Shown piece by piece: positions 1-64,000 of a DNA stretch of 64,000 bases. Numbering within the stretch: the stretch's first letter is position 1; each line of letters begins with the position of its first letter. The notes beneath the pieces are model-generated. The model did no database searches. It saw nothing but the letters and a program-made list of their open reading frames with translations, and was not told where the DNA came from. The position numbers and the translations under genes were made by a program. Origin of the DNA: Amia ocellicauda (Eukaryota > Chordata > Actinopteri > Amiiformes > Amiidae); contig NW_027102661.1 in NCBI RefSeq assembly GCF_036373705.1, forward strand, positions 248,001 to 312,000, written 5' to 3'.

Positions 1-231
1 TTTGGAAACTCTTTCAAAGGAAGAACGCCCTGAGCTATGACAAGACTTACACTTACCCCAACAAGGTGATGCTCAATGGCTTGTTCAAACAGCTGCTGCT
101 CGTCTTGTGCCACCATCAGACAATCACAGAGCTATTGTGCGTTCTACACCTTACGATAGCAACAAATCTAACTACTGCTTTACTTTAACATTAATAATGA
201 CGGTGACTACGACGACAACAAGAACAACAAG

Positions 232-262
<31 letters not shown>

Positions 263-444
263 ACATCATCAACATCATCAGATTTTAATTAAAAGTGGCT
301 ACACCAGCGTTTACAATTTCAACCTGTCGACGGACGGACGCTCTGAGTGCACCGATTTCGGGCACTCCAATGAAGAAAAACCACCCACCGCCTCCGGGGA
401 ACCACGAGGGCAAGCAGGACGAAAAGGACCGGCCCACAGCAGGC

Positions 445-517
445 TGTTTCCGCCTGATTTCTATCGGGGGACCTTTCGCACGTTAGGCAAACGTGATAAC
501 CGCTACACTACGGAAAC
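445..517 (-). tRNA. tRNA-Val (AAC), degenerate
   Basis: The 73-base cloverleaf region is recognisable and the anticodon loop reads CTAACG. The T-arm has lost the GGTTCGAAACC B-box that the other copies keep. Probably a pseudogene. Confidence 0.6.
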
Positions 518-1058
518 TGACACTGCGGCCTCTTGCTTCGAACGGTTACCGTTGGAGCCTGCTGGTAAAACGGGCTCAGGCGTTTCAGGTCGGCTAGGCT
601 GTGAGATGGCGTCTGTAGTGCCGCGAAAGGATGCCATTTTCACTGACCTGTTTGGCATTGCTAAAGGGCACATCAGGACACTTCGGAAACTCTTTCAAAG
701 GCAGGACGCCCTGCGCTCTGACAGTGCCTGCACTTAGCCCAACAAGGTGATGCTGAATGGCTTGTTCAAACGGCTGGTGGTCTTCCGTCACCACCAGACT
801 ATCAGAGCTATACTGCGCCTTCAACTACATAAGATTAACAGCAATGTCGCCGATCCTGCTACGGTCGTATTGTAACAGCAACAACATGTATCGATTTAAA
901 AGTGTCAGTTCCAGCGCCTCGCAAAGCTACCCTTCTGCGATCGTTTGTTCTCAAGGTCAGGATTTCTTGCCACTCCGAGGAAGAGAAAACAACAGCCACC
1001 CTTGGGGCAGAGAGATGGGGGACGGGTAACACGGCACTGGCACACGTGCACCGCGGGT

Positions 1059-1131
1059 TGTTTCCACCCAGTTTCGAACCGGGGACCTTTCGCGTGTGAG
1101 GCAAACGTGATAGCCACTACACTACGGAAAC
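1059..1131 (-). tRNA. tRNA-Val: tRNA-Val (CAC)
   Basis: A 73-base gene beginning GTTTCCGTAGTGTAGTGG (A-box) with loop CCTCACACG (anticodon CAC), B-box GGTTCGAAAC and 3' end GGAAACA. It closely matches the conserved vertebrate tRNA-Val(CAC). A G-U pair replaces one G-C pair of the T-stem. The nearest T-run on the transcribed strand is tens of bases downstream. Confidence 0.85.
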
Positions 1132-1712
1132 CAACCCGTCCTGTTATTTCGAATAACTCCTATCGAAGCCGGCTGGTAAAACGCACACAGGCGTTTCCCG
1201 TGGGCCAGCCTGTGAGATAAAGGTTTCTATTTTCACTGACCTATATTGCATTGCTCAAGGGCACATCAGGACACTTTGGAAACTCTTTCAAAGGAAGAAC
1301 GCCCTGAGCAATGACAAGACTTACACTTACCCCAACAAGGTGATGCTCAATGGCTTGTTCAAACAGCTGCTGCTCGTCTTGTGCCACCATCAGACAATCA
1401 CAGAGCTATTGTGCCTTCTGCACCTTACGGTAGCAACAAATCTAACTACTGCTTTACTTTAACAATAATAATGACGGCGACCACGATGACAACAAGAACA
1501 ACAACAACAAGAACAACAACAACAACATCATCATCATCATCATCATCAGATTTTAATTAAAAGTGGCTACACCAGCGTTTACAATTTCAACCTGTCGACG
1601 GACGGACGCTCTGAGTGCATCGATTGCGGGCACTCCAATGAAGAAAAGACACCCACCGCCTCCGGGGAACCACGAGGGCAAGCATGACGAAAAGGGCCAG
1701 CCCACAGTAGGC

Positions 1713-1785
1713 TGTTTCCACCCGGTTTCGAACCGGGGACCTTTCGCGCGTTAGGCGAACGTGATAACCGCTACACTACGGAAAC
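1713..1785 (-). tRNA. tRNA-Val: tRNA-Val (AAC)
   Basis: Same fold as the CAC genes but with loop CCTAACGCG, so anticodon AAC. A- and B-boxes are intact. A TTTT run about 20 bases past the 3' end could serve as an RNA polymerase III terminator; the AAC genes share this feature. Confidence 0.85.
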
Positions 1786-3028
1786 TGACACCGCTGCCTC
1801 TTGCTTCAAATGGTTACCGTTAAAGCCTGCTGGTAAAACGGGCTCAGGTGTTTCAGGTCGGCTAGGCTGTGAGATGGCGTCTGAAGTGCGGCGAAAGGAT
1901 GCCATTTTCACTGACCTGTTTGGCATTGCTAAAGGGCACATCAGGACACTTCGGAAACTCTTTTAAAGGCAGGACGCCCTGCGCTCTGACAGTGCCTGCA
2001 CTTAACCCAACAAGATGATGCTGAATGGCTTGTTCAAACGTCTGGTGGTCTTCCTTCACCACCAGACTATCAGAGCTATTGTGCCTTCTACACCTTACGG
2101 TAGCAACAAATCTAACTACTGCTTTACTTTAACATTAATAATGACGGCGACTACGACGACAACAAGAATAACAACAACAACATCTTCATCATCAGATTTT
2201 AATTAAAAGTGGCTACACCAGCGTTTACAATTTCAACCTGTCGACGGACGGACGCTCTGAGTGCACCGATTTCGGGACACTTCGGAAACTCTTTCAAAGG
2301 AAGAACGCCCTGAGCTATGACGAGACTTACACTTACCCTAACAAGGTGATGCTCAATGGCTTGTTCAAACAGCTGCTGCTCGTCTTGTGCCACCATCAGA
2401 CAATCACAAAGCTATTGTGCCTTCTACACCTTACGGTAGCAACAAATCTAACTACTGCTTTACTTTAACAATAATAATGACGGCGACCACGACGACAACA
2501 AGAAAAACAAAAGAACAACAACAACAACAAGAACAAGAACAACAACATCATCATCATCATCATCATATTTTAATTAAAAGTGGCTACACCAGCGTTTACA
2601 ATTTCAACCTGTCGACGGACGGACGCTCTGAGTGCACCGATTTCGGGACACTTAGGATACTCTATCAAAGGCAGGTCGCCCTGCGCTCTGACAGTGCCTG
2701 CACTCAGCCCAACAAGGTGATGCTGAATGGCTTGTTCAAACGGCTGGAGGTCTTCCGTCACCACCAGACTATCAGAGCTATACTGCGCCTTCGACTACAT
2801 AAGAGTAACAGCAATGTCGCTGATCCTGCTACGGTCGTATTGTAACAGCTACAACATGTATCGATTTTAAAAGTGTGAGTTCCAGCGCCTCGCAAAGCTA
2901 CCCTTCTGCGATCGTTTGTTCTCAAGGTCAGGATTTCTTGCCACTCCGAGGAAGAGAAAACGACGGCCGGCCTTGGGGCAGAGAGATGGCGACGGGTAAC
3001 ATGGCACTGGCACGCGTGCACCGCGGGT

Positions 3029-3101
3029 TGTTTCCGCCCGGTTTCGAACCGGGGACCTTTCGCGTGTGAGGCGAACGTGATAGCCACTACACTACGGAAA
3101 A
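3029..3101 (-). tRNA. tRNA-Val: tRNA-Val (CAC)
   Basis: Intact A- and B-boxes and anticodon CAC. The first base is changed (T instead of G), so the acceptor stem lacks its top pair. Confidence 0.8.
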
Positions 3102-3671
3102 CGACCCGTCCTGGCGTTTCGAATGGCTCCCATCGAAGCAGGCTGATAAAACGCGCACAGGCGTTTCCCGTGGGCCAGCCTGTGAGATAAAGGTTTCTAT
3201 TTTCACTGACCTATTTTGCATTGCTAAAGGGCACATCAGGACACTTTGGAAACTCTTTCAAAGGCAGGACGCCCTGCGCTCTGACAGTGCCTGCACTTAG
3301 CCCAACAAGGTGATGCTGAATGGCTTGTTCAAACGTCTGGTGGTCTTCCTTCACCACCAGACTATCAGAGCTATTGTGCCTTCTACACCTTACGGTAGCA
3401 ACAAATCTAACTACTGCTTTACTTTAACAATAATAATGACGGCGACTACGACGACAACAAGAACAACAAGAACAACAACAACAACATCATCATCATCATC
3501 ATCATCAGATTTTAATTAAAAGTGGCTACACCAGCGTTTACAATTTCAACCTGTCGACGGACGGACGCTCTGAGAGCACCGATTTCGGGCACTCCAATGA
3601 AGAAAAGCCACCCACCGCCTGCGGGGAACCACAAGGGCAAGCAGGACGAAAAGGGCCGGCCCAAAGCAGGC

Positions 3672-3744
3672 TGTTTCCGCCCGGTTTCGAACCGGGGACC
3701 TTTCGCGCGTTAGGCGAATGTGATAACCGCTACACTACGGAAAC
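3672..3744 (-). tRNA. tRNA-Val: tRNA-Val (AAC)
   Basis: Anticodon AAC, intact T-arm and B-box, one change near the anticodon stem. It lies about 320 bases from the left end of element copy 1; the spacer between holds a submodule of the array only. Confidence 0.83.
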
Positions 3745-4060
3745 TGACAACGCCGCCTCTTGCTTCAAACGGTTACCGTTGGAGCCTGCTGGTAAAACGG
3801 GCTCAGGCGTTTCAGGTCGGCTAGACTGTGAGATGGCGTCTGAAGTGCCGCGAAAGGATGCCATTTTCACAGACCTGTTTGGCATTGCTAAAGGGCACAT
3901 CAGGACACTTCGGAAACTCTTTCAAAGGCAGGACGCCCTGCGCTCTGACAGTGCCTGCACTTAACCCAACAAGGTGATGCTGAATGGCTTGTTCAAACGG
4001 CTGGTGGTCTTCCGTCACCACCAGACTATGAGAGCTATACTGCGCCTTCAACTACATAAG

Positions 4061-4245
4061 AGTAGATAGTAGGGTTTTTTGGGCGCGGCCTATTTTGTTA
4101 TGACGTATGCCCTAAGCTTATTAATATTCCTACGTCATAATTGGGGGGCGTGATTTTAGGTAGAGTTATTTCCTTAATTATTCCTACGTCATATCCGTCA
4201 GAAAGTGTGCACCCATAAAACCCTGAACAACAAGGCCACCCATAA
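4061..4245 (+). repeat. Left terminal inverted repeat, copy 1
   Basis: This 185-base segment is the reverse complement, with few mismatches, of 45593-45777 at the right end of copy 3. It begins 5'-AG, as Polinton ends do. It contains three TGACGTA motifs (one direct, two inverted), which resemble ATF/CREB sites. Confidence 0.88.
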
Positions 4246-4289
4246 ATACCCCCACCCCTCTGAAGGCAACGCCCCGAAACTCTCCTCTC

Positions 4290-4297
4290 TATTTAAG
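4290..4297 (+). promoter_or_regulatory. TATA-like box of the first early gene, copy 1
   Basis: TATTTAAG lies about 67 bases upstream of the ATG at 4364 and downstream of the ATF-like sites in the terminal repeat. The equivalent box in copy 3 is at 30364-30371. Confidence 0.5.
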
Positions 4298-4363
4298 AAC
4301 CCGCGCTTCTATTAGACAATACCTCTTTAATTCTCAGCTTCTGAAACATCCCGCTTCTTCATC

Positions 4364-4768
4364 ATGTCCAGCGACATCAACATGAAACCCCGCAAGAAAC
4401 AATCCCGGGCAAGGGTTCCTGTACTCACCAATTTGAAGATTGAACGCTCCTGGGTGTTGTTCTGGGGGGCTCGACGGGGTTACCGCTTTAAAAGGGATCC
4501 CAGCTATGTTGGAGTGGAGCTTCTTGCTTTGGGAGAGAAGGAGGGTACGTTGGAACCTTTTGAGACGGTAATTGAATACTCTTATGAGGACTGGTTGAAG
4601 GTGATGGCCTGGAGAGATCTGGGGCTTGTGGATAAGACTCTAGAAGGCTTGCAAGAGGGTCCAAGAGAATGCGAAATGGAGTCTCCGACTCAGGGTTTTG
4701 AAAGGTGTGAATGGGAAAGCTTGCAGAACTACGACAGACGACGTGTGGGGTTATGGAGGGGGGTCTGA
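4364..4768 (+). CDS. Early protein 1, short form (copy 1)
   Basis: Open frame of 134 aa, first gene after the terminal repeat. Its N-terminus is basic (KPRKKQSRAR) and is followed by a block WVLFWGARRGYRFKRDPSYV. I do not recognise the family. The place next to the terminus and the TATA-like box suggest an early regulatory role like that of adenovirus E1A, but no LxCxE motif is visible. The same gene in copy 3 (30438-31148) is 236 aa; the product here is shorter. Confidence 0.6.
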   Translation: MSSDINMKPRKKQSRARVPVLTNLKIERSWVLFWGARRGYRFKRDPSYVGVELLALGEKEGTLEPFETVIEYSYEDWLKVMAWRDLGLVDKTLEGLQEGPRECEMESPTQGFERCEWESLQNYDRRRVGLWRGV

Positions 4769-4871
4769 CGGCTCAGGGGCTACTCTCTTCTAAGAGGGTG
4801 GTGTGTCGTGATGTAGTGAAGAGATAGGATAAAAGGTGCAACAATTCATTCATGGTTTAAAATTAAAGAGA

Positions 4872-5720
4872 ATGTCTTACCCGAAAGCTGCGGACGTCGA
4901 CAGGCTCTACAGGCCTCTTCAAACCCGGGATCACCCCTGGTTCTATTCCCCAGATTTTGTATACACTCTGGAACCCTTTGACTGTGGTTACTCTCCAAGA
5001 CCTCAGACCCCGGTCCCTCAGGACGAAACAACATGCGGTGCGATGGATGTCCAAATGAGTCTCGGGGATCCCCAGCCTCTGGAGCTCATGGAGGGCCTCG
5101 ATTTTGCCGAACTGTCTACCGTCTGTGCGTCTCAGGAGGGGGTCAGTCCAATGGATGGAGAAACACCCCACAAACCACCAGGCGACCCAATGAGCATCGG
5201 ACTGTCCCGGGGGCGTGATGAAGACGCAGGATTTTTGCCCGGGGTATGTGACCAAGTAAGCAGAGTGGTTAAAAGCACCCTGGTGTATATTCTGAGTGCT
5301 CTCATCGACCGAGCTCTGAAAGAAGTCTGTCGGGGGTGTGAAGTGAATCACCCCAGTCAGTTGAGACACAGTTGTTTGTTTGAACCAGACCGTTACTATT
5401 TCCTGTTCTATTTCAACGTGTTTTACAGAAGACTGAACAAACCGTGGCTGAAACCGGCACTAATCAAGGCGCTCTCTTACTCCCACATACATGTCACTGC
5501 GGGACAAGTCCAGAAAATCATAGATGAGATTTTGCTGGAGCTGAAAAAGGAGCCGTTTATAATAGAGAAACTTGGGCAGCTGCTCAATGACCTGGATGAG
5601 CCGAGTAGAAAAACCGCTGGCAAGCTAAAAGCTTATTTCTTCCGTAAAGAAGTTAAAGCTGGGGGCAGCGACGAAGAATTCGACATCTACGCCACTGATT
5701 CAGACTCTGACCTGAACTAA
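4872..5720 (+). CDS. Early protein 2 with Cys/His cluster (copy 1)
   Basis: Frame of 282 aa. The ATG at 4872 is chosen because copies 4 and 5 begin there and upstream codons in the frame are not ATG. The N-terminal half is Pro-rich and probably disordered. The middle carries CRGCEVNHPSQLRHSC, a C-x2-C-x3-H...H-x-C cluster that could bind zinc. A helical region follows (residues about 170-255), then an acidic tail rich in Ser and Asp (DEEFDIYATDSDSD). Function unknown. It sits where adenoviruses carry E1B-type genes, with a TATA-like GGATAAAAGG about 40 bases upstream. Confidence 0.65.
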   Translation: MSYPKAADVDRLYRPLQTRDHPWFYSPDFVYTLEPFDCGYSPRPQTPVPQDETTCGAMDVQMSLGDPQPLELMEGLDFAELSTVCASQEGVSPMDGETPHKPPGDPMSIGLSRGRDEDAGFLPGVCDQVSRVVKSTLVYILSALIDRALKEVCRGCEVNHPSQLRHSCLFEPDRYYFLFYFNVFYRRLNKPWLKPALIKALSYSHIHVTAGQVQKIIDEILLELKKEPFIIEKLGQLLNDLDEPSRKTAGKLKAYFFRKEVKAGGSDEEFDIYATDSDSDLN

Positions 5721-5732
5721 GGGACTTTGAAC

Positions 5733-6125
5733 ATGGGGAATGTTCTGGACTGCTTCTGCAACTGGTTCTGTCATCAACACTCTGCAGCTAACCTGAGAGC
5801 GCTATTACACCATGTGCTTGACAGAAAAGTAGCCAACGCGAGCCTTTTCTCTACAGATTTAACCATCGATGAGGATCAACTTTCAAACCTGGAAAAGTTA
5901 ATGGCTGCTGTAACAAAGACCGGGGGGTACGAACACTGGGATGAAGGGCTCAAGGGGGCCAAGAATGATATTAGGCCATTTCATCAACATCTGTATGACC
6001 TTTTACTGAGCATGTTTAATACACCTCTGTTTACTTTTAAAATAGGTCATATTGTTGTTTTATTTACATATGTAACTGAGGTGTGTGCCTACAAGATAAA
6101 GAAACAGGTATATTTGTTGATATAG
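5733..6125 (+). CDS. Bcl-2-like early protein (copy 1)
   Basis: Frame of 130 aa from the ATG at 5733; the codon upstream in the same frame is TTG. It begins MGNVLDCFC, a typical N-myristoylation site followed by cysteines that could be palmitoylated, so membrane attachment is likely. Near the C-terminus FKIGHIVVLFTYVTEVCAYK resembles the Bcl-2 BH1 segment (NWGRIVALF type). Adenovirus E1B-19K and other viral Bcl-2 proteins block apoptosis at mitochondria, and this gene occupies a similar place. The frame ends shortly after CAG/GTATAT, a possible splice donor, so a BH2 exon may be spliced on. Bcl-2 membership is an inference from one motif. Confidence 0.5.
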   Translation: MGNVLDCFCNWFCHQHSAANLRALLHHVLDRKVANASLFSTDLTIDEDQLSNLEKLMAAVTKTGGYEHWDEGLKGAKNDIRPFHQHLYDLLLSMFNTPLFTFKIGHIVVLFTYVTEVCAYKIKKQVYLLI

Positions 6126-6236
6126 ATCAAGTAACCAATCATCTGATTTCTTTTTGTCTGGACCGTAGAAAAAATTGTTGTGTATGTTATACTTTTCTCA
6201 AATGTCTAAAAAGGGGTATCTGCTCTCCTGAAGTTG

Positions 6237-6242
6237 AATAAA
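6237..6242 (+). terminator. Poly(A) signal AATAAA of the early region, copy 1
   Basis: AATAAA follows the Bcl-2-like gene by about 110 bases and precedes the next promoter by 8 bases. The same pair occurs in all five copies (copy 3: 31857-31862). Confidence 0.5.
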
Positions 6243-6250
6243 AAACCTTG

Positions 6251-6257
6251 TATAAAA
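6251..6257 (+). promoter_or_regulatory. TATA box before the integrase, copy 1
   Basis: TATAAAA lies 41 bases upstream of the integrase ATG at 6298, immediately after the early poly(A) signal. A pyrimidine-poor TTTGACAG just before the ATG could instead act as a weak splice acceptor. In copy 3 the box is at 31871-31877. Confidence 0.5.
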
Positions 6258-6297
6258 ACTTTGCGCATAGTGTGGGTCTGTGTGGTTATTTGACAGA

Positions 6298-7389
6298 ATG
6301 ACTCGGCAAGCTCCCCAAATGCAGGAACTATACTACAACCCAGCCAAGATTGGGGGTTTGGCGGGTAAGAAGGGTTTTCAAAGAGGACTCGCTGAGGCCG
6401 GAGTGAAGGTTAATGATGTGGTTGTTTCAGAATGGTTACGGGAACAAGACGCCTATACCTTACATAAACCTCTCAGGATTAACTTTAAAAGAAACCGCGT
6501 ATATGCAACTGACATAGATTCACAATGGCAAATGGATCTAGTCGATATGTCAAATTTATCAAAACATAACAATGGTCACAAATTGATGTTGATGTGTATC
6601 GATGTGTTATCAAAATATGCCTGGGCTCGCATTCTACATAATAAAACAGGTCGGGCGGTGACAAGGGCCTTTGAGGATATATTGTCCCAGGGTCGATGTC
6701 CTAAAAAACTGCAGACTGATAAAGGAAAAGAGTTTCTCAACAGAGAATTTCAGAATCTACTGAAGAGACACAAAATACATCATTTCACCACCGGTAATGA
6801 GCTTAGGGCATCGGTATTGGAGAGGTTTAACCGCACCATAAAGACCAAAATGTGGAGATATTTTACAGCGGTCAACACGTTCAAGTATTTTGATAAAGTT
6901 CAGGATTTTATCGATGCTTACAACCAAGGGTATCACACCAGTATTAAAATGAAGCCATTAGATGTTGATCAAAGTAATTCTTTTAAGGTCTATAAAAAAT
7001 TATACGGACCATTTATTAAGAAGGGAAAAACTACTTATTAGTTCAACATCGGTGATGTGGTTCGCGTTTCAAAGCTAAGGAGTACTTTTGCCAAAGGTTA
7101 TGAACAAACATTTTCTGACGAATATTTTACAGTTACCGAACAGTTGGCTAGAGACCCCCCCGTGTACCGGTTAAAAGACTATGACAGGGAGGATATAGAA
7201 GGAACGTTTTACGAAGCCGAGTTACAAAAAATTATTGTGGGTAAAGACAGTGTATACAGAGTTGAAAAGATATTAGCTGAAAAAACCCAGAACCGGAAAA
7301 AATATGTGTTGATGAAATGGCTTGGATGGCCTGAAAAGTTCAATAGTTGGGTCCCGGAACAACAGGTTTGCGATATTCAATCCTTATAA
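6298..7389 (+). pseudogene. Polinton integrase with chromodomain (copy 1), broken
   Basis: Retroviral-type DDE integrase (rve fold) that inserts the element. Visible in order: an N-terminal region; the core with WQMDL (Asp about residue 80), LQTDKGKEF (Asp about 141) and LERFNR (Glu about 175); then a C-terminal chromodomain, YRVEKILAE...KWLGWPEKFNSWVP. Chromodomains bind methylated histone tails and may steer integration. Broken once in this copy. Confidence 0.88.
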
Positions 7390-7393
7390 CAAC

Positions 7394-8160
7394 ATGCCCG
7401 CGGGTGTGTTGGGGGCATTACTTTCGATTCTCAAGATGGAATCAGGAGGCTTCTACGTGACTCTACCCAGTAATGCCTCTCTCGATATATATCCTAAAAA
7501 TGAAATATCCAGTTACACGGTACAATTTGGAAAATCTATAGATCTAAGGGGGTCGTGGGAAGTGGGGTTGGCGGAAATACAGTATCCTTACACTTGGGCT
7601 GTTTTACAAGATAAGGATGCCACCTTCGCCATTTTTGATGATGTTAAAAAGAGTCAATGGACATTCACGATACAAGGAGGTTATTATGACAATGTGGATA
7701 GATGAGATGCATAAACAGTTCTCAGAAGGCACCCCCAACATCAAGCTATATTACAACCCTATTAAAAACAGAGTGTACAAGGTGTCAAAACCAGGTATTA
7801 GCATTCAAACCAGCGGCCAACTGGGGCGTATATTTGGGTTCTATTCTGACACAGAGAGCAGGTTCTCAGAAGTGGTGGGGCGGCTTTTACACTCTTTATG
7901 TGTATACGGATATCATAACCCACCAGAGGGTTGGGGATAGTTATGTCCCCCTTTTGAGAAATGTACTTATTAAAGGTAAAAGCAATGACATGGTCACAAT
8001 TACTTATGACAAACCACACTACGTACCAGTCTCAAAGACCCACTTTGACAACATCACGATCGAAGTATAATCGGATCAGAATATCAACGTACCCTTCCGC
8101 TTCGGTAAAGTTAATGTCAAACTACATTTTCGACCCCTGAAACAGTGTGTACATTATTAA
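7394..8160 (+). pseudogene. Penton-type minor capsid protein (copy 1), broken
   Basis: Family of about 250 aa with the signature GGFYVTLPSNASLDIYPKN and SWEVGLAEIQYPYTW, typical of the Polinton minor capsid (single jelly-roll, penton) protein. The start is either the ATG at 7394 or the one at 7436. No copy in this window has an undamaged frame. Confidence 0.7.
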
Positions 8161-8161
8161 A

Positions 8162-8651
8162 ATGGCTACCTCGAGGGGTTATGTAGATCCTAGCGCCTAT
8201 GTGGATTATTACAAGATGCAAGATGGAACGGCTTGCCCGGTATTGTAGGAGCCCCCACAATGTATGGCGCCGGTCGAGGAGGACTCTTTCGTGGTCTCTT
8301 TAGAATGGCCATACCCCTGCTTAAGAGAGGCTTTGCTATAGCCAGACCCCACTTGAAATCAGCGGCTAAAAATATTGTTAGTGACGTGTTCACCAATGTT
8401 ATGAACCGGGCAGCTAGCCATGAGCATCAGGAGGGTTCGGGTCTCATGGTAATGGCGAGGAAGGGGGGTAAAAGAAGAAACAGCATGTGTCCACCAGGGG
8501 GCGACAAAGATCCGTGGCTAACAAAAAACGAAGAATCTCTCATTCTCCAACATATCGTGGAAACACTCGGAGAAGGAAGCAGCACAAGAAAAAACCTGCA
8601 TAAAGAAAGTATCAAAGAAAGAAAAATAGAGCCTCAGGATACATCTTTTAA
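8162..8651 (+). pseudogene. pVI-like virion protein (copy 1), broken
   Basis: Starts one base after the penton stop. See the open copy at 24145-24633 for domains. Broken here. Confidence 0.65.
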
Positions 8652-8653
8652 AC

Positions 8654-9961
8654 ATGTCTTTTGTCCACAGTCTATCGGAAGAATGCGTCAAATCAGAACT
8701 GGATCTGTTTACAGTTCCATACACTCAAACGAGTATAGATAAGAGCATATATGTAGAGATTCCCCCTCTTTCTGCAATTTCAGACACGGCCCCTCTGGAG
8801 TTTTTTATAGCTGGCAATGGCGAGGATTATATTGATTTGAATAACACATTTATTTTAATGAACTGTAAAGTGACTGATGAGGATGGCGATGCAATCGAGA
8901 AGACGACCAACGCTGGGGTCATCAATTACCCGGTGGCCACCATGTTTTCACAGGTGGATGTGACCCTGGGAGATCGGCTCATTAGTCAATGCAGCAATAC
9001 TTACCCCTATAGAGCCATGATGGAGTGTATCCTTAATTATAGTGAGGAGACCCTAAGCAAACAGTTCAGCCCCGGCCTTTTCTTCAAAGACATCCCGGAA
9101 GCTATGGACGACAAGGATCCAGAGGGACTCAATAAGGGTTTGCAAAAAAGAACGGCCTCTTCAACAGAAGGGAGGACCTTTGAGCTAATGGGGCATATCC
9201 ATGCAGACATATTTTTCCAAGAAAAACTCATGCTCAACGGGGTAGACATTAAAATTAAAATGATCCGTAGTAAAAGTGCTTTTTGTCTGATGACCCCTGA
9301 TACTGAAAAATATAAACTGACCATATTATCGGCCTCGCTGTTTGTGAAAAAAGTGTCCGTCTCCCCGGCGGTTAAACTAGGACACGCGCAGGCGTTAATG
9401 ACGGCAAACGCCAAGTACCCGATCGAAAGAGTCTATATGAAAGTCCACAGTATCCCCGCAGGGACACGGGTGATGAACCAGGAAAATCTGTTTCTAGGAC
9501 AGCTCCCAAAACAGGTTATTATAGGTCTCGAAGATAATGATGCATTTACCGGGGTTTACAACAAGAACCCCTTTAACTTTAAACATTATAACGCGGAATT
9601 TATAGCGTTGTACGTCGATGGTGTGCAGGTTCCATCCAGACCTTTTCAACCTGACTTTGAAAACGGCAATGCGGTTCGTGAATATGACAGTCTAGTACTG
9701 GCTACGGGTCGCCATCTCAAGGATCAAACTCTGCTGATCGATCGCCGGGAATACTGCAGCGGTTACACCCTGTACGGTTTCAACCTGACCCCTGACGAAG
9801 AGTGTGGACAACATTTTTCACTGATGAAGACGGGCAATATGCGTTTGGAGATGCGTTTCAAGCAGCCTCTACCACGCACTGTAAATATGGTCGTGTATGC
9901 AGTGTTTGACAACATTATTGAGGTGAATCAGAGGAGAAACGTTCTGTATGATTATTATTAA
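8654..9961 (+). CDS. Major capsid protein, double jelly-roll (copy 1)
   Basis: Open frame of 435 aa, the usual length for a Polinton major capsid protein. The N-terminal part shows the conserved block EIPPLSAISDTAPLEFFIAG and NGEDYIDLNNTFI. MCP of this family forms hexon-like trimers with two jelly-roll domains (the adenovirus/PRD1 lineage), here inferred from the family and not from a fold calculation. It starts 2 bases after the pVI-like gene and ends one base before the protease ATG, so these genes probably share a transcript. Confidence 0.88.
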   Translation: MSFVHSLSEECVKSELDLFTVPYTQTSIDKSIYVEIPPLSAISDTAPLEFFIAGNGEDYIDLNNTFILMNCKVTDEDGDAIEKTTNAGVINYPVATMFSQVDVTLGDRLISQCSNTYPYRAMMECILNYSEETLSKQFSPGLFFKDIPEAMDDKDPEGLNKGLQKRTASSTEGRTFELMGHIHADIFFQEKLMLNGVDIKIKMIRSKSAFCLMTPDTEKYKLTILSASLFVKKVSVSPAVKLGHAQALMTANAKYPIERVYMKVHSIPAGTRVMNQENLFLGQLPKQVIIGLEDNDAFTGVYNKNPFNFKHYNAEFIALYVDGVQVPSRPFQPDFENGNAVREYDSLVLATGRHLKDQTLLIDRREYCSGYTLYGFNLTPDEECGQHFSLMKTGNMRLEMRFKQPLPRTVNMVVYAVFDNIIEVNQRRNVLYDYY

Positions 9962-9962
9962 A

Positions 9963-10520
9963 ATGAAGACCAGAGAGCTCAACCACATCATGAATGCCCT
10001 GGCCGGCTCACGGAAACTGTTTCAAGGAGTCTACGCCTGCGATCAGCTGCCTAAATTTAAGATCAAGAATTTACCTGCAATGTACATAATCAACACACAC
10101 CCTAAAAATATGCCCGGAGAACATTGGCTGGCTATTTATCTAAGGGAGGACCACCGTGGTGAATTTTTTGATTCCTATGCAAACCCCCCGGATTTCAGAC
10201 CTTTCCCTCGGAAGATCAATAACTTTCTGCTCAACAACTGTCAAGAAACCATTTACAGCGGTCGTCAAGTACAAAGTCTTCAGACCTTCACTTGTGGTCA
10301 ACACTGTGTGTTTTTCTTATATCATAGATCTAAAGGAAGGTCATACCCCGATATTATGGCCTTGTACAGTGAGGATTTAGGCCAAAATGATAAAAAAGTG
10401 GCAGAGTTTGTCAGGACACTGTGGACCCCCCCTTATAACACAATGACTTACGACCCTAGCCAGCCGTGTATACAGATGGGGTGTTCTTGTGAGGATTTTA
10501 AAAGATGTCATGCGTGTTAA
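9963..10520 (+). CDS. Adenain-type cysteine protease (copy 1)
   Basis: Open frame of 185 aa. It shows the adenain catalytic set in order: His54 in GEHW, Asp70 in FFDSY, Gln104 and Cys111 in TCGQHC. The Gln-Cys spacing of seven and the position of His54 match adenovirus protease (His54, Glu71, Gln115, Cys122). Adenain matures capsid and core proteins inside the particle, with pVI-derived peptide as cofactor, and a pVI-like gene lies two genes upstream. The cysteine-rich C-terminus (GCSCEDFKRCHAC) is an extra feature. Confidence 0.9.
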   Translation: MKTRELNHIMNALAGSRKLFQGVYACDQLPKFKIKNLPAMYIINTHPKNMPGEHWLAIYLREDHRGEFFDSYANPPDFRPFPRKINNFLLNNCQETIYSGRQVQSLQTFTCGQHCVFFLYHRSKGRSYPDIMALYSEDLGQNDKKVAEFVRTLWTPPYNTMTYDPSQPCIQMGCSCEDFKRCHAC

Positions 10521-10699
10521 GGTGAAAAAATAATGAAAACAGCCTTTGAATCATTAGTTTTGTTTTAATTCAACACAATTCTTATACAAAGCAGGGGTTA
10601 TGGTATAAATAAATGTACAACATTTGAAAAATAAAAAATAAAAATAAAAAATTGTTTGTCGGGTCATTATTTACAGGGGAGACAAATAAAAACATGAGA
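10521..10699. terminator. Convergent gene end region with poly(A) signals
   Basis: About 180 bases between the rightward protease and the leftward genes. It is A/T-rich with A-rich runs near 10625-10655. AATAAA at 10608-10613 fits the 3' end of the rightward late transcript. In copy 3, TTTATT at 36138-36143 gives AATAAA on the minus strand for the leftward genes. Confidence 0.5.
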
Positions 10700-11443
10700 T
10701 TAATAAGCTTCCCAACGATGGATAGATCCTGAGGATGGTCGCTCAGCACGGTCAGAGTAATGAGATATCGGAGTCAGATCAGGCTCCACCTCTTTACACA
10801 GACGGATTTTTTGTCGCGTTTCCTGGTTAGGAACTGTTGATTGGGGCATGTTCAGACAGGCCATCGCCTGTAGGAAAGCATTCCAGCCTACAGGTCGGCG
10901 ACTATCGGGTACCTTATTAGTGCTAGTGACACTCTTCAACAAATCAAACATGTGTGAACCTTTGATCAGTTGTCCTTTAAAAACAAATTCACCCTGTTCA
11001 TTCCAAGCCGTTACCCGCGGTTTCTGAAGCATTTTGTGCAGGATATATTCTGCATGTCTTTTGCTTCTGGCCGGCATGTTTCTCAAAACATCCGTTACAA
11101 CATCTCCCTCTGAACTCTCAACAGGTTCGGTCACCGCAACATCTTTATCAACCGTTCCCCCCGCATCAGCCCCAGAACCATTTTCTTGAGAGGCCATGGT
11201 TAAAGTTAAAATGTTTTGATCTTTTTCACCCTGTCTAACCAGACGGAGGTAGCGCTGTAACGTGTTGGTATACAACTGGGCTTTGGAATACTGATTTAAA
11301 TCGGCCCTGGCCTGTATAGCTTTCATTTCAGCGTCCAGGTTGTTTTCGGCCGTTTGTCTAATGGGCTCTGGCCCGACAACATTTTTTCTCAGTTTCTCAA
11401 GCTGCTCCTGAGGGATCAAAAACATTTTCTGAGCATATTCCAT
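10700..11443 (-). CDS. Conserved Polinton protein, GSHMFDLL type (copy 1)
   Basis: Open frame of 247 aa. The N-terminal third is predicted helical and charged, the middle is Gly/Val/Glu-rich and probably disordered. The C-terminal part has AWNEQGEFVFKGQLIKGSHMFDLL and GWNAFLQAMACLNMP. Similar blocks (G-E-x...G-S-x2-x-D-L-L... and F-x2-A-L-x3-N-x-P) recur in Polinton proteins of unknown role, by recollection rather than by search. It lies 2 bases after the small basic protein, probably co-transcribed; a virion role is a guess. Confidence 0.6.
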   Translation of the reverse strand: MEYAQKMFLIPQEQLEKLRKNVVGPEPIRQTAENNLDAEMKAIQARADLNQYSKAQLYTNTLQRYLRLVRQGEKDQNILTLTMASQENGSGADAGGTVDKDVAVTEPVESSEGDVVTDVLRNMPARSKRHAEYILHKMLQKPRVTAWNEQGEFVFKGQLIKGSHMFDLLKSVTSTNKVPDSRRPVGWNAFLQAMACLNMPQSTVPNQETRQKIRLCKEVEPDLTPISHYSDRAERPSSGSIHRWEAY

Positions 11444-11445
11444 TA

Positions 11446-11781
11446 TTAACCCACTCTGGAAGCTAGAAGACTGGTTAGGAAAGGCACGGCTATGCTCAAC
11501 AGCGGTCCTATAAAACCCCCGGTTTGATTAATCTTCTTTCTTTTTCTTTTAATAGAATACTTCTTATTAGCGATGATCTTGATAACCGCTTTTTGTTTTT
11601 TGAGTTTAGAATGTTGAGAAGGGGTTAGGGGTATATTACCGCGTAAGATGTTAAAAGCTATTTCACACAGGGTCTCGATCAAATCCGAGGGGGCCCCTGC
11701 CAGCACAGCTTTCCTATGGCGCGGGCTCCTCTCAAATAACATTTGCAAAAGCGGCAGATTTCTTTTAATCCGAACAGACAT
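11446..11781 (-). CDS. Small basic virion-type protein (copy 1)
   Basis: Open frame of 111 aa. A helical N-terminal half (LPLLQMLFE...RKAVLAGAPSDLIETLCEIAFNIL) is followed by a strongly basic segment (KKYSIKRKRKKIN), then GGFIGPLLSIAVPFLTSLLAS. This pattern, helical domain then basic linker then GGF-x-G-x-LL tail, is common in small proteins of animal Polintons. A DNA-binding or core role is inferred from charge. Confidence 0.6.
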   Translation of the reverse strand: MSVRIKRNLPLLQMLFERSPRHRKAVLAGAPSDLIETLCEIAFNILRGNIPLTPSQHSKLKKQKAVIKIIANKKYSIKRKRKKINQTGGFIGPLLSIAVPFLTSLLASRVG

Positions 11782-11787
11782 TCTTAT

Positions 11788-12459
11788 TTATTTCCTTTTC
11801 TTTAGCACATAGACTGCCGGCCAATCGGGCGGGCACAAACCTGTTCTGAGGCGAAAGTCTTCTGGGGTTTGTGCTTTTAAGTCCGCAATCAAGTACCCGT
11901 AGGGTTTTTTGGTGGCATCCTCAAATGCCTCCAAAAAGAACTTGGTCTGGTTAGGGTACATTTGACGAGCCAAGACGGTGACCTGTAGTTTATCTCTGGG
12001 GTTTTTAAAAAGAATTATATAATTGGCATTTAAATTAATAGTGCGGCTTTTTTTACCTTGAAAAAATAGATTTTGAACTAAATAAATAATACTTTAATTC
12101 CTATGATGAGTGTACTTTGTGAAAGCTTTTTCCACTTCACTGTTGTCACCGGCCTGCTCCATCTGGTCATCAAGGATCACTAGGTTAGTTTGACCGGGCG
12201 GGAACAAGTCATCGCCACACAACGAGGCGGGGAGACCTTGCACAAATTTCAGATTATTTTTTTTCGAAGCCAAATCATCGTAGAGAGGTTGCCAGCAAGA
12301 GTAACACCACACTATGTTGTCAAGAGCTTGGGACACGGTTGCGTCCACATCTTCTATGATGTTCTTTATAAGATAGCTCTTCCCCGAATTGGAGGGACCG
12401 GCTATAATACAGGAGAAAGGGTGTTGAAGTCTGTTATCAAAACCACCGCTAATATCCAT
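11788..12459 (-). pseudogene. FtsK/HerA-type packaging ATPase (copy 1), broken
   Basis: DNA-packaging ATPase of the A32/HerA-FtsK class. Walker A is AGPSNSGKS (residues 20-28) and Walker B NLVILDD (about 92-98). The start codon overlaps the end of PolB within TATGGATATTAG. Broken about once in this copy; the frame in copy 3 is open. Confidence 0.85.
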
Positions 12460-15400
12460 AAGGCAGAGTGGTATAATCAGTCTTCAACACTCTTTTATTG
12501 TACACCACCCTGAATCGTTTGTTTAGTGATCTATTTTCCAACGTGTACCCCTTTTTATTGCGATAGATCTGATTTCCGGCTGTAATAATCTCACGAGGAG
12601 GCGCGTCTTTCTCGGTTAAAAAACTTTCTACCAGGGTCGTCAGAGACTTGATGTTAATGAGCTTGTTGTTACAATGGTTCAGAGTGAAACCCTTAACTTT
12701 CATACAGGTCTTACCCGCAGCCGTTCTGTATGCGTAAGTCTTAGGACCCCCTGAAACAAACTCCACTATGTGGTCCTGAGGATCTAGTTCGCTCGTTAAC
12801 TCCCCAAGGTAGTCCCCGAGGGGAGGGACCCAATCCCCTGGCCTGGTGACAAAGATTACAGAGTCAGTATCATGATAGAGCGTGCGTTCCTGCAACTGAT
12901 CCATTAAGTTGTACAGTTCAAGCCGGGCGTAAGCCGTGGTAAAAACCGCTATGAAAACATTAACGTTCCCCTGTTTGGTGGGGAAATCTTTAGGGGCCCT
13001 CCACTGGACCTGTGCCACGTGGTCATTTAAGAATTGAAAGTGTGATACTGCATGTTGTTTGGAAAACATAAATTCTATGAACAGTTCAGGGGTTTTAATC
13101 AAGGTTGTGTTTAGACGGTAATTTCTTTCCCCAAACTTACCCCACAGACTGTTTAAAATCAGTTTGGACATTTGTCTCTTGGCGGGGTTTACAGTTATGT
13201 TCCCCGGCTCTACACGGATCCCTTCCTTTTCAAAATATTGCTGAACGTATCGCTCTTTGGCCGCGGAGTCAACACACCATGAGGGATAGCCCGATGCCTC
13301 CTGTTTCCCTTTCAGATGGGTCATAATGTAATCAGCAAAAAGAGTATCAGTTTTTTCAGAAAAATGCCAAACCTCATACACCTTACCGACTCTGTAACCT
13401 TTCTCCACCGCCTTGTCAAGCTCGATGCTACACCAGACACCCGTCAGCGCTCTCTCTTCATCACTGTGCAGACAAGAGGTAGTTTGATTTTCAGTTTCCA
13501 CACACGTTCTACACAGAGGGAACATCAATTTTCCCGAACACCTGTAAGGCAACACGGGTAAGAACAGCTCGCGAGGAGGGTACATGGTGACTTTGATCAA
13601 ACTAAAGTAATGTCCGATTTCGAGAAAGTCACGATAAACAATGGTTGGACGCCCCACCGGGTACATTTTGGTCTTGTTGACATAAGGGTACAGACTGGTG
13701 AAATCATAGTAATCTACTCTCTCACCCTCCTTTACCTCATAATGTAAACAGATGGCATTGGTACAACCCCCAAATAACGCATCCCGGGGCTCTAGACATT
13801 CAGGAAAGTCCAAGGTTTCCATAAACCGTTGTACCCCCGCATCCTGTTGCTTCAGGGTCGTCCACTCGTGTTCCCAAATCACCAGCACGTTCAAACCATA
13901 GGTGTTTTTTAAAGTTTCAATTCGTTCCTGGAAATCATAGTACATATCACCGCAGAGTTTTAGTGTTACGGGGTTAAAGGTGTTTGGGTCAAAGCACTGA
14001 GGACAGCCATGGTAAATACAACCGGCAAACTCATAAGCGGTACGCCGCCCGGACACGTCGCTAAAACCGTCTAAGTAGTAAGGCCCCATTTTTACTTCCC
14101 CTTGATTTAAAGCATGTCTGATGAAGATGTTATCCCGGGCACTCAGGTATTCCACCCACTGTATGGAGACAGTCGAAAAGTTCTTTTGTCTAGCACGATA
14201 GTTGTCAGAAGTGGTGACCGCTATAGTGTTTTTCTGCAAGAAATTGGACCGATACATTTTCATGCAGAGAGACGCTATGGTCACACTTTGCAAAGGGTTG
14301 AGACCCGATGTGTTGATAACCTCGGCGCAGAAACGCACACAGGCTTCTTTAAGGATCACCACATCATTTTTACAATAAGCGGCCATCTCTTCTCGGAAAT
14401 CAAAAACACCTCACTTAACCGTATTGTACCATTTAAAGAATTCCTCCCTCTCATGAGACATCATAGTATCAACCCCATAATAAGAGGCGGGCGGGTAGGA
14501 CCCTTGATAATTTTGAGTGTCCTTAGTATTAAAAAAATGGCAGAACCAACCTTTCTTCTGAGCCTCAAAACCCAGAGCCTTAGGCAAAGTGCTCAATTTC
14601 ATGGGGAGGAAATTTAACAAGTCTATGTAACGTTAGTTGAAAGCTTCGTCGGTGAAACACATGATCTTGCTACCCTGAGCTATTATTCTTGGGGTCACCC
14701 CATTTTCCACCAGATACTTCATCAAAATGTAAGAATCATAACCCTTAGCATTGTGGGCAATAAATGTGTAATTGAGGTATTTTGGACCTCGATACCGCGT
14801 AAAGAAATCCCTGACACAACTCTCACCGCTAGCTGACCACTCACGATCCAACATGTCAATACAGTGTATATAATTAGCAACGTGGACCCCGTTTTCTTGC
14901 CGGCATTCAAAATCAAAAAAGACATACCAGTTGTGCGGCGGCTCCTTTTTAACCGGCTGAATAAAGCACTGGTGTTCGGACCCCGGGGTTAAATCAGCAT
15001 TACAGATCCTGCATCTCGGCTCCAGACATTTGTGTGGTTTAACCTCATGAAAACGGTACTGGAGGCAACACTGCGGGCAACATTTAGTTTGATCACAATA
15101 ACTCCGTTTTTTAACCCCCTCAGCAGCGGCCCTCTGTACCTTATGCTCGGAAAAACAGAACGCTGAGAGACAAATCCTTAAGCAATCTTTACATCGGATG
15201 GTAGGGGCCAAACCCTTACGACATTGCGGATTGAAACAGACGTTACAGTAACCGTCACAGCGGTGCTTAAGCTTATCATTGAAGGCCTTATAACACCAAT
15301 GACAAACATACGAACAACCCAAAAAAGCCGTCAAACTCTTTATTCCAAAGTAATGACTATCACTTAGGAAGAGAAACAGTGTCTGTGTATGGGTTTCAGG

Positions 15401-15787
15401 ATGTGTCTGAAATTTCACAAATACTTCCTTTACCTCACAACGGTACCACACAACAATTTTTAAAGACAACAACTCCTCAAACTTGGTGATGTCTGAAAAG
15501 GCAACCATCTGTTGAGAGTTTAAGCCGGCCCTCTGATGAAGCATTAAAGCCTCTTGCAGAGCTTGGGGTTCAGGCATGTCGGGGGTGAGTAGTTTTATTA
15601 AACTGTAAGCAAAACAGAGCTTATTGTCCCCACTGGAACTCACCACTAATTGCCTGAGCTTGGTCCTAATTATGTCGTTCTTCAAGCATTTCGACAGTCT
15701 TCTAAGCGCCCCACCCTCAGGGTTACGAACCACATTCATTACCAGAGACAGACTTTCATCAGCTAAGATGGCTGCGTTACTTTGCAA
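12449..15787 (-). pseudogene. Protein-primed DNA polymerase B (copy 1), broken
   Basis: The gene spans about 3.3 kb (about 1,110 codons), normal for Polinton PolB. Visible: an N-terminal part with many Cys pairs (zinc-ribbon-like, including CHWCYKAF); exonuclease motifs FFDFECRQ and FIAHNAKGYDS; polymerase motif A YDFTSLYPYVN, motif B KLILNSLWGKFGE and motif C YHDTDSVIF. This enzyme replicates the linear element genome from protein-primed ends. It is broken, with one to two breaks. The 5' end overlaps the upstream gene by 25 bases. Confidence 0.88.
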
Positions 15788-16560
15788 TAACGCTTCGATT
15801 TTAGCCAGACGTCTAAATTATCTCCACTCAGCATTACAGATAGGTTGCTAAACAAATCATCCCCTCTGAGTTCTAACTGTACAACATCTCGAGGTCTGAC
15901 CCTTTCAGCAACCTGTTCAAGCATTTTCTGCAAGGCCTCGTGTATGTTGACAAATATTTCTGCATAATTGTCACAATTTAAAAGTTCTGCAAAATTAAAA
16001 CGCTGAATCATTTCAAAATTGTTATAGGCCGGTCTATCTATAATCACGGGATCACTGGTACTCTTGGACACATCATCATTTTGAACAAAGCCTTCACCCC
16101 CTACATTCTCACAGAGCATGTCCTCCACAGCCTTATCAGTCTCAGAACCCTCCACATTCCGAACACCCCCACTGCTGACATCTACAAAACCCCCTTTTTG
16201 AGGAGGCTCATTTAAAGCCTGTAAAAGTCCTTCAAAGATATCCAACCGGTTAATGTCAAGACCCTCCTCTATAGTGATGGCTGCTTCTGCCGCCATCCTG
16301 TGTTCTAATTGTCTCAAATCATTTATAATAGGGGCAGAATTTGGTCGGGGTAGCTCCTCCAAAGCCTCCACCATTTCAAACAAATCGGGGTGAACTAGGG
16401 GGTGAACCTCTATAAGCGCTACCGGTGGGAGGTGGTTATTTAGATCATTGACCATCTGTAACAGGTCGGGGTTCACCGGTAAGTCTGTTAATTCACATTC
16501 TATCGGTGGTAATTGGGGGTTATTTAAATCATTTATCATTTGTAATAGTTCCAGGTTCAT
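15763..16560 (-). CDS. Protein with LLQM-x-NDLNN repeats upstream of PolB (copy 1)
   Basis: Open frame of 265 aa from the first in-frame ATG at 16560. Three related blocks follow each other near the N-terminus: MNLELLQMINDLNN, VNPDLLQMVNDLNN and VHPDLFEMVEALEE, each about 25-30 residues apart. The rest is acidic, then helical (LLNCDNYAEIFVNIHEALQKML). I do not recognise the family. The position directly before PolB would suit a replication partner such as a terminal protein, but nothing in the sequence proves this. The start is uncertain. Confidence 0.5.
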   Translation of the reverse strand: MNLELLQMINDLNNPQLPPIECELTDLPVNPDLLQMVNDLNNHLPPVALIEVHPLVHPDLFEMVEALEELPRPNSAPIINDLRQLEHRMAAEAAITIEEGLDINRLDIFEGLLQALNEPPQKGGFVDVSSGGVRNVEGSETDKAVEDMLCENVGGEGFVQNDDVSKSTSDPVIIDRPAYNNFEMIQRFNFAELLNCDNYAEIFVNIHEALQKMLEQVAERVRPRDVVQLELRGDDLFSNLSVMLSGDNLDVWLKSKRYCKVTQPS

Positions 16561-16743
16561 TGGGACATCAGAGGAGTTCACAACAGGGCCGGGGATGTTC
16601 TCTCGGGAAGGTCTTTTTGGGGCCCTAGCTTGTTCATAATCCTTTAGTTTGTGAGTTCTTTTACCAAGTCAGGACATTTTTTAATTTATTTTTTATTTTT
16701 CCAACAACCCACAATAGTAAGGCGTTTTGTGTCTATTAAAACA

Positions 16744-17345
16744 TTAAATACGGTACAATTCGTTAGTAAGGGTATTAATAAGGGTGTTTTGGCTCTCTAT
16801 CACCAGGTTTTGCCCCACTAACACAAGTCTTTGATTTTGTAACAAAGTATGTAGCAACTCATGCCGACCTTCAGGAAGTAGCTCCGGGGGCTGGTGGCCT
16901 GGCTCAGCTTCAAAGGATGGTCGCTCCGGTAAATCTCGGTCGAAGGAGGCAGGGAGCGAGCGTATACTCATGGACGGAGACCAAGAAGGCCTTTGCGGTG
17001 ACACCCTGGCCAAGCGCGGGGTACTGTTCCGCGTTTCTGTAGCCAAGAAACGGGTCTGGGGGGACGATGTTGAAACCAGGCCGTCGTTGGGTGGTGTGTC
17101 AGCCCTGACTGACGGCGACCCCTGAGGTTGTTGGATGCCTGTATTTGTTCCGCCCGACAATGCGGCGGGCTGAATCTGGGGTGTTGAATTACCCCTAGAA
17201 GGCTGTGGCCTGAGTAGATGTTGGGGGGTCTCCAAGACCACCGTGGGGGATCCTATCGGTGATCTCACCGGGGAAGATGTTTGATCCCACTTAGACGGGG
17301 TAATTGTCCTCAATAGCTCATCCACAGAATGACTATCCCAAGAGT
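16744..17345 (-). CDS. Ser/Pro-rich protein, probable last exon (copy 1)
   Basis: Open for about 200 codons. It is rich in Ser, Pro, Thr and Gln (probably disordered), with a C-terminal helix (ELLHTLLQNQRLVLVGQNLVIESQNTLINTLTNEL) shown here only in part as NTLINTLTNEL. No ATG opens the frame. Instead a splice-acceptor-like TTTTTATTCTTCCCAAG ends just before 17345, so it is more likely an exon than a complete gene. Function unknown. Confidence 0.5.
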
Positions 17346-19358
17346 CTTGGGAAGAATAAAAATATACATTACATTTACATCTTTAAACGGTGACAGAAAT
17401 CAAACTTAAAACAACATGTCCAGGACATTCAAAACCTTTAGCTTTTTTAAACCTTTGAAAATAGCCTTAGACATTCACTACAACGCCTTATTATTTACAG
17501 ACAATATATTTATTAGGACTTGATAATAAATGTAAAACAGAGAAGCCGCTGTAAATAAACTGTTTCTTAAATGTTTCTTTAAAAACTGTAATATTGTTAA
17601 TAAAACACACACACACACAACAACATTTCATTTTTAAACGAACCTTCCAAGTGTAAACGCTTCCTGATCCCGGGACTTCCTGTTTCACAAACGTTTTCAC
17701 GATCTGTTTAAATATTAAATACAATGAACACCTTCAAGCCTTTTCCTACAACCACTTTAAAACAGAAGTATAATAGCGGGAGATAAGCCAAACAACTTAC
17801 TAAACCCTTTCGGACGTCTTTACTTCCTAACCAGACGGTACGGCAATCGGTCATTTCTAAACACGTTCCCCAGAAACAAGCATAGACCTGTCCGGACTTC
17901 TAAAGATCTTTCCCAGAACCCCCCGCCCTACAGGAAATGGTCACCCATCGCTTAAATATTAGCCATCAACGGGCAAACAAAGCCCTTTTAAAAACATTAA
18001 AGTTTGAAAGATCTTACTTACCTCCACAGAATAATCGTTTCTTATGTTTTTCGGCTGGTTTAGCTTTTTGCACCGCTGTGAAGGTAAGAGACATGTTTAA
18101 CCTTTAACCACACCGCTTTATAAGAAGCTTTAACCTCTTACAGGCTGCAGACATATACTCACAGTTATCAGATACCGGGGCTAACGGCCTTTCAGATTCT
18201 TGAAAGGTTACGGTTCTCGAAGGTAAAACGAAACAAGCCCTCGATGTGGAAGGCCTTTCGTTGTCTCGAACCACGTTTCTTAATACTGTTAGACAGGATA
18301 ATTTTTTAAAATTAACAAAACTGGACTCAAACATCTTACAGAAACGTTATACAAACAAACAGGGGTTTAGTTCTTACCCGGTCGGCAGACAGCCTGTCTA
18401 GGGACAACCATTTCTCTTGGTCGATCCTCGGAGACATTAATCACAGGCCTTTCGATAGTTTCTGTGTAATTAAAGAGACCGGCATTAATATATATTAAAA
18501 CGTTTTCATAACTCTAATGAGCCGCTTCAAAACCACACACACCCATGCATAAGAACCCATGAGCGCAAACACAAAAATCTTACCGTCGTTGTTCCAGATG
18601 ATCTCCTCAGCGTTGGGAATTAACTCCTGTTGACTGGTTGAAAAATAATTTTACAGAACTTAAAACAGATGTTATAGCCTTATTTACAATACATGCACAC
18701 AACACGCTCTGAGTCAATGAAAATAATCTGAAGACTTGCCTAAAAACTCGTTTAAATCGAATCGCTGATGTTGTTTCCGGACATTGTTGATCTTTAGTCT
18801 TAAATCGAAAGGTCAGTATGAGTCTGTCGAGCTGAAGACCAGACCTTCATACTTATACTGATGGCCACATGCCGGATCTGTTTGTAAGGCATTGTTCTGG
18901 TCTGGCCTTTGTGCCACCCTGTTACCAATTAACATATCAAAACCAACCAATAAAATGACACTGCATCAAATTTCAAATAGAAACCAAGATGGAGACGATC
19001 TCTCTCCTCTCTACTCTAAACTTTTATTAGAACCTTTTGGTCTCTCAAAAAAACATTTTTAAGCATCAAGACCTATAGTCAACAACCACTAAGAATATTT
19101 CAGGCCTTTATAAGCGCTAAAAAACAACCTGAGCCTAGAAAATAACTATAAAGATCAAAAATAACTAGCGCTTTTACAGTGATTTTTTTTTTTTTTTTTA
19201 TAGCGATGCTTTGTTTGGTATTAAACAAGTCACAAACTACTCAGAACAGCGTTTATCCCCGCAAAAGAGATATTTGGGTTTATTTTACAAAGCTTATAAA
19301 TTATATAGGTTAAAAGTATTCTGAATGTTTTGATATCACACGCCATACCAACTGTTGT
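17346..19358 (-). other. Leader/intron region of the leftward transcripts (copy 1)
   Basis: No long reading frame. On the minus strand several splice-like sites are visible: an exon-like stretch 18334-18163 that opens with ATG and ends in ACT/GTGAGT; another at 18075-18022 ending GGAG/GTAAGTAAG; further donor-like sites near 18375 (GGTAAGAAC) and 18583 (GGTAAGA). A short CA run lies near 17605. The last part is A/T-rich with a T-run near 19180-19200. Confidence 0.4.
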
Positions 19359-20035
19359 CTTCTACACCTTACGGTAGCAACAAATCTAACTACTGCTTTA
19401 CTTTAACAATAATAATGACGGCGACCACGATGACAACAAGAACAACAACAACAAGAACAACAACAACAACATCATCATCATCATCATCGTCAGATTTTAA
19501 TTAAAAGTGGCTACACCAGCGTTTACAATTTCAACCTGTCGACGGACGGACGCTCTGAGTGCATCGATTGCGGGCACTCCAATGAAGAAAAGACACCCAC
19601 CGCCTCCGGGGAACCACGAGGGCAAGCATGACGAAAAGGGCCAGCCCACAGTAGGCTGTTTCCGCCCGGTTTCGAACCGGGGACCTTTCTCGCGTTAGGC
19701 GAACGTGATAACCACTACACTACGGAAACTGACACCGCTGCCTCTTGCTTCAAATGGTTACCGTTAAAGCCTGCTGGTAAAACGGGCTCAGGTGTTTCAG
19801 GTCGGCTAGGCTGTGAGAAGTGCGGCGAAAGGATGCCATTTTCACAGACCTGTTTGGCATTGCTAAAGGGCACATCAGGACACTTCGGAAACTCTTTCAA
19901 AGGCAGGACGCCCTGCGCTCTGACAGTGCCTGCACTTAACCCAACAAGGTGATGCTGAATGGCTTGTTCAAACGGCTGGTGGTCTTCCGTCACCACCAGA
20001 CTATGAGAGCTATACTGCGCCTTCAACTACATAAG
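19359..20035. repeat. tRNA-Val array, block 2
   Basis: Array sequence between copies 1 and 2. It begins inside the spacer (TCTTCTACACCTTACGG), carries a composite AAC/ATC microsatellite at about 19425-19492 and one AAC gene, and ends at CATAAG before copy 2. No protein gene is seen. Confidence 0.85.
19657..19729 (-). tRNA. tRNA-Val: tRNA-Val (AAC)
   Basis: Anticodon AAC, canonical D-arm (TAGTGTAGTGG) and B-box. One base differs at the anticodon-stem/variable-arm border. Confidence 0.83.
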
Positions 20036-20220
20036 AGTAGATAGTAGGGTTTTTTGGGCGCGGCCTATTTTGTTATGACGTATGCCCTAAGCTTATTAAT
20101 ATTCCTACGTCATAATTGGGGGGCGTGATTTTAGGTAGAGTTATTTCCTTAATTATTCCTACGTCATATCCGTCAGAAAGTGTGCACCCATAAAACCCTG
20201 AACAACAAGGCCACCCATAA
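20036..20220 (+). repeat. Left terminal inverted repeat, copy 2
   Basis: Same 185-base repeat as at 4061, with all three TGACGTA-type motifs. Confidence 0.87.
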
Positions 20221-20338
20221 ATACCCCCACCCCTCTGAAGGCAACGCCCCGAAACTCTCCTCTCTATTTAAGAACCCGCGCTTCTTTTAGGCAATACCTC
20301 TTTAATTCTCAGCTTCTGAAACATCCCGCTTCTTCAAC

Positions 20339-20743
20339 ATGTCCAGCGACATCAACATGAAACCCCGCAAGAAACAATCCCGGGCAAGGGTTCCTGTACT
20401 CACCAATTTGAAGATTGAATGCTCCTGGGTGTTGATCTGGGGGGCTCGACGGGGTTACCGCTTTAAAAGGGATCCCAGCTATGTTGGAGTGGAGCTTCTT
20501 GCTTTGGGAGAGAAGGAGGGTACGTTGGAACCTTTTGAGACGGTAATTGAATACTCTTATGAGGACTGGTTGAAGGTGATGGCCTGGAGAGATCTGGGGC
20601 TTGTGGATAAGACTCTAGAAGGCTTGCAAGAGGGTCCAAGAGAATGCGAAATGGAGTCTCCGACTCAGGGTTTTGAAAGGTGTGAATGGGAAAGCTTGCA
20701 GAACTACGACAGACGACGTGTGGGGTTTTGGAGGGGGGTCTGA
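20339..20743 (+). CDS. Early protein 1, short form (copy 2)
   Basis: Open frame of 134 aa, almost identical to 4364-4768 and with the same shortened C-terminus, which links copies 1 and 2 as close relatives. Confidence 0.58.
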   Translation: MSSDINMKPRKKQSRARVPVLTNLKIECSWVLIWGARRGYRFKRDPSYVGVELLALGEKEGTLEPFETVIEYSYEDWLKVMAWRDLGLVDKTLEGLQEGPRECEMESPTQGFERCEWESLQNYDRRRVGFWRGV

Positions 20744-20846
20744 CGGCTCAGGGGCTACTCTCTTCTAAGAGGGCGGTGTGTCGTGACGTAGTGAAGAGAT
20801 AGGATAAAAGGTGCAACAATTCATTCATGGTTTAAAATTAAAGAGA

Positions 20847-21695
20847 ATGTCTTACCCGAAAGCTGCGGACGTCGACAGGCTCTACAGGCCTCTTCAAACC
20901 CGGGATCACCCCTGGTTCTATTCCCCAGATTTTGTATACACTCTGGAACCCTTTGACTGTGGTTACTCTCCAAGACCTCAGACCCCGGTCCCTCAGGACG
21001 AAACAACATGCGGTGCGATGGATGTCCAAATGAGTCTCGGGGATCCCCAGCCTCTGGAGCTCATGGAGGGCCTCGATTTTGCCGAACTGTCTACCGTCTG
21101 TGCGTCTCAGGAGGGGGTCAGTCCAATGGATGGAGAAACACCCCACAAACCACCAGGCTACCCAATGAGCATCGGACTGTCCCGGGGGCGTGATGAAGAC
21201 GCAGGATTTATGCCCGGGGTATGTGACCAAGTAAGCAGAGTGGTTAAAAGCACCCTGGTGTATATTCTGAGTGCTCTCATCGACCGAGCTCTGAAAGAAG
21301 TCTGTCGGGGGTGTGAAGTGAATCACCCCAGTCAGTTGAGACACAGTTGTTTGTTTGAACCAGACCGTTACTATTTCCTGTTCTATTTCAACGTGTTTTA
21401 CAGAAGACTGAACAAACCGTGGCTGAAACCGGCACTAATCAAGGCGCTCTCTTACTCCCACATACATGTCACTGTGGGACAAGTCCAGAAAATCATAGAT
21501 GAGATTTTGCTGGAGCTGAAAAAGGAGCCGTTTATAATAGAGAAACTTGGGCAGCTGCTCAATGACCTGGATGAGCCGAGTAGAAAAACCGCTGGCAAGC
21601 TAAAAGCTTATTTCTTCCGTAAAGAAGTTAAAGCTGGGGGCAGCGACGAAGAATTCGACATCTACGCCACTGATTCAGACTCTGACCTGAACTAA
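20847..21695 (+). CDS. Early protein 2 with Cys/His cluster (copy 2)
   Basis: Open frame of 282 aa, near-identical to the copy 1 protein, with the C-x2-C...HPSQ...H-x-C cluster intact. A TGACGTA motif lies upstream, together with GGGCGG and GGATAAAA. Confidence 0.63.
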   Translation: MSYPKAADVDRLYRPLQTRDHPWFYSPDFVYTLEPFDCGYSPRPQTPVPQDETTCGAMDVQMSLGDPQPLELMEGLDFAELSTVCASQEGVSPMDGETPHKPPGYPMSIGLSRGRDEDAGFMPGVCDQVSRVVKSTLVYILSALIDRALKEVCRGCEVNHPSQLRHSCLFEPDRYYFLFYFNVFYRRLNKPWLKPALIKALSYSHIHVTVGQVQKIIDEILLELKKEPFIIEKLGQLLNDLDEPSRKTAGKLKAYFFRKEVKAGGSDEEFDIYATDSDSDLN

Positions 21696-21707
21696 GGGAC
21701 TTTGAAC

Positions 21708-22100
21708 ATGGGGAATGTTCTGGACTGCTTCTGCAACTGGTTCTGTCATCAACACTCTGCAGCTAACCTGAGAGCGCTATTACACCATGTGCTTGACAGA
21801 AAAGTAGCCAACGCGAGCCTTTTCTCTACAGATTTAACCATCGATGAGGATCAACTTTCAAACCTGGAAAAGTGAATGGCTGCTGTAACAAAGACCGGGG
21901 GGTACGAACACTGGGATGAAGGGCTCAAGGGGGCCAAGAATGATATTAGGCCATTTCATCAACATCTGTATGACCTTTTACTGAGCATGTTTAATACACC
22001 TCTGTTTAATTTTAAAATAGGTCATATTGTTGTTTTATTTACATATGTAACTGAGGTGTGTGCCTACAAGATAAAGAAACAGGTATATTTGTTGATATAG
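21708..22100 (+). pseudogene. Bcl-2-like early gene (copy 2), broken
   Basis: Keeps the MGNVLDCFC start and the BH1-like segment; broken once. Confidence 0.48.
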
Positions 22101-22272
22101 ATCAAGTAACCAATCATCTGATTTCATTTTGTCTGGACCGTAGAAAAAATTGTTGTGTATGTTATACTTTTCACAAATGTCTTAAAAGGGGTATCTGCTC
22201 TCCTGAAGTTGAATAAAAAACCTTGTATAAAAACTTTGCGCATAGTGTGGGTCTGTGTGGTTATTTGACAGA

Positions 22273-23364
22273 ATGACTCGGCAAGCTCCCCAAATGCAGG
22301 AACTATACTACAACCCAGCCAAGATTGGGGGTTTGGCGGGTAAGAAGGGTTTTCAAAGAGGACTCGCTGAGGCCGGAGTGAAGGTTAATGATGTGGTTGT
22401 TTCAGAATGGTTACGGGAACAAGACGCCTATACCTAACATAAACCTCTCAGGATTAACTTTAAAAGAAACCGCGTATATGCAACTGACATAGACTCACAA
22501 TGGCAAATGGATCTAGTCGATATGTCAAATTTATCAAAACATAACAATGGTCACAAATTGATGTTTATGTGTATCGATGTGTTATCAAAATATGCCTGGG
22601 CTCGCATTCTACATAATAAAACAGGTCGGGCGGTGACAAGGGCCTTTGAGGATATATTGTCCCAGGGTCGATGTCCTAAAAAACTGCAGACTGATAAAGG
22701 AAAAGAGTTTCTCAACAGAGAATTTCAGAATCTACTGAAGAGACACAAAATACATCATTTCACCACCGGTAATGAGCTTAGGGCATCGGTATTGGAGAGG
22801 TTTAACCGCACCATAAAGACCAAAATGTGGAGATATTTTACAGCGGTCAACACGTTCAAGTATTTTGATAAAGTTCAGGATTTTATCGATGCTTACAACC
22901 AAGGGTATCACACCAGTATTAAAATGAAGCCTAAAGATGTTGATCAAAGTAATTCTTTTAAGGTCTATAAAAAATTATACGGACCATTTATTAAGAAGGG
23001 AAAAACTACTTATAAGTTCAACATCGGTGATGTGGTTCGCGTTTCAAAGCTAAGGAGTACTTTTGCCAAAGGTTATGAAGAAACATTTTCTGACGAATAT
23101 TTTACAGTTACCGAACAGTTGGCTAGAGACCCACCCGTGTACCGGTTAAAAGACTATGACGGGGAGGATATAGAAGGAACGTTTTACGAAGCCGAGTTAC
23201 AAAAAATTATTGTGGGTAAAGACAGTGTATACAGAGTTGAAAAGATATTAGCTGAAAAAACCCAGAACCGGAAAAAATATGTGTTGATGAAATGGCTTGG
23301 ATGGCCTGAAAAGTTCAATAGTTGGGTCCCGGAACAACAGGTTTGCGATATTCAATCCTTATAA
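22273..23364 (+). pseudogene. Integrase with chromodomain (copy 2), broken
   Basis: Same domain order as 6298-7389; the DDE core and chromodomain are recognisable. Broken about once. Confidence 0.85.
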
Positions 23365-23410
23365 CAACTTGCCCGCGGGTGTGTTGTGGGCATTACTTTC
23401 GATACTCAAG

Positions 23411-24143
23411 ATGGAATCAGGAGGCTTCTACGTGACTCTACCCAGTAACGCCTCTCTCGATATATACCCTAAAAATGAAATATCCAGTTACACGGTACAA
23501 TTTGGAAAATCTATAGATCTAAGGGGGTCGTGGGAAGTGGGGTTGGCGGAAATACAGTATCCTTACACTTGGGCTGTTTTACAAGATAAGGATGCCACCT
23601 TCGCCATTTTTGATGATGTTAAAAAGAGTCAATGGACATTCACGATACAAGGAGGTTATTATGACAATGTGGATAAAATATTAGATGAGATGCATAAACA
23701 GTTCTCAGAAGGCACCCTCAACATCAAGCTATATTACAACCCTATTAAAAACAGAGTGTACAAGGTGTCAAAACCAGGTATTAGCATTCAAACCAGCGGC
23801 CAACTGGGGCGTATATTTGGGATCTATTCTGACACAGAGAGCAGGTTCTCAGAAGTGGTGGGGCGGCTTTTACACTCTTTATGTGTATACGGATATCATA
23901 ACCCACCAGAGGGTCGGGGATAGTTATGTCCCCCTTTTGAGAAATGTACTTATTAAAGGTAAAAGCAATGACATGGTCACAATTACTTATGACAAGCCAC
24001 ACTACGTACCAGTCTCAAAGACCCAATTTGACAACATCACGATCGAAGTAAAATCGGATCAGAATATCAACGTACCCTTCCGCTTCAGTAAAGTTATTGT
24101 CAAACTACATTTTCGACCCCTGAAACAGTTTGTACATTATTAA
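23411..24143 (+). pseudogene. Penton-type minor capsid gene (copy 2), broken
   Basis: Starts at MESGGFYVTLPSN. The stop TAA is one base before the next ATG. Confidence 0.68.
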
Positions 24144-24144
24144 A

Positions 24145-24633
24145 ATGGCTACCTCGAGGGGTTATGTAGATCCTAGCGCCTATGTGGATTATTACAAGAT
24201 GCAAGCCGGGAACGGCTTGCCCGGTTTTGTAGGAGCCCCCACAATGTATGGCGCCGGTCTAGGAGGACTCTTTCATGGTCTCTTTAGAATGGCCGTACCC
24301 CTGCTTAAGAGAGGCTTTGCTATAGCCAGACCCCACTTGAAATCAGCGGCTAAAAATATTGTTAGTGACGTGTTCACCAATGTTATGAACCGGGCAGCTA
24401 GCCATGAGCATCAGGAGGGTTCGGGTCTCATGGTAATGGCGAGGAGGGGGGGTAAAAGAAGAAACAGCATGTGTCCACCAGGGCGACGAAGATCCGTGGC
24501 TAACAAAAAACGAAGAATCTCTCATTCTCCAACATATCGTGGAAACACTCGGAGAAGGAAGCAGCACAAGAAAAAACCTGCAAAAAGAAAGTCTCAAAGA
24601 AAGAAAAATAGAGCCTCAGGATACATCTTTTAA
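24145..24633 (+). CDS. pVI-like membrane-active/basic virion protein (copy 2)
   Basis: Open frame of 162 aa. The N-terminal half is Gly-rich then amphipathic (GLGGLFHGLFRMAVPLLKRG, followed by AIARPHLKSAAKNIVSDVF). This is the pattern of Polinton and adenovirus pVI-like proteins, whose helix disrupts membranes during entry. The C-terminal third is very basic (RRRSVANKKRR, TRRRKQHKKKPAKRKSQRKK), like adenovirus core proteins, and could bind DNA. The ATG is one base after the penton stop and the stop is two bases before the capsid gene. Confidence 0.65.
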   Translation: MATSRGYVDPSAYVDYYKMQAGNGLPGFVGAPTMYGAGLGGLFHGLFRMAVPLLKRGFAIARPHLKSAAKNIVSDVFTNVMNRAASHEHQEGSGLMVMARRGGKRRNSMCPPGRRRSVANKKRRISHSPTYRGNTRRRKQHKKKPAKRKSQRKKNRASGYIF

Positions 24634-24635
24634 AC

Positions 24636-25951
24636 ATGTCTTTTGTCAACAGTCTATCGGAAGAATGCGTCAAATCAGAACTGGATCTGTTTACAGTTCC
24701 ATACACTCAAACGAGTATAGATAAGATCATATATGTAGAGATTCCCCCTCTTTCTGCAATTTCAGACACGGCCCCTCTGGAGTTTTTTATAGCTGGCAAT
24801 GGCGAGGATTATATTGATTTGAATAACACATTTATTTTAATGAACTGTAAAGTGACTGATTAGGATGGCGATGCAATCGAGAAGACGGCCAACGCTGGGG
24901 TCATCAATTAATCAATTACCCGGTGGCCACCATGTTTTCACAGGTGGATGTGACCCTGGGAGATCGGCTCATTAGTCAAAGCAGCAATACTTACCCCTAT
25001 AGAGCCATGATGGAGTGTATCCTTAATTATAGTGAGGAGACCCTAAGCAAACAGTTCAGCCCCGGCCTTCTCTTCAAAGACATCCCGGAAGCTATGGACG
25101 ACAAGGATCCAGAGGGACTCAATAAGGGTTTGCAAAAAAGATCGGCCTCTTCAACAGAAGGGAGGACCTTTGAGCTAATGGGGCATATCCATGCAGACAT
25201 ATTTTTCCAAGAAAAACTCATGCTCAACGGGGTAGACATTAAAATTAAAATGATCCGTAGTAAAAGTGCTTTTTGTCTGATGACCCCTGATACGGAAAAA
25301 TATAAACTGACCATATTATCGGCCTCGCTGTTTGTGAAATAAGTGTCCGTCTCCCCGGCGGTTAAACTAGGACACGCGCTGGCGTTAGTGACGGCAAACG
25401 CCAAGTACCCGATCGAAAGAGTCTATATGAAAGTCCACAGTATCCCCGCAGGGACACGGGTGATGAACCAGGAAAATCTGTTTCTAGGACAGCTCCCAAA
25501 ACAGGTTATTATAGGTCTCGTGGATAATGATGCATTTACCGGGGTTTACAACAAGAACACCTTTAACTTTAAACATTATAACGCGGAATTTATAGCATTG
25601 TACGTCGATGGTGTGCAGGTTCCATCCAGACCTTTTCAACCTGACTTTGAAAACGGCAATGCGGTTCGTGAATATTACAGTCTAGTACTGGCTACGGGTC
25701 GCCATCTCAAGGATCAAACTCTGCTGATCGATCGCCGGGAATACTGCAGCGGTTACACCCTGTATGGTTTCAACCTGACCCCTGACGAAGAGTGTGGACA
25801 ACATATTTCACTGATGAAGACGGGCAATATGCGTTTGGAGATGCGTTTCAAGCAGCCTCTACCACACACTGTAAATATGGTCGTGTATGCTGTGTTTGAC
25901 AACATTATTGAGGTGAATCAGAGGAGAAACGTTCCGTATGATTATTATTAA
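24636..25951 (+). pseudogene. Major capsid protein gene (copy 2), broken
   Basis: Full-length homologue of 8654-9961 by alignment of conserved blocks; broken about three times. Confidence 0.83.
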
Positions 25952-25952
25952 A

Positions 25953-26300
25953 ATGAACACCAGAGAGCTCAACCACATCATGAATGCCCTGGCCGGCTCA
26001 CGGAAACTGTTTCAAGGAGTCTACGCCTGCGATCAGCTGCCTAAATTTAAGATCAAGAATTTACCTGCAATGTACATAATCAACACACACCCTAAAAATA
26101 TGCCCGGAGAACATTGGCTGGCTATTTATCTAAGGGAGGACCACCGTGGTGAATTTTTTGATTCCTATGCAAACCCCCCGGATTTCAGACCTTTCCCTCG
26201 GAAGATCAATAACTTTCTGCTCAACAACTGTCAAGAAACCATTTACAGCGGTCGTCAAGTACAAAGTCTTCAGACCTTCACTTGTGGTCAGCACTGTGTG
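25953..26300 (+). pseudogene. Protease gene, 5' part only (copy 2)
   Basis: Covers the start through the CGQHC region, then runs into tRNA-array sequence. The His and Asp motifs of adenain are visible. Confidence 0.8.
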
Positions 26301-26324
26301 CACTAGCACGCATGCACCGCGGGT

Positions 26325-26397
26325 TGTTTCCGCCCGGTTTCGAACCAGGGACCTTTCGCGTGTGAGGCGAACGTGATAGCCACTACACTACGGAAAC
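26325..26397 (-). tRNA. tRNA-Val: tRNA-Val (CAC)
   Basis: Anticodon CAC with A-box intact; the T-stem has one change (CCCTGG for CCCCGG). Only about 25 bases separate it from the end of element copy 2. Confidence 0.8.
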
Positions 26398-26495
26398 CGA
26401 CCTGTCCTGGTGTTTCGAATGGCTCCCATCGAAGCCGGCTGGTAAAACGCGCACAGGCGTTTCCCGTGGGCCAGCCTGTGAGATAAAGGTTTCTA

Positions 26496-27680
26496 CACTC
26501 ACCTAAAGGATTATTAGGAACACCTGTTCAATAACCAACCAATCATATGGCAGTTGCTTCAATGCATTTAGGGGTGTGGTCCTGGTCAAGACAATCTCCT
26601 GAACTCCAAACTGAAAGTCTGAATGGGAAAGAAAGGTGATTTAAGCAATTTTGAGCGTGGCATGGTTGTTGGTGCCAGACGGGCTGGTCTGAGTATTTCA
26701 CAATCTGCTCAGTTACTGGGATTTTCACGCACAACCATTTCTAGGGTTTACAAAGAATGGTGTGAAAAGGGAAAAACATCCAGTATGCGGCAGTCCTGTG
26801 GGCGAAAATGCCTTGTTGATGCTAGAGGTCAGAGGAGAATGGGCCGACTGATTCAAGCTGATAGAAGAGCAACTTTGACTGAAATAACCACTCGTTACAA
26901 CCGAGGTATGCAGCAAAGCATTTGTGAAGCCACAACACGTACAACCTTGAGGCGGATGGGCTACAACAGCAGAAGACCCCACCGGGTACCACTCATCTCC
27001 ACTACAAATAGGAAAAAGAGGCTACAATTTGCACAAACTCACCAAAATTGGACAGTTGTTGCCTGGTCTGATGAGTCTCGATTTCTGTTGAGACATTCAG
27101 ATGGTAGAGTCAGAATTTGACGTAAACAGAATGAGAACATGGATCCATCATGCCTTGTTACCACTGTGCAGGCTGGTGGTGGTGGTGTAATGGTGTGGGG
27201 GATGTTTTCTTGGCACACTTTAGGCTCCTTAGTGCCAATTGGGCATCGTTTAAATGCCACGGCCTACCTGAGCATTGTTTCTGACCATGTCCATCCCTTT
27301 ATGACCACCATGTACCAATCCTCTGATGGCTACTTCCAGCAGGATAATGCACCATGTCACAAAGGTTGAATCATTTCAAATTGGTTTCTTGAACATGACA
27401 ATGAGTTCACTGTACTAAACTGGCCCCCACAGTCACCAGATCTCAACCCAATAGAGCATCTTTGGGATGTGGTGGAACGGGAGCTTCGTGCCCTGGATGT
27501 GCATCCCACAAATCTCCATCAACTGCAAGATGCTATCCTATCAATATGGGCCAACATTTCTAAAGAATGCTTTCAGCACCTTGTTGAATCAATGCCACGT
27601 AGAATTAAGTCAGTTCTGAAGGCGAAAGGGTGTCAAACATAGTATTAGTATGGTGTTCCTAATAATCCTTTAGGTGAGTG
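26496..27680 (+). mobile_element. Tc1-like DNA transposon
   Basis: A 1,185-bp element with perfect 29-base terminal inverted repeats (26496-26524 and 27652-27680, starting CACTCACCTAAAGG). It is flanked by duplicated TA dinucleotides at 26494-26495 and 27681-27682. The interrupted host text (TTTCTATTTTCACTGACC) is found uninterrupted elsewhere in the array, for example near 3196. One transposase gene lies inside. The perfect terminal repeats and clean target duplication suggest a recent insertion. Confidence 0.95.
26623..27642 (+). pseudogene. Tc1-family transposase, two in-frame stops
   Basis: Reads in one frame for 339 codons, the normal length of Tc1 transposases. The N-terminal paired-like helix-turn-helix region (LSNFERGMVVGARRAGLSIS...TTISRVYKEW) binds the terminal repeats. 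The DDE catalytic set is visible: WSDESRF, QQDNAPCH, and SPDLNPIEHLW with 34 residues between the second Asp and the Glu. Two TGA codons interrupt it: at 27118-27120, where relatives have Trp in RVRIWRKQ, and at 27367-27369, where relatives have Arg after HKG. No frameshift is needed. The element is therefore probably not autonomous. Confidence 0.92.
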
Positions 27681-28144
27681 TATTTTCACTGACCTATTTT
27701 GCATTGCTCAAGGACACATCAGGACACTTTGGAAACTCTTTCAAAGGAAGAACGCCCTGAGCTATGACAAGACTTACACTTACCCCAACAAGGTGATGCT
27801 CAATGGCTTGTTCAAACAGCTGCTGCTCGTCTTGTGCCACCATCAGACAATCACAGAGCTATTGTGCCTTCTACACCTTACGGTAGCTTTACTTTAACAA
27901 TAATAATGACGGCGACCACGACGACAAAAAGAAAAACAAGAACAACAACAACAACAACAAGAACAATAACATCATCATCAGATTTTAATTAAAAGTGGCT
28001 ACACCAGCGTTTACAATTTCAACCTGTCGACGGACGGACGCTCTGAGTCCAACAATTTCGGGAACTCCAATGAAGAAAAGCCACCTACTGCCTCTGGGGA
28101 ACCACGAGGGCAAGCAGGACGAAAAGGGCCGGCCCACAGCAGGC

Positions 28145-28217
28145 TCTTTCCGCCCGGTTTCAAACCGGGGACCTTTCGTGCGTTAGGCGAACGTGATAGC
28201 CACTACACTACGGAAAC
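28145..28217 (-). tRNA. tRNA-Val: tRNA-Val (AAC)
   Basis: Anticodon AAC. Its D-arm (GGCTATCA) is of the type otherwise seen in CAC genes, and the downstream flank is the CAC-type flank. This suggests an exchange between the two gene types inside the tRNA. There are changes in the acceptor end and T-loop (TTTGAAA). Confidence 0.75.
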
Positions 28218-29106
28218 CAACCCGTCCTGGTGTTTCGAATAACTCCTATCGAAGCCGGCTGGTAAAACGCACACAGGCGTTTCCCGTGGGCCAGCCTGTG
28301 AGATAAAGGTTTCTATTTTCACTGACCTATTTTGCATTGCTCAAGGGCACATCAGGACACTTTGGAAACTCTTTCAAAGGAAGAACGCCCTGAGCAATGA
28401 CAAGACTTACACTTACCCCAACAAGGTGATGCTCAATGGCTTGTTCAAACAGCTGCTGCTCGTCTTGTGCCACCATCAGACAATCACAGAGCTATTGTGC
28501 CTTCTGCACCTTACGGTAGCAACAAATCTAACTACTGCTTTACTTTAACATTAATAATGACGGCGACTACGACGACAACAAGAACAACAACAACAACAAC
28601 AACATCAACAAGAACAACAACAACATCATCATCATCATCATCAGATTTTAATTAAAAGTGGCTACACCAGCGTTTACAATTTCAACCTGTCGACGGACGG
28701 ACGCTCTGAGTGCACCGATTTCGGGATACTTCGGAAACTCTTTCAAAGGCAGGACGCCCTGCGATCAGACAGTGCCTGCACTTAGCCCAACAAGGTGATG
28801 CTGAATGGCTTGTTCAAACGGCTGGTGGTCTTCCGTCACCACCAGACTATCAGAGCTATTTTGCGCCTTCAACTACATAAGAGTAACAGCAATGTCACCG
28901 ATCCTGCTACGGTCGTATTGCAACAGCAACGACATGTATCGATTTTAAAAGTGTCAGTTCCAGCGCCTCGCAAAGCTACCCTTCTGCGATCATTTGTTCT
29001 CAAGGTCAGGATTTCTTGCCACTCCGAGGAAGAGAAAACGACGGCCGGCCATGGGGCAGAGAGATGAGGACGGGTAACACGGCACTGGCACGCGTGCACT
29101 GCGGGT

Positions 29107-29179
29107 TGTTTCCGCCCAGTTTCGAACCAGGGACTTCTCGCGTGTGAGGCGAACATGATAGCCACTACACTACAGAAAC
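29107..29179 (-). tRNA. tRNA-Val: tRNA-Val (CAC), diverged
   Basis: Anticodon CAC is readable, but several changes lie in the variable arm, anticodon stem and acceptor stem (CTGTAG for CCGTAG). Possibly a pseudogene. Confidence 0.65.
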
Positions 29180-29745
29180 CAACCTGTCCTGGGGTTTCGA
29201 TTGGCTCCCATCGAAGCAGGCTGGTAAAACGCGCACAGGCGTTTCCCGTGGGCCTGCCTGTGAGATAAAGGTTTCTATTTTCACTGACCTATATTGCATT
29301 GCTCAAGGGCACATCAGGACACTTTGGAAACTCTTTTAAAGGAAGAATGCCCTGAGCTATGACAAGACTTACACTTACCCCAACAAGGTGATGCTCAATG
29401 GCTTGTTCAAACAGCTGCTGCTCGTCTTGTGCCACCATCAGACAATCACAGAGCTATTGTGCCTTCTACACCTTACGGTAGCAACAAATCTAACTACTGC
29501 TTTACTTTAACAATAATAATGACGGCGACCACGATGACAACAAGAACAACAACAACAACATCATCATCATCATCATCATCAGATTTTAATTAAAAGTGGC
29601 TACACCAGCGTTTACAATTTCAACCTGTCGACGGACGGACGCTCTGAGAGCACCGATTTCGGGCACTACAATGAAGAAAAGCTACCCACCGCCTCCGGGG
29701 AACCACGAGGGCAAACAGGACGAAAAGGGCCGGCCCACAGCAGGC

Positions 29746-29818
29746 TGTTTCCGCCCGGTTTCGAACCGGGGACCTTTCGGGTGTTAGGCGAACGTGATAA
29801 CCGCTACACTACGGAAAC
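29746..29818 (-). tRNA. tRNA-Val: tRNA-Val (AAC)
   Basis: Anticodon AAC; B-box and acceptor stem intact; TTTT about 20 bases downstream. Confidence 0.83.
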
Positions 29819-30128
29819 TGACACCGCCGCGTCTTGCTTCAAACGGTTACCGTTGAAGCCTGCTGGTAAAACGGGCTCAGGCATTTCAGGTCGGCTAGAC
29901 TGTGAGATGGCGTCTGAAGTGCCGCGAAAGGATGCCATTTTCACAGACCTGTTTGGCATTGCTAAAGGGCACATCAGGACACTTCGGAAACTCTTTCAAA
30001 GGCAGGACGCCCTGCGCTCTGACAGTGCCTGCACTTAGCCCAACAAGGTGATGCTGAATGGCTTGTTCAAACGGCTGGTGGTCTTCCGTCACCACCAGAC
30101 TATCAGAGCTATACTGCGCCTTCAACTA

Positions 30129-30134
30129 CATAAG
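30129..30134. repeat. Target-site duplication CATAAG, left of copy 3
   Basis: CATAAG here and at 45778-45783 frames copy 3. The six-base length is that of Polintons. The uninterrupted site ACATAAGAGTAACAGC occurs in the array, for example at 46363-46378. Confidence 0.88.
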
Positions 30135-30319
30135 AGTAGATAGTAGGGTTTTTTGGGCGCGGCCTATTTTGTTATGACGTATGCCCTAAGCTTATTAATA
30201 TTCCTACGTCATAATTGGGGGGCGTGATTTTAGGTAGAGTTATTTCCTTAATTATTCCTACGTCATATCCGTCAGAAAGTGTACACCCATAAAACCCTGA
30301 ACATCAAGGCCACCCATAA
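30135..30319 (+). repeat. Left terminal inverted repeat, copy 3
   Basis: Pairs with 45593-45777. TGACGT-type motifs lie at 30175-30181, 30206-30212 and 30259-30265. Confidence 0.92.
30175..30265. promoter_or_regulatory. Three ATF/CREB-like TGACGTA motifs in the terminal repeat
   Basis: One direct TGACGTA and two TACGTCA (its reverse complement) within 91 bases, upstream of the TATTTAA box at 30364. Adenovirus early promoters use ATF sites of this type (TGACGT core). The motif is visible; binding is inferred. Confidence 0.5.
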
Positions 30320-30437
30320 ATACCCCCACCCCTCTGAAGGCAACGCCCCGAAACTCTCCTCTCTATTTAAGAACCCGCGCTGCTTTTAGGCAATACCTCT
30401 TTAATTCTCAGCATCAGAAACATCCCGCTTCTTCAAC

Positions 30438-31148
30438 ATGTCCAGCGACATCAACATGAAACCCCGCAAGAAACAATCCCGGGCAAGGGTTCCTGTACTC
30501 ACCAATTTGAAGATTGAACGCTCCTGGGTGTTGTTCTGGGGGGCTCGACGGGGTTACCGCTTTAAAAGGGATCCCAGCTATGTTGGAGTGGAGCTTTTTG
30601 CTTTGGGAGAGAAGGAGGGTACGTTGGAACCTTTTGAGACGGTAATTGAATACTCTTATGAGGACTGGTTGAAGGTGATGGCCTGGAGAGATCTGGGGCT
30701 TGTGGATAAGACTCTAGAAGGCTTGCAAGAGGGTCCAAGAGAATGCGAAATGGAGTCTCCGACTCAGGGTTTTGAAAGGTGTGAATGGGAAAGCTTGCAG
30801 AACTACGGTAGAGTGGTGAAGAGTCTATCTCTAACTACAGATCGTAAGGTTTTGTTTAGCAGTACCCTGATTACAAACCCTATTGAAGGGGGTGTGGAGG
30901 ATCCAGAAAAACAGGTTACTGAAATTATGTTTGACGCCGTGGACTGGCCGTTCTTGAAAGAGGTCATAAACTGTATAAATGATGGTTTTGACATCTTGAC
31001 CAAATGTTCGCAACTGGATTTGGTTAGAAGGAGAATATGCTGGATTATGGATTATATATCCCCCTTGAATGACGACGACGATCATAAAACAGACGACGTG
31101 TGGGGTTTTGGAGGGGGGTCTGACGGCTCAGGGGCTACTCTCTTCTAA
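30438..31148 (+). CDS. Early protein 1, long form (copy 3)
   Basis: Open frame of 236 aa, the longest version. Basic start (KPRKKQSRARVP), central WVLFWGARRGYRFKRDP and YEDWLKVMAWRDLGL, then a region KQVTEIMFDAVDWPFLKEVI and an acidic segment DDDDHKTDD near the C-terminus. No known domain recognised. Probably the first transcribed gene, driven from the terminal repeat. Confidence 0.62.
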   Translation: MSSDINMKPRKKQSRARVPVLTNLKIERSWVLFWGARRGYRFKRDPSYVGVELFALGEKEGTLEPFETVIEYSYEDWLKVMAWRDLGLVDKTLEGLQEGPRECEMESPTQGFERCEWESLQNYGRVVKSLSLTTDRKVLFSSTLITNPIEGGVEDPEKQVTEIMFDAVDWPFLKEVINCINDGFDILTKCSQLDLVRRRICWIMDYISPLNDDDDHKTDDVWGFGGGSDGSGATLF

Positions 31149-31150
31149 GA

Positions 31151-31189
31151 GGGCGGTGTGTCGTGACGTAGTGAAGAGATAGGATAAAA
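31151..31189 (+). promoter_or_regulatory. E1B-like promoter before early gene 2 (copy 3)
   Basis: GGGCGG (31151-31156), TGACGTA (31164-31170) and GATAAAA (31183-31189) stand in a row 38-77 bases before the ATG at 31227. A GC box followed by a TATA box is the design of the adenovirus E1B promoter. The GC box is changed in copy 1. Confidence 0.45.
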
Positions 31190-31226
31190 GGCGCAACAAT
31201 TCAATCATGGTTGAAAATTAAAGAGA

Positions 31227-31745
31227 ATGTCTTACCTGAAAGCTGCGGACGTCGACAGGCTCTACAGGCCTCTTCAAACCCGGGATCACCCCTGGTTCTA
31301 TTCCCCAGATTTTGTATACACTCTGGAACCCTTTGACTGCGGTTACTCTCCAAGACCTCAGACCCTGGACTGCTTCTGCAACTGGTTCTGTCATCAACAC
31401 TCTGCAGCTAACCTGAGAGCGCTATTACACCATGTGCTTGACAGAAAAGTAGCCAACGCGAGCCTTTTCTCTACAGATTTAACCATCGATGAGGATCAAC
31501 TTTCAAACCTGGAAAAGTTAATGGCTGCTGTAACAAAGACCGGGGGGTACGAACACTGGGATGAAGCGCTCAAGGGGGCCAAGAATGATATTAGGCCATT
31601 TCATCAACATCTGTATGACCTTTTACTGAGCATGTTTAATACACCTCTGTTTACTTTTAAAATAGGTCATATTGTTGTTTTATTTACATATGTAACTGAG
31701 GTGTGTGCCTACAAGATAAAGAAACAGGTATATTTGTTGATATAG
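31227..31745 (+). pseudogene. Remnant of early gene 2 and the Bcl-2-like gene (copy 3)
   Basis: The open frame of 172 aa begins like early protein 2 (MSYLKAADVDRLYRP) and continues as the Bcl-2-like protein (LDCFCNWFC onward, BH1-like segment kept). It lacks the Cys/His cluster and the myristoylation start, so it is a remnant and not a native fusion, as copies 1, 2 and 4 keep two separate genes. Confidence 0.6.
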
Positions 31746-31917
31746 ATCAAGTAACCAATCATCTGATTTCTTTTTGTCTGGACCGTAGAAAAAATTGTTG
31801 TGTATGTTATACTTTTCTCAAATGTCTAAAAAGGGGTATCTGCTCTCCTGAAGTTGAATAAAAAACCTTGTATAAAAACTTTGCGCATAGTGTGGGTCTG
31901 TGTGGTTATTTGACAGA

Positions 31918-32970
31918 ATGACTCGGCAAGCTCCCCAAATGCAGGAACTATACTACAACCCAGCCAAGATTGGGGGTTTGGCGGGTAAGAAGGGTTTTCA
32001 AAGAGGACTCGCTGAGGCCGGAGTGAAGGTTAATGATGTGGTTGTTTCAGAATGGTTACGGGAACAAGACGCCTATACCTTACATAAACCTCTCAGGATT
32101 AACTTTAAAAGAAACCGCGTATATGCAACTGACATAGACTCACAATGGCAAATGGATCTAGTCGATATGTCAAATTTATCAAAACATAACAATGGTCACA
32201 AATTGATGTTGATGTGTATCGATGTGTTATCAAAATATGCCTGGGCTCGCATTCTACATAATAAAACAGGTCGGGCGGTGACAAGGGCCTTTGAGGATAT
32301 ATTGTCCCAGGGTCGATGTCCTAAAAAACTGCAGACTGAAAAAGGAAAAGAGTTTCTCAACAGAGAATTTCAGAATCTACTGAAGAGACACAAAATACAT
32401 CATTTCACCACCGGTAATGAGCTTAAGGCATCGGTAGTGGAGAGGTTTAACCGCACCATAAAGACCAAAATGTGGAGATATTTTACAGCGGTCAACACGT
32501 TCAAGTATTTTGATAAAGTTCAGGATTTTATCGATACTTACAACCAAGGGTATCACACCAGTATTAAAATGAAGCCTATAGATGTGGATCAAAGTAATTC
32601 TTTTAAGGTCTATAAAAAATTATACGGACCATTTATTAAGAAGGGAAAAACTACTTATAAGTTCAACATCTGTGATGTGGTTCGCGTTTCAAAGCTAAGG
32701 AGTACTTTTACAGTTACCAAACAGTTGGCTAGAGACCCCCCCGTGTACCGGTTAAAAGACTATGACGGGGAGAATATAGAAGGAACGTTTTACGAAGCCG
32801 AGTTACAAAAAATTATTGTGGGTAAAGACAGTGTATACAGAGTTGAAAAGATATTAGCTGAAAAAACCCAGAACCGGAAAAAATATGTGTTGATGAAATG
32901 GCTTGGATGGCCTGAAAAGTTCAATAGTTGGGTCCCGGAACAACAGGTTTGCGATATTCAATCCTTATAA
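31918..32970 (+). CDS. Integrase with chromodomain (copy 3)
   Basis: Frame of 350 aa from the ATG at 31918. DDE core as described for 6298-7389, and C-terminal chromodomain YRVEKILAE...WLGWPEKFNSWVP in the last 45 residues. The frame is open end to end, but that does not show the enzyme is active. Confidence 0.88.
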   Translation: MTRQAPQMQELYYNPAKIGGLAGKKGFQRGLAEAGVKVNDVVVSEWLREQDAYTLHKPLRINFKRNRVYATDIDSQWQMDLVDMSNLSKHNNGHKLMLMCIDVLSKYAWARILHNKTGRAVTRAFEDILSQGRCPKKLQTEKGKEFLNREFQNLLKRHKIHHFTTGNELKASVVERFNRTIKTKMWRYFTAVNTFKYFDKVQDFIDTYNQGYHTSIKMKPIDVDQSNSFKVYKKLYGPFIKKGKTTYKFNICDVVRVSKLRSTFTVTKQLARDPPVYRLKDYDGENIEGTFYEAELQKIIVGKDSVYRVEKILAEKTQNRKKYVLMKWLGWPEKFNSWVPEQQVCDIQSL

Positions 32971-32974
32971 CAAC

Positions 32975-33738
32975 ATGCCCGCGGGTGTGTTGGGGGCATT
33001 ACTTTCGATACTCAAGATCGAATCAGGAGGCTTCTACGTGACTCTACCCAGTAACGCCTCTCTCGATATATACCCTAAAAATGAAATATTTGGAATTTGG
33101 AAAATCTATAGATCTAAGGGGGTCGTGGGAAGTGGGGTTGGCGGAAATACAGTATCCTTACACTTGGGCTGTTTTACAAGATAAGGATGCCACTTTCGCC
33201 ATTTTTGATGATGTTAAAAAGAGTCAATGGACATTCACGATACAAGGAGGTTATTATGACAATGTGGATAAAATATTAGATGAGATGCATAAACAGTTCT
33301 CAGAAGGCACCCCCAACATCAAGCTATATTACAACCCTATTAAAAACAGAGTGTACAAGGTGTCAAAACCAGGTATTAGCATTCAAACCAGCGGCCAACT
33401 GGGGCGTATATTAGGGTTCTATTCGGACACAGAGAGCAGGTTCTCAGAAGTGGTGTGGCGGCTTTTACACTCTTTATGTGTATACGGATATCATAACCCA
33501 CCAGAGGGTCTGGGATAGTTATGTCCCCCTTTTGAGAAATGTACTTATTAAAGGTAAAAGCAATGACATGGTCACAATTACTTATGACAAGCCACACTAC
33601 GTACCAGTCTCAAAGACCCACTTTGACAACATCACGATCGAAGTAAAATCGGATCAGAATATCAACGTACCCTTCCGCTTCGGTAAAGTTAATGTCAAAC
33701 TACATTTTCGACCCCTGAAACAGTGTGTACATTATTAA
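32975..33738 (+). pseudogene. Penton-type minor capsid gene (copy 3), broken
   Basis: Same signatures as copy 1; broken about twice. Confidence 0.68.
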
Positions 33739-33739
33739 A

Positions 33740-34227
33740 ATGGCTACCTCGAGGGGTTATGTAGATCCTAGCGCCTATGTGGATTATTACAAGATGCAAG
33801 ATGGAACGGCTTGCCCGGTTTTGTAGGAGCCCCCACAATGTATGGCGCCGGTCTAGGAGGACTCTTTCATGGTCTCTTTAGAATGGCCGTACCCCTGCTT
33901 AAGAGAGGCTTTGCTATAGCCAGACCCCACTTGAAATCAGCGGCTAAAAATATTGTTAGTGACGTGTTCACCAATGTTATGAACCGGGCAGCTAGCCATG
34001 AGCATCAGGAGGGTTCGGGTCTCATGGTAATGGCGAGGAGGGGGGGTAAAAGAAGAAACAGCATGTGTCCACCAGGGCGACGAAGATCCGTGGCTAACAA
34101 AAAACGAAGAATCTCTCATTCTCCAACATATCGTGGAAACACTCGGAGAAGGAAGCAGCACAAGAAAAAACCTGCAAAAAGAAAGTCTCAAAGAAAGAAA
34201 AATAGAGCCTCAGGATACATCTTTTAA
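33740..34227 (+). pseudogene. pVI-like gene (copy 3), broken
   Basis: Amphipathic and basic regions as in 24145-24633; broken once near its beginning. Confidence 0.63.
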
Positions 34228-34229
34228 AC

Positions 34230-35534
34230 ATGTCTTTTTTCCACAGTCTATCGGAAGTATGCGTCAAATCAGAACTGGATCTGTTTACAGTTCCATACAC
34301 TCAAACGAGTATAGATAAGATCATATATGTAGAGATTCCCCCTCTATCTGCAATTTCAAACACGGCCCCTCTGGAGTTTTTTATAGCTGGCAATGGCGAG
34401 GATTATATTGATTTGAATAACACATTTATTTTAATGAACTGTAAAGTGACTGATTAGGATGGCGATGCAATCGAGAATACGGCCATCGCTGGGGTCATCA
34501 ATTACCCGGTGGCCACCATGTTTTCACAGGTGGATGTGACCCTAAGAGATCGGCTCATTAGTCAAAGCAGCAATACTTACCCCTATAGAGCCATGATGGA
34601 GTGTAAACTTAATTATAGTGAGGAGACCCTAAGCAAACAGTTCAGCCCCGGCCTTTTCTTCAAAGACATCTCGGAAGCTATGGACGACAAGGATCCAGAG
34701 GGACTCAATAAGGGTTTGCAAAAAAGAACGGCCTCTTCAACAGAAGGGAGGACCTTTGAGCTAATGGGGCATATCCATGCAGACATATTTTTCCAAGAAA
34801 AACTCATGCTCAACGGGGTAGACATTAAAATTAAAATGATCCGTAGTAAAAATGCTTTTTGTCTGATGACCCCTGATACGGAAAAATATAAACTGACCAT
34901 ATTATCGGCCTCGCTGTTTGTGAAAAAAGTGTCCGTCTCCCCGGCGGTTAAACTAGGACACGCGCAGGCGTTAATGACGGCAAACGCCGAGTACCCGATC
35001 GAAAGAGTCTATATGAAAGTCCACAGTATCCCCGCAGGGACACGGGTGATGAACCAGGAAAATCTGTTTCTAGGACAGCTCCCAAAACAGGTTATTATAG
35101 GTCTCGTGGATAATGATGCATTTACCGGGGTTTACAACAAGAACCCCTTTAACTTTAAACATAACGCGGAATTTATAGCGTTGTACGTCGATGGTGTGCA
35201 GGTTCCATCCAGACCTTTTCAACCTGACTTTGAAAACGGCAATGCGGTTCGTGAATATGACAGTCTAGTACTGGCTACGGGTCGCCATCTCAAGGATCAA
35301 ACTCTGCTGATCGATCGCCGGGAATACTGCAGCGGTTACACCCTGTACGGTTTCAACCTGACCCCTGACGAAGAGTGTGGACAACATTTTTCACTGATGA
35401 AGACGGGCAATATGCGTTTGGAGATGCGTTTCAAGCAGCCTCTACCACGCACTGTAAATATGGTCGTGTATGCTGTGTTTGACAACATTATTGAGGTGAA
35501 TCGGAGGAGAAACGTTCCGTATGATTATTATTAA
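34230..35534 (+). pseudogene. Major capsid protein gene (copy 3), broken
   Basis: Recognisable over its full length; one to two breaks. Confidence 0.83.
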
Positions 35535-35535
35535 A

Positions 35536-36093
35536 ATGAACACCAGAGAGTTCAACCACAACATGAATGCCCTGGCCGGCTCACGGAAACTGTTTCAAGG
35601 AGTCTACGCCTGCGATCAGCTGCCTAAATTTAAGATCAAGAATTTACCTGCAATGTACATAATCAACACACACCCTAAAAATATGCCCGGAGAACATTGG
35701 CTGGCTATTTATCTAAGGGAGGACCACCGTGGAGAATTTTTTGATTCCTATGCAAACCCCCCGGATTTCAGACCTTTCCCTCGGAAGATCAATAACTTTC
35801 TGCTCAACAACTGTCAAGAAACCATTTACAGCGGTCGTCAAGTACAAAGTCTTCAGACCTTCACTTGTGGTCAACACTGTGTGTTTTTCTTATATCATAG
35901 ATCTAAAGGAAGGTCATACCCCGATATTATGGCCTTGTACAGTGAGGATTTAGGCCAAAATGATAAAAAAGTGGCAGAGTTTGTCAGGACACTGTGGACC
36001 CCCCCTTATAACACAATGACTTACGACCCTAGCCAGCCATGTATACAGATGGGGTGTTCTTGTGAGGATTTTAAAAGATGTCATGCGTGTTAA
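35536..36093 (+). CDS. Adenain-type protease (copy 3)
   Basis: Open frame of 185 aa; His54, Asp70, Gln104 and Cys111 are all present, as in copy 1. Confidence 0.9.
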   Translation: MNTREFNHNMNALAGSRKLFQGVYACDQLPKFKIKNLPAMYIINTHPKNMPGEHWLAIYLREDHRGEFFDSYANPPDFRPFPRKINNFLLNNCQETIYSGRQVQSLQTFTCGQHCVFFLYHRSKGRSYPDIMALYSEDLGQNDKKVAEFVRTLWTPPYNTMTYDPSQPCIQMGCSCEDFKRCHAC

Positions 36094-36260
36094 GGTGAAA
36101 AAATAATGAAAACAGCCTTTGAATCATTAGTTTTGTTTTTATTCAACACAATTCTTATACAAAGCAGGGTTTATGGTATAAATAAATGAACAACATTTGA
36201 AAAAAAAAAAAATTGTTTGTCGGGTCATTATTTACAGGGGAGACAAATAAAAACATGAGA

Positions 36261-37006
36261 TTAATAAGCTTCCCAACGATGGATAGATCCTGAGGATGGT
36301 CGCTCAGCACGGTCAGAGTAATGAGATATCGGAGTCAGATCAGGCTCCACCTCTTTACACAGACGGATTTTTTGTCGCGATTCCTGGTTAGGAACTGTTG
36401 ATTGGGGCATGTTCAGACAGGCCATCGCCTGTAGGAAAGCATTCCAGCCTACAGGTCGGCGACTATCGGGTACCTTATTAGTGCTAGTGACACTCTTCAA
36501 CAAATCAAACATGTGTGAACCTTTGATCAGTTGTCCTTTAAACAAACAAATTCACCCTGTTCATTCCAAGCCGTTACCCGCGGTTTCTGAACCATTTTGT
36601 GCAGGATATATTCTGCATTTCTTTTGCTTCTGGCCGGCATGTTTCTCAAATCATCCGTTACAACATCTCCCTCTGAACTCTCAACAGGTTCGGTCACCGC
36701 AACATCTTTATCAACCGTACCCCCCGCATCAGCCCCAGAACCATTTTCTTGAGAGGCCATGGTTAAAGTTAAAATGTTTTGATCTTTTTCACCCTGTCTA
36801 ACCAGACGGAGGTAGCGCTGTAACGTGTTGGTATACAACTGAGCTTTGGAATACTGATTTAAATCGGCCCTGGCCTGTATAGCTTTCATTTCAGAGTCCA
36901 GGTTGTTTTCGGCCGTTTGTCTAATGGGCTCTGGCCCGACAACATTTTTTCTCAGTTTCTCAAGCTGATCCTGAGGGATCAAAAACATTTTCTGAGCATA
37001 TTCCAT
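36261..37006 (-). pseudogene. Conserved Polinton protein, GSHMFDLL type (copy 3), broken
   Basis: Same blocks as 10700-11443; broken once. Confidence 0.6.
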
Positions 37007-37008
37007 TA

Positions 37009-37344
37009 TTAACCCACTCTGGAAGCTAGAAGACTGGTTAGGAAAGGCACGGCTATGCTCAACAGCGGTCCTATAAAACCCCCGGTTTGATTAATCTTCT
37101 TTCTTTTTCTTTTAATAGAATACTTCTTATTAGCGATGATCTTGATAACCGCTTTTTGTTTTTTGAGTTTAGAATGTTGAGAAGTGGTTAGGGGTATATT
37201 ACCGCGTAAGATGTTAAAAGCTATTTCACACAGGGTCTCGATCAAATCCGAGGGGGCCCCTGCCAGCACAGCTTTCCTATGGCGCGGGCTCCCCTCAAAT
37301 AACATTTGCAAAAGTGGCAGATTTCTTTTAATCCGAACAGACAT
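37009..37344 (-). CDS. Small basic virion-type protein (copy 3)
   Basis: Open frame of 111 aa, near-identical to copy 1, with the basic segment and GGFIGPLL tail. Confidence 0.6.
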   Translation of the reverse strand: MSVRIKRNLPLLQMLFEGSPRHRKAVLAGAPSDLIETLCEIAFNILRGNIPLTTSQHSKLKKQKAVIKIIANKKYSIKRKRKKINQTGGFIGPLLSIAVPFLTSLLASRVG

Positions 37345-37359
37345 TCTTATGTATTTCCT

Positions 37360-38022
37360 TTACTTTAGCACATACACTGCCGGCCAATCGGGCGGGCACA
37401 AACCTGTTCTGAGGCGAAAGTCTTCTGGGGTTTGTGCTTTTAAGTCCGCAATCAAGTCCCCATAGGGTTTTTTGGTGGCATCCTCAAATGCCTCCAAAAA
37501 GAACTTGGTCTGGTTAGGGTACATTTGACGAGCCAAGACGGTGACCTGTAGTTTATCTCTGGGGTTTTTAAAAATAATTATATAATTGGCATTTAAATTA
37601 ATAGTGCGGCTTTTTTTACCTTGAAAAAATAGATTTTGAACTAAATAAATAATACTTAAATTCCTATGATGAGTGTACTTTGTGAAAGCTTTTTCCACTT
37701 CACTGTTGTCACCGGCCTGCTCCATCAGGTCATCAAGGATCACTAGATTAGTTTGACCGGGCGGGAACAAGTCATCGTCACACAACGAGGCGGGGAGACC
37801 TTGCACAAATTTCAGATTATTTTTTTTCGAAGCCAAATCATCGTAGAGAGGTTGCCAGCAAGAGTAACACCACACTATGTTGTCAAGAGCTTGGGACACG
37901 GTTGTGTCCACATCTTCTATGATGTTCTTTATAAGATAGCTCTTCCCCGAATTGGAGGGACAGGCTATAATACAGGAGAAAGGGTGTTGAAGTCTGTTAT
38001 CAAAACCACCGCTAATATCCAT
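37360..38022 (-). CDS. FtsK/HerA-type packaging ATPase (copy 3)
   Basis: Open frame of 220 aa. Walker A PSNSGKS (residues 22-28), Walker B NLVILDD (92-98), then a YTHHRNLSIIYLVQNLF segment matching the sensor region of A32-type ATPases. In Polintons this enzyme is thought to drive genome packaging into capsids. Confidence 0.86.
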   Translation of the reverse strand: MDISGGFDNRLQHPFSCIIACPSNSGKSYLIKNIIEDVDTTVSQALDNIVWCYSCWQPLYDDLASKKNNLKFVQGLPASLCDDDLFPPGQTNLVILDDLMEQAGDNSEVEKAFTKYTHHRNLSIIYLVQNLFFQGKKSRTINLNANYIIIFKNPRDKLQVTVLARQMYPNQTKFFLEAFEDATKKPYGDLIADLKAQTPEDFRLRTGLCPPDWPAVYVLK

Positions 38023-41000
38023 AAGGCAGAGTGGTATAATCAGTCTTCAACACTCTTTTATTGTACACCACCCTGAACCGTTTGTTTAGTGATCTATTTT
38101 CCAACGTGTACCCCTTTTTATTTCGATAGATCTGATTTCCGGCTGTAATAATCTCACGAGGAGGCGCGTCTTTCTTGTTACAAAACTTTCTACCAGGGTC
38201 GTCAGAGACTTGATGTTAATGAGCTTGTTGTTACAATGGTTCAGAGTGAAACCCTTAACTTTCATACAGGTCTTACCCGCAGCCGTTCTGTAGGCAAAAG
38301 TCTTAGGACCCCCTGAAACAAACTCCTGAGGATCTAGTTCGCTCGTTAACTCCCCAAGGTAGTCCCCGAGGGGAGGGACCCAATCCCCTGGCCTGGTGAC
38401 AAAGATTACAGAGTCAGTATCATGATAGAGCGTGCGTTCCTGCAACTGATCCATTAAGTTGTACAGTTCAAGCCGGGCGTAAGCCGTGGTAAAAACCGCT
38501 ATGAAAACATTAACGTTCCCCTGTTTGGTGGGGAAATCTTTAGGGGCCCTCCACTGGACCTGTGCCACGTGGTCATTTAAGAATTGAAAGTGTGATACTG
38601 CATGTTGTTTGGAAAACATAAATTCTATAAACTGTTCAGGGGTTTTAATCAAGGTTGTGTTTAGACGGTAATTTCTTTCCCCAAACTTACCCCACAGACT
38701 GTTTAAAATCAGTTTGGACATTTGTCTCTTGGCGGGGTTTACAGTTATGTTCCCCGGCTCTAGACGGATCCCTTCCTTTTCAAAATATTGCTGAATGTAT
38801 CGCTCTTTGGCCGCGGAGTCAACACACCATGAGGGATAGCCCGATGCCTCCTGTTTCCCTTTCAGATGGGTCATAATGTAATCAGCAAAAAGAGTATCAG
38901 ATTTTTCAGAAAAATGCCAAACCTCAAACACCTTACCGACTCTGTAACCTTTCTCCACCGCCTTGTCAAGCTCAATGCTACACCAGACACCCGTCATCTT
39001 CATCACTGTGCAGACAAGAGGTAGTTTGATTTTCAGTTTCCACACACGTTCTACACAGAGGGAACATCAATTTTCCCGAACACCTGTAAGGCAACACGGG
39101 TAAGAACAGCTCGCGAGGAGGGTACATGGTGACTTTGATCAATCCAAAGTAATGTCCGATTTCGAGAAAGTCACGATAAACAATGGTTGGACGCCCCACC
39201 GGGTACATTTTGGTCTTGTTGACATAAGGGTACAGACTGGTGAAATCATAGTAATCTACTCTCTCACCCTCCTTTACCTCATAATGTAAACAGAGGGCAT
39301 TGGTACGACCCCCAAATAACGCATCCCGGGGCTCTAGACATTCAGGAAAGTCCAAGGTTTCCATAAACCGTTGTACCCCCGCATCCTGTTGCTTCAGGGT
39401 CGTCCACTCGTGTTCCCAAATCACCAGCACGTTCAAACCATAGGTGTTTTTTAAAGTTTCAATTCGTTCCTGGAAATCATAGTAGATATCACCGCAGAGT
39501 TTTTGTGTTTCGGGGTTAAAGGTGTTTGGGTCGAAGCACTGAGGACAGCCATGGTAAATACAACCAGCAAACTCATAAGCGGTACGCCGCCCGAACACGT
39601 CGCTAAAACCATCTAAGTAGTAAGGCCCCATTTTGACTTCCCCTTGATTTAAAGCATGTCTGATGAATATGTTATCCCGGGCACTCAGGTATTCCAGCCA
39701 CTGTATGGAGACAGTCGAAAAGTTCTTTTGTCTAGCACGATAGTTGTCAGAAGTGGTGACCGCTATAGTGTTTTTCTGCAAGAAATTGGACCGATACATT
39801 TTCATGCAGAGAGACACTATGGTCACACTTTGCAATGGGTCGAGACCCGATGTGTTGATAACCTCGGCGCAGAAACGCACACAGGCTTCTTTAAGGATCA
39901 CCACATCATTTTAACAATAAGCGGCCATCTCTTCTCGGAAATCAAAAACACCTCACTTAACCGTATTGTACCATTTAAAGAATTCCTCCCTCTCATGAGA
40001 CATCATAGTATCAACCCCATAATAAGAGGCGGGCGGGTAGGACCCTCGATAATTTTGAGTGTCCTTAGTATTAAAAAAATGGCAGAACCAACCTTTCTTC
40101 TGAGCCTCAAAACCCAGAGCCTTAGGCAAAGCGCTCAATTTCATGGGGAGGAAATTTAACGAGTCTATGTAACGTTAGTTGAAAGCTTCGTCGGTGAAAC
40201 ACATGATCTTGCTACCCTGAGCTATTATTTTTGGGGTCACCCCATTTTCCACCAGATACTTCATCAAAATGTAAGAATCATAACCCTTAGCATTGTGGGC
40301 AATAAATGTGTAATTGAGGTATTTTGGACCGCGATACCGCGTAAAGAAATCCCTGACACAACTCTCACCGCTAGCTGACCACTCACGATCCAACATGTCA
40401 ATACAGTGTATATAATTAGCAACGTGGACCCCGTTTTCTTGCCGGCATTCAAAAGCAAAAAAGACATACCGGTTGTGCGGCGGCTCCTTTTTAACCGGCT
40501 GAATAAAGCACTGGTGTTCGGACCCCGGGGTTAAATCAGCATTACAGATCCTGCATCTCGGCTCCAGACATTTGTGTGGTTTAACCTCATGAAAACGGTA
40601 CTGGAGGCAACACTGCGGGCAATATTTAGTTTGATCACAATAACTCAGTTTTTTAACCCCCTCAGCAGCGGCCCTCTGTACCTTATGCTCGGAAAAACAG
40701 AACGCTGAGAGACAAATCCTTAAGCAATCTTTACATCGGATGGTAGGGGCCAAACCCTTATGACATTGCGGATTGAAACAGACGTTACAGTAACCGTCAC
40801 AGCGGTGCTTAAGCTTATCATTGAAGGCCTTATAACACCAATGACAAACATACGAACAACCCAAAAAAGCCGTCAAACTCTTTATTCCAAATTAATGTCT
40901 ATCACCTAGGAAGAGAAACAGTGTCTGTGTATGGGTTTCAGGATGTGTCTGAAATTTAACAAATACTTCCTTTACCTCACAACGGTACCACACAACAATT

Positions 41001-41329
41001 TTTAAAGACAACAACTCCTCAAACTTGGTAATGTCTGAAAAGGCAACCATCTGTTGAGAGTTTAAGCCGGCCCTCTGATGAAGCATTAAAGCCTCTTGCA
41101 GAGCTTGGGGTTCAGGCATGTCGGGGGTGAGTAGTTTTATTAAACTGTAAGCAAAACAGAGCTTATTGTCCCCACTGGAACTCACCACTAATTGCCTGAG
41201 CTTGGTCCTAATTATGTCGTTCTTCAAGCATTTCGACAGTCTTCTAAGCGCCCCACCCTCAGGGTTACGAACCACATTCATTACCAGAGACAGGCTTTCA
41301 TCAGCTAAGATGGCTGCGTTACTTTGCAA
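38012..41329 (-). pseudogene. Protein-primed DNA polymerase B (copy 3), broken
   Basis: All exonuclease and polymerase motifs seen in copy 1 are present over 3.3 kb. It is broken, about four to five breaks. Confidence 0.87.
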
Positions 41330-42102
41330 TAACGCTTCGATTTTAGCCAGACATCTAAATTATCTCCACTCAGCATTGCAGATAGGTTGCTAAACAAAGC
41401 ATCCCCTCTGAGTTCTAACTGTACAACATCTCGAGGTCTGACCCTTTCAGCAACCTGTTCAAGCATTTTCTGCAAGGCCTCATGTATGTTGACAAATATT
41501 TCTGCATAATTGTCACAATTTAAAAGTTCTGCAAAAGTAAAATGCTGAATCATTTCAAAATTGTTATAGGCCGGTCTATCTATAATCACGGGATCACTGG
41601 TACTCTTGGACACATCATCATTTTGAACAAAGCCGTCACCCCCTACATTCTCACAGAGCATGTCCACCACAGCCTTATCAGTCTCAGAACCCTCCACATT
41701 CCGAACACCCCCACTGCTGACATCTACAAAACCCCCTTTTTGAGGAGGCTCATTTAAAGCCTGTAAAAGTCCTTCAAAGATATCCAACCGGTTAATGTCA
41801 AGACCCTCCTCTATAGTGATGGCTGCTTCTGCCGCCATCCTGTGTTCTAATTGTCTCAAATCATTTATAATAGGGGCAGAATTTGGTCGGGGTAGCTCCT
41901 CCAAAGCCTCCACCATTTCAAACAAATCGGGGTGAACTAGGGGGTGAACCTCTATAAGCGCTACCGGTGGGAGGTGGTTATTTAGATCATTGACCATCTG
42001 TAACAGGTCGGGGTTCACCGGTAAGTCTGTTAATTCACATTCTATCGGTGGTAATTGGGGGTTATTTAAATCATTTATCATTTGTAATAGTTCCAGGTTC
42101 AT
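41305..42102 (-). CDS. LLQM-x-NDLNN repeat protein (copy 3)
   Basis: Open from the first in-frame ATG at 42102, near-identical to 15763-16560. It overlaps the PolB start by 25 bases. Confidence 0.5.
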   Translation of the reverse strand: MNLELLQMINDLNNPQLPPIECELTDLPVNPDLLQMVNDLNNHLPPVALIEVHPLVHPDLFEMVEALEELPRPNSAPIINDLRQLEHRMAAEAAITIEEGLDINRLDIFEGLLQALNEPPQKGGFVDVSSGGVRNVEGSETDKAVVDMLCENVGGDGFVQNDDVSKSTSDPVIIDRPAYNNFEMIQHFTFAELLNCDNYAEIFVNIHEALQKMLEQVAERVRPRDVVQLELRGDALFSNLSAMLSGDNLDVWLKSKRYCKVTQPS

Positions 42103-42285
42103 TGGGACATCAGAGGAGTTCACAACAGGGCCGGGGATGTTCTCTCGGGAAGGTCTTTTTAGGGCCCTAGCTTGTTCATAATCCTTTAGTTTGTGAGTTC
42201 TTTTACCAAGTCAGGACATTTTTTAATTTATTTTTTATTTTTCCAACAACCCACAATAGTAAGGCGTTTTGTGTCTATTAAAACA

Positions 42286-42887
42286 TTAAATACGGTACAA
42301 TTCGTTAGTAAGGGTATTAATAAGGGTGTTTTGGCTCTCTATCACCAGGTTTTGCCCCACTAACACAAGTCTTTGATTTTGTAACAAAGTATGTAGCAAC
42401 TCATGCCGACCTTCAGGAAGTAGCTCCGGGGGCTGGTGGCCTGGCTCAGCTTCAAAGGATGGTCGCTCCGGTAAATCTCGGTCGAAGGAGGCAGGGAGCG
42501 AGCGTATACTCATGGACGGAGACCAAGAAGGCCTTTGCGGTGACACCCTGGCCAAGCGCGGGGTACTGTTCCGCGTTTCTGTAGCCAAGAAACGGGTCTG
42601 GGGGGACGATGTTGAAACCAGGCCGTCGTTGGGTGGTGTGTCAGCCCTGACTGACGGCGACCCCTGAGGTTGTTGGATGCCTGTATTTGTTCCGCCCGAC
42701 AATGCGGCGGGCTAAATCTGGGGTGTTGAATTACCCCCAGAAGGCTGTGGCCTGAGTAGATGTTGGGGGGTCTCCAAGACCACCGTGGGGGATCCTCTCG
42801 GTGATCTCACCGGGGAAGATGTTTGATCCCACTTAGACGGGGTAATTGTCCTCAATAGCTCATCCACAGAATGACTATCCCAAGAGT
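42286..42887 (-). pseudogene. Ser/Pro-rich exon (copy 3), broken
   Basis: Homologue of 16744-17345 with the same acceptor-like sequence at its 5' side; broken once. Confidence 0.48.
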
Positions 42888-44880
42888 CTTGGGAAGAATA
42901 AAAATATACATTACATTTACATCTTTAAACGGCGACAGAAATCAAACTTAAAACAACATGTCCAGGACATTCAAAACCTTTAGCTTTTTTAGACCTTTGA
43001 AAATAGCCTTAGACATTCACTACAACGCCTTATTATTTACAGACAATATATTTATTAGGACTTGATAATAAATGTAAAACAGAGAAGCCGCTGTAAATAA
43101 ACTGTTTCTTAAATGTTTCTTTAAAAACTGTAATATTGTTAATAAAACACACACACACACAACAACATTTCATTTTTAAACGAACCTTCCAAGTGTAAAC
43201 GCTTCCTGATCCCGGGACTTCCTGTTTCACAAACGTTTTCACGATCTGTTTAAATATTAAATACAATGAACACCTTCAAGCCTTTTCCTACAACCACTTT
43301 AAAACAGAAGTATAATAGCGGGAGATAAGCCAAACAACTTACTAAACCCTTTCAGACGGCTTTACTTCCTAACCAGACGGTACGGCAATCGGTCATTTCT
43401 AAACACGTTCCCCAGAAACAAGCCTAGACCTGTCCGGACTTCTAAAGATCTTTCCCAGAACCCCCCGCCCTACAGGAAACGGTCACCCATCGCTTAAATA
43501 TTAGCCCTCAACGGGCAAACAAAGCCCTTTTAAAAACATTAAAGTTTGAAAGATCTTACTTACCTCCACAGAATAATCGTTTCTTATGTTTTTCGGCTGG
43601 TTTAGCTTTTTGCACCGCTGTGAAGGTAAGAGACATGTTTAACCTTTAACCACACCGCTTTATAAAAAGCTTTAACCTCTTACAGGCTGCAGATATATAC
43701 TCACAGCTATCAGATACCGGGGCTGACGGCCTTTCAGATTCTTGAAAGGTTACGGTTCTCGAAGGTAAAACGAATCAAGCCCTCGATGTGGAAGGCCTTT
43801 CGTTGTCTCGAACCACGTTTCTTAATACTGTTAGACAGGATAATTTTTTAAAATTAACAAAACTGGACTCAAACATCTTACAGAAACGTTATACAAACAA
43901 ACAGGGGTTTAGTTCTTACCCGGTCGGCAGACAGCCTGTCTAGGGACAACCACTTCTCTTGGTCGATCCTCGGAGACATTAATCACAGGCCTTTCGATAG
44001 TTTCTGTGTAATTAAAGAGACCGGCATTAATATATATTAAAACGTTTTCATAACTCTAATGAGCCGCTTCAAAACCACACACACCCATGCATAAGAACCC
44101 ATGAGCGCAAACACAAAAATCTTACCGTCGTTGTTCCAGATGATCTCCTCAGCGTTGGGAATTAACTCCTGTTGACTGGCTGAAAAATAATTTTACAGAA
44201 CTTAAAACAGATGTTATAGCCTTATTTACAATACATGCACACAACACGCTCTGAGTCAATGAAAATAATCTGAAGACTTGCCTAAAAACTCGTTTAAATC
44301 GAATCGCTGATGTTGTTTCCGGACATTGTTGATCTTTAGTCTTAAATCGAAAGGTCAGTATGAGTCTGTCGAGCTGAAGACCAGACCTTCATACTTATAA
44401 TGATGGCCACATGCCGGATCTGCTTGTAAGGCATTGTTCTGGTCTGGCCTTTGTGCCACCCTGTTACCAATTAACATATCAAAACCAACCAATAAAATGA
44501 CACTGCATCAAATTTCAAATAGAAACCAAGATGGAGACGATCTCTCTCCTCTCTACTCTAAACTTTTATTAGAACCTTTTGGTCTCTCAAAAAAACATTT
44601 TTAAGCATCAAGACCTATAGTCAACAACCACTAAGAATATTTCAGGCCTTTATAAGTGCTAAAAAACAACCTGAGCCTAGAAAATAACTATAAAGATCAA
44701 AAATAACTAGCGCTTTTACAGTGATTTTTTATTTTATTTTTTATAGCGATGCTTTGTTTGGTATTAAACAAGTCACAAACTACTCAGAACAGCGTTTATC
44801 CCCGCAAAAGAGATATTTGGGTTTATTTTACAAAGCTTATAAATTATATAGGTTAAAAGTATTCTGAATGTTTTGATACC
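42888..44880 (-). other. Leader/intron region of the leftward transcripts (copy 3)
   Basis: Counterpart of 17346-19358: exon-like stretches with splice-type borders on the minus strand, at 43876-43705 and 43617-43564, and no long frame. Confidence 0.4.
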
Positions 44881-45592
44881 ACACGCCATACCTATTGTTG
44901 TATGAGCACACCCCCGCCCCCCATGGTGTGAGTGATTTAGCCTTGAGTGTTGTGATCTATTTAGCATTGAGTGATCAGTTGTTTTCATTTTTTAAACGAT
45001 TCCTTATCATCAGGGATTGAGACTGCTAAAATACCTTAAAAGCATATCCTTATCTTAAGTCTAACTCTTATGAGCTTTAAGACCCTAGAATGTATTTAAG
45101 TAAAACGACTGAACACATTATGTGAGAGATAAAATATAACCACAGCTTTTTTTTTTTTTTTTTACAAAAACAATTAACCTATACACACAAACACCCACAC
45201 ACACACCCTCTTTTTTAATTTAATTTTTAATTAAATTTGAGGAGAGAGACAGAGCCAGATACAGTGTGGATAACATAAGTACCCTATGCAAAACAGGCAT
45301 TGTTAGGACCTGGGATCATAACAGACAACAGAACTTGTTGAATTTTATAAAATGATTGGGCGAGAGAGAGAGAAAGACAGACAGAGACAGTGTGAATATG
45401 ATAAACGCACAATTCAAAACTGGCATTGTTAAGACCTGGGACCATTACAGACAACAGAACTTGTTGATCTTATAACGGTTTAGATTTACTAAACCATTAA
45501 ATGTATATTTAAAAAAGACCCCCAACCACTACAGGAAGAGCCGACCCATTCACACTCTACAGTTGACCAACAAGAACAACAAGAACAACAGG
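44881..45592. other. Right-end segment found only in copy 3
   Basis: Non-coding. It holds a 17-base T-run near 45148-45164, a CA-rich run near 45184-45208, an imperfect tandem duplication of about 115 bases (45241-45355 and 45362-45472) with GA-rich starts, and AACAAG repeats at 45569-45590 beside the terminal repeat. Probably the upstream control region of the leftward genes. Confidence 0.5.
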
Positions 45593-45777
45593 TTATGGGC
45601 GGCCTTGTTGTTCAGGGTTTTATGGGTGTACACTTTCTGACGGATATGACGTAGGAATAATTAAGGAAATAACTCTACCTAAAATCACGCCCCCCAATTA
45701 TGACGTAGGAATATTAATAAGCTTAGGGCATACGTCATAACAAAATAGGCCGCGCCCAAAAAACCCAACTATCTACT
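45593..45777 (-). repeat. Right terminal inverted repeat, copy 3
   Basis: Reverse complement of 30135-30319 with few differences; ends ...ATAGTAGATTACT-type, exactly AGTAGATAGT when read inward from 45777. Confidence 0.92.
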
Positions 45778-45783
45778 CATAAG
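45778..45783. repeat. Target-site duplication CATAAG, right of copy 3
   Basis: Matches 30129-30134. Array sequence AGTAACAGCAATG resumes immediately. Confidence 0.88.
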
Positions 45784-46000
45784 AGTAACAGCAATGTCGC
45801 CGATCCTGCTACGGTCGTATTGTAACAGCAACAACATGTATCGATTTTAAAAGTGTCAGTTCCAGCGCCTCGCAAAGCTACCCTTCTGTGATCGTTTGTT
45901 CTCTAGGTCAGGCTTTCTTGACACTCCGAGGAAGAGAAAACGATGGCCGGCCGCGTTACAGGGACAGGTAACACGGCACTAGCACACGTGCACCGCGGGT

Positions 46001-46073
46001 TGTTTCCGCCCGGTTTCGAACCAGGGACCTTTCGCGTGTGAGGCGAACGTGATAGCCACTACACTACGGAAAC
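46001..46073 (-). tRNA. tRNA-Val: tRNA-Val (CAC)
   Basis: Anticodon CAC, good A-box and B-box, one T-stem change. It is the first tRNA gene after the right end of copy 3, 217 bases away. Confidence 0.82.
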
Positions 46074-46593
46074 CAACCTGTCCTGGCGTTTCGAATGGCT
46101 CCCATCGAAGCAGGCTGGTAAAACGCGCACAGGCGTTTCCCTTGGGCCAGCCTGTGAGATAAAGGTTTCTAATTTCACTGACCTATTTTGCAATGCTCAA
46201 GGGCACATCAGGACACTTTGGAAACTCTTTCAAAGGCAGGACGCCCTGCGCTCTGACAGTGCCTGCACTTAGCCCAACAAGGTGATGCTGAATGGCTTGT
46301 TCAAACGGCTGGTGGTCTTCCTTCACCAGCAGACTATCAGAGCTATACTGCGCCTTCAACTACATAAGAGTAACAGCAATGTCGCCGATCCTGCTACGGT
46401 CGTATTGTAACAGCAACAACATGTATCGATTTTAAAAGTGTCAGTTCCAGCGCCTCGCAAAGCTACCCTTCTTCGATCATTAGTTCTCAAGGTCAGGATT
46501 TCTTGCCACTCCGAGGAAGAGAAAACGCCGGCCGGCCTTGGGGCAGAGAGATGAGGACGGGTAACACGGCACTGGCATACGTGCACCGCGGGT

Positions 46594-46666
46594 TGTTTCC
46601 ACCCAGTTTCGAACCGGGGACCTGTCGCGTGTGAGGCGAACGTGATAGCCACTACACTACGGAAAC
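46594..46666 (-). tRNA. tRNA-Val: tRNA-Val (CAC)
   Basis: Anticodon CAC with intact B-box; one change in the variable arm region and a G-U pair in the T-stem. Confidence 0.82.
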
Positions 46667-46799
46667 CGACCCGTCCTGGCGTTTCGAATGGCTCCCATCG
46701 AAGCAGGCTGGTAAAACGCGCACAGGCGTTTCCCGTGGGCCAGCCTGTGAGACAAAGGTTTCTATTTTCACTGACCTATTTTGCATTGCTCAAGGGCAA

Positions 46800-47051
46800 G
46801 AGGATCCAGAAAAACAGGTTACTGAAATGATGTTTGACGCCGTGGACTGGCCGTTCTTGAAAGAGGTCATAAACTGTATAAATGATGGTTTTGACATCTT
46901 GACCAAATGTTCGCAACTGGATTTGGTTAGAAGGAGAATATGCTGGATTATGGATTATATATCCCCCTTGAATGACGACGACGATGATAAAACAGACGAC
47001 GTGTGGGGTTTTGGAGGGGGGTCTGACGGCTCAGGGGCTACTCTCTTCTAA
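46800..47051 (+). pseudogene. Early gene 1, 3' part only (copy 4)
   Basis: Matches the last third of 30438-31148, including KQVTE-MFDAVDWPFLKEVI and the acidic segment. The 5' part and promoter are absent. Confidence 0.6.
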
Positions 47052-47129
47052 GAGGGCGGTGTGTCATGACGTAGTGAAGAGATAGGATAAAAGGCGCAAC
47101 AATTCATTCATGGTTTAAAATTAAAGAGA

Positions 47130-47978
47130 ATGTCTTACCCGAAAGCTGCGGACGTCGACAGGCTCTACAGGCCTCTTCAAACCCGGGATCACCCCTGGTT
47201 CTATTCCCCAGATTTTGTATACACTCTGGAACCCTTTGACTGCGGTTACTCTCCAAGACCTCAGACCCCGGTCCCTCAGGACGAAACAACATGCGGTGCG
47301 ATGGATGTCCAAATGAGTCTCGGGGATCCCCAGCCTCTGGAGCTCATGGAGGGCCTCGATTTTGCCGAACTGTCTACCGTCTGTGCGTCTCAGGAGGGGG
47401 TCAGTCCAATGGATGTAGAAACACCCCACAAACCACCAGGCGAACCAATGAGCATCGGACAGTCCCGGGGGCGTGATGAAGACGAAGGATTTATGCCCGG
47501 GGTATGTGACCAAGTAAGCAGAGTGGTTAAAAGCACCCTGGTGTATATTCTGAGTGCTCTCATCGACCGAGCTCTGAAAGAAGTCTGTCGGGGGTGTGAA
47601 GTGAATCACCCCAGTCAGTTGAGACACAGTTGTTTGTTTGAACCAGACCGTTACTATTTCCTGTTCTATTTCAACGTGTTTTACAGAAGACTGAACAAAC
47701 CGTGGCTGAAACCGGCATTAATCAAGGCGCTGTCTTACTCCCACATACATGTCACTGCGGGACAAGTCCAGAAAATCATAGATGAGATTTTGCTGGAGCT
47801 GAAAAAGGAGCCGTTTATAATAGAGAAACTTGGGCAGCTGCTCAATGACCTGGATGAGCCGAGTAGAAAAACCGCTGGCAAGCTAAAAGCTTATTTCTTC
47901 CGTAAAGAAGTTAAAGCTGGGGACAGCGACGAAGAATTCGACATCTACGCCACTGATTCAGACTCTGACCTGAACTAA
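47130..47978 (+). CDS. Early protein 2 with Cys/His cluster (copy 4)
   Basis: Open frame of 282 aa starting directly at MSYPKAADVD, which supports the same start in the other copies. Cys/His cluster and acidic tail intact. Confidence 0.63.
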   Translation: MSYPKAADVDRLYRPLQTRDHPWFYSPDFVYTLEPFDCGYSPRPQTPVPQDETTCGAMDVQMSLGDPQPLELMEGLDFAELSTVCASQEGVSPMDVETPHKPPGEPMSIGQSRGRDEDEGFMPGVCDQVSRVVKSTLVYILSALIDRALKEVCRGCEVNHPSQLRHSCLFEPDRYYFLFYFNVFYRRLNKPWLKPALIKALSYSHIHVTAGQVQKIIDEILLELKKEPFIIEKLGQLLNDLDEPSRKTAGKLKAYFFRKEVKAGDSDEEFDIYATDSDSDLN

Positions 47979-47990
47979 GGGACTTTGAAC

Positions 47991-48382
47991 ATGGGGAATG
48001 TTCTGGACTGCTTCTGCAACTGGTTCTGTCATCAACACTCTGCAGCTAACCTGAGAGCGCTATTACACCATGTGCTTGACAGAAAAGTAGCCAACGCGAG
48101 CCTTTTCTCTACAGATTTAACCATCGATGAGGATCAACTTTCAAACCTGGAAAAGTTAATGGCTGCTGTAACAAAGATCGGGGGGTACGAACACTGGGAT
48201 GAAGCGCTCAAGGGGGCCAAGAATGATATTAGGCCATTTCATCAACATCTGTATGACCTTTTACTGAGCATGTTTAATACACCTCTGTTTAATTTTAAAA
48301 TAGGTCATATTGTTGTTTATTTACATATGTAACTGAGGTGTGTGCCTACAAGATAAAGAAACAGGTATATTTGTTGATATAG
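47991..48382 (+). pseudogene. Bcl-2-like early gene (copy 4), broken
   Basis: MGNVLDCFC start and most of the protein kept; one break. Confidence 0.48.
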
Positions 48383-48554
48383 ATCAAGTAACCAATCATC
48401 TGATTTCTTTTTGTCTGGACCGTAGAAAAAATTGTTGTGTATGTTATACTTTTCTCAAATGTCTAAAAAGGGGTATCTGCTCTCCTGAAGTTGAATAAAA
48501 AACCTTGTATAAAAACTTTGCGCATAGTGTGGGTCTGTGTGGTTATTTGACAGA

Positions 48555-49646
48555 ATGACTCGGCAAGCTCCCCAAATGCAGGAACTATACTACAACCCAG
48601 CCAAGATTGGGGGTTTGGCGGGTAAGAAGGGTTTTCAAAGAGGACTCGCTGAGGCCGGAGTGAAGGTTAATGATGTGGTTGTTTCAGAATGGTTACGGGA
48701 ACAAGACGCCTATACCTTACATAAACCTCTCAGGATTAACTTTAAAAGAAACCGCGTATATGCAACTGACATAGACTCACAATGGCAAATGGATCTAGTC
48801 GATATGTCAAATTTATCAAAACATAACAATGGTCACAAATTGATGTTGATGTGTATCGATGTTTAATCAAAATATGCCTGGGCTCGAATTCTACATAATA
48901 AAACAGGTTGAGCGGTGACGAGGGTCTTTGAGGATATATTGTCCCAGGGTCGATGTCCTAAAAAACTGCAGACTGATTAAGGAAAAGAGTTTCTCAACAG
49001 AGAATTTCAGAATCTACTGAAGAGACACAAAATACATTATTTCACCACCGGAAATGAGCTTAGGGCATCGGTAGTGGAGAGGTTTAACCGCACCATAAAG
49101 ACCAAAATGTGGAGATATTTTACAGCGGTCAACACGTTCAAGTATTTTGATAAAGTTCAGGATTTTATTGATGCTTACAACCAAGGGTATCACACCAGTA
49201 TTAAAATGAAGTCTATAGATGTTGATCAAAGTAGTTCTTTTCAGGTCTATACAAAATTATACGGACCATTTATTAAGAAGGGAAAAACTACTTATAAGTT
49301 CAACATCGGTGATGTGGTTCGCGTTTCAAAGCTAAGGAGTACTTTTGCCAAAGGTTATGAACAAACATTTTCTGACGAATATTTTACAGTTACCGAACAG
49401 TTGGCTAGAGCCCCCCCCGTGTACCGGTTAAAAGACTATGACGGGGAGGATATAGAAGGAACGTTTTACGAAGCCGAGTTACAAAAAATTATTGTGGGTA
49501 AAGACAGTGTATACAGAGTTGAAAAGATATTAGCTGAAAAAACCCAGAACCGGAAAAAATATGTGTTGGTGAAATGGCTTGGATGGCCTGAAAAGTTCAA
49601 TAGTTGGGTCCCGGAACAACAGGTTTGCGATATTCAATCCTTATAA
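48555..49646 (+). pseudogene. Integrase with chromodomain (copy 4), broken
   Basis: Domain order as in copy 1; about three breaks. Confidence 0.85.
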
Positions 49647-49650
49647 CAAC

Positions 49651-50427
49651 ATGCCTGCGGGTGTGTTGGGGGCATTACTCTCGATACTCAAGATGGAATC
49701 AGGAGGCTTCTACGTGACTCTACCCAGTAACGCCTCTCTCGATATATACCCTAAAAATGAAATATCCAGTTACACGGTACAATTTGGAAAATCTATAGAT
49801 CTAAGAGGGTCGTGGGAAGTGGGGTTGGCGGAAATACAGTATCCTTACACTTGGGCTGTTTTACAAGATAAGGATGCCACCTTCGCCATTTTTGATGATG
49901 TTAAAAAGAGTCAATGGACATTCACGATACAAGGAGGTTATTATGACAATGTGGATAAAATATTAGATGAGATGCATAAACAGTTCTCAGAAGGCACCCC
50001 CAACATCAAGCTATATTACAACCCTATTAAAAACAGAGTATACAAGGTGTCAAAACCAGGTATTAGCATTCAAACCAGCGGCCAACTGGGGCGTATATTA
50101 GGGTTCTATTCTGACACAGAGAGCAGGTTCTCAGAAGTGGTGGGGCGGCTTTTACACTCTTTATGTGTATACGGATATCATAACCCACCAGAGGGTCGGG
50201 GATAGTTATGTCCCCCTTTTGAGAAATGTACTTATTAAAGGTAAAAGCAATGACATGGTCACAATTACTTATGACAAGCCACACTACGTACCAGTCTCAA
50301 AGACCCACTTTGACAACATCACGATCGAAGTCAAATCGGATCAGAATATCAACGTACCCTTCCGCTTCGGTAAAGTTAAGTTGTCAAACTACATTTTCGA
50401 CCCCTGAAACAGTGTGTACATTATTAA
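49651..50427 (+). pseudogene. Penton-type minor capsid gene (copy 4), broken
   Basis: Signature blocks present; about two breaks. Confidence 0.68.
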
Positions 50428-50428
50428 A

Positions 50429-50916
50429 ATGGCTACCTCGAGGGGTTATGTAGATCCTAGCGCCAATGTGGATTATTACAAGATGCAAGATGGAACGGCT
50501 TGCCCGGTTTTGTAGGAGCCCCCACAATGTATGGCGCCGGTCTAGGAGGACTCTTTCGTGGTCTCTTTAGAATGGCCGTACCCCTGCTTAAGAGAGGCTT
50601 TGCTATAGCCAGACCCCACTTGAAATCAGCGGCTAAAAATATTGTTAGTGACGTGTTCACCAATGTTATGAACCGGGCAGCTAGCCATGAGCATCAGGAG
50701 GGTTCGGGTCTCATGGTAATGGCGAGGAGGGGGGGTAAAAGAAGAAACAGCATGTGTCCACCAGGGGGACGATGATCCGTGGCTAACAGAAAACGAAGAA
50801 TCTCTCATTCTCCAACATATCGTGGAAACACTCGGAGAAGGAAGCAGCACAAGAAAAAACCTGCAAAAAGAAAGTCTCAAAGAAAGAAAAATAGAGCCTC
50901 AGGATATATCTTTTAA
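50429..50916 (+). pseudogene. pVI-like gene (copy 4), broken
   Basis: Amphipathic and basic segments recognisable; about two breaks. Confidence 0.62.
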
Positions 50917-50918
50917 AC

Positions 50919-52210
50919 ATGTCTTTTGTCCACAGTCTATTGGAAGAATGCGTCAAATCAGAACTGGATCTGTTTACAGTTCCATACACTCAAACGAGTA
51001 TAGATAAGAGCATATATGTAGAGATTCCCCCTCTTTCTGCAATTTCAGACATGGCCCCTCTGGAGTTTTTTATAGCTGGCAATGGCGAGGATTATAATGA
51101 TTTGAATAACACATTTATTTTAATGAACTGTAAAGTGACTAATGAGGATGGCGATGCAATCGAGAAGACGGCCAACGCTGGGGTCATCAATTACCCGGTG
51201 GCCACCATGTTTTCACAGGTGGATGTGACCCTGGGAGATCGGCTCATTAGTCAAAGCAGCAATACTTACCCCTATAGAGCCATGATGGAGTGTAAACTTA
51301 ATTATAGTGAGGAGACCCTAAGCAAACAGTTCAGCCCCGGCCTTTTCTTCAAAGACAACCCGGAAGCTATGGACGACAAGGATCCAGAGGGACTCAATAA
51401 GGGTTTGCAAAAAAGAACGGCCTCTTCAACAGAAGGGAGGACCTTTGAGCTAATGGGGCATATCAATGCAGACATATTTTTCCAAGAAAAACTCATGCTC
51501 AACGGGGTAGACATTAAAATTAAAATGATCCGTAGTAAAAGTGCTTTTTATCTGATGACCCCTGATACTGAAAAATATAAACTGACCATATTATCGGCCT
51601 CGCTGTTTGTGAAAAAAGTGTCCGTCTCCCCGGCGGTTAAACTAGGACACGCGCAGGCGTTAAGTACCCGATCGAAAGAGTCTATATGAAAGTCCACAGT
51701 ATCCCTGCAGGGACACGGGTGATGAACCAGGAAAATCTGTTTCTAGGACAGCTCCCAAAACAGGTTATTATTGGTCTCGTGGATAATGATGCATTTACCG
51801 GGGTTTACAACAAGAACCTTTTTAACTTTAAACATTATAACGCGGAATTTATAGCGTTGTACGTCGATGGTGTGCAGGTTCCATCCAGACCTTTTCAACC
51901 TGACTTTGAAAACGGCAATGCGGTTCGTGAATATTACAGTGTAGTACTGGCTACGGGTCGCCATCTCAAGGATCAAACTCTGCTGATCGATCGCCGGGAA
52001 TACTGCAGCGGTTACACCCTGTACGGTTTCAACCTGACCCCTGACGAAGAGTGTGGACAACATTTTTCACTGATGAAGACGGGCAATATGCGTTTGGAGA
52101 TGCGTTTCAAGCAGCCTCTACCACGCACTGTAAATATGGTCGTGTATGCTGTGTTTGACAACATTATTGAGGTGAATCGGAGGAGAAACGTTCTGTATGA
52201 TTATTATTAA
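50919..52210 (+). pseudogene. Major capsid protein gene (copy 4), broken
   Basis: Recognisable over its length; one break. Confidence 0.83.
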
Positions 52211-52211
52211 A

Positions 52212-52768
52212 ATGAACACCAGAGAGCTCAACCACATCATGAATGCCCTGGCCGGCTCACGGAAACTGTTTCAAGGAGTCTACGCCTGCGATCAGCTACC
52301 TAAATTTAAGATCAAGAATTTACCTGCAATGTACATAATCAACACACACCCTAAAAATATGCCCGGAGAACATTGGCTGGCTATTTATCTAAGGGAGGAC
52401 CACCGTGGTGAATTTTTTGATTCCTATGGAAACCCCCCGGATTTCAGACCTTTCCCTCGGAAGATCAATAACTTTCTGCTCAACAACTGTCAAGAAACCA
52501 TTTACAGCGGTCGTCAAGTACAAAGTCTTCAGACCTTCACTTGTGGTCAGCACTGTGTGTTTTTCTTATATCATAGATCTAAAGGAAGGTCATACCCCGA
52601 TATTATGGCCTTGTACAGTGAGGATTTAGGCCAAAATGATAAAAAAGTGGCAGAGTTTGTCAGTACACTGTGGACCCCCCTTATAACACAATGACTTACG
52701 ACCCTAGCCAGTCATGTATACAGATGGGGTGTTCTTGTGAGGATTTTAAAAGATGTCATGCATGTTAA
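52212..52768 (+). pseudogene. Protease gene (copy 4), broken
   Basis: Catalytic motifs GEHW, FFDSY and CGQHC visible; one break towards the end. Confidence 0.83.
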
Positions 52769-52947
52769 GGTGAAAAAATAATGAAAACAGCCTTTGAATC
52801 ATTAGTTTTGTTTTTATTCAAAACAATTCTTATACAAAGCAGGGGTTATGTTATAAATAAATGTACAACATTTGAAAATAAAAAAAAATAAATAAAAAAT
52901 TGTTTGTCGGGTCATTATTTACAGGGGAGACAAATAAAAACATGAGA

Positions 52948-53691
52948 TTAATAAGCTTCCCAACGATGGATAGATCCTGAGGATGGTCGCTAAGCACGGT
53001 CAGAGTAATGAGATATCGGAGTCAGATCAGGCTACACCTCTTTACACAGATGGATTTTTTGTCGCGTTTCCTGGTTAGGAACTGTGGATTGGGGCATGTT
53101 CAGACAGGCCATCGCCTGTAGGAAAGCATTCCAGCCTACAGGTCGGCGACTCTCGGGTACCTTATTAGTCCTATTGACACTCTTCAACAAATCAAACATG
53201 TGTGAACCTTTGATCAGTTGTCCTTTAAAAACAAATTCACCCTGTTCATTCCAAGCCGTTACCCGCGGTTTCTGAACCATTTTGTGCAGGATATATTCTG
53301 CATGTCTCCTGCTTCTGGCCGGCATGTTTCTCAAAACATCCGTTACAACATCTCCCTCTGAACTCTCAACAGGTTCGGTCACCGCAACATCTTTATCAAC
53401 CGTACCCCCCGCATCAGCCCCAGAACCATTTTCTTGAGAGGCCATGGTTAAAGTTAAAATGTTTTGATCCTTTTCACCCTGTCTAACCAGACGGAGGTAA
53501 CGCTGTAACGTGTTGGTATACAACTGGGCTTTGGAATACTGATTTAAATCGGCCCTGGCCTGTATAGCTTTCATTTCAGAGTCCAGGTTGTTTTCGGCCG
53601 TTTGTCTAATGGGCTCTTGCCCGACAACATTTTTTCTCAGTTTCTCAAGCTGCTCCTGAGGGATCAAAAACATTTTCTGAGCATATTCCAT
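52948..53691 (-). pseudogene. Conserved Polinton protein, GSHMFDLL type (copy 4), broken
   Basis: Same blocks as 10700-11443; one break. Confidence 0.58.
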
Positions 53692-53693
53692 TA

Positions 53694-54029
53694 TTAACCC
53701 ACTCTGGAAGCTAGAAGACTGGTTAGGAAAGGCACGGCTATGCTCAACAGCGGTCCTATAAAACCCCTGGTTTGATTAATCTTCTTTCTTTTTCTTTTAA
53801 TAGAATACTTCTTATTAGCGATGATCTTGATAACTGCTTTTTGTTTTTTGAGTTTAGAATGTTAAGAAGGGGTTAGGGGTATATTACCGTGTAAGATGTT
53901 AAAAGCTATTTCACACATGGTCTCGATCAAATCCGAGGGGGCCCCTGCCAGCACAGCTTTCCTATGGCGCAGGCTCCCCTCAAATAACATTTGCAAAAGT
54001 GGCAGATTTCTTTTAATCCGAACAGACAT
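53694..54029 (-). pseudogene. Small basic virion-type protein gene (copy 4), broken
   Basis: Homologue of 11446-11781 with one break. Confidence 0.56.
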
Positions 54030-54035
54030 TCTTAT

Positions 54036-54707
54036 TTATTTCCTTTTCTTTAGCACATACACTGCCGGCCAATCGGGCGGGCACAAACCTGTTCTGAGGC
54101 GAAAGTCTTCTGGGGTTTGTGCTTTTAAGTCCGCAATCAAGTACCCGTAGGGTTTTTTGGTGGCATCCTCAAATGCCTCCAAAAAGAACTTGGTCTGGTT
54201 AGGGTACATTTGACGAGCCAAGACGGTGACCTGTAGTTTATCTCTGGGGTTTTTAAAAAGAATTATATAATTGGCATTTAAATTAATAGTGCGGCTTTTT
54301 TTACCTTGAAAAAATAGATTTTGAACTAAATAAATAATACTTAAATTCCTATGATGAGTGTACTTTGTGAAAGCTTTTTCCACTTCACTGTTGTCACCGG
54401 CCTGCTCCATCAGGTCATCAAGGATCACTAGGTTAGTTTGACCGGGCGGGAACAAGTCATCGTCTTACAACGAGGCGGGGAGACCTTGCACAAATTTCAG
54501 ATTATTTTTTTTCGAAGCCAAATCATCGTAGAGAGGTTGCCAGCAAGAGTAACACCACACTATGTTGTCAAGAGCTTGGGACACGGTTGCGTCCACATCT
54601 TCTATGATGTTCCTTATAAGATAGCTCTTCCCCGAATTGGAGGGACCAGCTATAATACAGGAGAAAGGGTGTTGAAGTCTGTTATCAAAACCACCGCTAA
54701 TATCCAT
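54036..54707 (-). pseudogene. Packaging ATPase gene (copy 4), broken
   Basis: Walker A and B motifs both visible; one break. Confidence 0.83.
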
Positions 54708-55758
54708 AAGGCAGAGTGGTATAATCAGTCTTCAACACTCCTTTATTGTACACCACCCTGAACCGTTTGTTTAGTGATCTATTTTCCAACGTGTACTCCT
54801 TTTTATTGCGATAGATCTGATTTCCGGCTGTAATAATCTCACGAGGAGGCGCGTCTTTCTCGGTTACAAAACTTTCTACCAGGGTCGTCAGAGACTTGAT
54901 GTTAATGAGCTTGTTGTTACAATGGTTCAGAGTGAAACCCTTAACTTTCATACAGGTCTTACCCGCAGCCGTTCTGTATGCGTCTTAGGACCCCCTGAAA
55001 CAAACTCCACTATGTGGTCCTGAGGATCTAGTTCGCTTGTTAACTCCCCAAGGTAGTCCCCGAGGGGAGGGACCCAATCCCCTGGCCTGGTGACAAAGAT
55101 TACAGAGTCAGAATCATGATAGAGTGTGCGTTCCTGCAACTGATCCATTAAGTTGTACAGTTCAAGCCGGGCGTAAGCCGTGGTAAAAACCGCTATGAAA
55201 ACATTAACGTTCCCCTGTTTGGTGGGGAAATCTTTAGGGGCCCTCCACTGGACCTGTGCCACGTGGTCATTTAAGAATTGAAAGTGTGATACTGCATGTT
55301 GTTTGGAAAACATAAATTCTATAAACTGTTCAGGGGTTTTAATCAAGGTTGTGTTTAGACGGTAATTTCTTTCCCCAAACTTACCCCACAGACTGTTTAA
55401 AATCAGTTTGGACATTTGTCTCTTGGCGGGGTTTACAGTTATGTTCCTGCAACTTGGTGATGTCTGAAAAGGCAACCATCTGTTGAGAGTTTAAGCCAGC
55501 CCTCTGATGAAGCGTTAAAGCCTCTTGCAGAGCTTGGGGTTCAGGCATGTCGGGGGTGAGTAGTTTTATTAAACTGTAAGCAAAACAGAGCTTATTGTCC
55601 CCACTGGAACTCACCACTAATTGCCTGAGCTTGGTCCTAATTATGTCGTTCTTCAAGCATTTCGACAGTCTTCTAAGCGCCCCACCCTCAGGGTTACGAA
55701 CCACATTCATTACCAGAGACAGACTTTCATCAGCTAAGATGGCTGCGTTACTTTGCAA
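54697..55758 (-). pseudogene. PolB short remnant (copy 4)
   Basis: Only about 1.06 kb is left of a 3.3-kb gene. Motif B (KLILNSLWGKFGE) and the motif C region are present, as is the very N-terminus; the exonuclease domain is not seen. Confidence 0.82.
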
Positions 55759-56516
55759 TAACGCTTCGATTTTAGCCAGACATCTAAATTATCTCCACTC
55801 AGCATTACAGATAGGTTGCTAAACAAATCATCCCCTCTGAGTTCTAACTGTACAACATCTCGAGGTCTGACCCTTTCAGCAACCTGTTCAAGCATTTTCT
55901 GCAAAGCCTCGTGTATGTTGACAAATATTTCTGCATAATTGTCACAATTTAAAAGTTCTGCAAAATTAAAACACTGAATCATTTCAAAATTGTTATAGGC
56001 CGGTCTATCTATAATCACGGGATCACTGGTACTCTTGGACACATCATCATTTTGAACAAAGCCTTCACCCCTACATTCTCACAGAGCATGTCCTCCACAG
56101 CCTTATCAGTCTCAGAACCCTCCACATTCCGAACACCCCCACTGCTGACATCTACAAAACCCCCTTTTTGAGGAGGCTCATTTAAAGCCTGTAAAAGTCC
56201 TTCAAAGATATCCAAGACCCTCCTCTATAGTGATGGCTGCTTCTGCCGCCATCCTGTGTTCTAATTGTCTCAAATCATTTATAAAAGGGGCAGAATTTGG
56301 TTGGGGTAGCTCCTCCAAAGCCTCCACCATTTCAAACAAATCGGGGTGAACTAGGGGGTGAACCTCTATAAGCGCTACCGGTGGGAGGTGGTTATTTAGA
56401 TCATTGACCATCTGTAACAGGTCGGGGTTCACCGGTAAGTCTGTTAATTCACATTCTATCGGTGGTAATTGGGGGTTATTTAAATCATTTATCATTTGTA
56501 ATAGTTCCAGGTTCAT
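55734..56516 (-). pseudogene. LLQM-x-NDLNN repeat protein gene (copy 4), broken
   Basis: The three N-terminal repeats are intact; about two breaks further on. Confidence 0.48.
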
Positions 56517-56699
56517 TGGGACATCAGAGGAGTTCACAACAGGGCCGGGGATGTTCTCTCGGGAAGGTCTTTTTGGGGCCCTAGCTTGTTCATAATCCTT
56601 TAGTTTGTGAGTTCTTTTACCAAGTCAGGAAATTTTTTAATTTATTTTTTATTTTTCCAACAACCCACAATAGTAAGGCGTTTTGTGTCTATTAAAACA

Positions 56700-57301
56700 T
56701 TAAATACGGTACAATTCGTTAGTAAGGGTATTAATAAGGGTGTTTTGGCTCTCTATCACCAGGTTTTGCCCCACTAACACAAGTCTTTGATTTTGTAACA
56801 AAGTATGTAGCAACTCATGCCGACTTTCAGGAAGTAGCTCCGGGGGCTGGTGGCCTGGCTCAGCTTCAAAGGATGGTCGCTCCGGTAAATCTCGGTCGAA
56901 GGAGGCAGGGAGCGAGCGTATACTCATGGACGGAGACCAAGAAGGCCTTTGCGGTGACACCCTGGCCAAGCACGGGGTACTGTTCCGCGTTTCTGTAGCC
57001 AAGAAACGGGTCTGGGGGGACGATGTTGAAACCAGGCCGTCGTTGGGTGGTGTGACCGCCCTGACTGACGGCGACCCCTGAGGTTGTTGGATGCCTGTAT
57101 TTGTTCCGCCCGACAATGCGGCGGGCTGAATCTGGGGTGTTGAATTACCCCCAGAAGGCTGTGGCCTGAGTAGATGTTGGGGGGTCTCCAAGACCACCGT
57201 GGGGGATCCTCTCGGTGATCTCACCGGGGAAGATGTTTGATCCCACTTAGACGGGGTAATTGTCCTCAATAGCTCATCCACAGAATGAATATCCCAAGAG
57301 T
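56700..57301 (-). CDS. Ser/Pro-rich protein, probable last exon (copy 4)
   Basis: Open like 16744-17345, with the same acceptor-like 5' border. Confidence 0.48.
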
Positions 57302-59313
57302 CTTGGGAAGAATAAAAATATACATTACATTTACATCTTTAAACGGCGACAGAAATCAAATTTAAAACAACATGTCCAGGACATTCAAAACCTTTAGCTT
57401 TTTTAGACCTTTGAAAATAGCCTTAGACATTCACTACAACGCCTTATTATTTACAGACAATATATTTATTAGGACTTGATAATAAATGTAAAACAGAGAA
57501 GCCGCTGTAAATAAACTGTTTCTTAAATGTTTCTTTAAAAACTGTAATATTGTTAATAAAACACACACACACACAACATCATTTCATTTTTAAACGAACC
57601 TTCCAAGTGTAAACGCTTCCTGATCCCGGGACTTCCTGTTTCACAAACGTTTTCACGATCTTTTTAAATATTAAATACAATGAACACCTTCAAGTCTTTT
57701 CCTACAACCACTTTAAAACAGAAGTATAATAGCGGGAGATAAGCCAAACAACTTACTAAACCCTTTCGGACGGCTTTACTTCCTAACCAGACGGTACGGC
57801 AATCGGTCATTTCTAAACACGTTCCCCAGAAACAAGCCTAGACCTGTCCGGACTTCTAAAGATCTTTCCCAGAACCCCCCGCCCTACAGGAAACGGGCAC
57901 CCATCGCTTAAATATTAGCCCTCAACGGGCAAACAAAGCCCTTTTAAAAACATTAAAGTTTGAAAGATCTTACTTACCTCCACAGAATAATCGTTTCTTA
58001 AGTTTTTCGGCTGGTTTAGCTTTTTGCACCGCTGTGAAGGTAAGAGACATGTTTAACCTTTAACCACACCGCTTTATAAAAAGCTTTAACCTCTTACAGG
58101 CTGCAGATATATACTCACAGCTATCAGATACCGGGGCTGACGGCCTTTCAGATTCTTGAAAGGTTACGGTTCTCGAAGGTAAAACGAAACAAGCCCTCGA
58201 TGTGGAAGGCCTTTCGTTGTCTCGAACCACGTTTCTTAATACTGTTAGACAGGATAATTTTTTAAAATTAACAAAACTGGACTCAAACATCTTACAGAAA
58301 CGTTATACAAACAAACAGGGGTTTAGTTCTTACCCGGTCGGCAGACAGCCTGTCTAGGGACAACCACTTCTCTTGGTCGATCCTCGGAGACATTAATCAC
58401 AGGCCTTTCGATAGTTTCTGTGTAATTAAAGAGACCGGCATTAATATATATTAAAATGTTTTCATAACTCTAATGAGCCACTTCAAAACCACACACACCC
58501 ATACATAAGAACCCATGAGCGCAAACACAAAAATCTTACCGTTGTTGTTCCAGATGATCTCCTCAGCGTTGGGAATTAACTCCTGTTGACTGGCTGAAAA
58601 ATAATTTTACAGAACTTAAAACAGATGTTATAGCCTTATTTACAATACATGCACACAACACGCTCTGAGTCAGTGAAAATAATCTGAAGACTTACCAAAA
58701 AACTCGTTTAAATCGAAGTCGCTGATGTTGTTTCCGGACACTGTTGATCTTTAGTCTTAAATCGAAAGGTCAGTATGAGTCTGTCGAGCTGAAGACCAGA
58801 CCTTCATACTTATACTGATGTCCACATGCCGGATCTTCTTGTAAGGCATTGTTCTGGTCTGGCCTTTGTGCCGCCCTGTTACCAATTAACATATCAAAAC
58901 CAACCAATAAAATGACACTGCATCAAATTTCAAATAGAAACCAAGATGGAGACGATCTCTCTCCTCTCTACTCTAAACTTTTATTAGAACCTTTTGGTCT
59001 CTCAAAAAAACATTTTTAAGCATCAAGACCTATAGTCAACAACCACTAAGAATATTTCAGGCCTTTATAAGCGCTAAAAAACAACCTGAGCCTAGAAAAT
59101 AAGCATAAAGATCTAAAATAACTAGCGCTTTTACAGTGATTTTTTTTTTTTTTTTAATAGCGATGCTTTGTTTGGTATTAAACAAGTCACAAACTACTCA
59201 GAACAGCTTTTATCCCCGCAAAAGAGATATTTGGGTTTATTTTACAAAGCTTATAAATTATATAGGTTAAAAGTATTCTGAATGTTTTGATACCACACGC
59301 CATACCTACTGTT
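57302..59313 (-). other. Leader/intron region of the leftward transcripts (copy 4)
   Basis: Counterpart of 17346-19358. Exon-like stretches 58290-58119 and 58031-57978 keep the same splice-type borders. No long frame; T-run near 59140-59155. Confidence 0.4.
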
Positions 59314-59595
59314 GTCTTCTACACCTTACGGTAGCAACAAATCTAACTACTGCTTTACTTTAACAATAATAATGACGGCGACCACGATGACAACAAGAAC
59401 AACAACAAGAACAACAACAACAACATCATCAGATTTTAATTAAAAGTGGCTACACCAGCGTTTACAATTTCAACCTGTCTACAGACGGACGCTCTGAGTG
59501 CACCGATTTCGGGCACTCCAATGAAGAAAAGCCACCCACCGCCTCCGGGGAACCACGAGGGCAAGCAGGACGAAAAGGGCCGGCCCACAGCAGGC

Positions 59596-59668
59596 TGTTT
59601 CCGCCCGGTTTCGAACCGGGGACCTTTCGCGCGTTAGGCGAACGTGATAACCGCTACACTACGGAAAC
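59596..59668 (-). tRNA. tRNA-Val: tRNA-Val (AAC)
   Basis: Anticodon AAC; complete acceptor stem and B-box; TTTT about 20 bases downstream. Confidence 0.85.
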
Positions 59669-60209
59669 TGACAACGCGGCGTCTTGCTTGAAACGGTTAT
59701 CATTGAAGCCTGCTGGTAAAACGGGCTCAGGAATTTCAGGTCGGCTAGACTGTGAGATGGCGTCTGAAGTGCCGCGAAAGGATGCCATTTTCACAGACCT
59801 GTTTGGCATTGCTAAAGGGCACATCAGGACACTTCGGAAACTCTTTCAAAGGCAGGACGCCCTGCGCTCTGACAGTGCCTGCACTTAGCCCAACAAGGTG
59901 ATGCTGAATGGCTTGTTCAAACGGCTGGTGGTCTTCCGTCACCACCAGACTATCAGAGCTATACTGCGCCTTCAACTACATAAGAGTAACAGCAATGTCG
60001 CCGATCCTGCTACGGTCGTATTGTAACAGTAACAACATGTATCGATTTTAAAAGTGTCAGTTCCAGCGCCTCGCAAAGCTACCCTTCTGCGATCGATTGT
60101 TCTCAAGGTCAGGATTTCTTGCCACTCCGAGGAAGAGAAAACGACGGCCGGCCTTGGGGCAGGGAGATGAGGACGGGTAACACGGTACTGGCACGCGTGC
60201 ACCGCGGGT

Positions 60210-60282
60210 TGTTTCCGCCCGGTTTCGAACCGGGGACCTTTCGCGTGTGAGGCGAACGTGATAGCCACTACACTACGGAAAC
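60210..60282 (-). tRNA. tRNA-Val: tRNA-Val (CAC)
   Basis: Anticodon CAC; the full acceptor stem, T-arm and B-box match the vertebrate consensus, so this is one of the best-preserved CAC genes here. Confidence 0.88.
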
Positions 60283-60934
60283 CAACCCGTCCTGGCGTTT
60301 CGAATGGCTTCCATCGAAGCAGGCTGGTAAAACGCGCACAGGCATTTCCCGTGGGCCTGCCTGTGAGATAAAGGTTTCTATTTTCACTGACCTATTTTGC
60401 ATTGCTCAAAGGCACATCAGGACACTTTGGAAACTCTTTCAAAGGAAGAACGCCCTGAGCTATGACAAGACTTACACTTACCCCAACAAGGTGATGCTCA
60501 ATGGCTTGTTCAAACAGCTGCTGCTCGTCTTGTGCCACCATCAGACAATCACAGAGCTATTGTGCCTTCTACACCTTACGGTAGCAACAAATCTATCTAC
60601 TGCTTTACTTTAACAATAATAATGACAGCGACCACGACGACAACAAGAACAACAAGAACAACAGCAAGAACAGCATCATCATCATCATCATCATCAGATT
60701 TTAATTAAAAGTGGCTACACCCGCGTTTACAATTTCAACCTGTCGACGGACGGACGCTCTGAGTGCACCGATTTCGGGACACTTAGGAAACTCTTTCAAA
60801 GGCAGGTCGCCCTGCGCTCTGACAGTGCCTGCACTTAGCCCAACAAGGTGATGCTGAATGGCTTGTTCAAACGGCTGGTGGTCTTCCGTCACCACCAGAC
60901 TATCAGAGCTATTCTGCGCCTTCAACTACATAAG

Positions 60935-61119
60935 AGTAGATAGTAGGGTTTTTTGGGCGCGGCCTATTTTGTTATGATGTATGCCCTAAGCTTATTAATA
61001 TTCCTACGTCGTAATTGGGGGGCGTGATTTTAGGTAGAGTTATTTCCTTAATTATTCCTACGTCATATCCGTCAGAAAGTGTACACCCATAAAACCCTGA
61101 ACAACAAGGCCACCCATAA
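60935..61119 (+). repeat. Left terminal inverted repeat, copy 5
   Basis: Same 185 bases as the other left ends; two of the three TGACGTA-type motifs are altered (TGATGTA, TACGTCG). Confidence 0.87.
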
Positions 61120-61237
61120 ATACCCCCACCCCTCTGAAGGCAATGCCCCGAAACTCTCCTCTCTATTTAAGAACCCGCGCTGCTTTTAGGCAATACCTCT
61201 TTAATTCTCAGCATCAGAAACATCCCGCTTCTTCAAC

Positions 61238-61770
61238 ATGTCCAGCGACATCAACATGAAACCCCGCAAGAAACAATCCCGGGCAAGGGTTCCTGTACTC
61301 ACCAATTTAAAGATTGAACGCTCCTGGGTGTTGTTCTGGGGGGCTCGACGGGGTTACCGCTTTAAAAGGGATCCCAGCTATGTTGGAGTGGAGCTTTTTG
61401 CTTTGGGAGAGAAGGAGGGTACGTTGGAATCTTTTGAGACGGTAATTGAATACTCTTATGAGGACTGGTTGAAGGTGATGGCCTGGAGAGATCTGGGGCT
61501 TGTGGATAAGACTCTAGAAGGCTTGCAAGAGGGTCCAAGAGAATGCAAAATGGAGTCTCCGACTCAGGGTTTTGAAAGGTGGTGAATGGGAAAGCTTGCA
61601 GAACTATGGTAGAGTGGTGAAGAGTCTATCTCTAACTACAGATCGTAAGGTTTTGTTTAGCAGTACCCTGATTACAAACCCTATTGAAGGGGGTGTGGAG
61701 GATCCAGAAAAACAGGTTACTGAAATTATGTTTGACGCCGTCTGACGGCTCAGGGGCTACTCTCTTCTAA
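61238..61770 (+). pseudogene. Early gene 1 (copy 5), broken
   Basis: Starts like the long form of copy 3 but is shorter overall and broken about twice. Confidence 0.58.
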
Positions 61771-61848
61771 GAGGGCGGTGTGTCGTGACGTAGTGAAGAG
61801 ATAGGATAAAAGGCGCAACAATTCATTCATGGTTTAAAATTAAAGAGA

Positions 61849-62696
61849 ATGTCTTACCCGAAAGCTGCGGACGTCGACAGGCTCTACAGGCCTCATCAAA
61901 CCCGGGATCACCCCTGGTTCTATTCCCCAGATTTTGTATATACTCCGGAACCCTCTGACTGCGGTTACCCTCCAAGACCTCAGACCCCGGTCCCTCAGGA
62001 CGAAACAACATGCGGTGCGATAGATGTCCAAATGAGTCTCGGGGATCCCCAGCCTCTGGAGCTCATGGAGGGCCTCGATTTTGCCGAACTGTCTACCGTC
62101 TGTGCGTCTCAGGAGGGGGTCAGTCCAATGGATGTAGAAACACCCCACAAACCACCAGGCGACTCAATGAGCATCGGACTGTCCCGGGGGTGTGATGAAT
62201 ACGCAGGATTTATGCCCGGGGTATGTGACCAAGTAAGCAGAGTAGTTAAAAGCACCCTGGTGTATATTCTGAGTGCTCTCATCGACCGAGCTCTGAAAGA
62301 AGTCTGTCGGGGGTGTGAAGTGAATCACCCCAGTCAGTTGAGACACAGTTGTTTGTTTGAACCAGACCGTTACTATTTCCTGTTCTATTTCAACGTGTTT
62401 TACAGAAGACTCAACAAACCGTGGCTGAAACCGGCACTAATCAAGGCGCTGTCTTACTCCCACATACATGTCACTGCGGGACAAGTCCAGAAAATCATAG
62501 ATGAGATTTTGCTGGAGCTGAAAAAGGAGCCGTTTATAATAGAGAAACTTGGGCAGCTGCTCAATGACCTGGATGAGCCGAGTAGAAAAACCGCTGGCAA
62601 GCTAAAAGCTTATTTCTTCCGTAAAGAAGTTAAAGCTGGGGCAGCGACGAAGAATTCGACATCTACGCCACTGATTCAGACTCTGACCTGAACTAA
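61849..62696 (+). pseudogene. Early gene 2 with Cys/His cluster (copy 5), broken
   Basis: Open through the Cys/His cluster and helical region; one break near the end alters the acidic tail. Confidence 0.6.
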
Positions 62697-62708
62697 GGGA
62701 CTTTAAAC

Positions 62709-63106
62709 ATGGGGAATGTTCTGGACTGCTTCTGCAACTGGTTCTGTCATCAACAGCTAACCATGCAGCTAACCTGAGAGCGCTATTACACCATGTGCTT
62801 GACAGAAAAGTAGCCAACGCGAGCCTTTTCTCTACAGATTTAACCATCGATGAGGATCAACTTTCAAACCTGGAAAAGTTAATGGCTGCTGTAACAAAGA
62901 CCGGAGGGTACGAACACTGGGATGAAGCGCTCAAGGGGGCCAAGAATGATATTAGGCCATTTCATCAACATCTGTATGACCTTTTACTGAGCATGTTTAA
63001 TACACCTCTGTTTACTTTTAAAATAGGTCATATTGTTGTTTTATTTACATATGTAACTGAGGTGTGTGCCTACAAGATAAAGAAACAGGTATATTTGTTG
63101 ATATAG
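62709..63106 (+). pseudogene. Bcl-2-like early gene (copy 5), broken
   Basis: MGNVLDCFC start and BH1-like segment present; one break. Confidence 0.47.
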
Positions 63107-63278
63107 ATCAAGTAACCAATCATCTGATTTCTTTTTGTCTGGACCGTAGAAAAAATTGTTGTGTATGTTATACTTTTCTCAAATGTGTAAAAAGGGGTAT
63201 CTGCTCTCCTGAAGTTGAATAAAAAACCTTGTATAAAAACTTTGCGCATAGTGTGGGTCTGTGTGGTTATTTGACAGA

Positions 63279-64000
63279 ATGACTCGGCAAGCTCCCCAAA
63301 TGCAGGAACTATACTACAACCCAGCCAAGATTGGGGGTTTGGCGGGTAAGAAGGGTTTTCAAAGAGGATTCGCTGAGGCCGGAGTGAAGGTTAATGATGT
63401 GGTTGTTTCAGAATGGTTACGGGAACAAGACGCCTATACCTTACATAAACCTCTCAGGATTAACTTTAAAAGAAACCGCGTATATGCAACTGACATAGAC
63501 TCACAATGGCAAATGGATCTAGTCGATATGTCAAATTTATCAAAACATAATAATGGTCACAAATTGATGTTGATGTGTATCGATGTGTTATCAAAATATG
63601 CCTGGGCTCGCATTCTACATAATAAAACAGGTCGGGCGGTGACAAGGGCCTTTGAGGATATATTGTCCCAGGGTCGATGTCCTAAAAAACTGCAGACTGA
63701 TAAAGGAAAAGAGTTTCTCAACAGAGAATTTCAGAATCTACTGAAGAGACACAAAATATATCATTTCACCACCGGTAATGAGCTTAAGGCATCGGTAGTG
63801 GAGAGGTTTAACCGCACCATAAAGACCAAAATCTGGAGATATTTTACAGCGGTCAACACGTTCAAGTATTTTGATAAAGTTCAGGATTTTATCGATGCTT
63901 ACAACCAAGGGTATCACACCAGTATTAAAATGAAGCCTATAGATGTTGATCAAAGTAATTCTTTTAAGGTCTATATAGAATTATACGGACCATTTATTAA
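63279..64000 (+). CDS. Integrase, partial at window end (copy 5)
   Basis: Open from the ATG at 63279 to the window end. WQMDL, LQTDKG and VERFNR are present. The chromodomain lies outside. Confidence 0.85.
   Translation, partial: MTRQAPQMQELYYNPAKIGGLAGKKGFQRGFAEAGVKVNDVVVSEWLREQDAYTLHKPLRINFKRNRVYATDIDSQWQMDLVDMSNLSKHNNGHKLMLMCIDVLSKYAWARILHNKTGRAVTRAFEDILSQGRCPKKLQTDKGKEFLNREFQNLLKRHKIYHFTTGNELKASVVERFNRTIKTKIWRYFTAVNTFKYFDKVQDFIDAYNQGYHTSIKMKPIDVDQSNSFKVYIELYGPFI

Follow-up and report, generated by a model that had tools for sequence, protein, structure and literature searches.

A Polinton probably inserted once into a tRNA-Val gene array of Amia ocellicauda and multiplied by recombination of that array

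Results

Organisation of the locus

The window, that is the whole 64-kb stretch of Amia ocellicauda DNA analysed here, contains an array of tRNA-Val(AAC) and tRNA-Val(CAC) modules, with a unit of about 1.3 kb, in which five Polinton copies are embedded (Table 1). ARAGORN detected 13 tRNA-Val genes, all of them on the minus strand. Rfam returned only 3 tRNAs when run on the whole window at the gathering threshold; with laxer filters on positions 1-4200 it returned five, corresponding to the four ARAGORN genes present there and a weak extra tRNA at 445-517. A Tc1-like element was also detected.

The preliminary description of this DNA had placed four left ends (4061, 20036, 30135 and 60935) at the same host base. 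This was confirmed: each end directly follows CATAAG, in the identical spacer submodule and orientation. If placement inside the array is assumed to be uniform, the chance of four ends falling on one base of the unit in one orientation is about 6e-11. Copy 3 alone retains both ends. Past its right end, the only one in the window (45777), come first CATAAG (45778) and next the sequence of an uninterrupted site. Such empty sites, which read CATAAG-A(G/T)TAACAG, are found in five units of the window. The first four bases of the element, AGTA, are the same as the four host bases that follow CATAAG. The 158 bp that precede the site diverge little, but this was dropped as a proof, since the flank of copy 3 is matched exactly there by two empty units.

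Some lesions are common to several copies: an internal deletion to copies 1 and 2 (copy 2 junction 20708/20709), and a right-truncation junction to copies 1 and 4. Within the window, host modules mostly diverge by 4-8%, as against 1.3-2.2% for the element copies. If conversion homogenises a long element, its apparent age could fall below that of the surrounding array.

Table 1. Features of the window, with positions counted from its first nucleotide
Feature	Position	Strand	Remarks
Host tRNA-Val array, left block	1..4060		AAC and CAC modules; empty sites 828, 2798
Empty site CATAAG	828..833	+	
Empty site CATAAG	2798..2803	+	
CATAAG before copy 1 left end	4055..4060	+	
Polinton copy 1	4061..19358	+	Left end kept, right end gone; internal deletion junction 4733/4734
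Truncation junction copy 1/host	19351..19377	+	No microhomology seen at joint
Host array block	19359..20035		AAC module and spacer S1a; CATAAG terminal (20030-20035)
Polinton copy 2	20036..26300	+	Left end kept; right part gone from copy-3 position 5749
Host array block	26301..30134		CAC, chimeric and AAC tRNA genes; empty site 28876; CATAAG terminal (30129-30134)
Empty site CATAAG	28876..28881	+	
Polinton copy 3	30135..45777	+	Both ends, 15,643 bp
Copy 3 left terminal inverted repeat	30135..30319	+	185 bp
Integrase (rve and chromo) frame	31918..32970	+	PF00665 1.6e-10, PF00385 4.6e-08
Capsid-family protein region (F54H12.2-like)	34263..35531	+	
Adenovirus-type protease region	35521..36093	+	PF00770 match made on corresponding copy 1 frame
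Candidate packaging ATPase	37360..38022	-	Weak Pox_A32 match, E=0.0052, below cut-off
Type B DNA polymerase region	38015..39796	-	PF03175 3.1e-32 (on copy 1)
Copy 3 right terminal inverted repeat	45593..45777	-	98.4% identical to left one
CATAAG after copy 3 right end	45778..45783	+	Second half of 6-bp target-site duplication
Host array block	45778..46799		Two CAC genes; empty site 46363
Empty site CATAAG	46363..46368	+	
Polinton copy 4	46800..59315	+	Left end gone (copy-3 position 763), internal deletion, right truncation as copy 1
Truncation junction copy 4/host	59308..59334	+	String identical to that of copy 1
Host array block	59316..60934		AAC, empty site 59979, CAC, AAC-less unit, CATAAG (60929-60934)
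Empty site CATAAG	59979..59984	+	
Polinton copy 5	60935..64000	+	Left end; continues past window

Gene content of the element

The element combines long terminal inverted repeats and a 6-bp target-site duplication with an rve integrase, a type B polymerase and an adenovirus-type cysteine protease, the characters of a Polinton/Maverick. The protease match to PF00770 has E=4.1e-05 and 23.8 bits against a cut-off of 21.3, no individual stretch of it being significant alone. Relatives of the polymerase reach 65% identity. The capsid-family protein showed 55-72% identity over the 120 hits listed, and up to 66% with vertebrate proteins named F54H12.2-like, a name that we take to denote the Polinton capsid; a fold model of this protein (mean pLDDT 55.5) was too poor for use. 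Proteins of a Pimephales minnow adintovirus are among the relatives.

Across the three proteins compared, nine in-frame stops affect eight residues. Seven of these residues are hit in one copy only and the eighth, in the capsid frame, is common to copies 2 and 3. No stop in these three proteins is present in every copy, so that the idea of an ancestor already dead at insertion was dropped; the element may still have worked when it inserted. The private changes, a tally that leaves out shared lesions, comprise 100 missense, 46 silent and 11 nonsense substitutions for 108.5, 40.0 and 8.6 expected. From these sequence counts, they look unselected.

Relationships among the copies

A tree was built from about 3 kb of the left end of the five window copies and of 18 copies from elsewhere in the genome, five of which come from two duplicated groups; recombination was ignored. 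The window copies grouped together with moderate support (SH-aLRT 88, UFBoot 89), which fell to UFBoot 75 in a shorter tree (1.24 kb). Among 12 hand-chosen alternative placements, 11 were rejected by the AU test, nine by KH and four by the stricter SH test. The placement of copy 5 outside the clade was not rejected (AU p=0.061). Structural characters agree with the tree, namely the deletion in copies 1 and 2 and the truncation in copies 1 and 4.

Variants shared between copies were found at 22 sites. Parallel change on a star tree was expected to give 1.08 such sites and gave no more than 6 in any of 2000 simulations. Eight of the 22 contradict a pairing of copies 1 and 2, which suggests that copies exchanged sequence. 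Although copies 1 and 4 have the truncation in common, in the right-hand region copy 3 is the nearer of the two to copy 1, and this requires unequal rates or conversion. Furthermore, copies 1 and 2 have flanks that are alike for about 210 bp and beyond that belong to different array lineages, indicating several rounds of exchange or conversion. The left flank of copy 5 is of a different, AAC-less unit type. This type extends at least as near to the site as about 130 bp, and as near as about 20 bp when a single shared variant is included.

The same family at other sites

Elsewhere in the genome, we found 11 pairs of element ends with matching 6-bp duplications. Nine different duplications were represented and CATAAG was none of them, indicating that the family is not site-specific and that its integrase does not need a CATAAG site. 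ARAGORN, applied to 26 of 30 flank loci, found no tRNA in them. In six flank loci Rfam gave a single weak match (31 bits), which lies in L010 at about 1.4 kb from an end. Another row of elements, with common flanks and its own duplication, CCTGTG, lies on contig C6 near 49.5 Mb. Its spacer, part of which is N, contains nothing detected by ARAGORN (ten loci) or Rfam (three loci).

These observations bear on the possibility that an integrase favouring the tRNA spacer inserted the copies one by one at CATAAG. Fish DNA transposons of the Dada type, which target tRNA-Val genes with 6-7 bp duplications (excerpt of PMC8869645), provide a precedent; the match between AGTA and the host bases past CATAAG and the different unit type around copy 5 would also fit. 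However, the use of the same target elsewhere, as seen with Dada, was not found here, given the nine other duplications and the 26 flank loci without an ARAGORN tRNA. Nor would independent insertions yield the repeated deletion junction and the long exact period described below. For the bulk of the copies the other duplications and the replicated truncation argue against site-specific insertion, which we regard as extremely improbable.

Junction counts and long period

Exact strings were counted over the 988 Mb assembly, control strings giving 0 each. The CATAAG left junction occurred 280 times and the right junction (CATAAGAGTAACAG) 158 times; 280 of the 725 exact element ends belong to the array-copied CATAAG insertion. 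The truncation-junction string of copies 1 and 4 occurred 189 times. Since such a junction is not produced by transposition, its recurrence indicates array copying.

Among the first 100 matches listed per junction type, in contig order, the junctions lay on contigs C11-C15, in a single orientation within each contig, and the array extends beyond the window across several contigs. On C14, left end, right junction and truncation junction all recurred with an exact period of 49,621 bp. Two 2-kb stretches sampled in this period, at 20 kb and 34 kb, were 100% identical. The 1,500-bp host flank was 99.3-100% identical among seven C14 loci, which include window copy 3; the flank of locus L001 on C15 agreed by only 94-95% over 1,062 bp. 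Among the matches listed, 43 left junctions fell on C11, across about 1.02 Mb and at intervals of many different lengths. Strings of spacings, such as 15968-9788-8971-9628, are common to C11, reversed C12 and C13.

The contigs may contain alternative haplotypes or assembly errors. Common spacing strings are indeed expected of alternative haplotypes, and identical samples at a 49.6-kb period could reflect a duplicated assembly path, so that a real array might be smaller than it appears, with C11-C15 repeating one locus or misjoined. On the other hand, the five window copies differ by 1.3-2.2% and carry private breakpoints besides the shared ones, and C11 alone holds at least 43 left junctions at varied spacings. 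An artefact of this kind therefore seems very unlikely to us. The contigs would represent one locus or a few.

Discussion

Taken together, these results make it very probable that a full-length Polinton (Maverick/adintovirus type) inserted once into a tRNA-Val array and was then multiplied by recombination of the array. As read from the sequence, the amplification is best described as multi-step and mosaic. A single integration into one spacer of an old tandem tRNA-Val(AAC)/tRNA-Val(CAC) array, which was probably older than the insertion, would have created the 6-bp CATAAG duplication. Unequal exchange among paralogous units, together with gene conversion, would then have duplicated stretches that comprised both tRNA units and element. 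Deletions presumably arose in some copies and were duplicated in turn. Far larger blocks, such as that of 49.6 kb on C14, would have been amplified later, nearly unchanged, to give a composite tRNA-Polinton higher-order array over several contigs of about 1 Mb.

Unequal crossing over and conversion are the mechanisms that we favour for the copying. In a variant of this last step the array would have been copied by extrachromosomal circles or template-driven re-insertion. The single orientation within contigs and the en-bloc identity fit this variant as well, but no observation demands circles and the shared variants in conflict speak for exchange or conversion among the copies; we consider it rather unlikely.

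The preliminary description had proposed that one insertion was amplified with the tRNA genes as one unit. The amplification of one insertion is supported by the duplications used elsewhere, by the tree (both of which had been suggested there as checks) and by the 189-fold junction; "as one unit" proved too simple. Its suggestion that the element gained copies without transposing is borne out by the same junction. It had also named independent array units around the copies as evidence against its proposal, and the left flank of copy 5 partly answers to this; the tree by itself falls slightly short of rejecting a separate origin of that copy (AU p=0.061).

Most copies of this insertion were thus made by the host gene array and not by the integrase, as shown by the number of junctions, the replication of a deletion and the exactness of the period. 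Consequently, transposition can be overestimated from Polinton copy counts, and a replicated deletion junction offers a simple test of passive copying in any long-read assembly. With regard to tRNA biology, tRNA-Val units co-evolve with a virus-like element in this composite array, whose length per contig is hundreds of kilobases or more. We raise, as a tentative possibility, that Polintons in general have a second way to multiply, namely capture by host tandem arrays. In this genome most copies of the family would then reside in host higher-order repeats, and the element would be structural in a megabase tRNA satellite. The host repeats behind this reading are the tRNA-Val array and the C6 row (CCTGTG).

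Comparison with known systems

The comparisons below draw on excerpts of the papers cited. Dada (PMC8869645) is likewise a DNA transposon in fish tRNA genes with a 6-7 bp duplication, but its target lies inside the gene and its insertions are repeated and independent. In Drosophila, R1 arrays also expand when a tandem locus undergoes unequal exchange (PMC12400953); R1 is described there as target-site specific, unlike the present Polinton. Tandem tRNA units are known from the human repeat at 1q23.3, whose copy number is unstable (PMC4041453), and from fish tRNA clusters (PMC2888827); the excerpts of these two papers mention no virus-like element in the repeated unit. A paper on pike 5S rDNA (PMC5437419) does not mention Polinton/Maverick.

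The inverted repeats, 6-bp duplications, chromodomain integrase, polymerase, protease and capsid-family protein are those of vertebrate Mavericks/Polintons and adintoviruses (PMC8097293). According to that paper most such elements have low copy numbers, and some hosts show amplifications that are unexplained; here, in contrast, 280 of the 725 exact ends derive from one array-copied insertion.

By analogy, the closest precedent is HERV-K111/K222 of human pericentromeres, where one provirus insertion was copied by recombination or conversion of the surrounding repeats (PMC4425911). K111 copies are identified by a common duplication, GAATTC, and a common flank, and recombinants occur among them (PMC4425911). 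The same characters were found here: a common flank and duplication, replicated junctions not due to transposition, and recombination between copies. HERV-K111/K222 is, however, a retrovirus spread with centromeric repeats over many chromosomes, whereas here a Polinton occupies an array of tRNA genes, a deletion junction is replicated and the long period is exact.

The Polinton copies and the tRNA-Val array

The window, positions 248,001-312,000 of contig C14 in the assembly (988 Mb, 385 contigs), lies within a tandem tRNA-Val gene array. The basic dimer of the array, about 1.3 kb long, has the order AAC module, spacer S1a, CATAAG, CAC module, spacer S1b, these names being labels coined in this analysis for the tRNA-Val(AAC) and tRNA-Val(CAC) parts and their spacers. 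ARAGORN detected 13 tRNA-Val genes, all on the minus strand, and a further weak tRNA was reported by Rfam. Five units are empty, with CATAAG and no element. Divergence was 4-8% in 32 of 36 host module pairs, ranging from 1.2 to 7.5% between AAC modules and from 3.1 to 8.0% between CAC modules. One chimeric tRNA gene looks, from its sequence, like the result of an exchange within a tRNA gene.

Features of the window (window coordinates)
Feature	Position	Remarks
Weak tRNA	445-517	Rfam; additional to the ARAGORN genes
Polinton copy 1	4061-19358	
Polinton copy 2	20036-26300	
Tc1-like transposon	26496-27680	inside the CAC unit right of copy 2; inverted ends, TA on each side, broken reading frame
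Chimeric tRNA gene	28145-28217	AAC anticodon and one side of CAC-type sequence (by eye)
Polinton copy 3	30135-45777	
Polinton copy 4	46800-59315	
Polinton copy 5	60935 onwards	continues past the window end

A complete element copy measures 15.6 kb. Copy 3 has 185-bp inverted repeats of 98.4% identity, with CATAAG at either side. The copies encode an rve integrase with a chromodomain, a type B DNA polymerase, an adenovirus-type protease, a weakly matching ATPase and a capsid-family protein (55-72% identity among the 120 matches listed, at most 66% to named vertebrate proteins). Adintovirus proteins of the minnow Pimephales are among its relatives (52%). The element is a vertebrate Polinton/Maverick, of adintovirus type.

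The preliminary description stated that the left ends join one host base at CATAAG. We found the same base before all four left ends in the window, an arrangement with a chance probability of about 6e-11 if ends were spread uniformly over a 1.3-kb unit. The sole right end is followed by CATAAG and then by sequence as in empty units. The first four bases of the element, AGTA, match those that follow CATAAG in the host sequence of most empty units (4061 compared with 2804), probably by chance.

Insertion sites elsewhere in the genome

An exact 25-base end string, which detects left ends and only those right ends with identical letters, has 725 matches across the assembly, against 0 for the control. 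We fetched 30 ends elsewhere (L009-L038) and tried 14 pairings, of which 12 gave matching 6-mers; since the L010-L012 pairing repeats the L011 flank, 11 pairs were counted. They carry nine different duplications and CATAAG in none. The search for other flanks proposed earlier did reveal varied sites, and by these pairs CATAAG is not a preferred site. ARAGORN, run on 26 of the 30 loci, detected no tRNA in them; Rfam, run on six loci (three among the 30), gave one weak tRNA in L010, about 1.4 kb from the end.

Other groups of the family were seen. A second row of elements lies at C6:49,471,361-49,647,731 (L056-L058, L063-L072), with a common left flank in 7/7 fetched loci, a common right flank in 3/3, the duplication CCTGTG, a flank partly composed of N and no tRNA found. 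At C1:22.66-23.06 Mb (L015-L017, L020-L023), four left flanks are 99.8-100% identical over 1.5 kb and three end pairs have the duplication ACTGAC; this is another insertion copied together with its surroundings. At C1:64.32-64.35 Mb (L029-L032), a CACATT end pair sits between the ends of a CCTGCT pair, as in a putative nested insertion.

Probable amplification of the element by the array

CATAAG joined to the left end was found 280 times in the assembly, the right end joined to CATAAGAGTAACAG 158 times, and the truncation junction common to copies 1 and 4 189 times (control, 0 in each case). Among the matches listed (the first 100 of each in contig order), left junctions lie on C11-C13, right junctions on C11-C15 and truncation junctions on C11-C14, with uniform orientation per contig for all three types. 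The truncation junction is not a product of transposition, and no microhomology was visible at its joint in copies 1 and 4, which makes a repeated independent origin unlikely.

On C14, left ends at 376251, 425872 and 475493 form an exact repeat of 49,621 bp, as do truncation junctions at 404446, 454067 and 503688 and two series of three right junctions. At 20 kb and at 34 kb within the period, 2-kb samples were 100% identical. Upstream of seven C14 left ends, 1,500 host bases agree at 99.3-100%, the host flank of a C15 locus (L001) at only 94-95% over 1,062 bp. The interval between copies 2 and 3 (10,099 bp) was found again at two places on C11 and two on C12, and C11, C12 and C13 have spacing strings in common. 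When C11 and C12 were compared after shuffling, a run of four appeared in 5/500 trials and the observed run of five in 0/500.

We consider it very probable that a single insertion was followed by copying by the array. A single Polinton would have entered the array, after which unequal exchange between array units would have taken place, with conversion taking part and a late en-bloc amplification of long blocks. The common site, its target-site duplication, the junction counts, the period and the conflicting variant sites described below are shown directly, and we infer from them the kind of recombination and the number of loci behind the contigs. An artefact of assembly or haplotypes seems highly improbable to us, although haplotype duplicates may be among the contigs and most places behind the junction counts, taken together, lie beyond those listed (180/280, 58/158 and 89/189).

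CATAAG left ends make up 280 of the 725 exact ends; the end string misses the copy 3 right end, which differs at position 11. If array right ends generally resemble that of copy 3 and the other 445 ends mostly represent two per copy, the array would hold, as a rough estimate, about half of the family copies having an exact left end.

History and decay of the window copies

Element copies diverge pairwise by 1.25-2.17%. Comparison of two colinear blocks, 2272-4733 and 28352-30807, gives differences at 92/1578 host sites beyond 200 bp against 11/873 in the last 200 bp plus element (p=6e-9). Copies 1 and 2 have flanks without a difference over about 210 bp; farther out, 24/459 sites differ. The simplest reading would be that the array predates the insertion and that flanks were later reshuffled; conversion homogenising the long element would look similar.

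Copies 1 and 2 have an internal deletion in common, and copies 1 and 4 a right truncation, in a region lost from copy 2. By these characters copies 1 and 2 would group first, joined by copy 4 and then by 3 and 5, and the sequence tree agrees, ((((c1,c2),c4),c3),c5). It includes 18 copies from elsewhere, among them two of the C1 group and three of the C6 row, the latter clustering at 100/100 (SH-aLRT/UFBoot). A tree of the copies and their flanks had been proposed as a check on single insertion: in the present tree the five window copies were recovered as a clade (88/89; UFBoot 75 in a shorter tree), and one site distinguishes 5/5 of them from 17/17 others covering it. Alternative placements were rejected in 11/12 cases by AU, 9/12 by KH and 4/12 by SH; the one placement kept by AU (p=0.061) has copies 1-4 joining the L046 group and copy 5 outside.

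Some features speak against the single insertion. The unit type of the copy 5 flank is AAC-less at least as far as about 130 bp from the site, and as far as about 20 bp when one shared A/T variant is included; that variant may be coincidental, A:T changes being frequent in these sequences. Over the right-hand region, copy 3 is a nearer match to copy 1 than copy 4 is. S1a similarity by itself does not discriminate.

Shared variants occupy 22 sites, where a star tree predicts 1.08. Copies 1 and 2 are united by 13 of them; of the others, one is compatible with this grouping and eight contradict it, seven of the eight lying at 3.7-5.8 kb in copy 3. The conflicting sites point to exchange or conversion between copies. 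By our own matching, a capsid-frame stop common to copies 2 and 3 coincides with one of them.

Private substitutions in gene frames (100 missense, 46 silent and 11 nonsense against 108.5, 40.0 and 8.6 expected) behave as unselected. Private stops, frame breaks or truncations occur in copies 1-4, and a private deletion in copy 5, which the window cuts. No stop common to all copies was found, and the element may therefore have been functional at insertion; its copying by the array did not depend on function. A:T to T:A changes are unusually frequent (67/292 private substitutions of copies 1-5, 1/21 in copy 5), with no clear context; mutation bias or assembly error may lie behind the excess.

Comparison with known systems

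In the literature consulted, vertebrate Mavericks are described with 6-bp duplications, mostly low copy number and unexplained amplifications (PMC8097293). EMALE virophages are reported to integrate without sequence specificity (PMC8547959), and cryptophyte Polinton-like viruses are reported to lack a tRNA gene within 1 kb (PMC12220804). tRNA clusters are described as common in zebrafish and stickleback (PMC2888827), human tRNA arrays as variable in copy number (PMC4041453), and unequal exchange is mentioned for R1 arrays (PMC12400953). Judged by titles and abstract beginnings, with subscription papers mostly outside the scope, no study of a Polinton amplified within a tRNA array was found. 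Among the systems compared, the closest precedent for amplification of a Polinton by an array is that of HERV-K111/K222 (PMC4425911).
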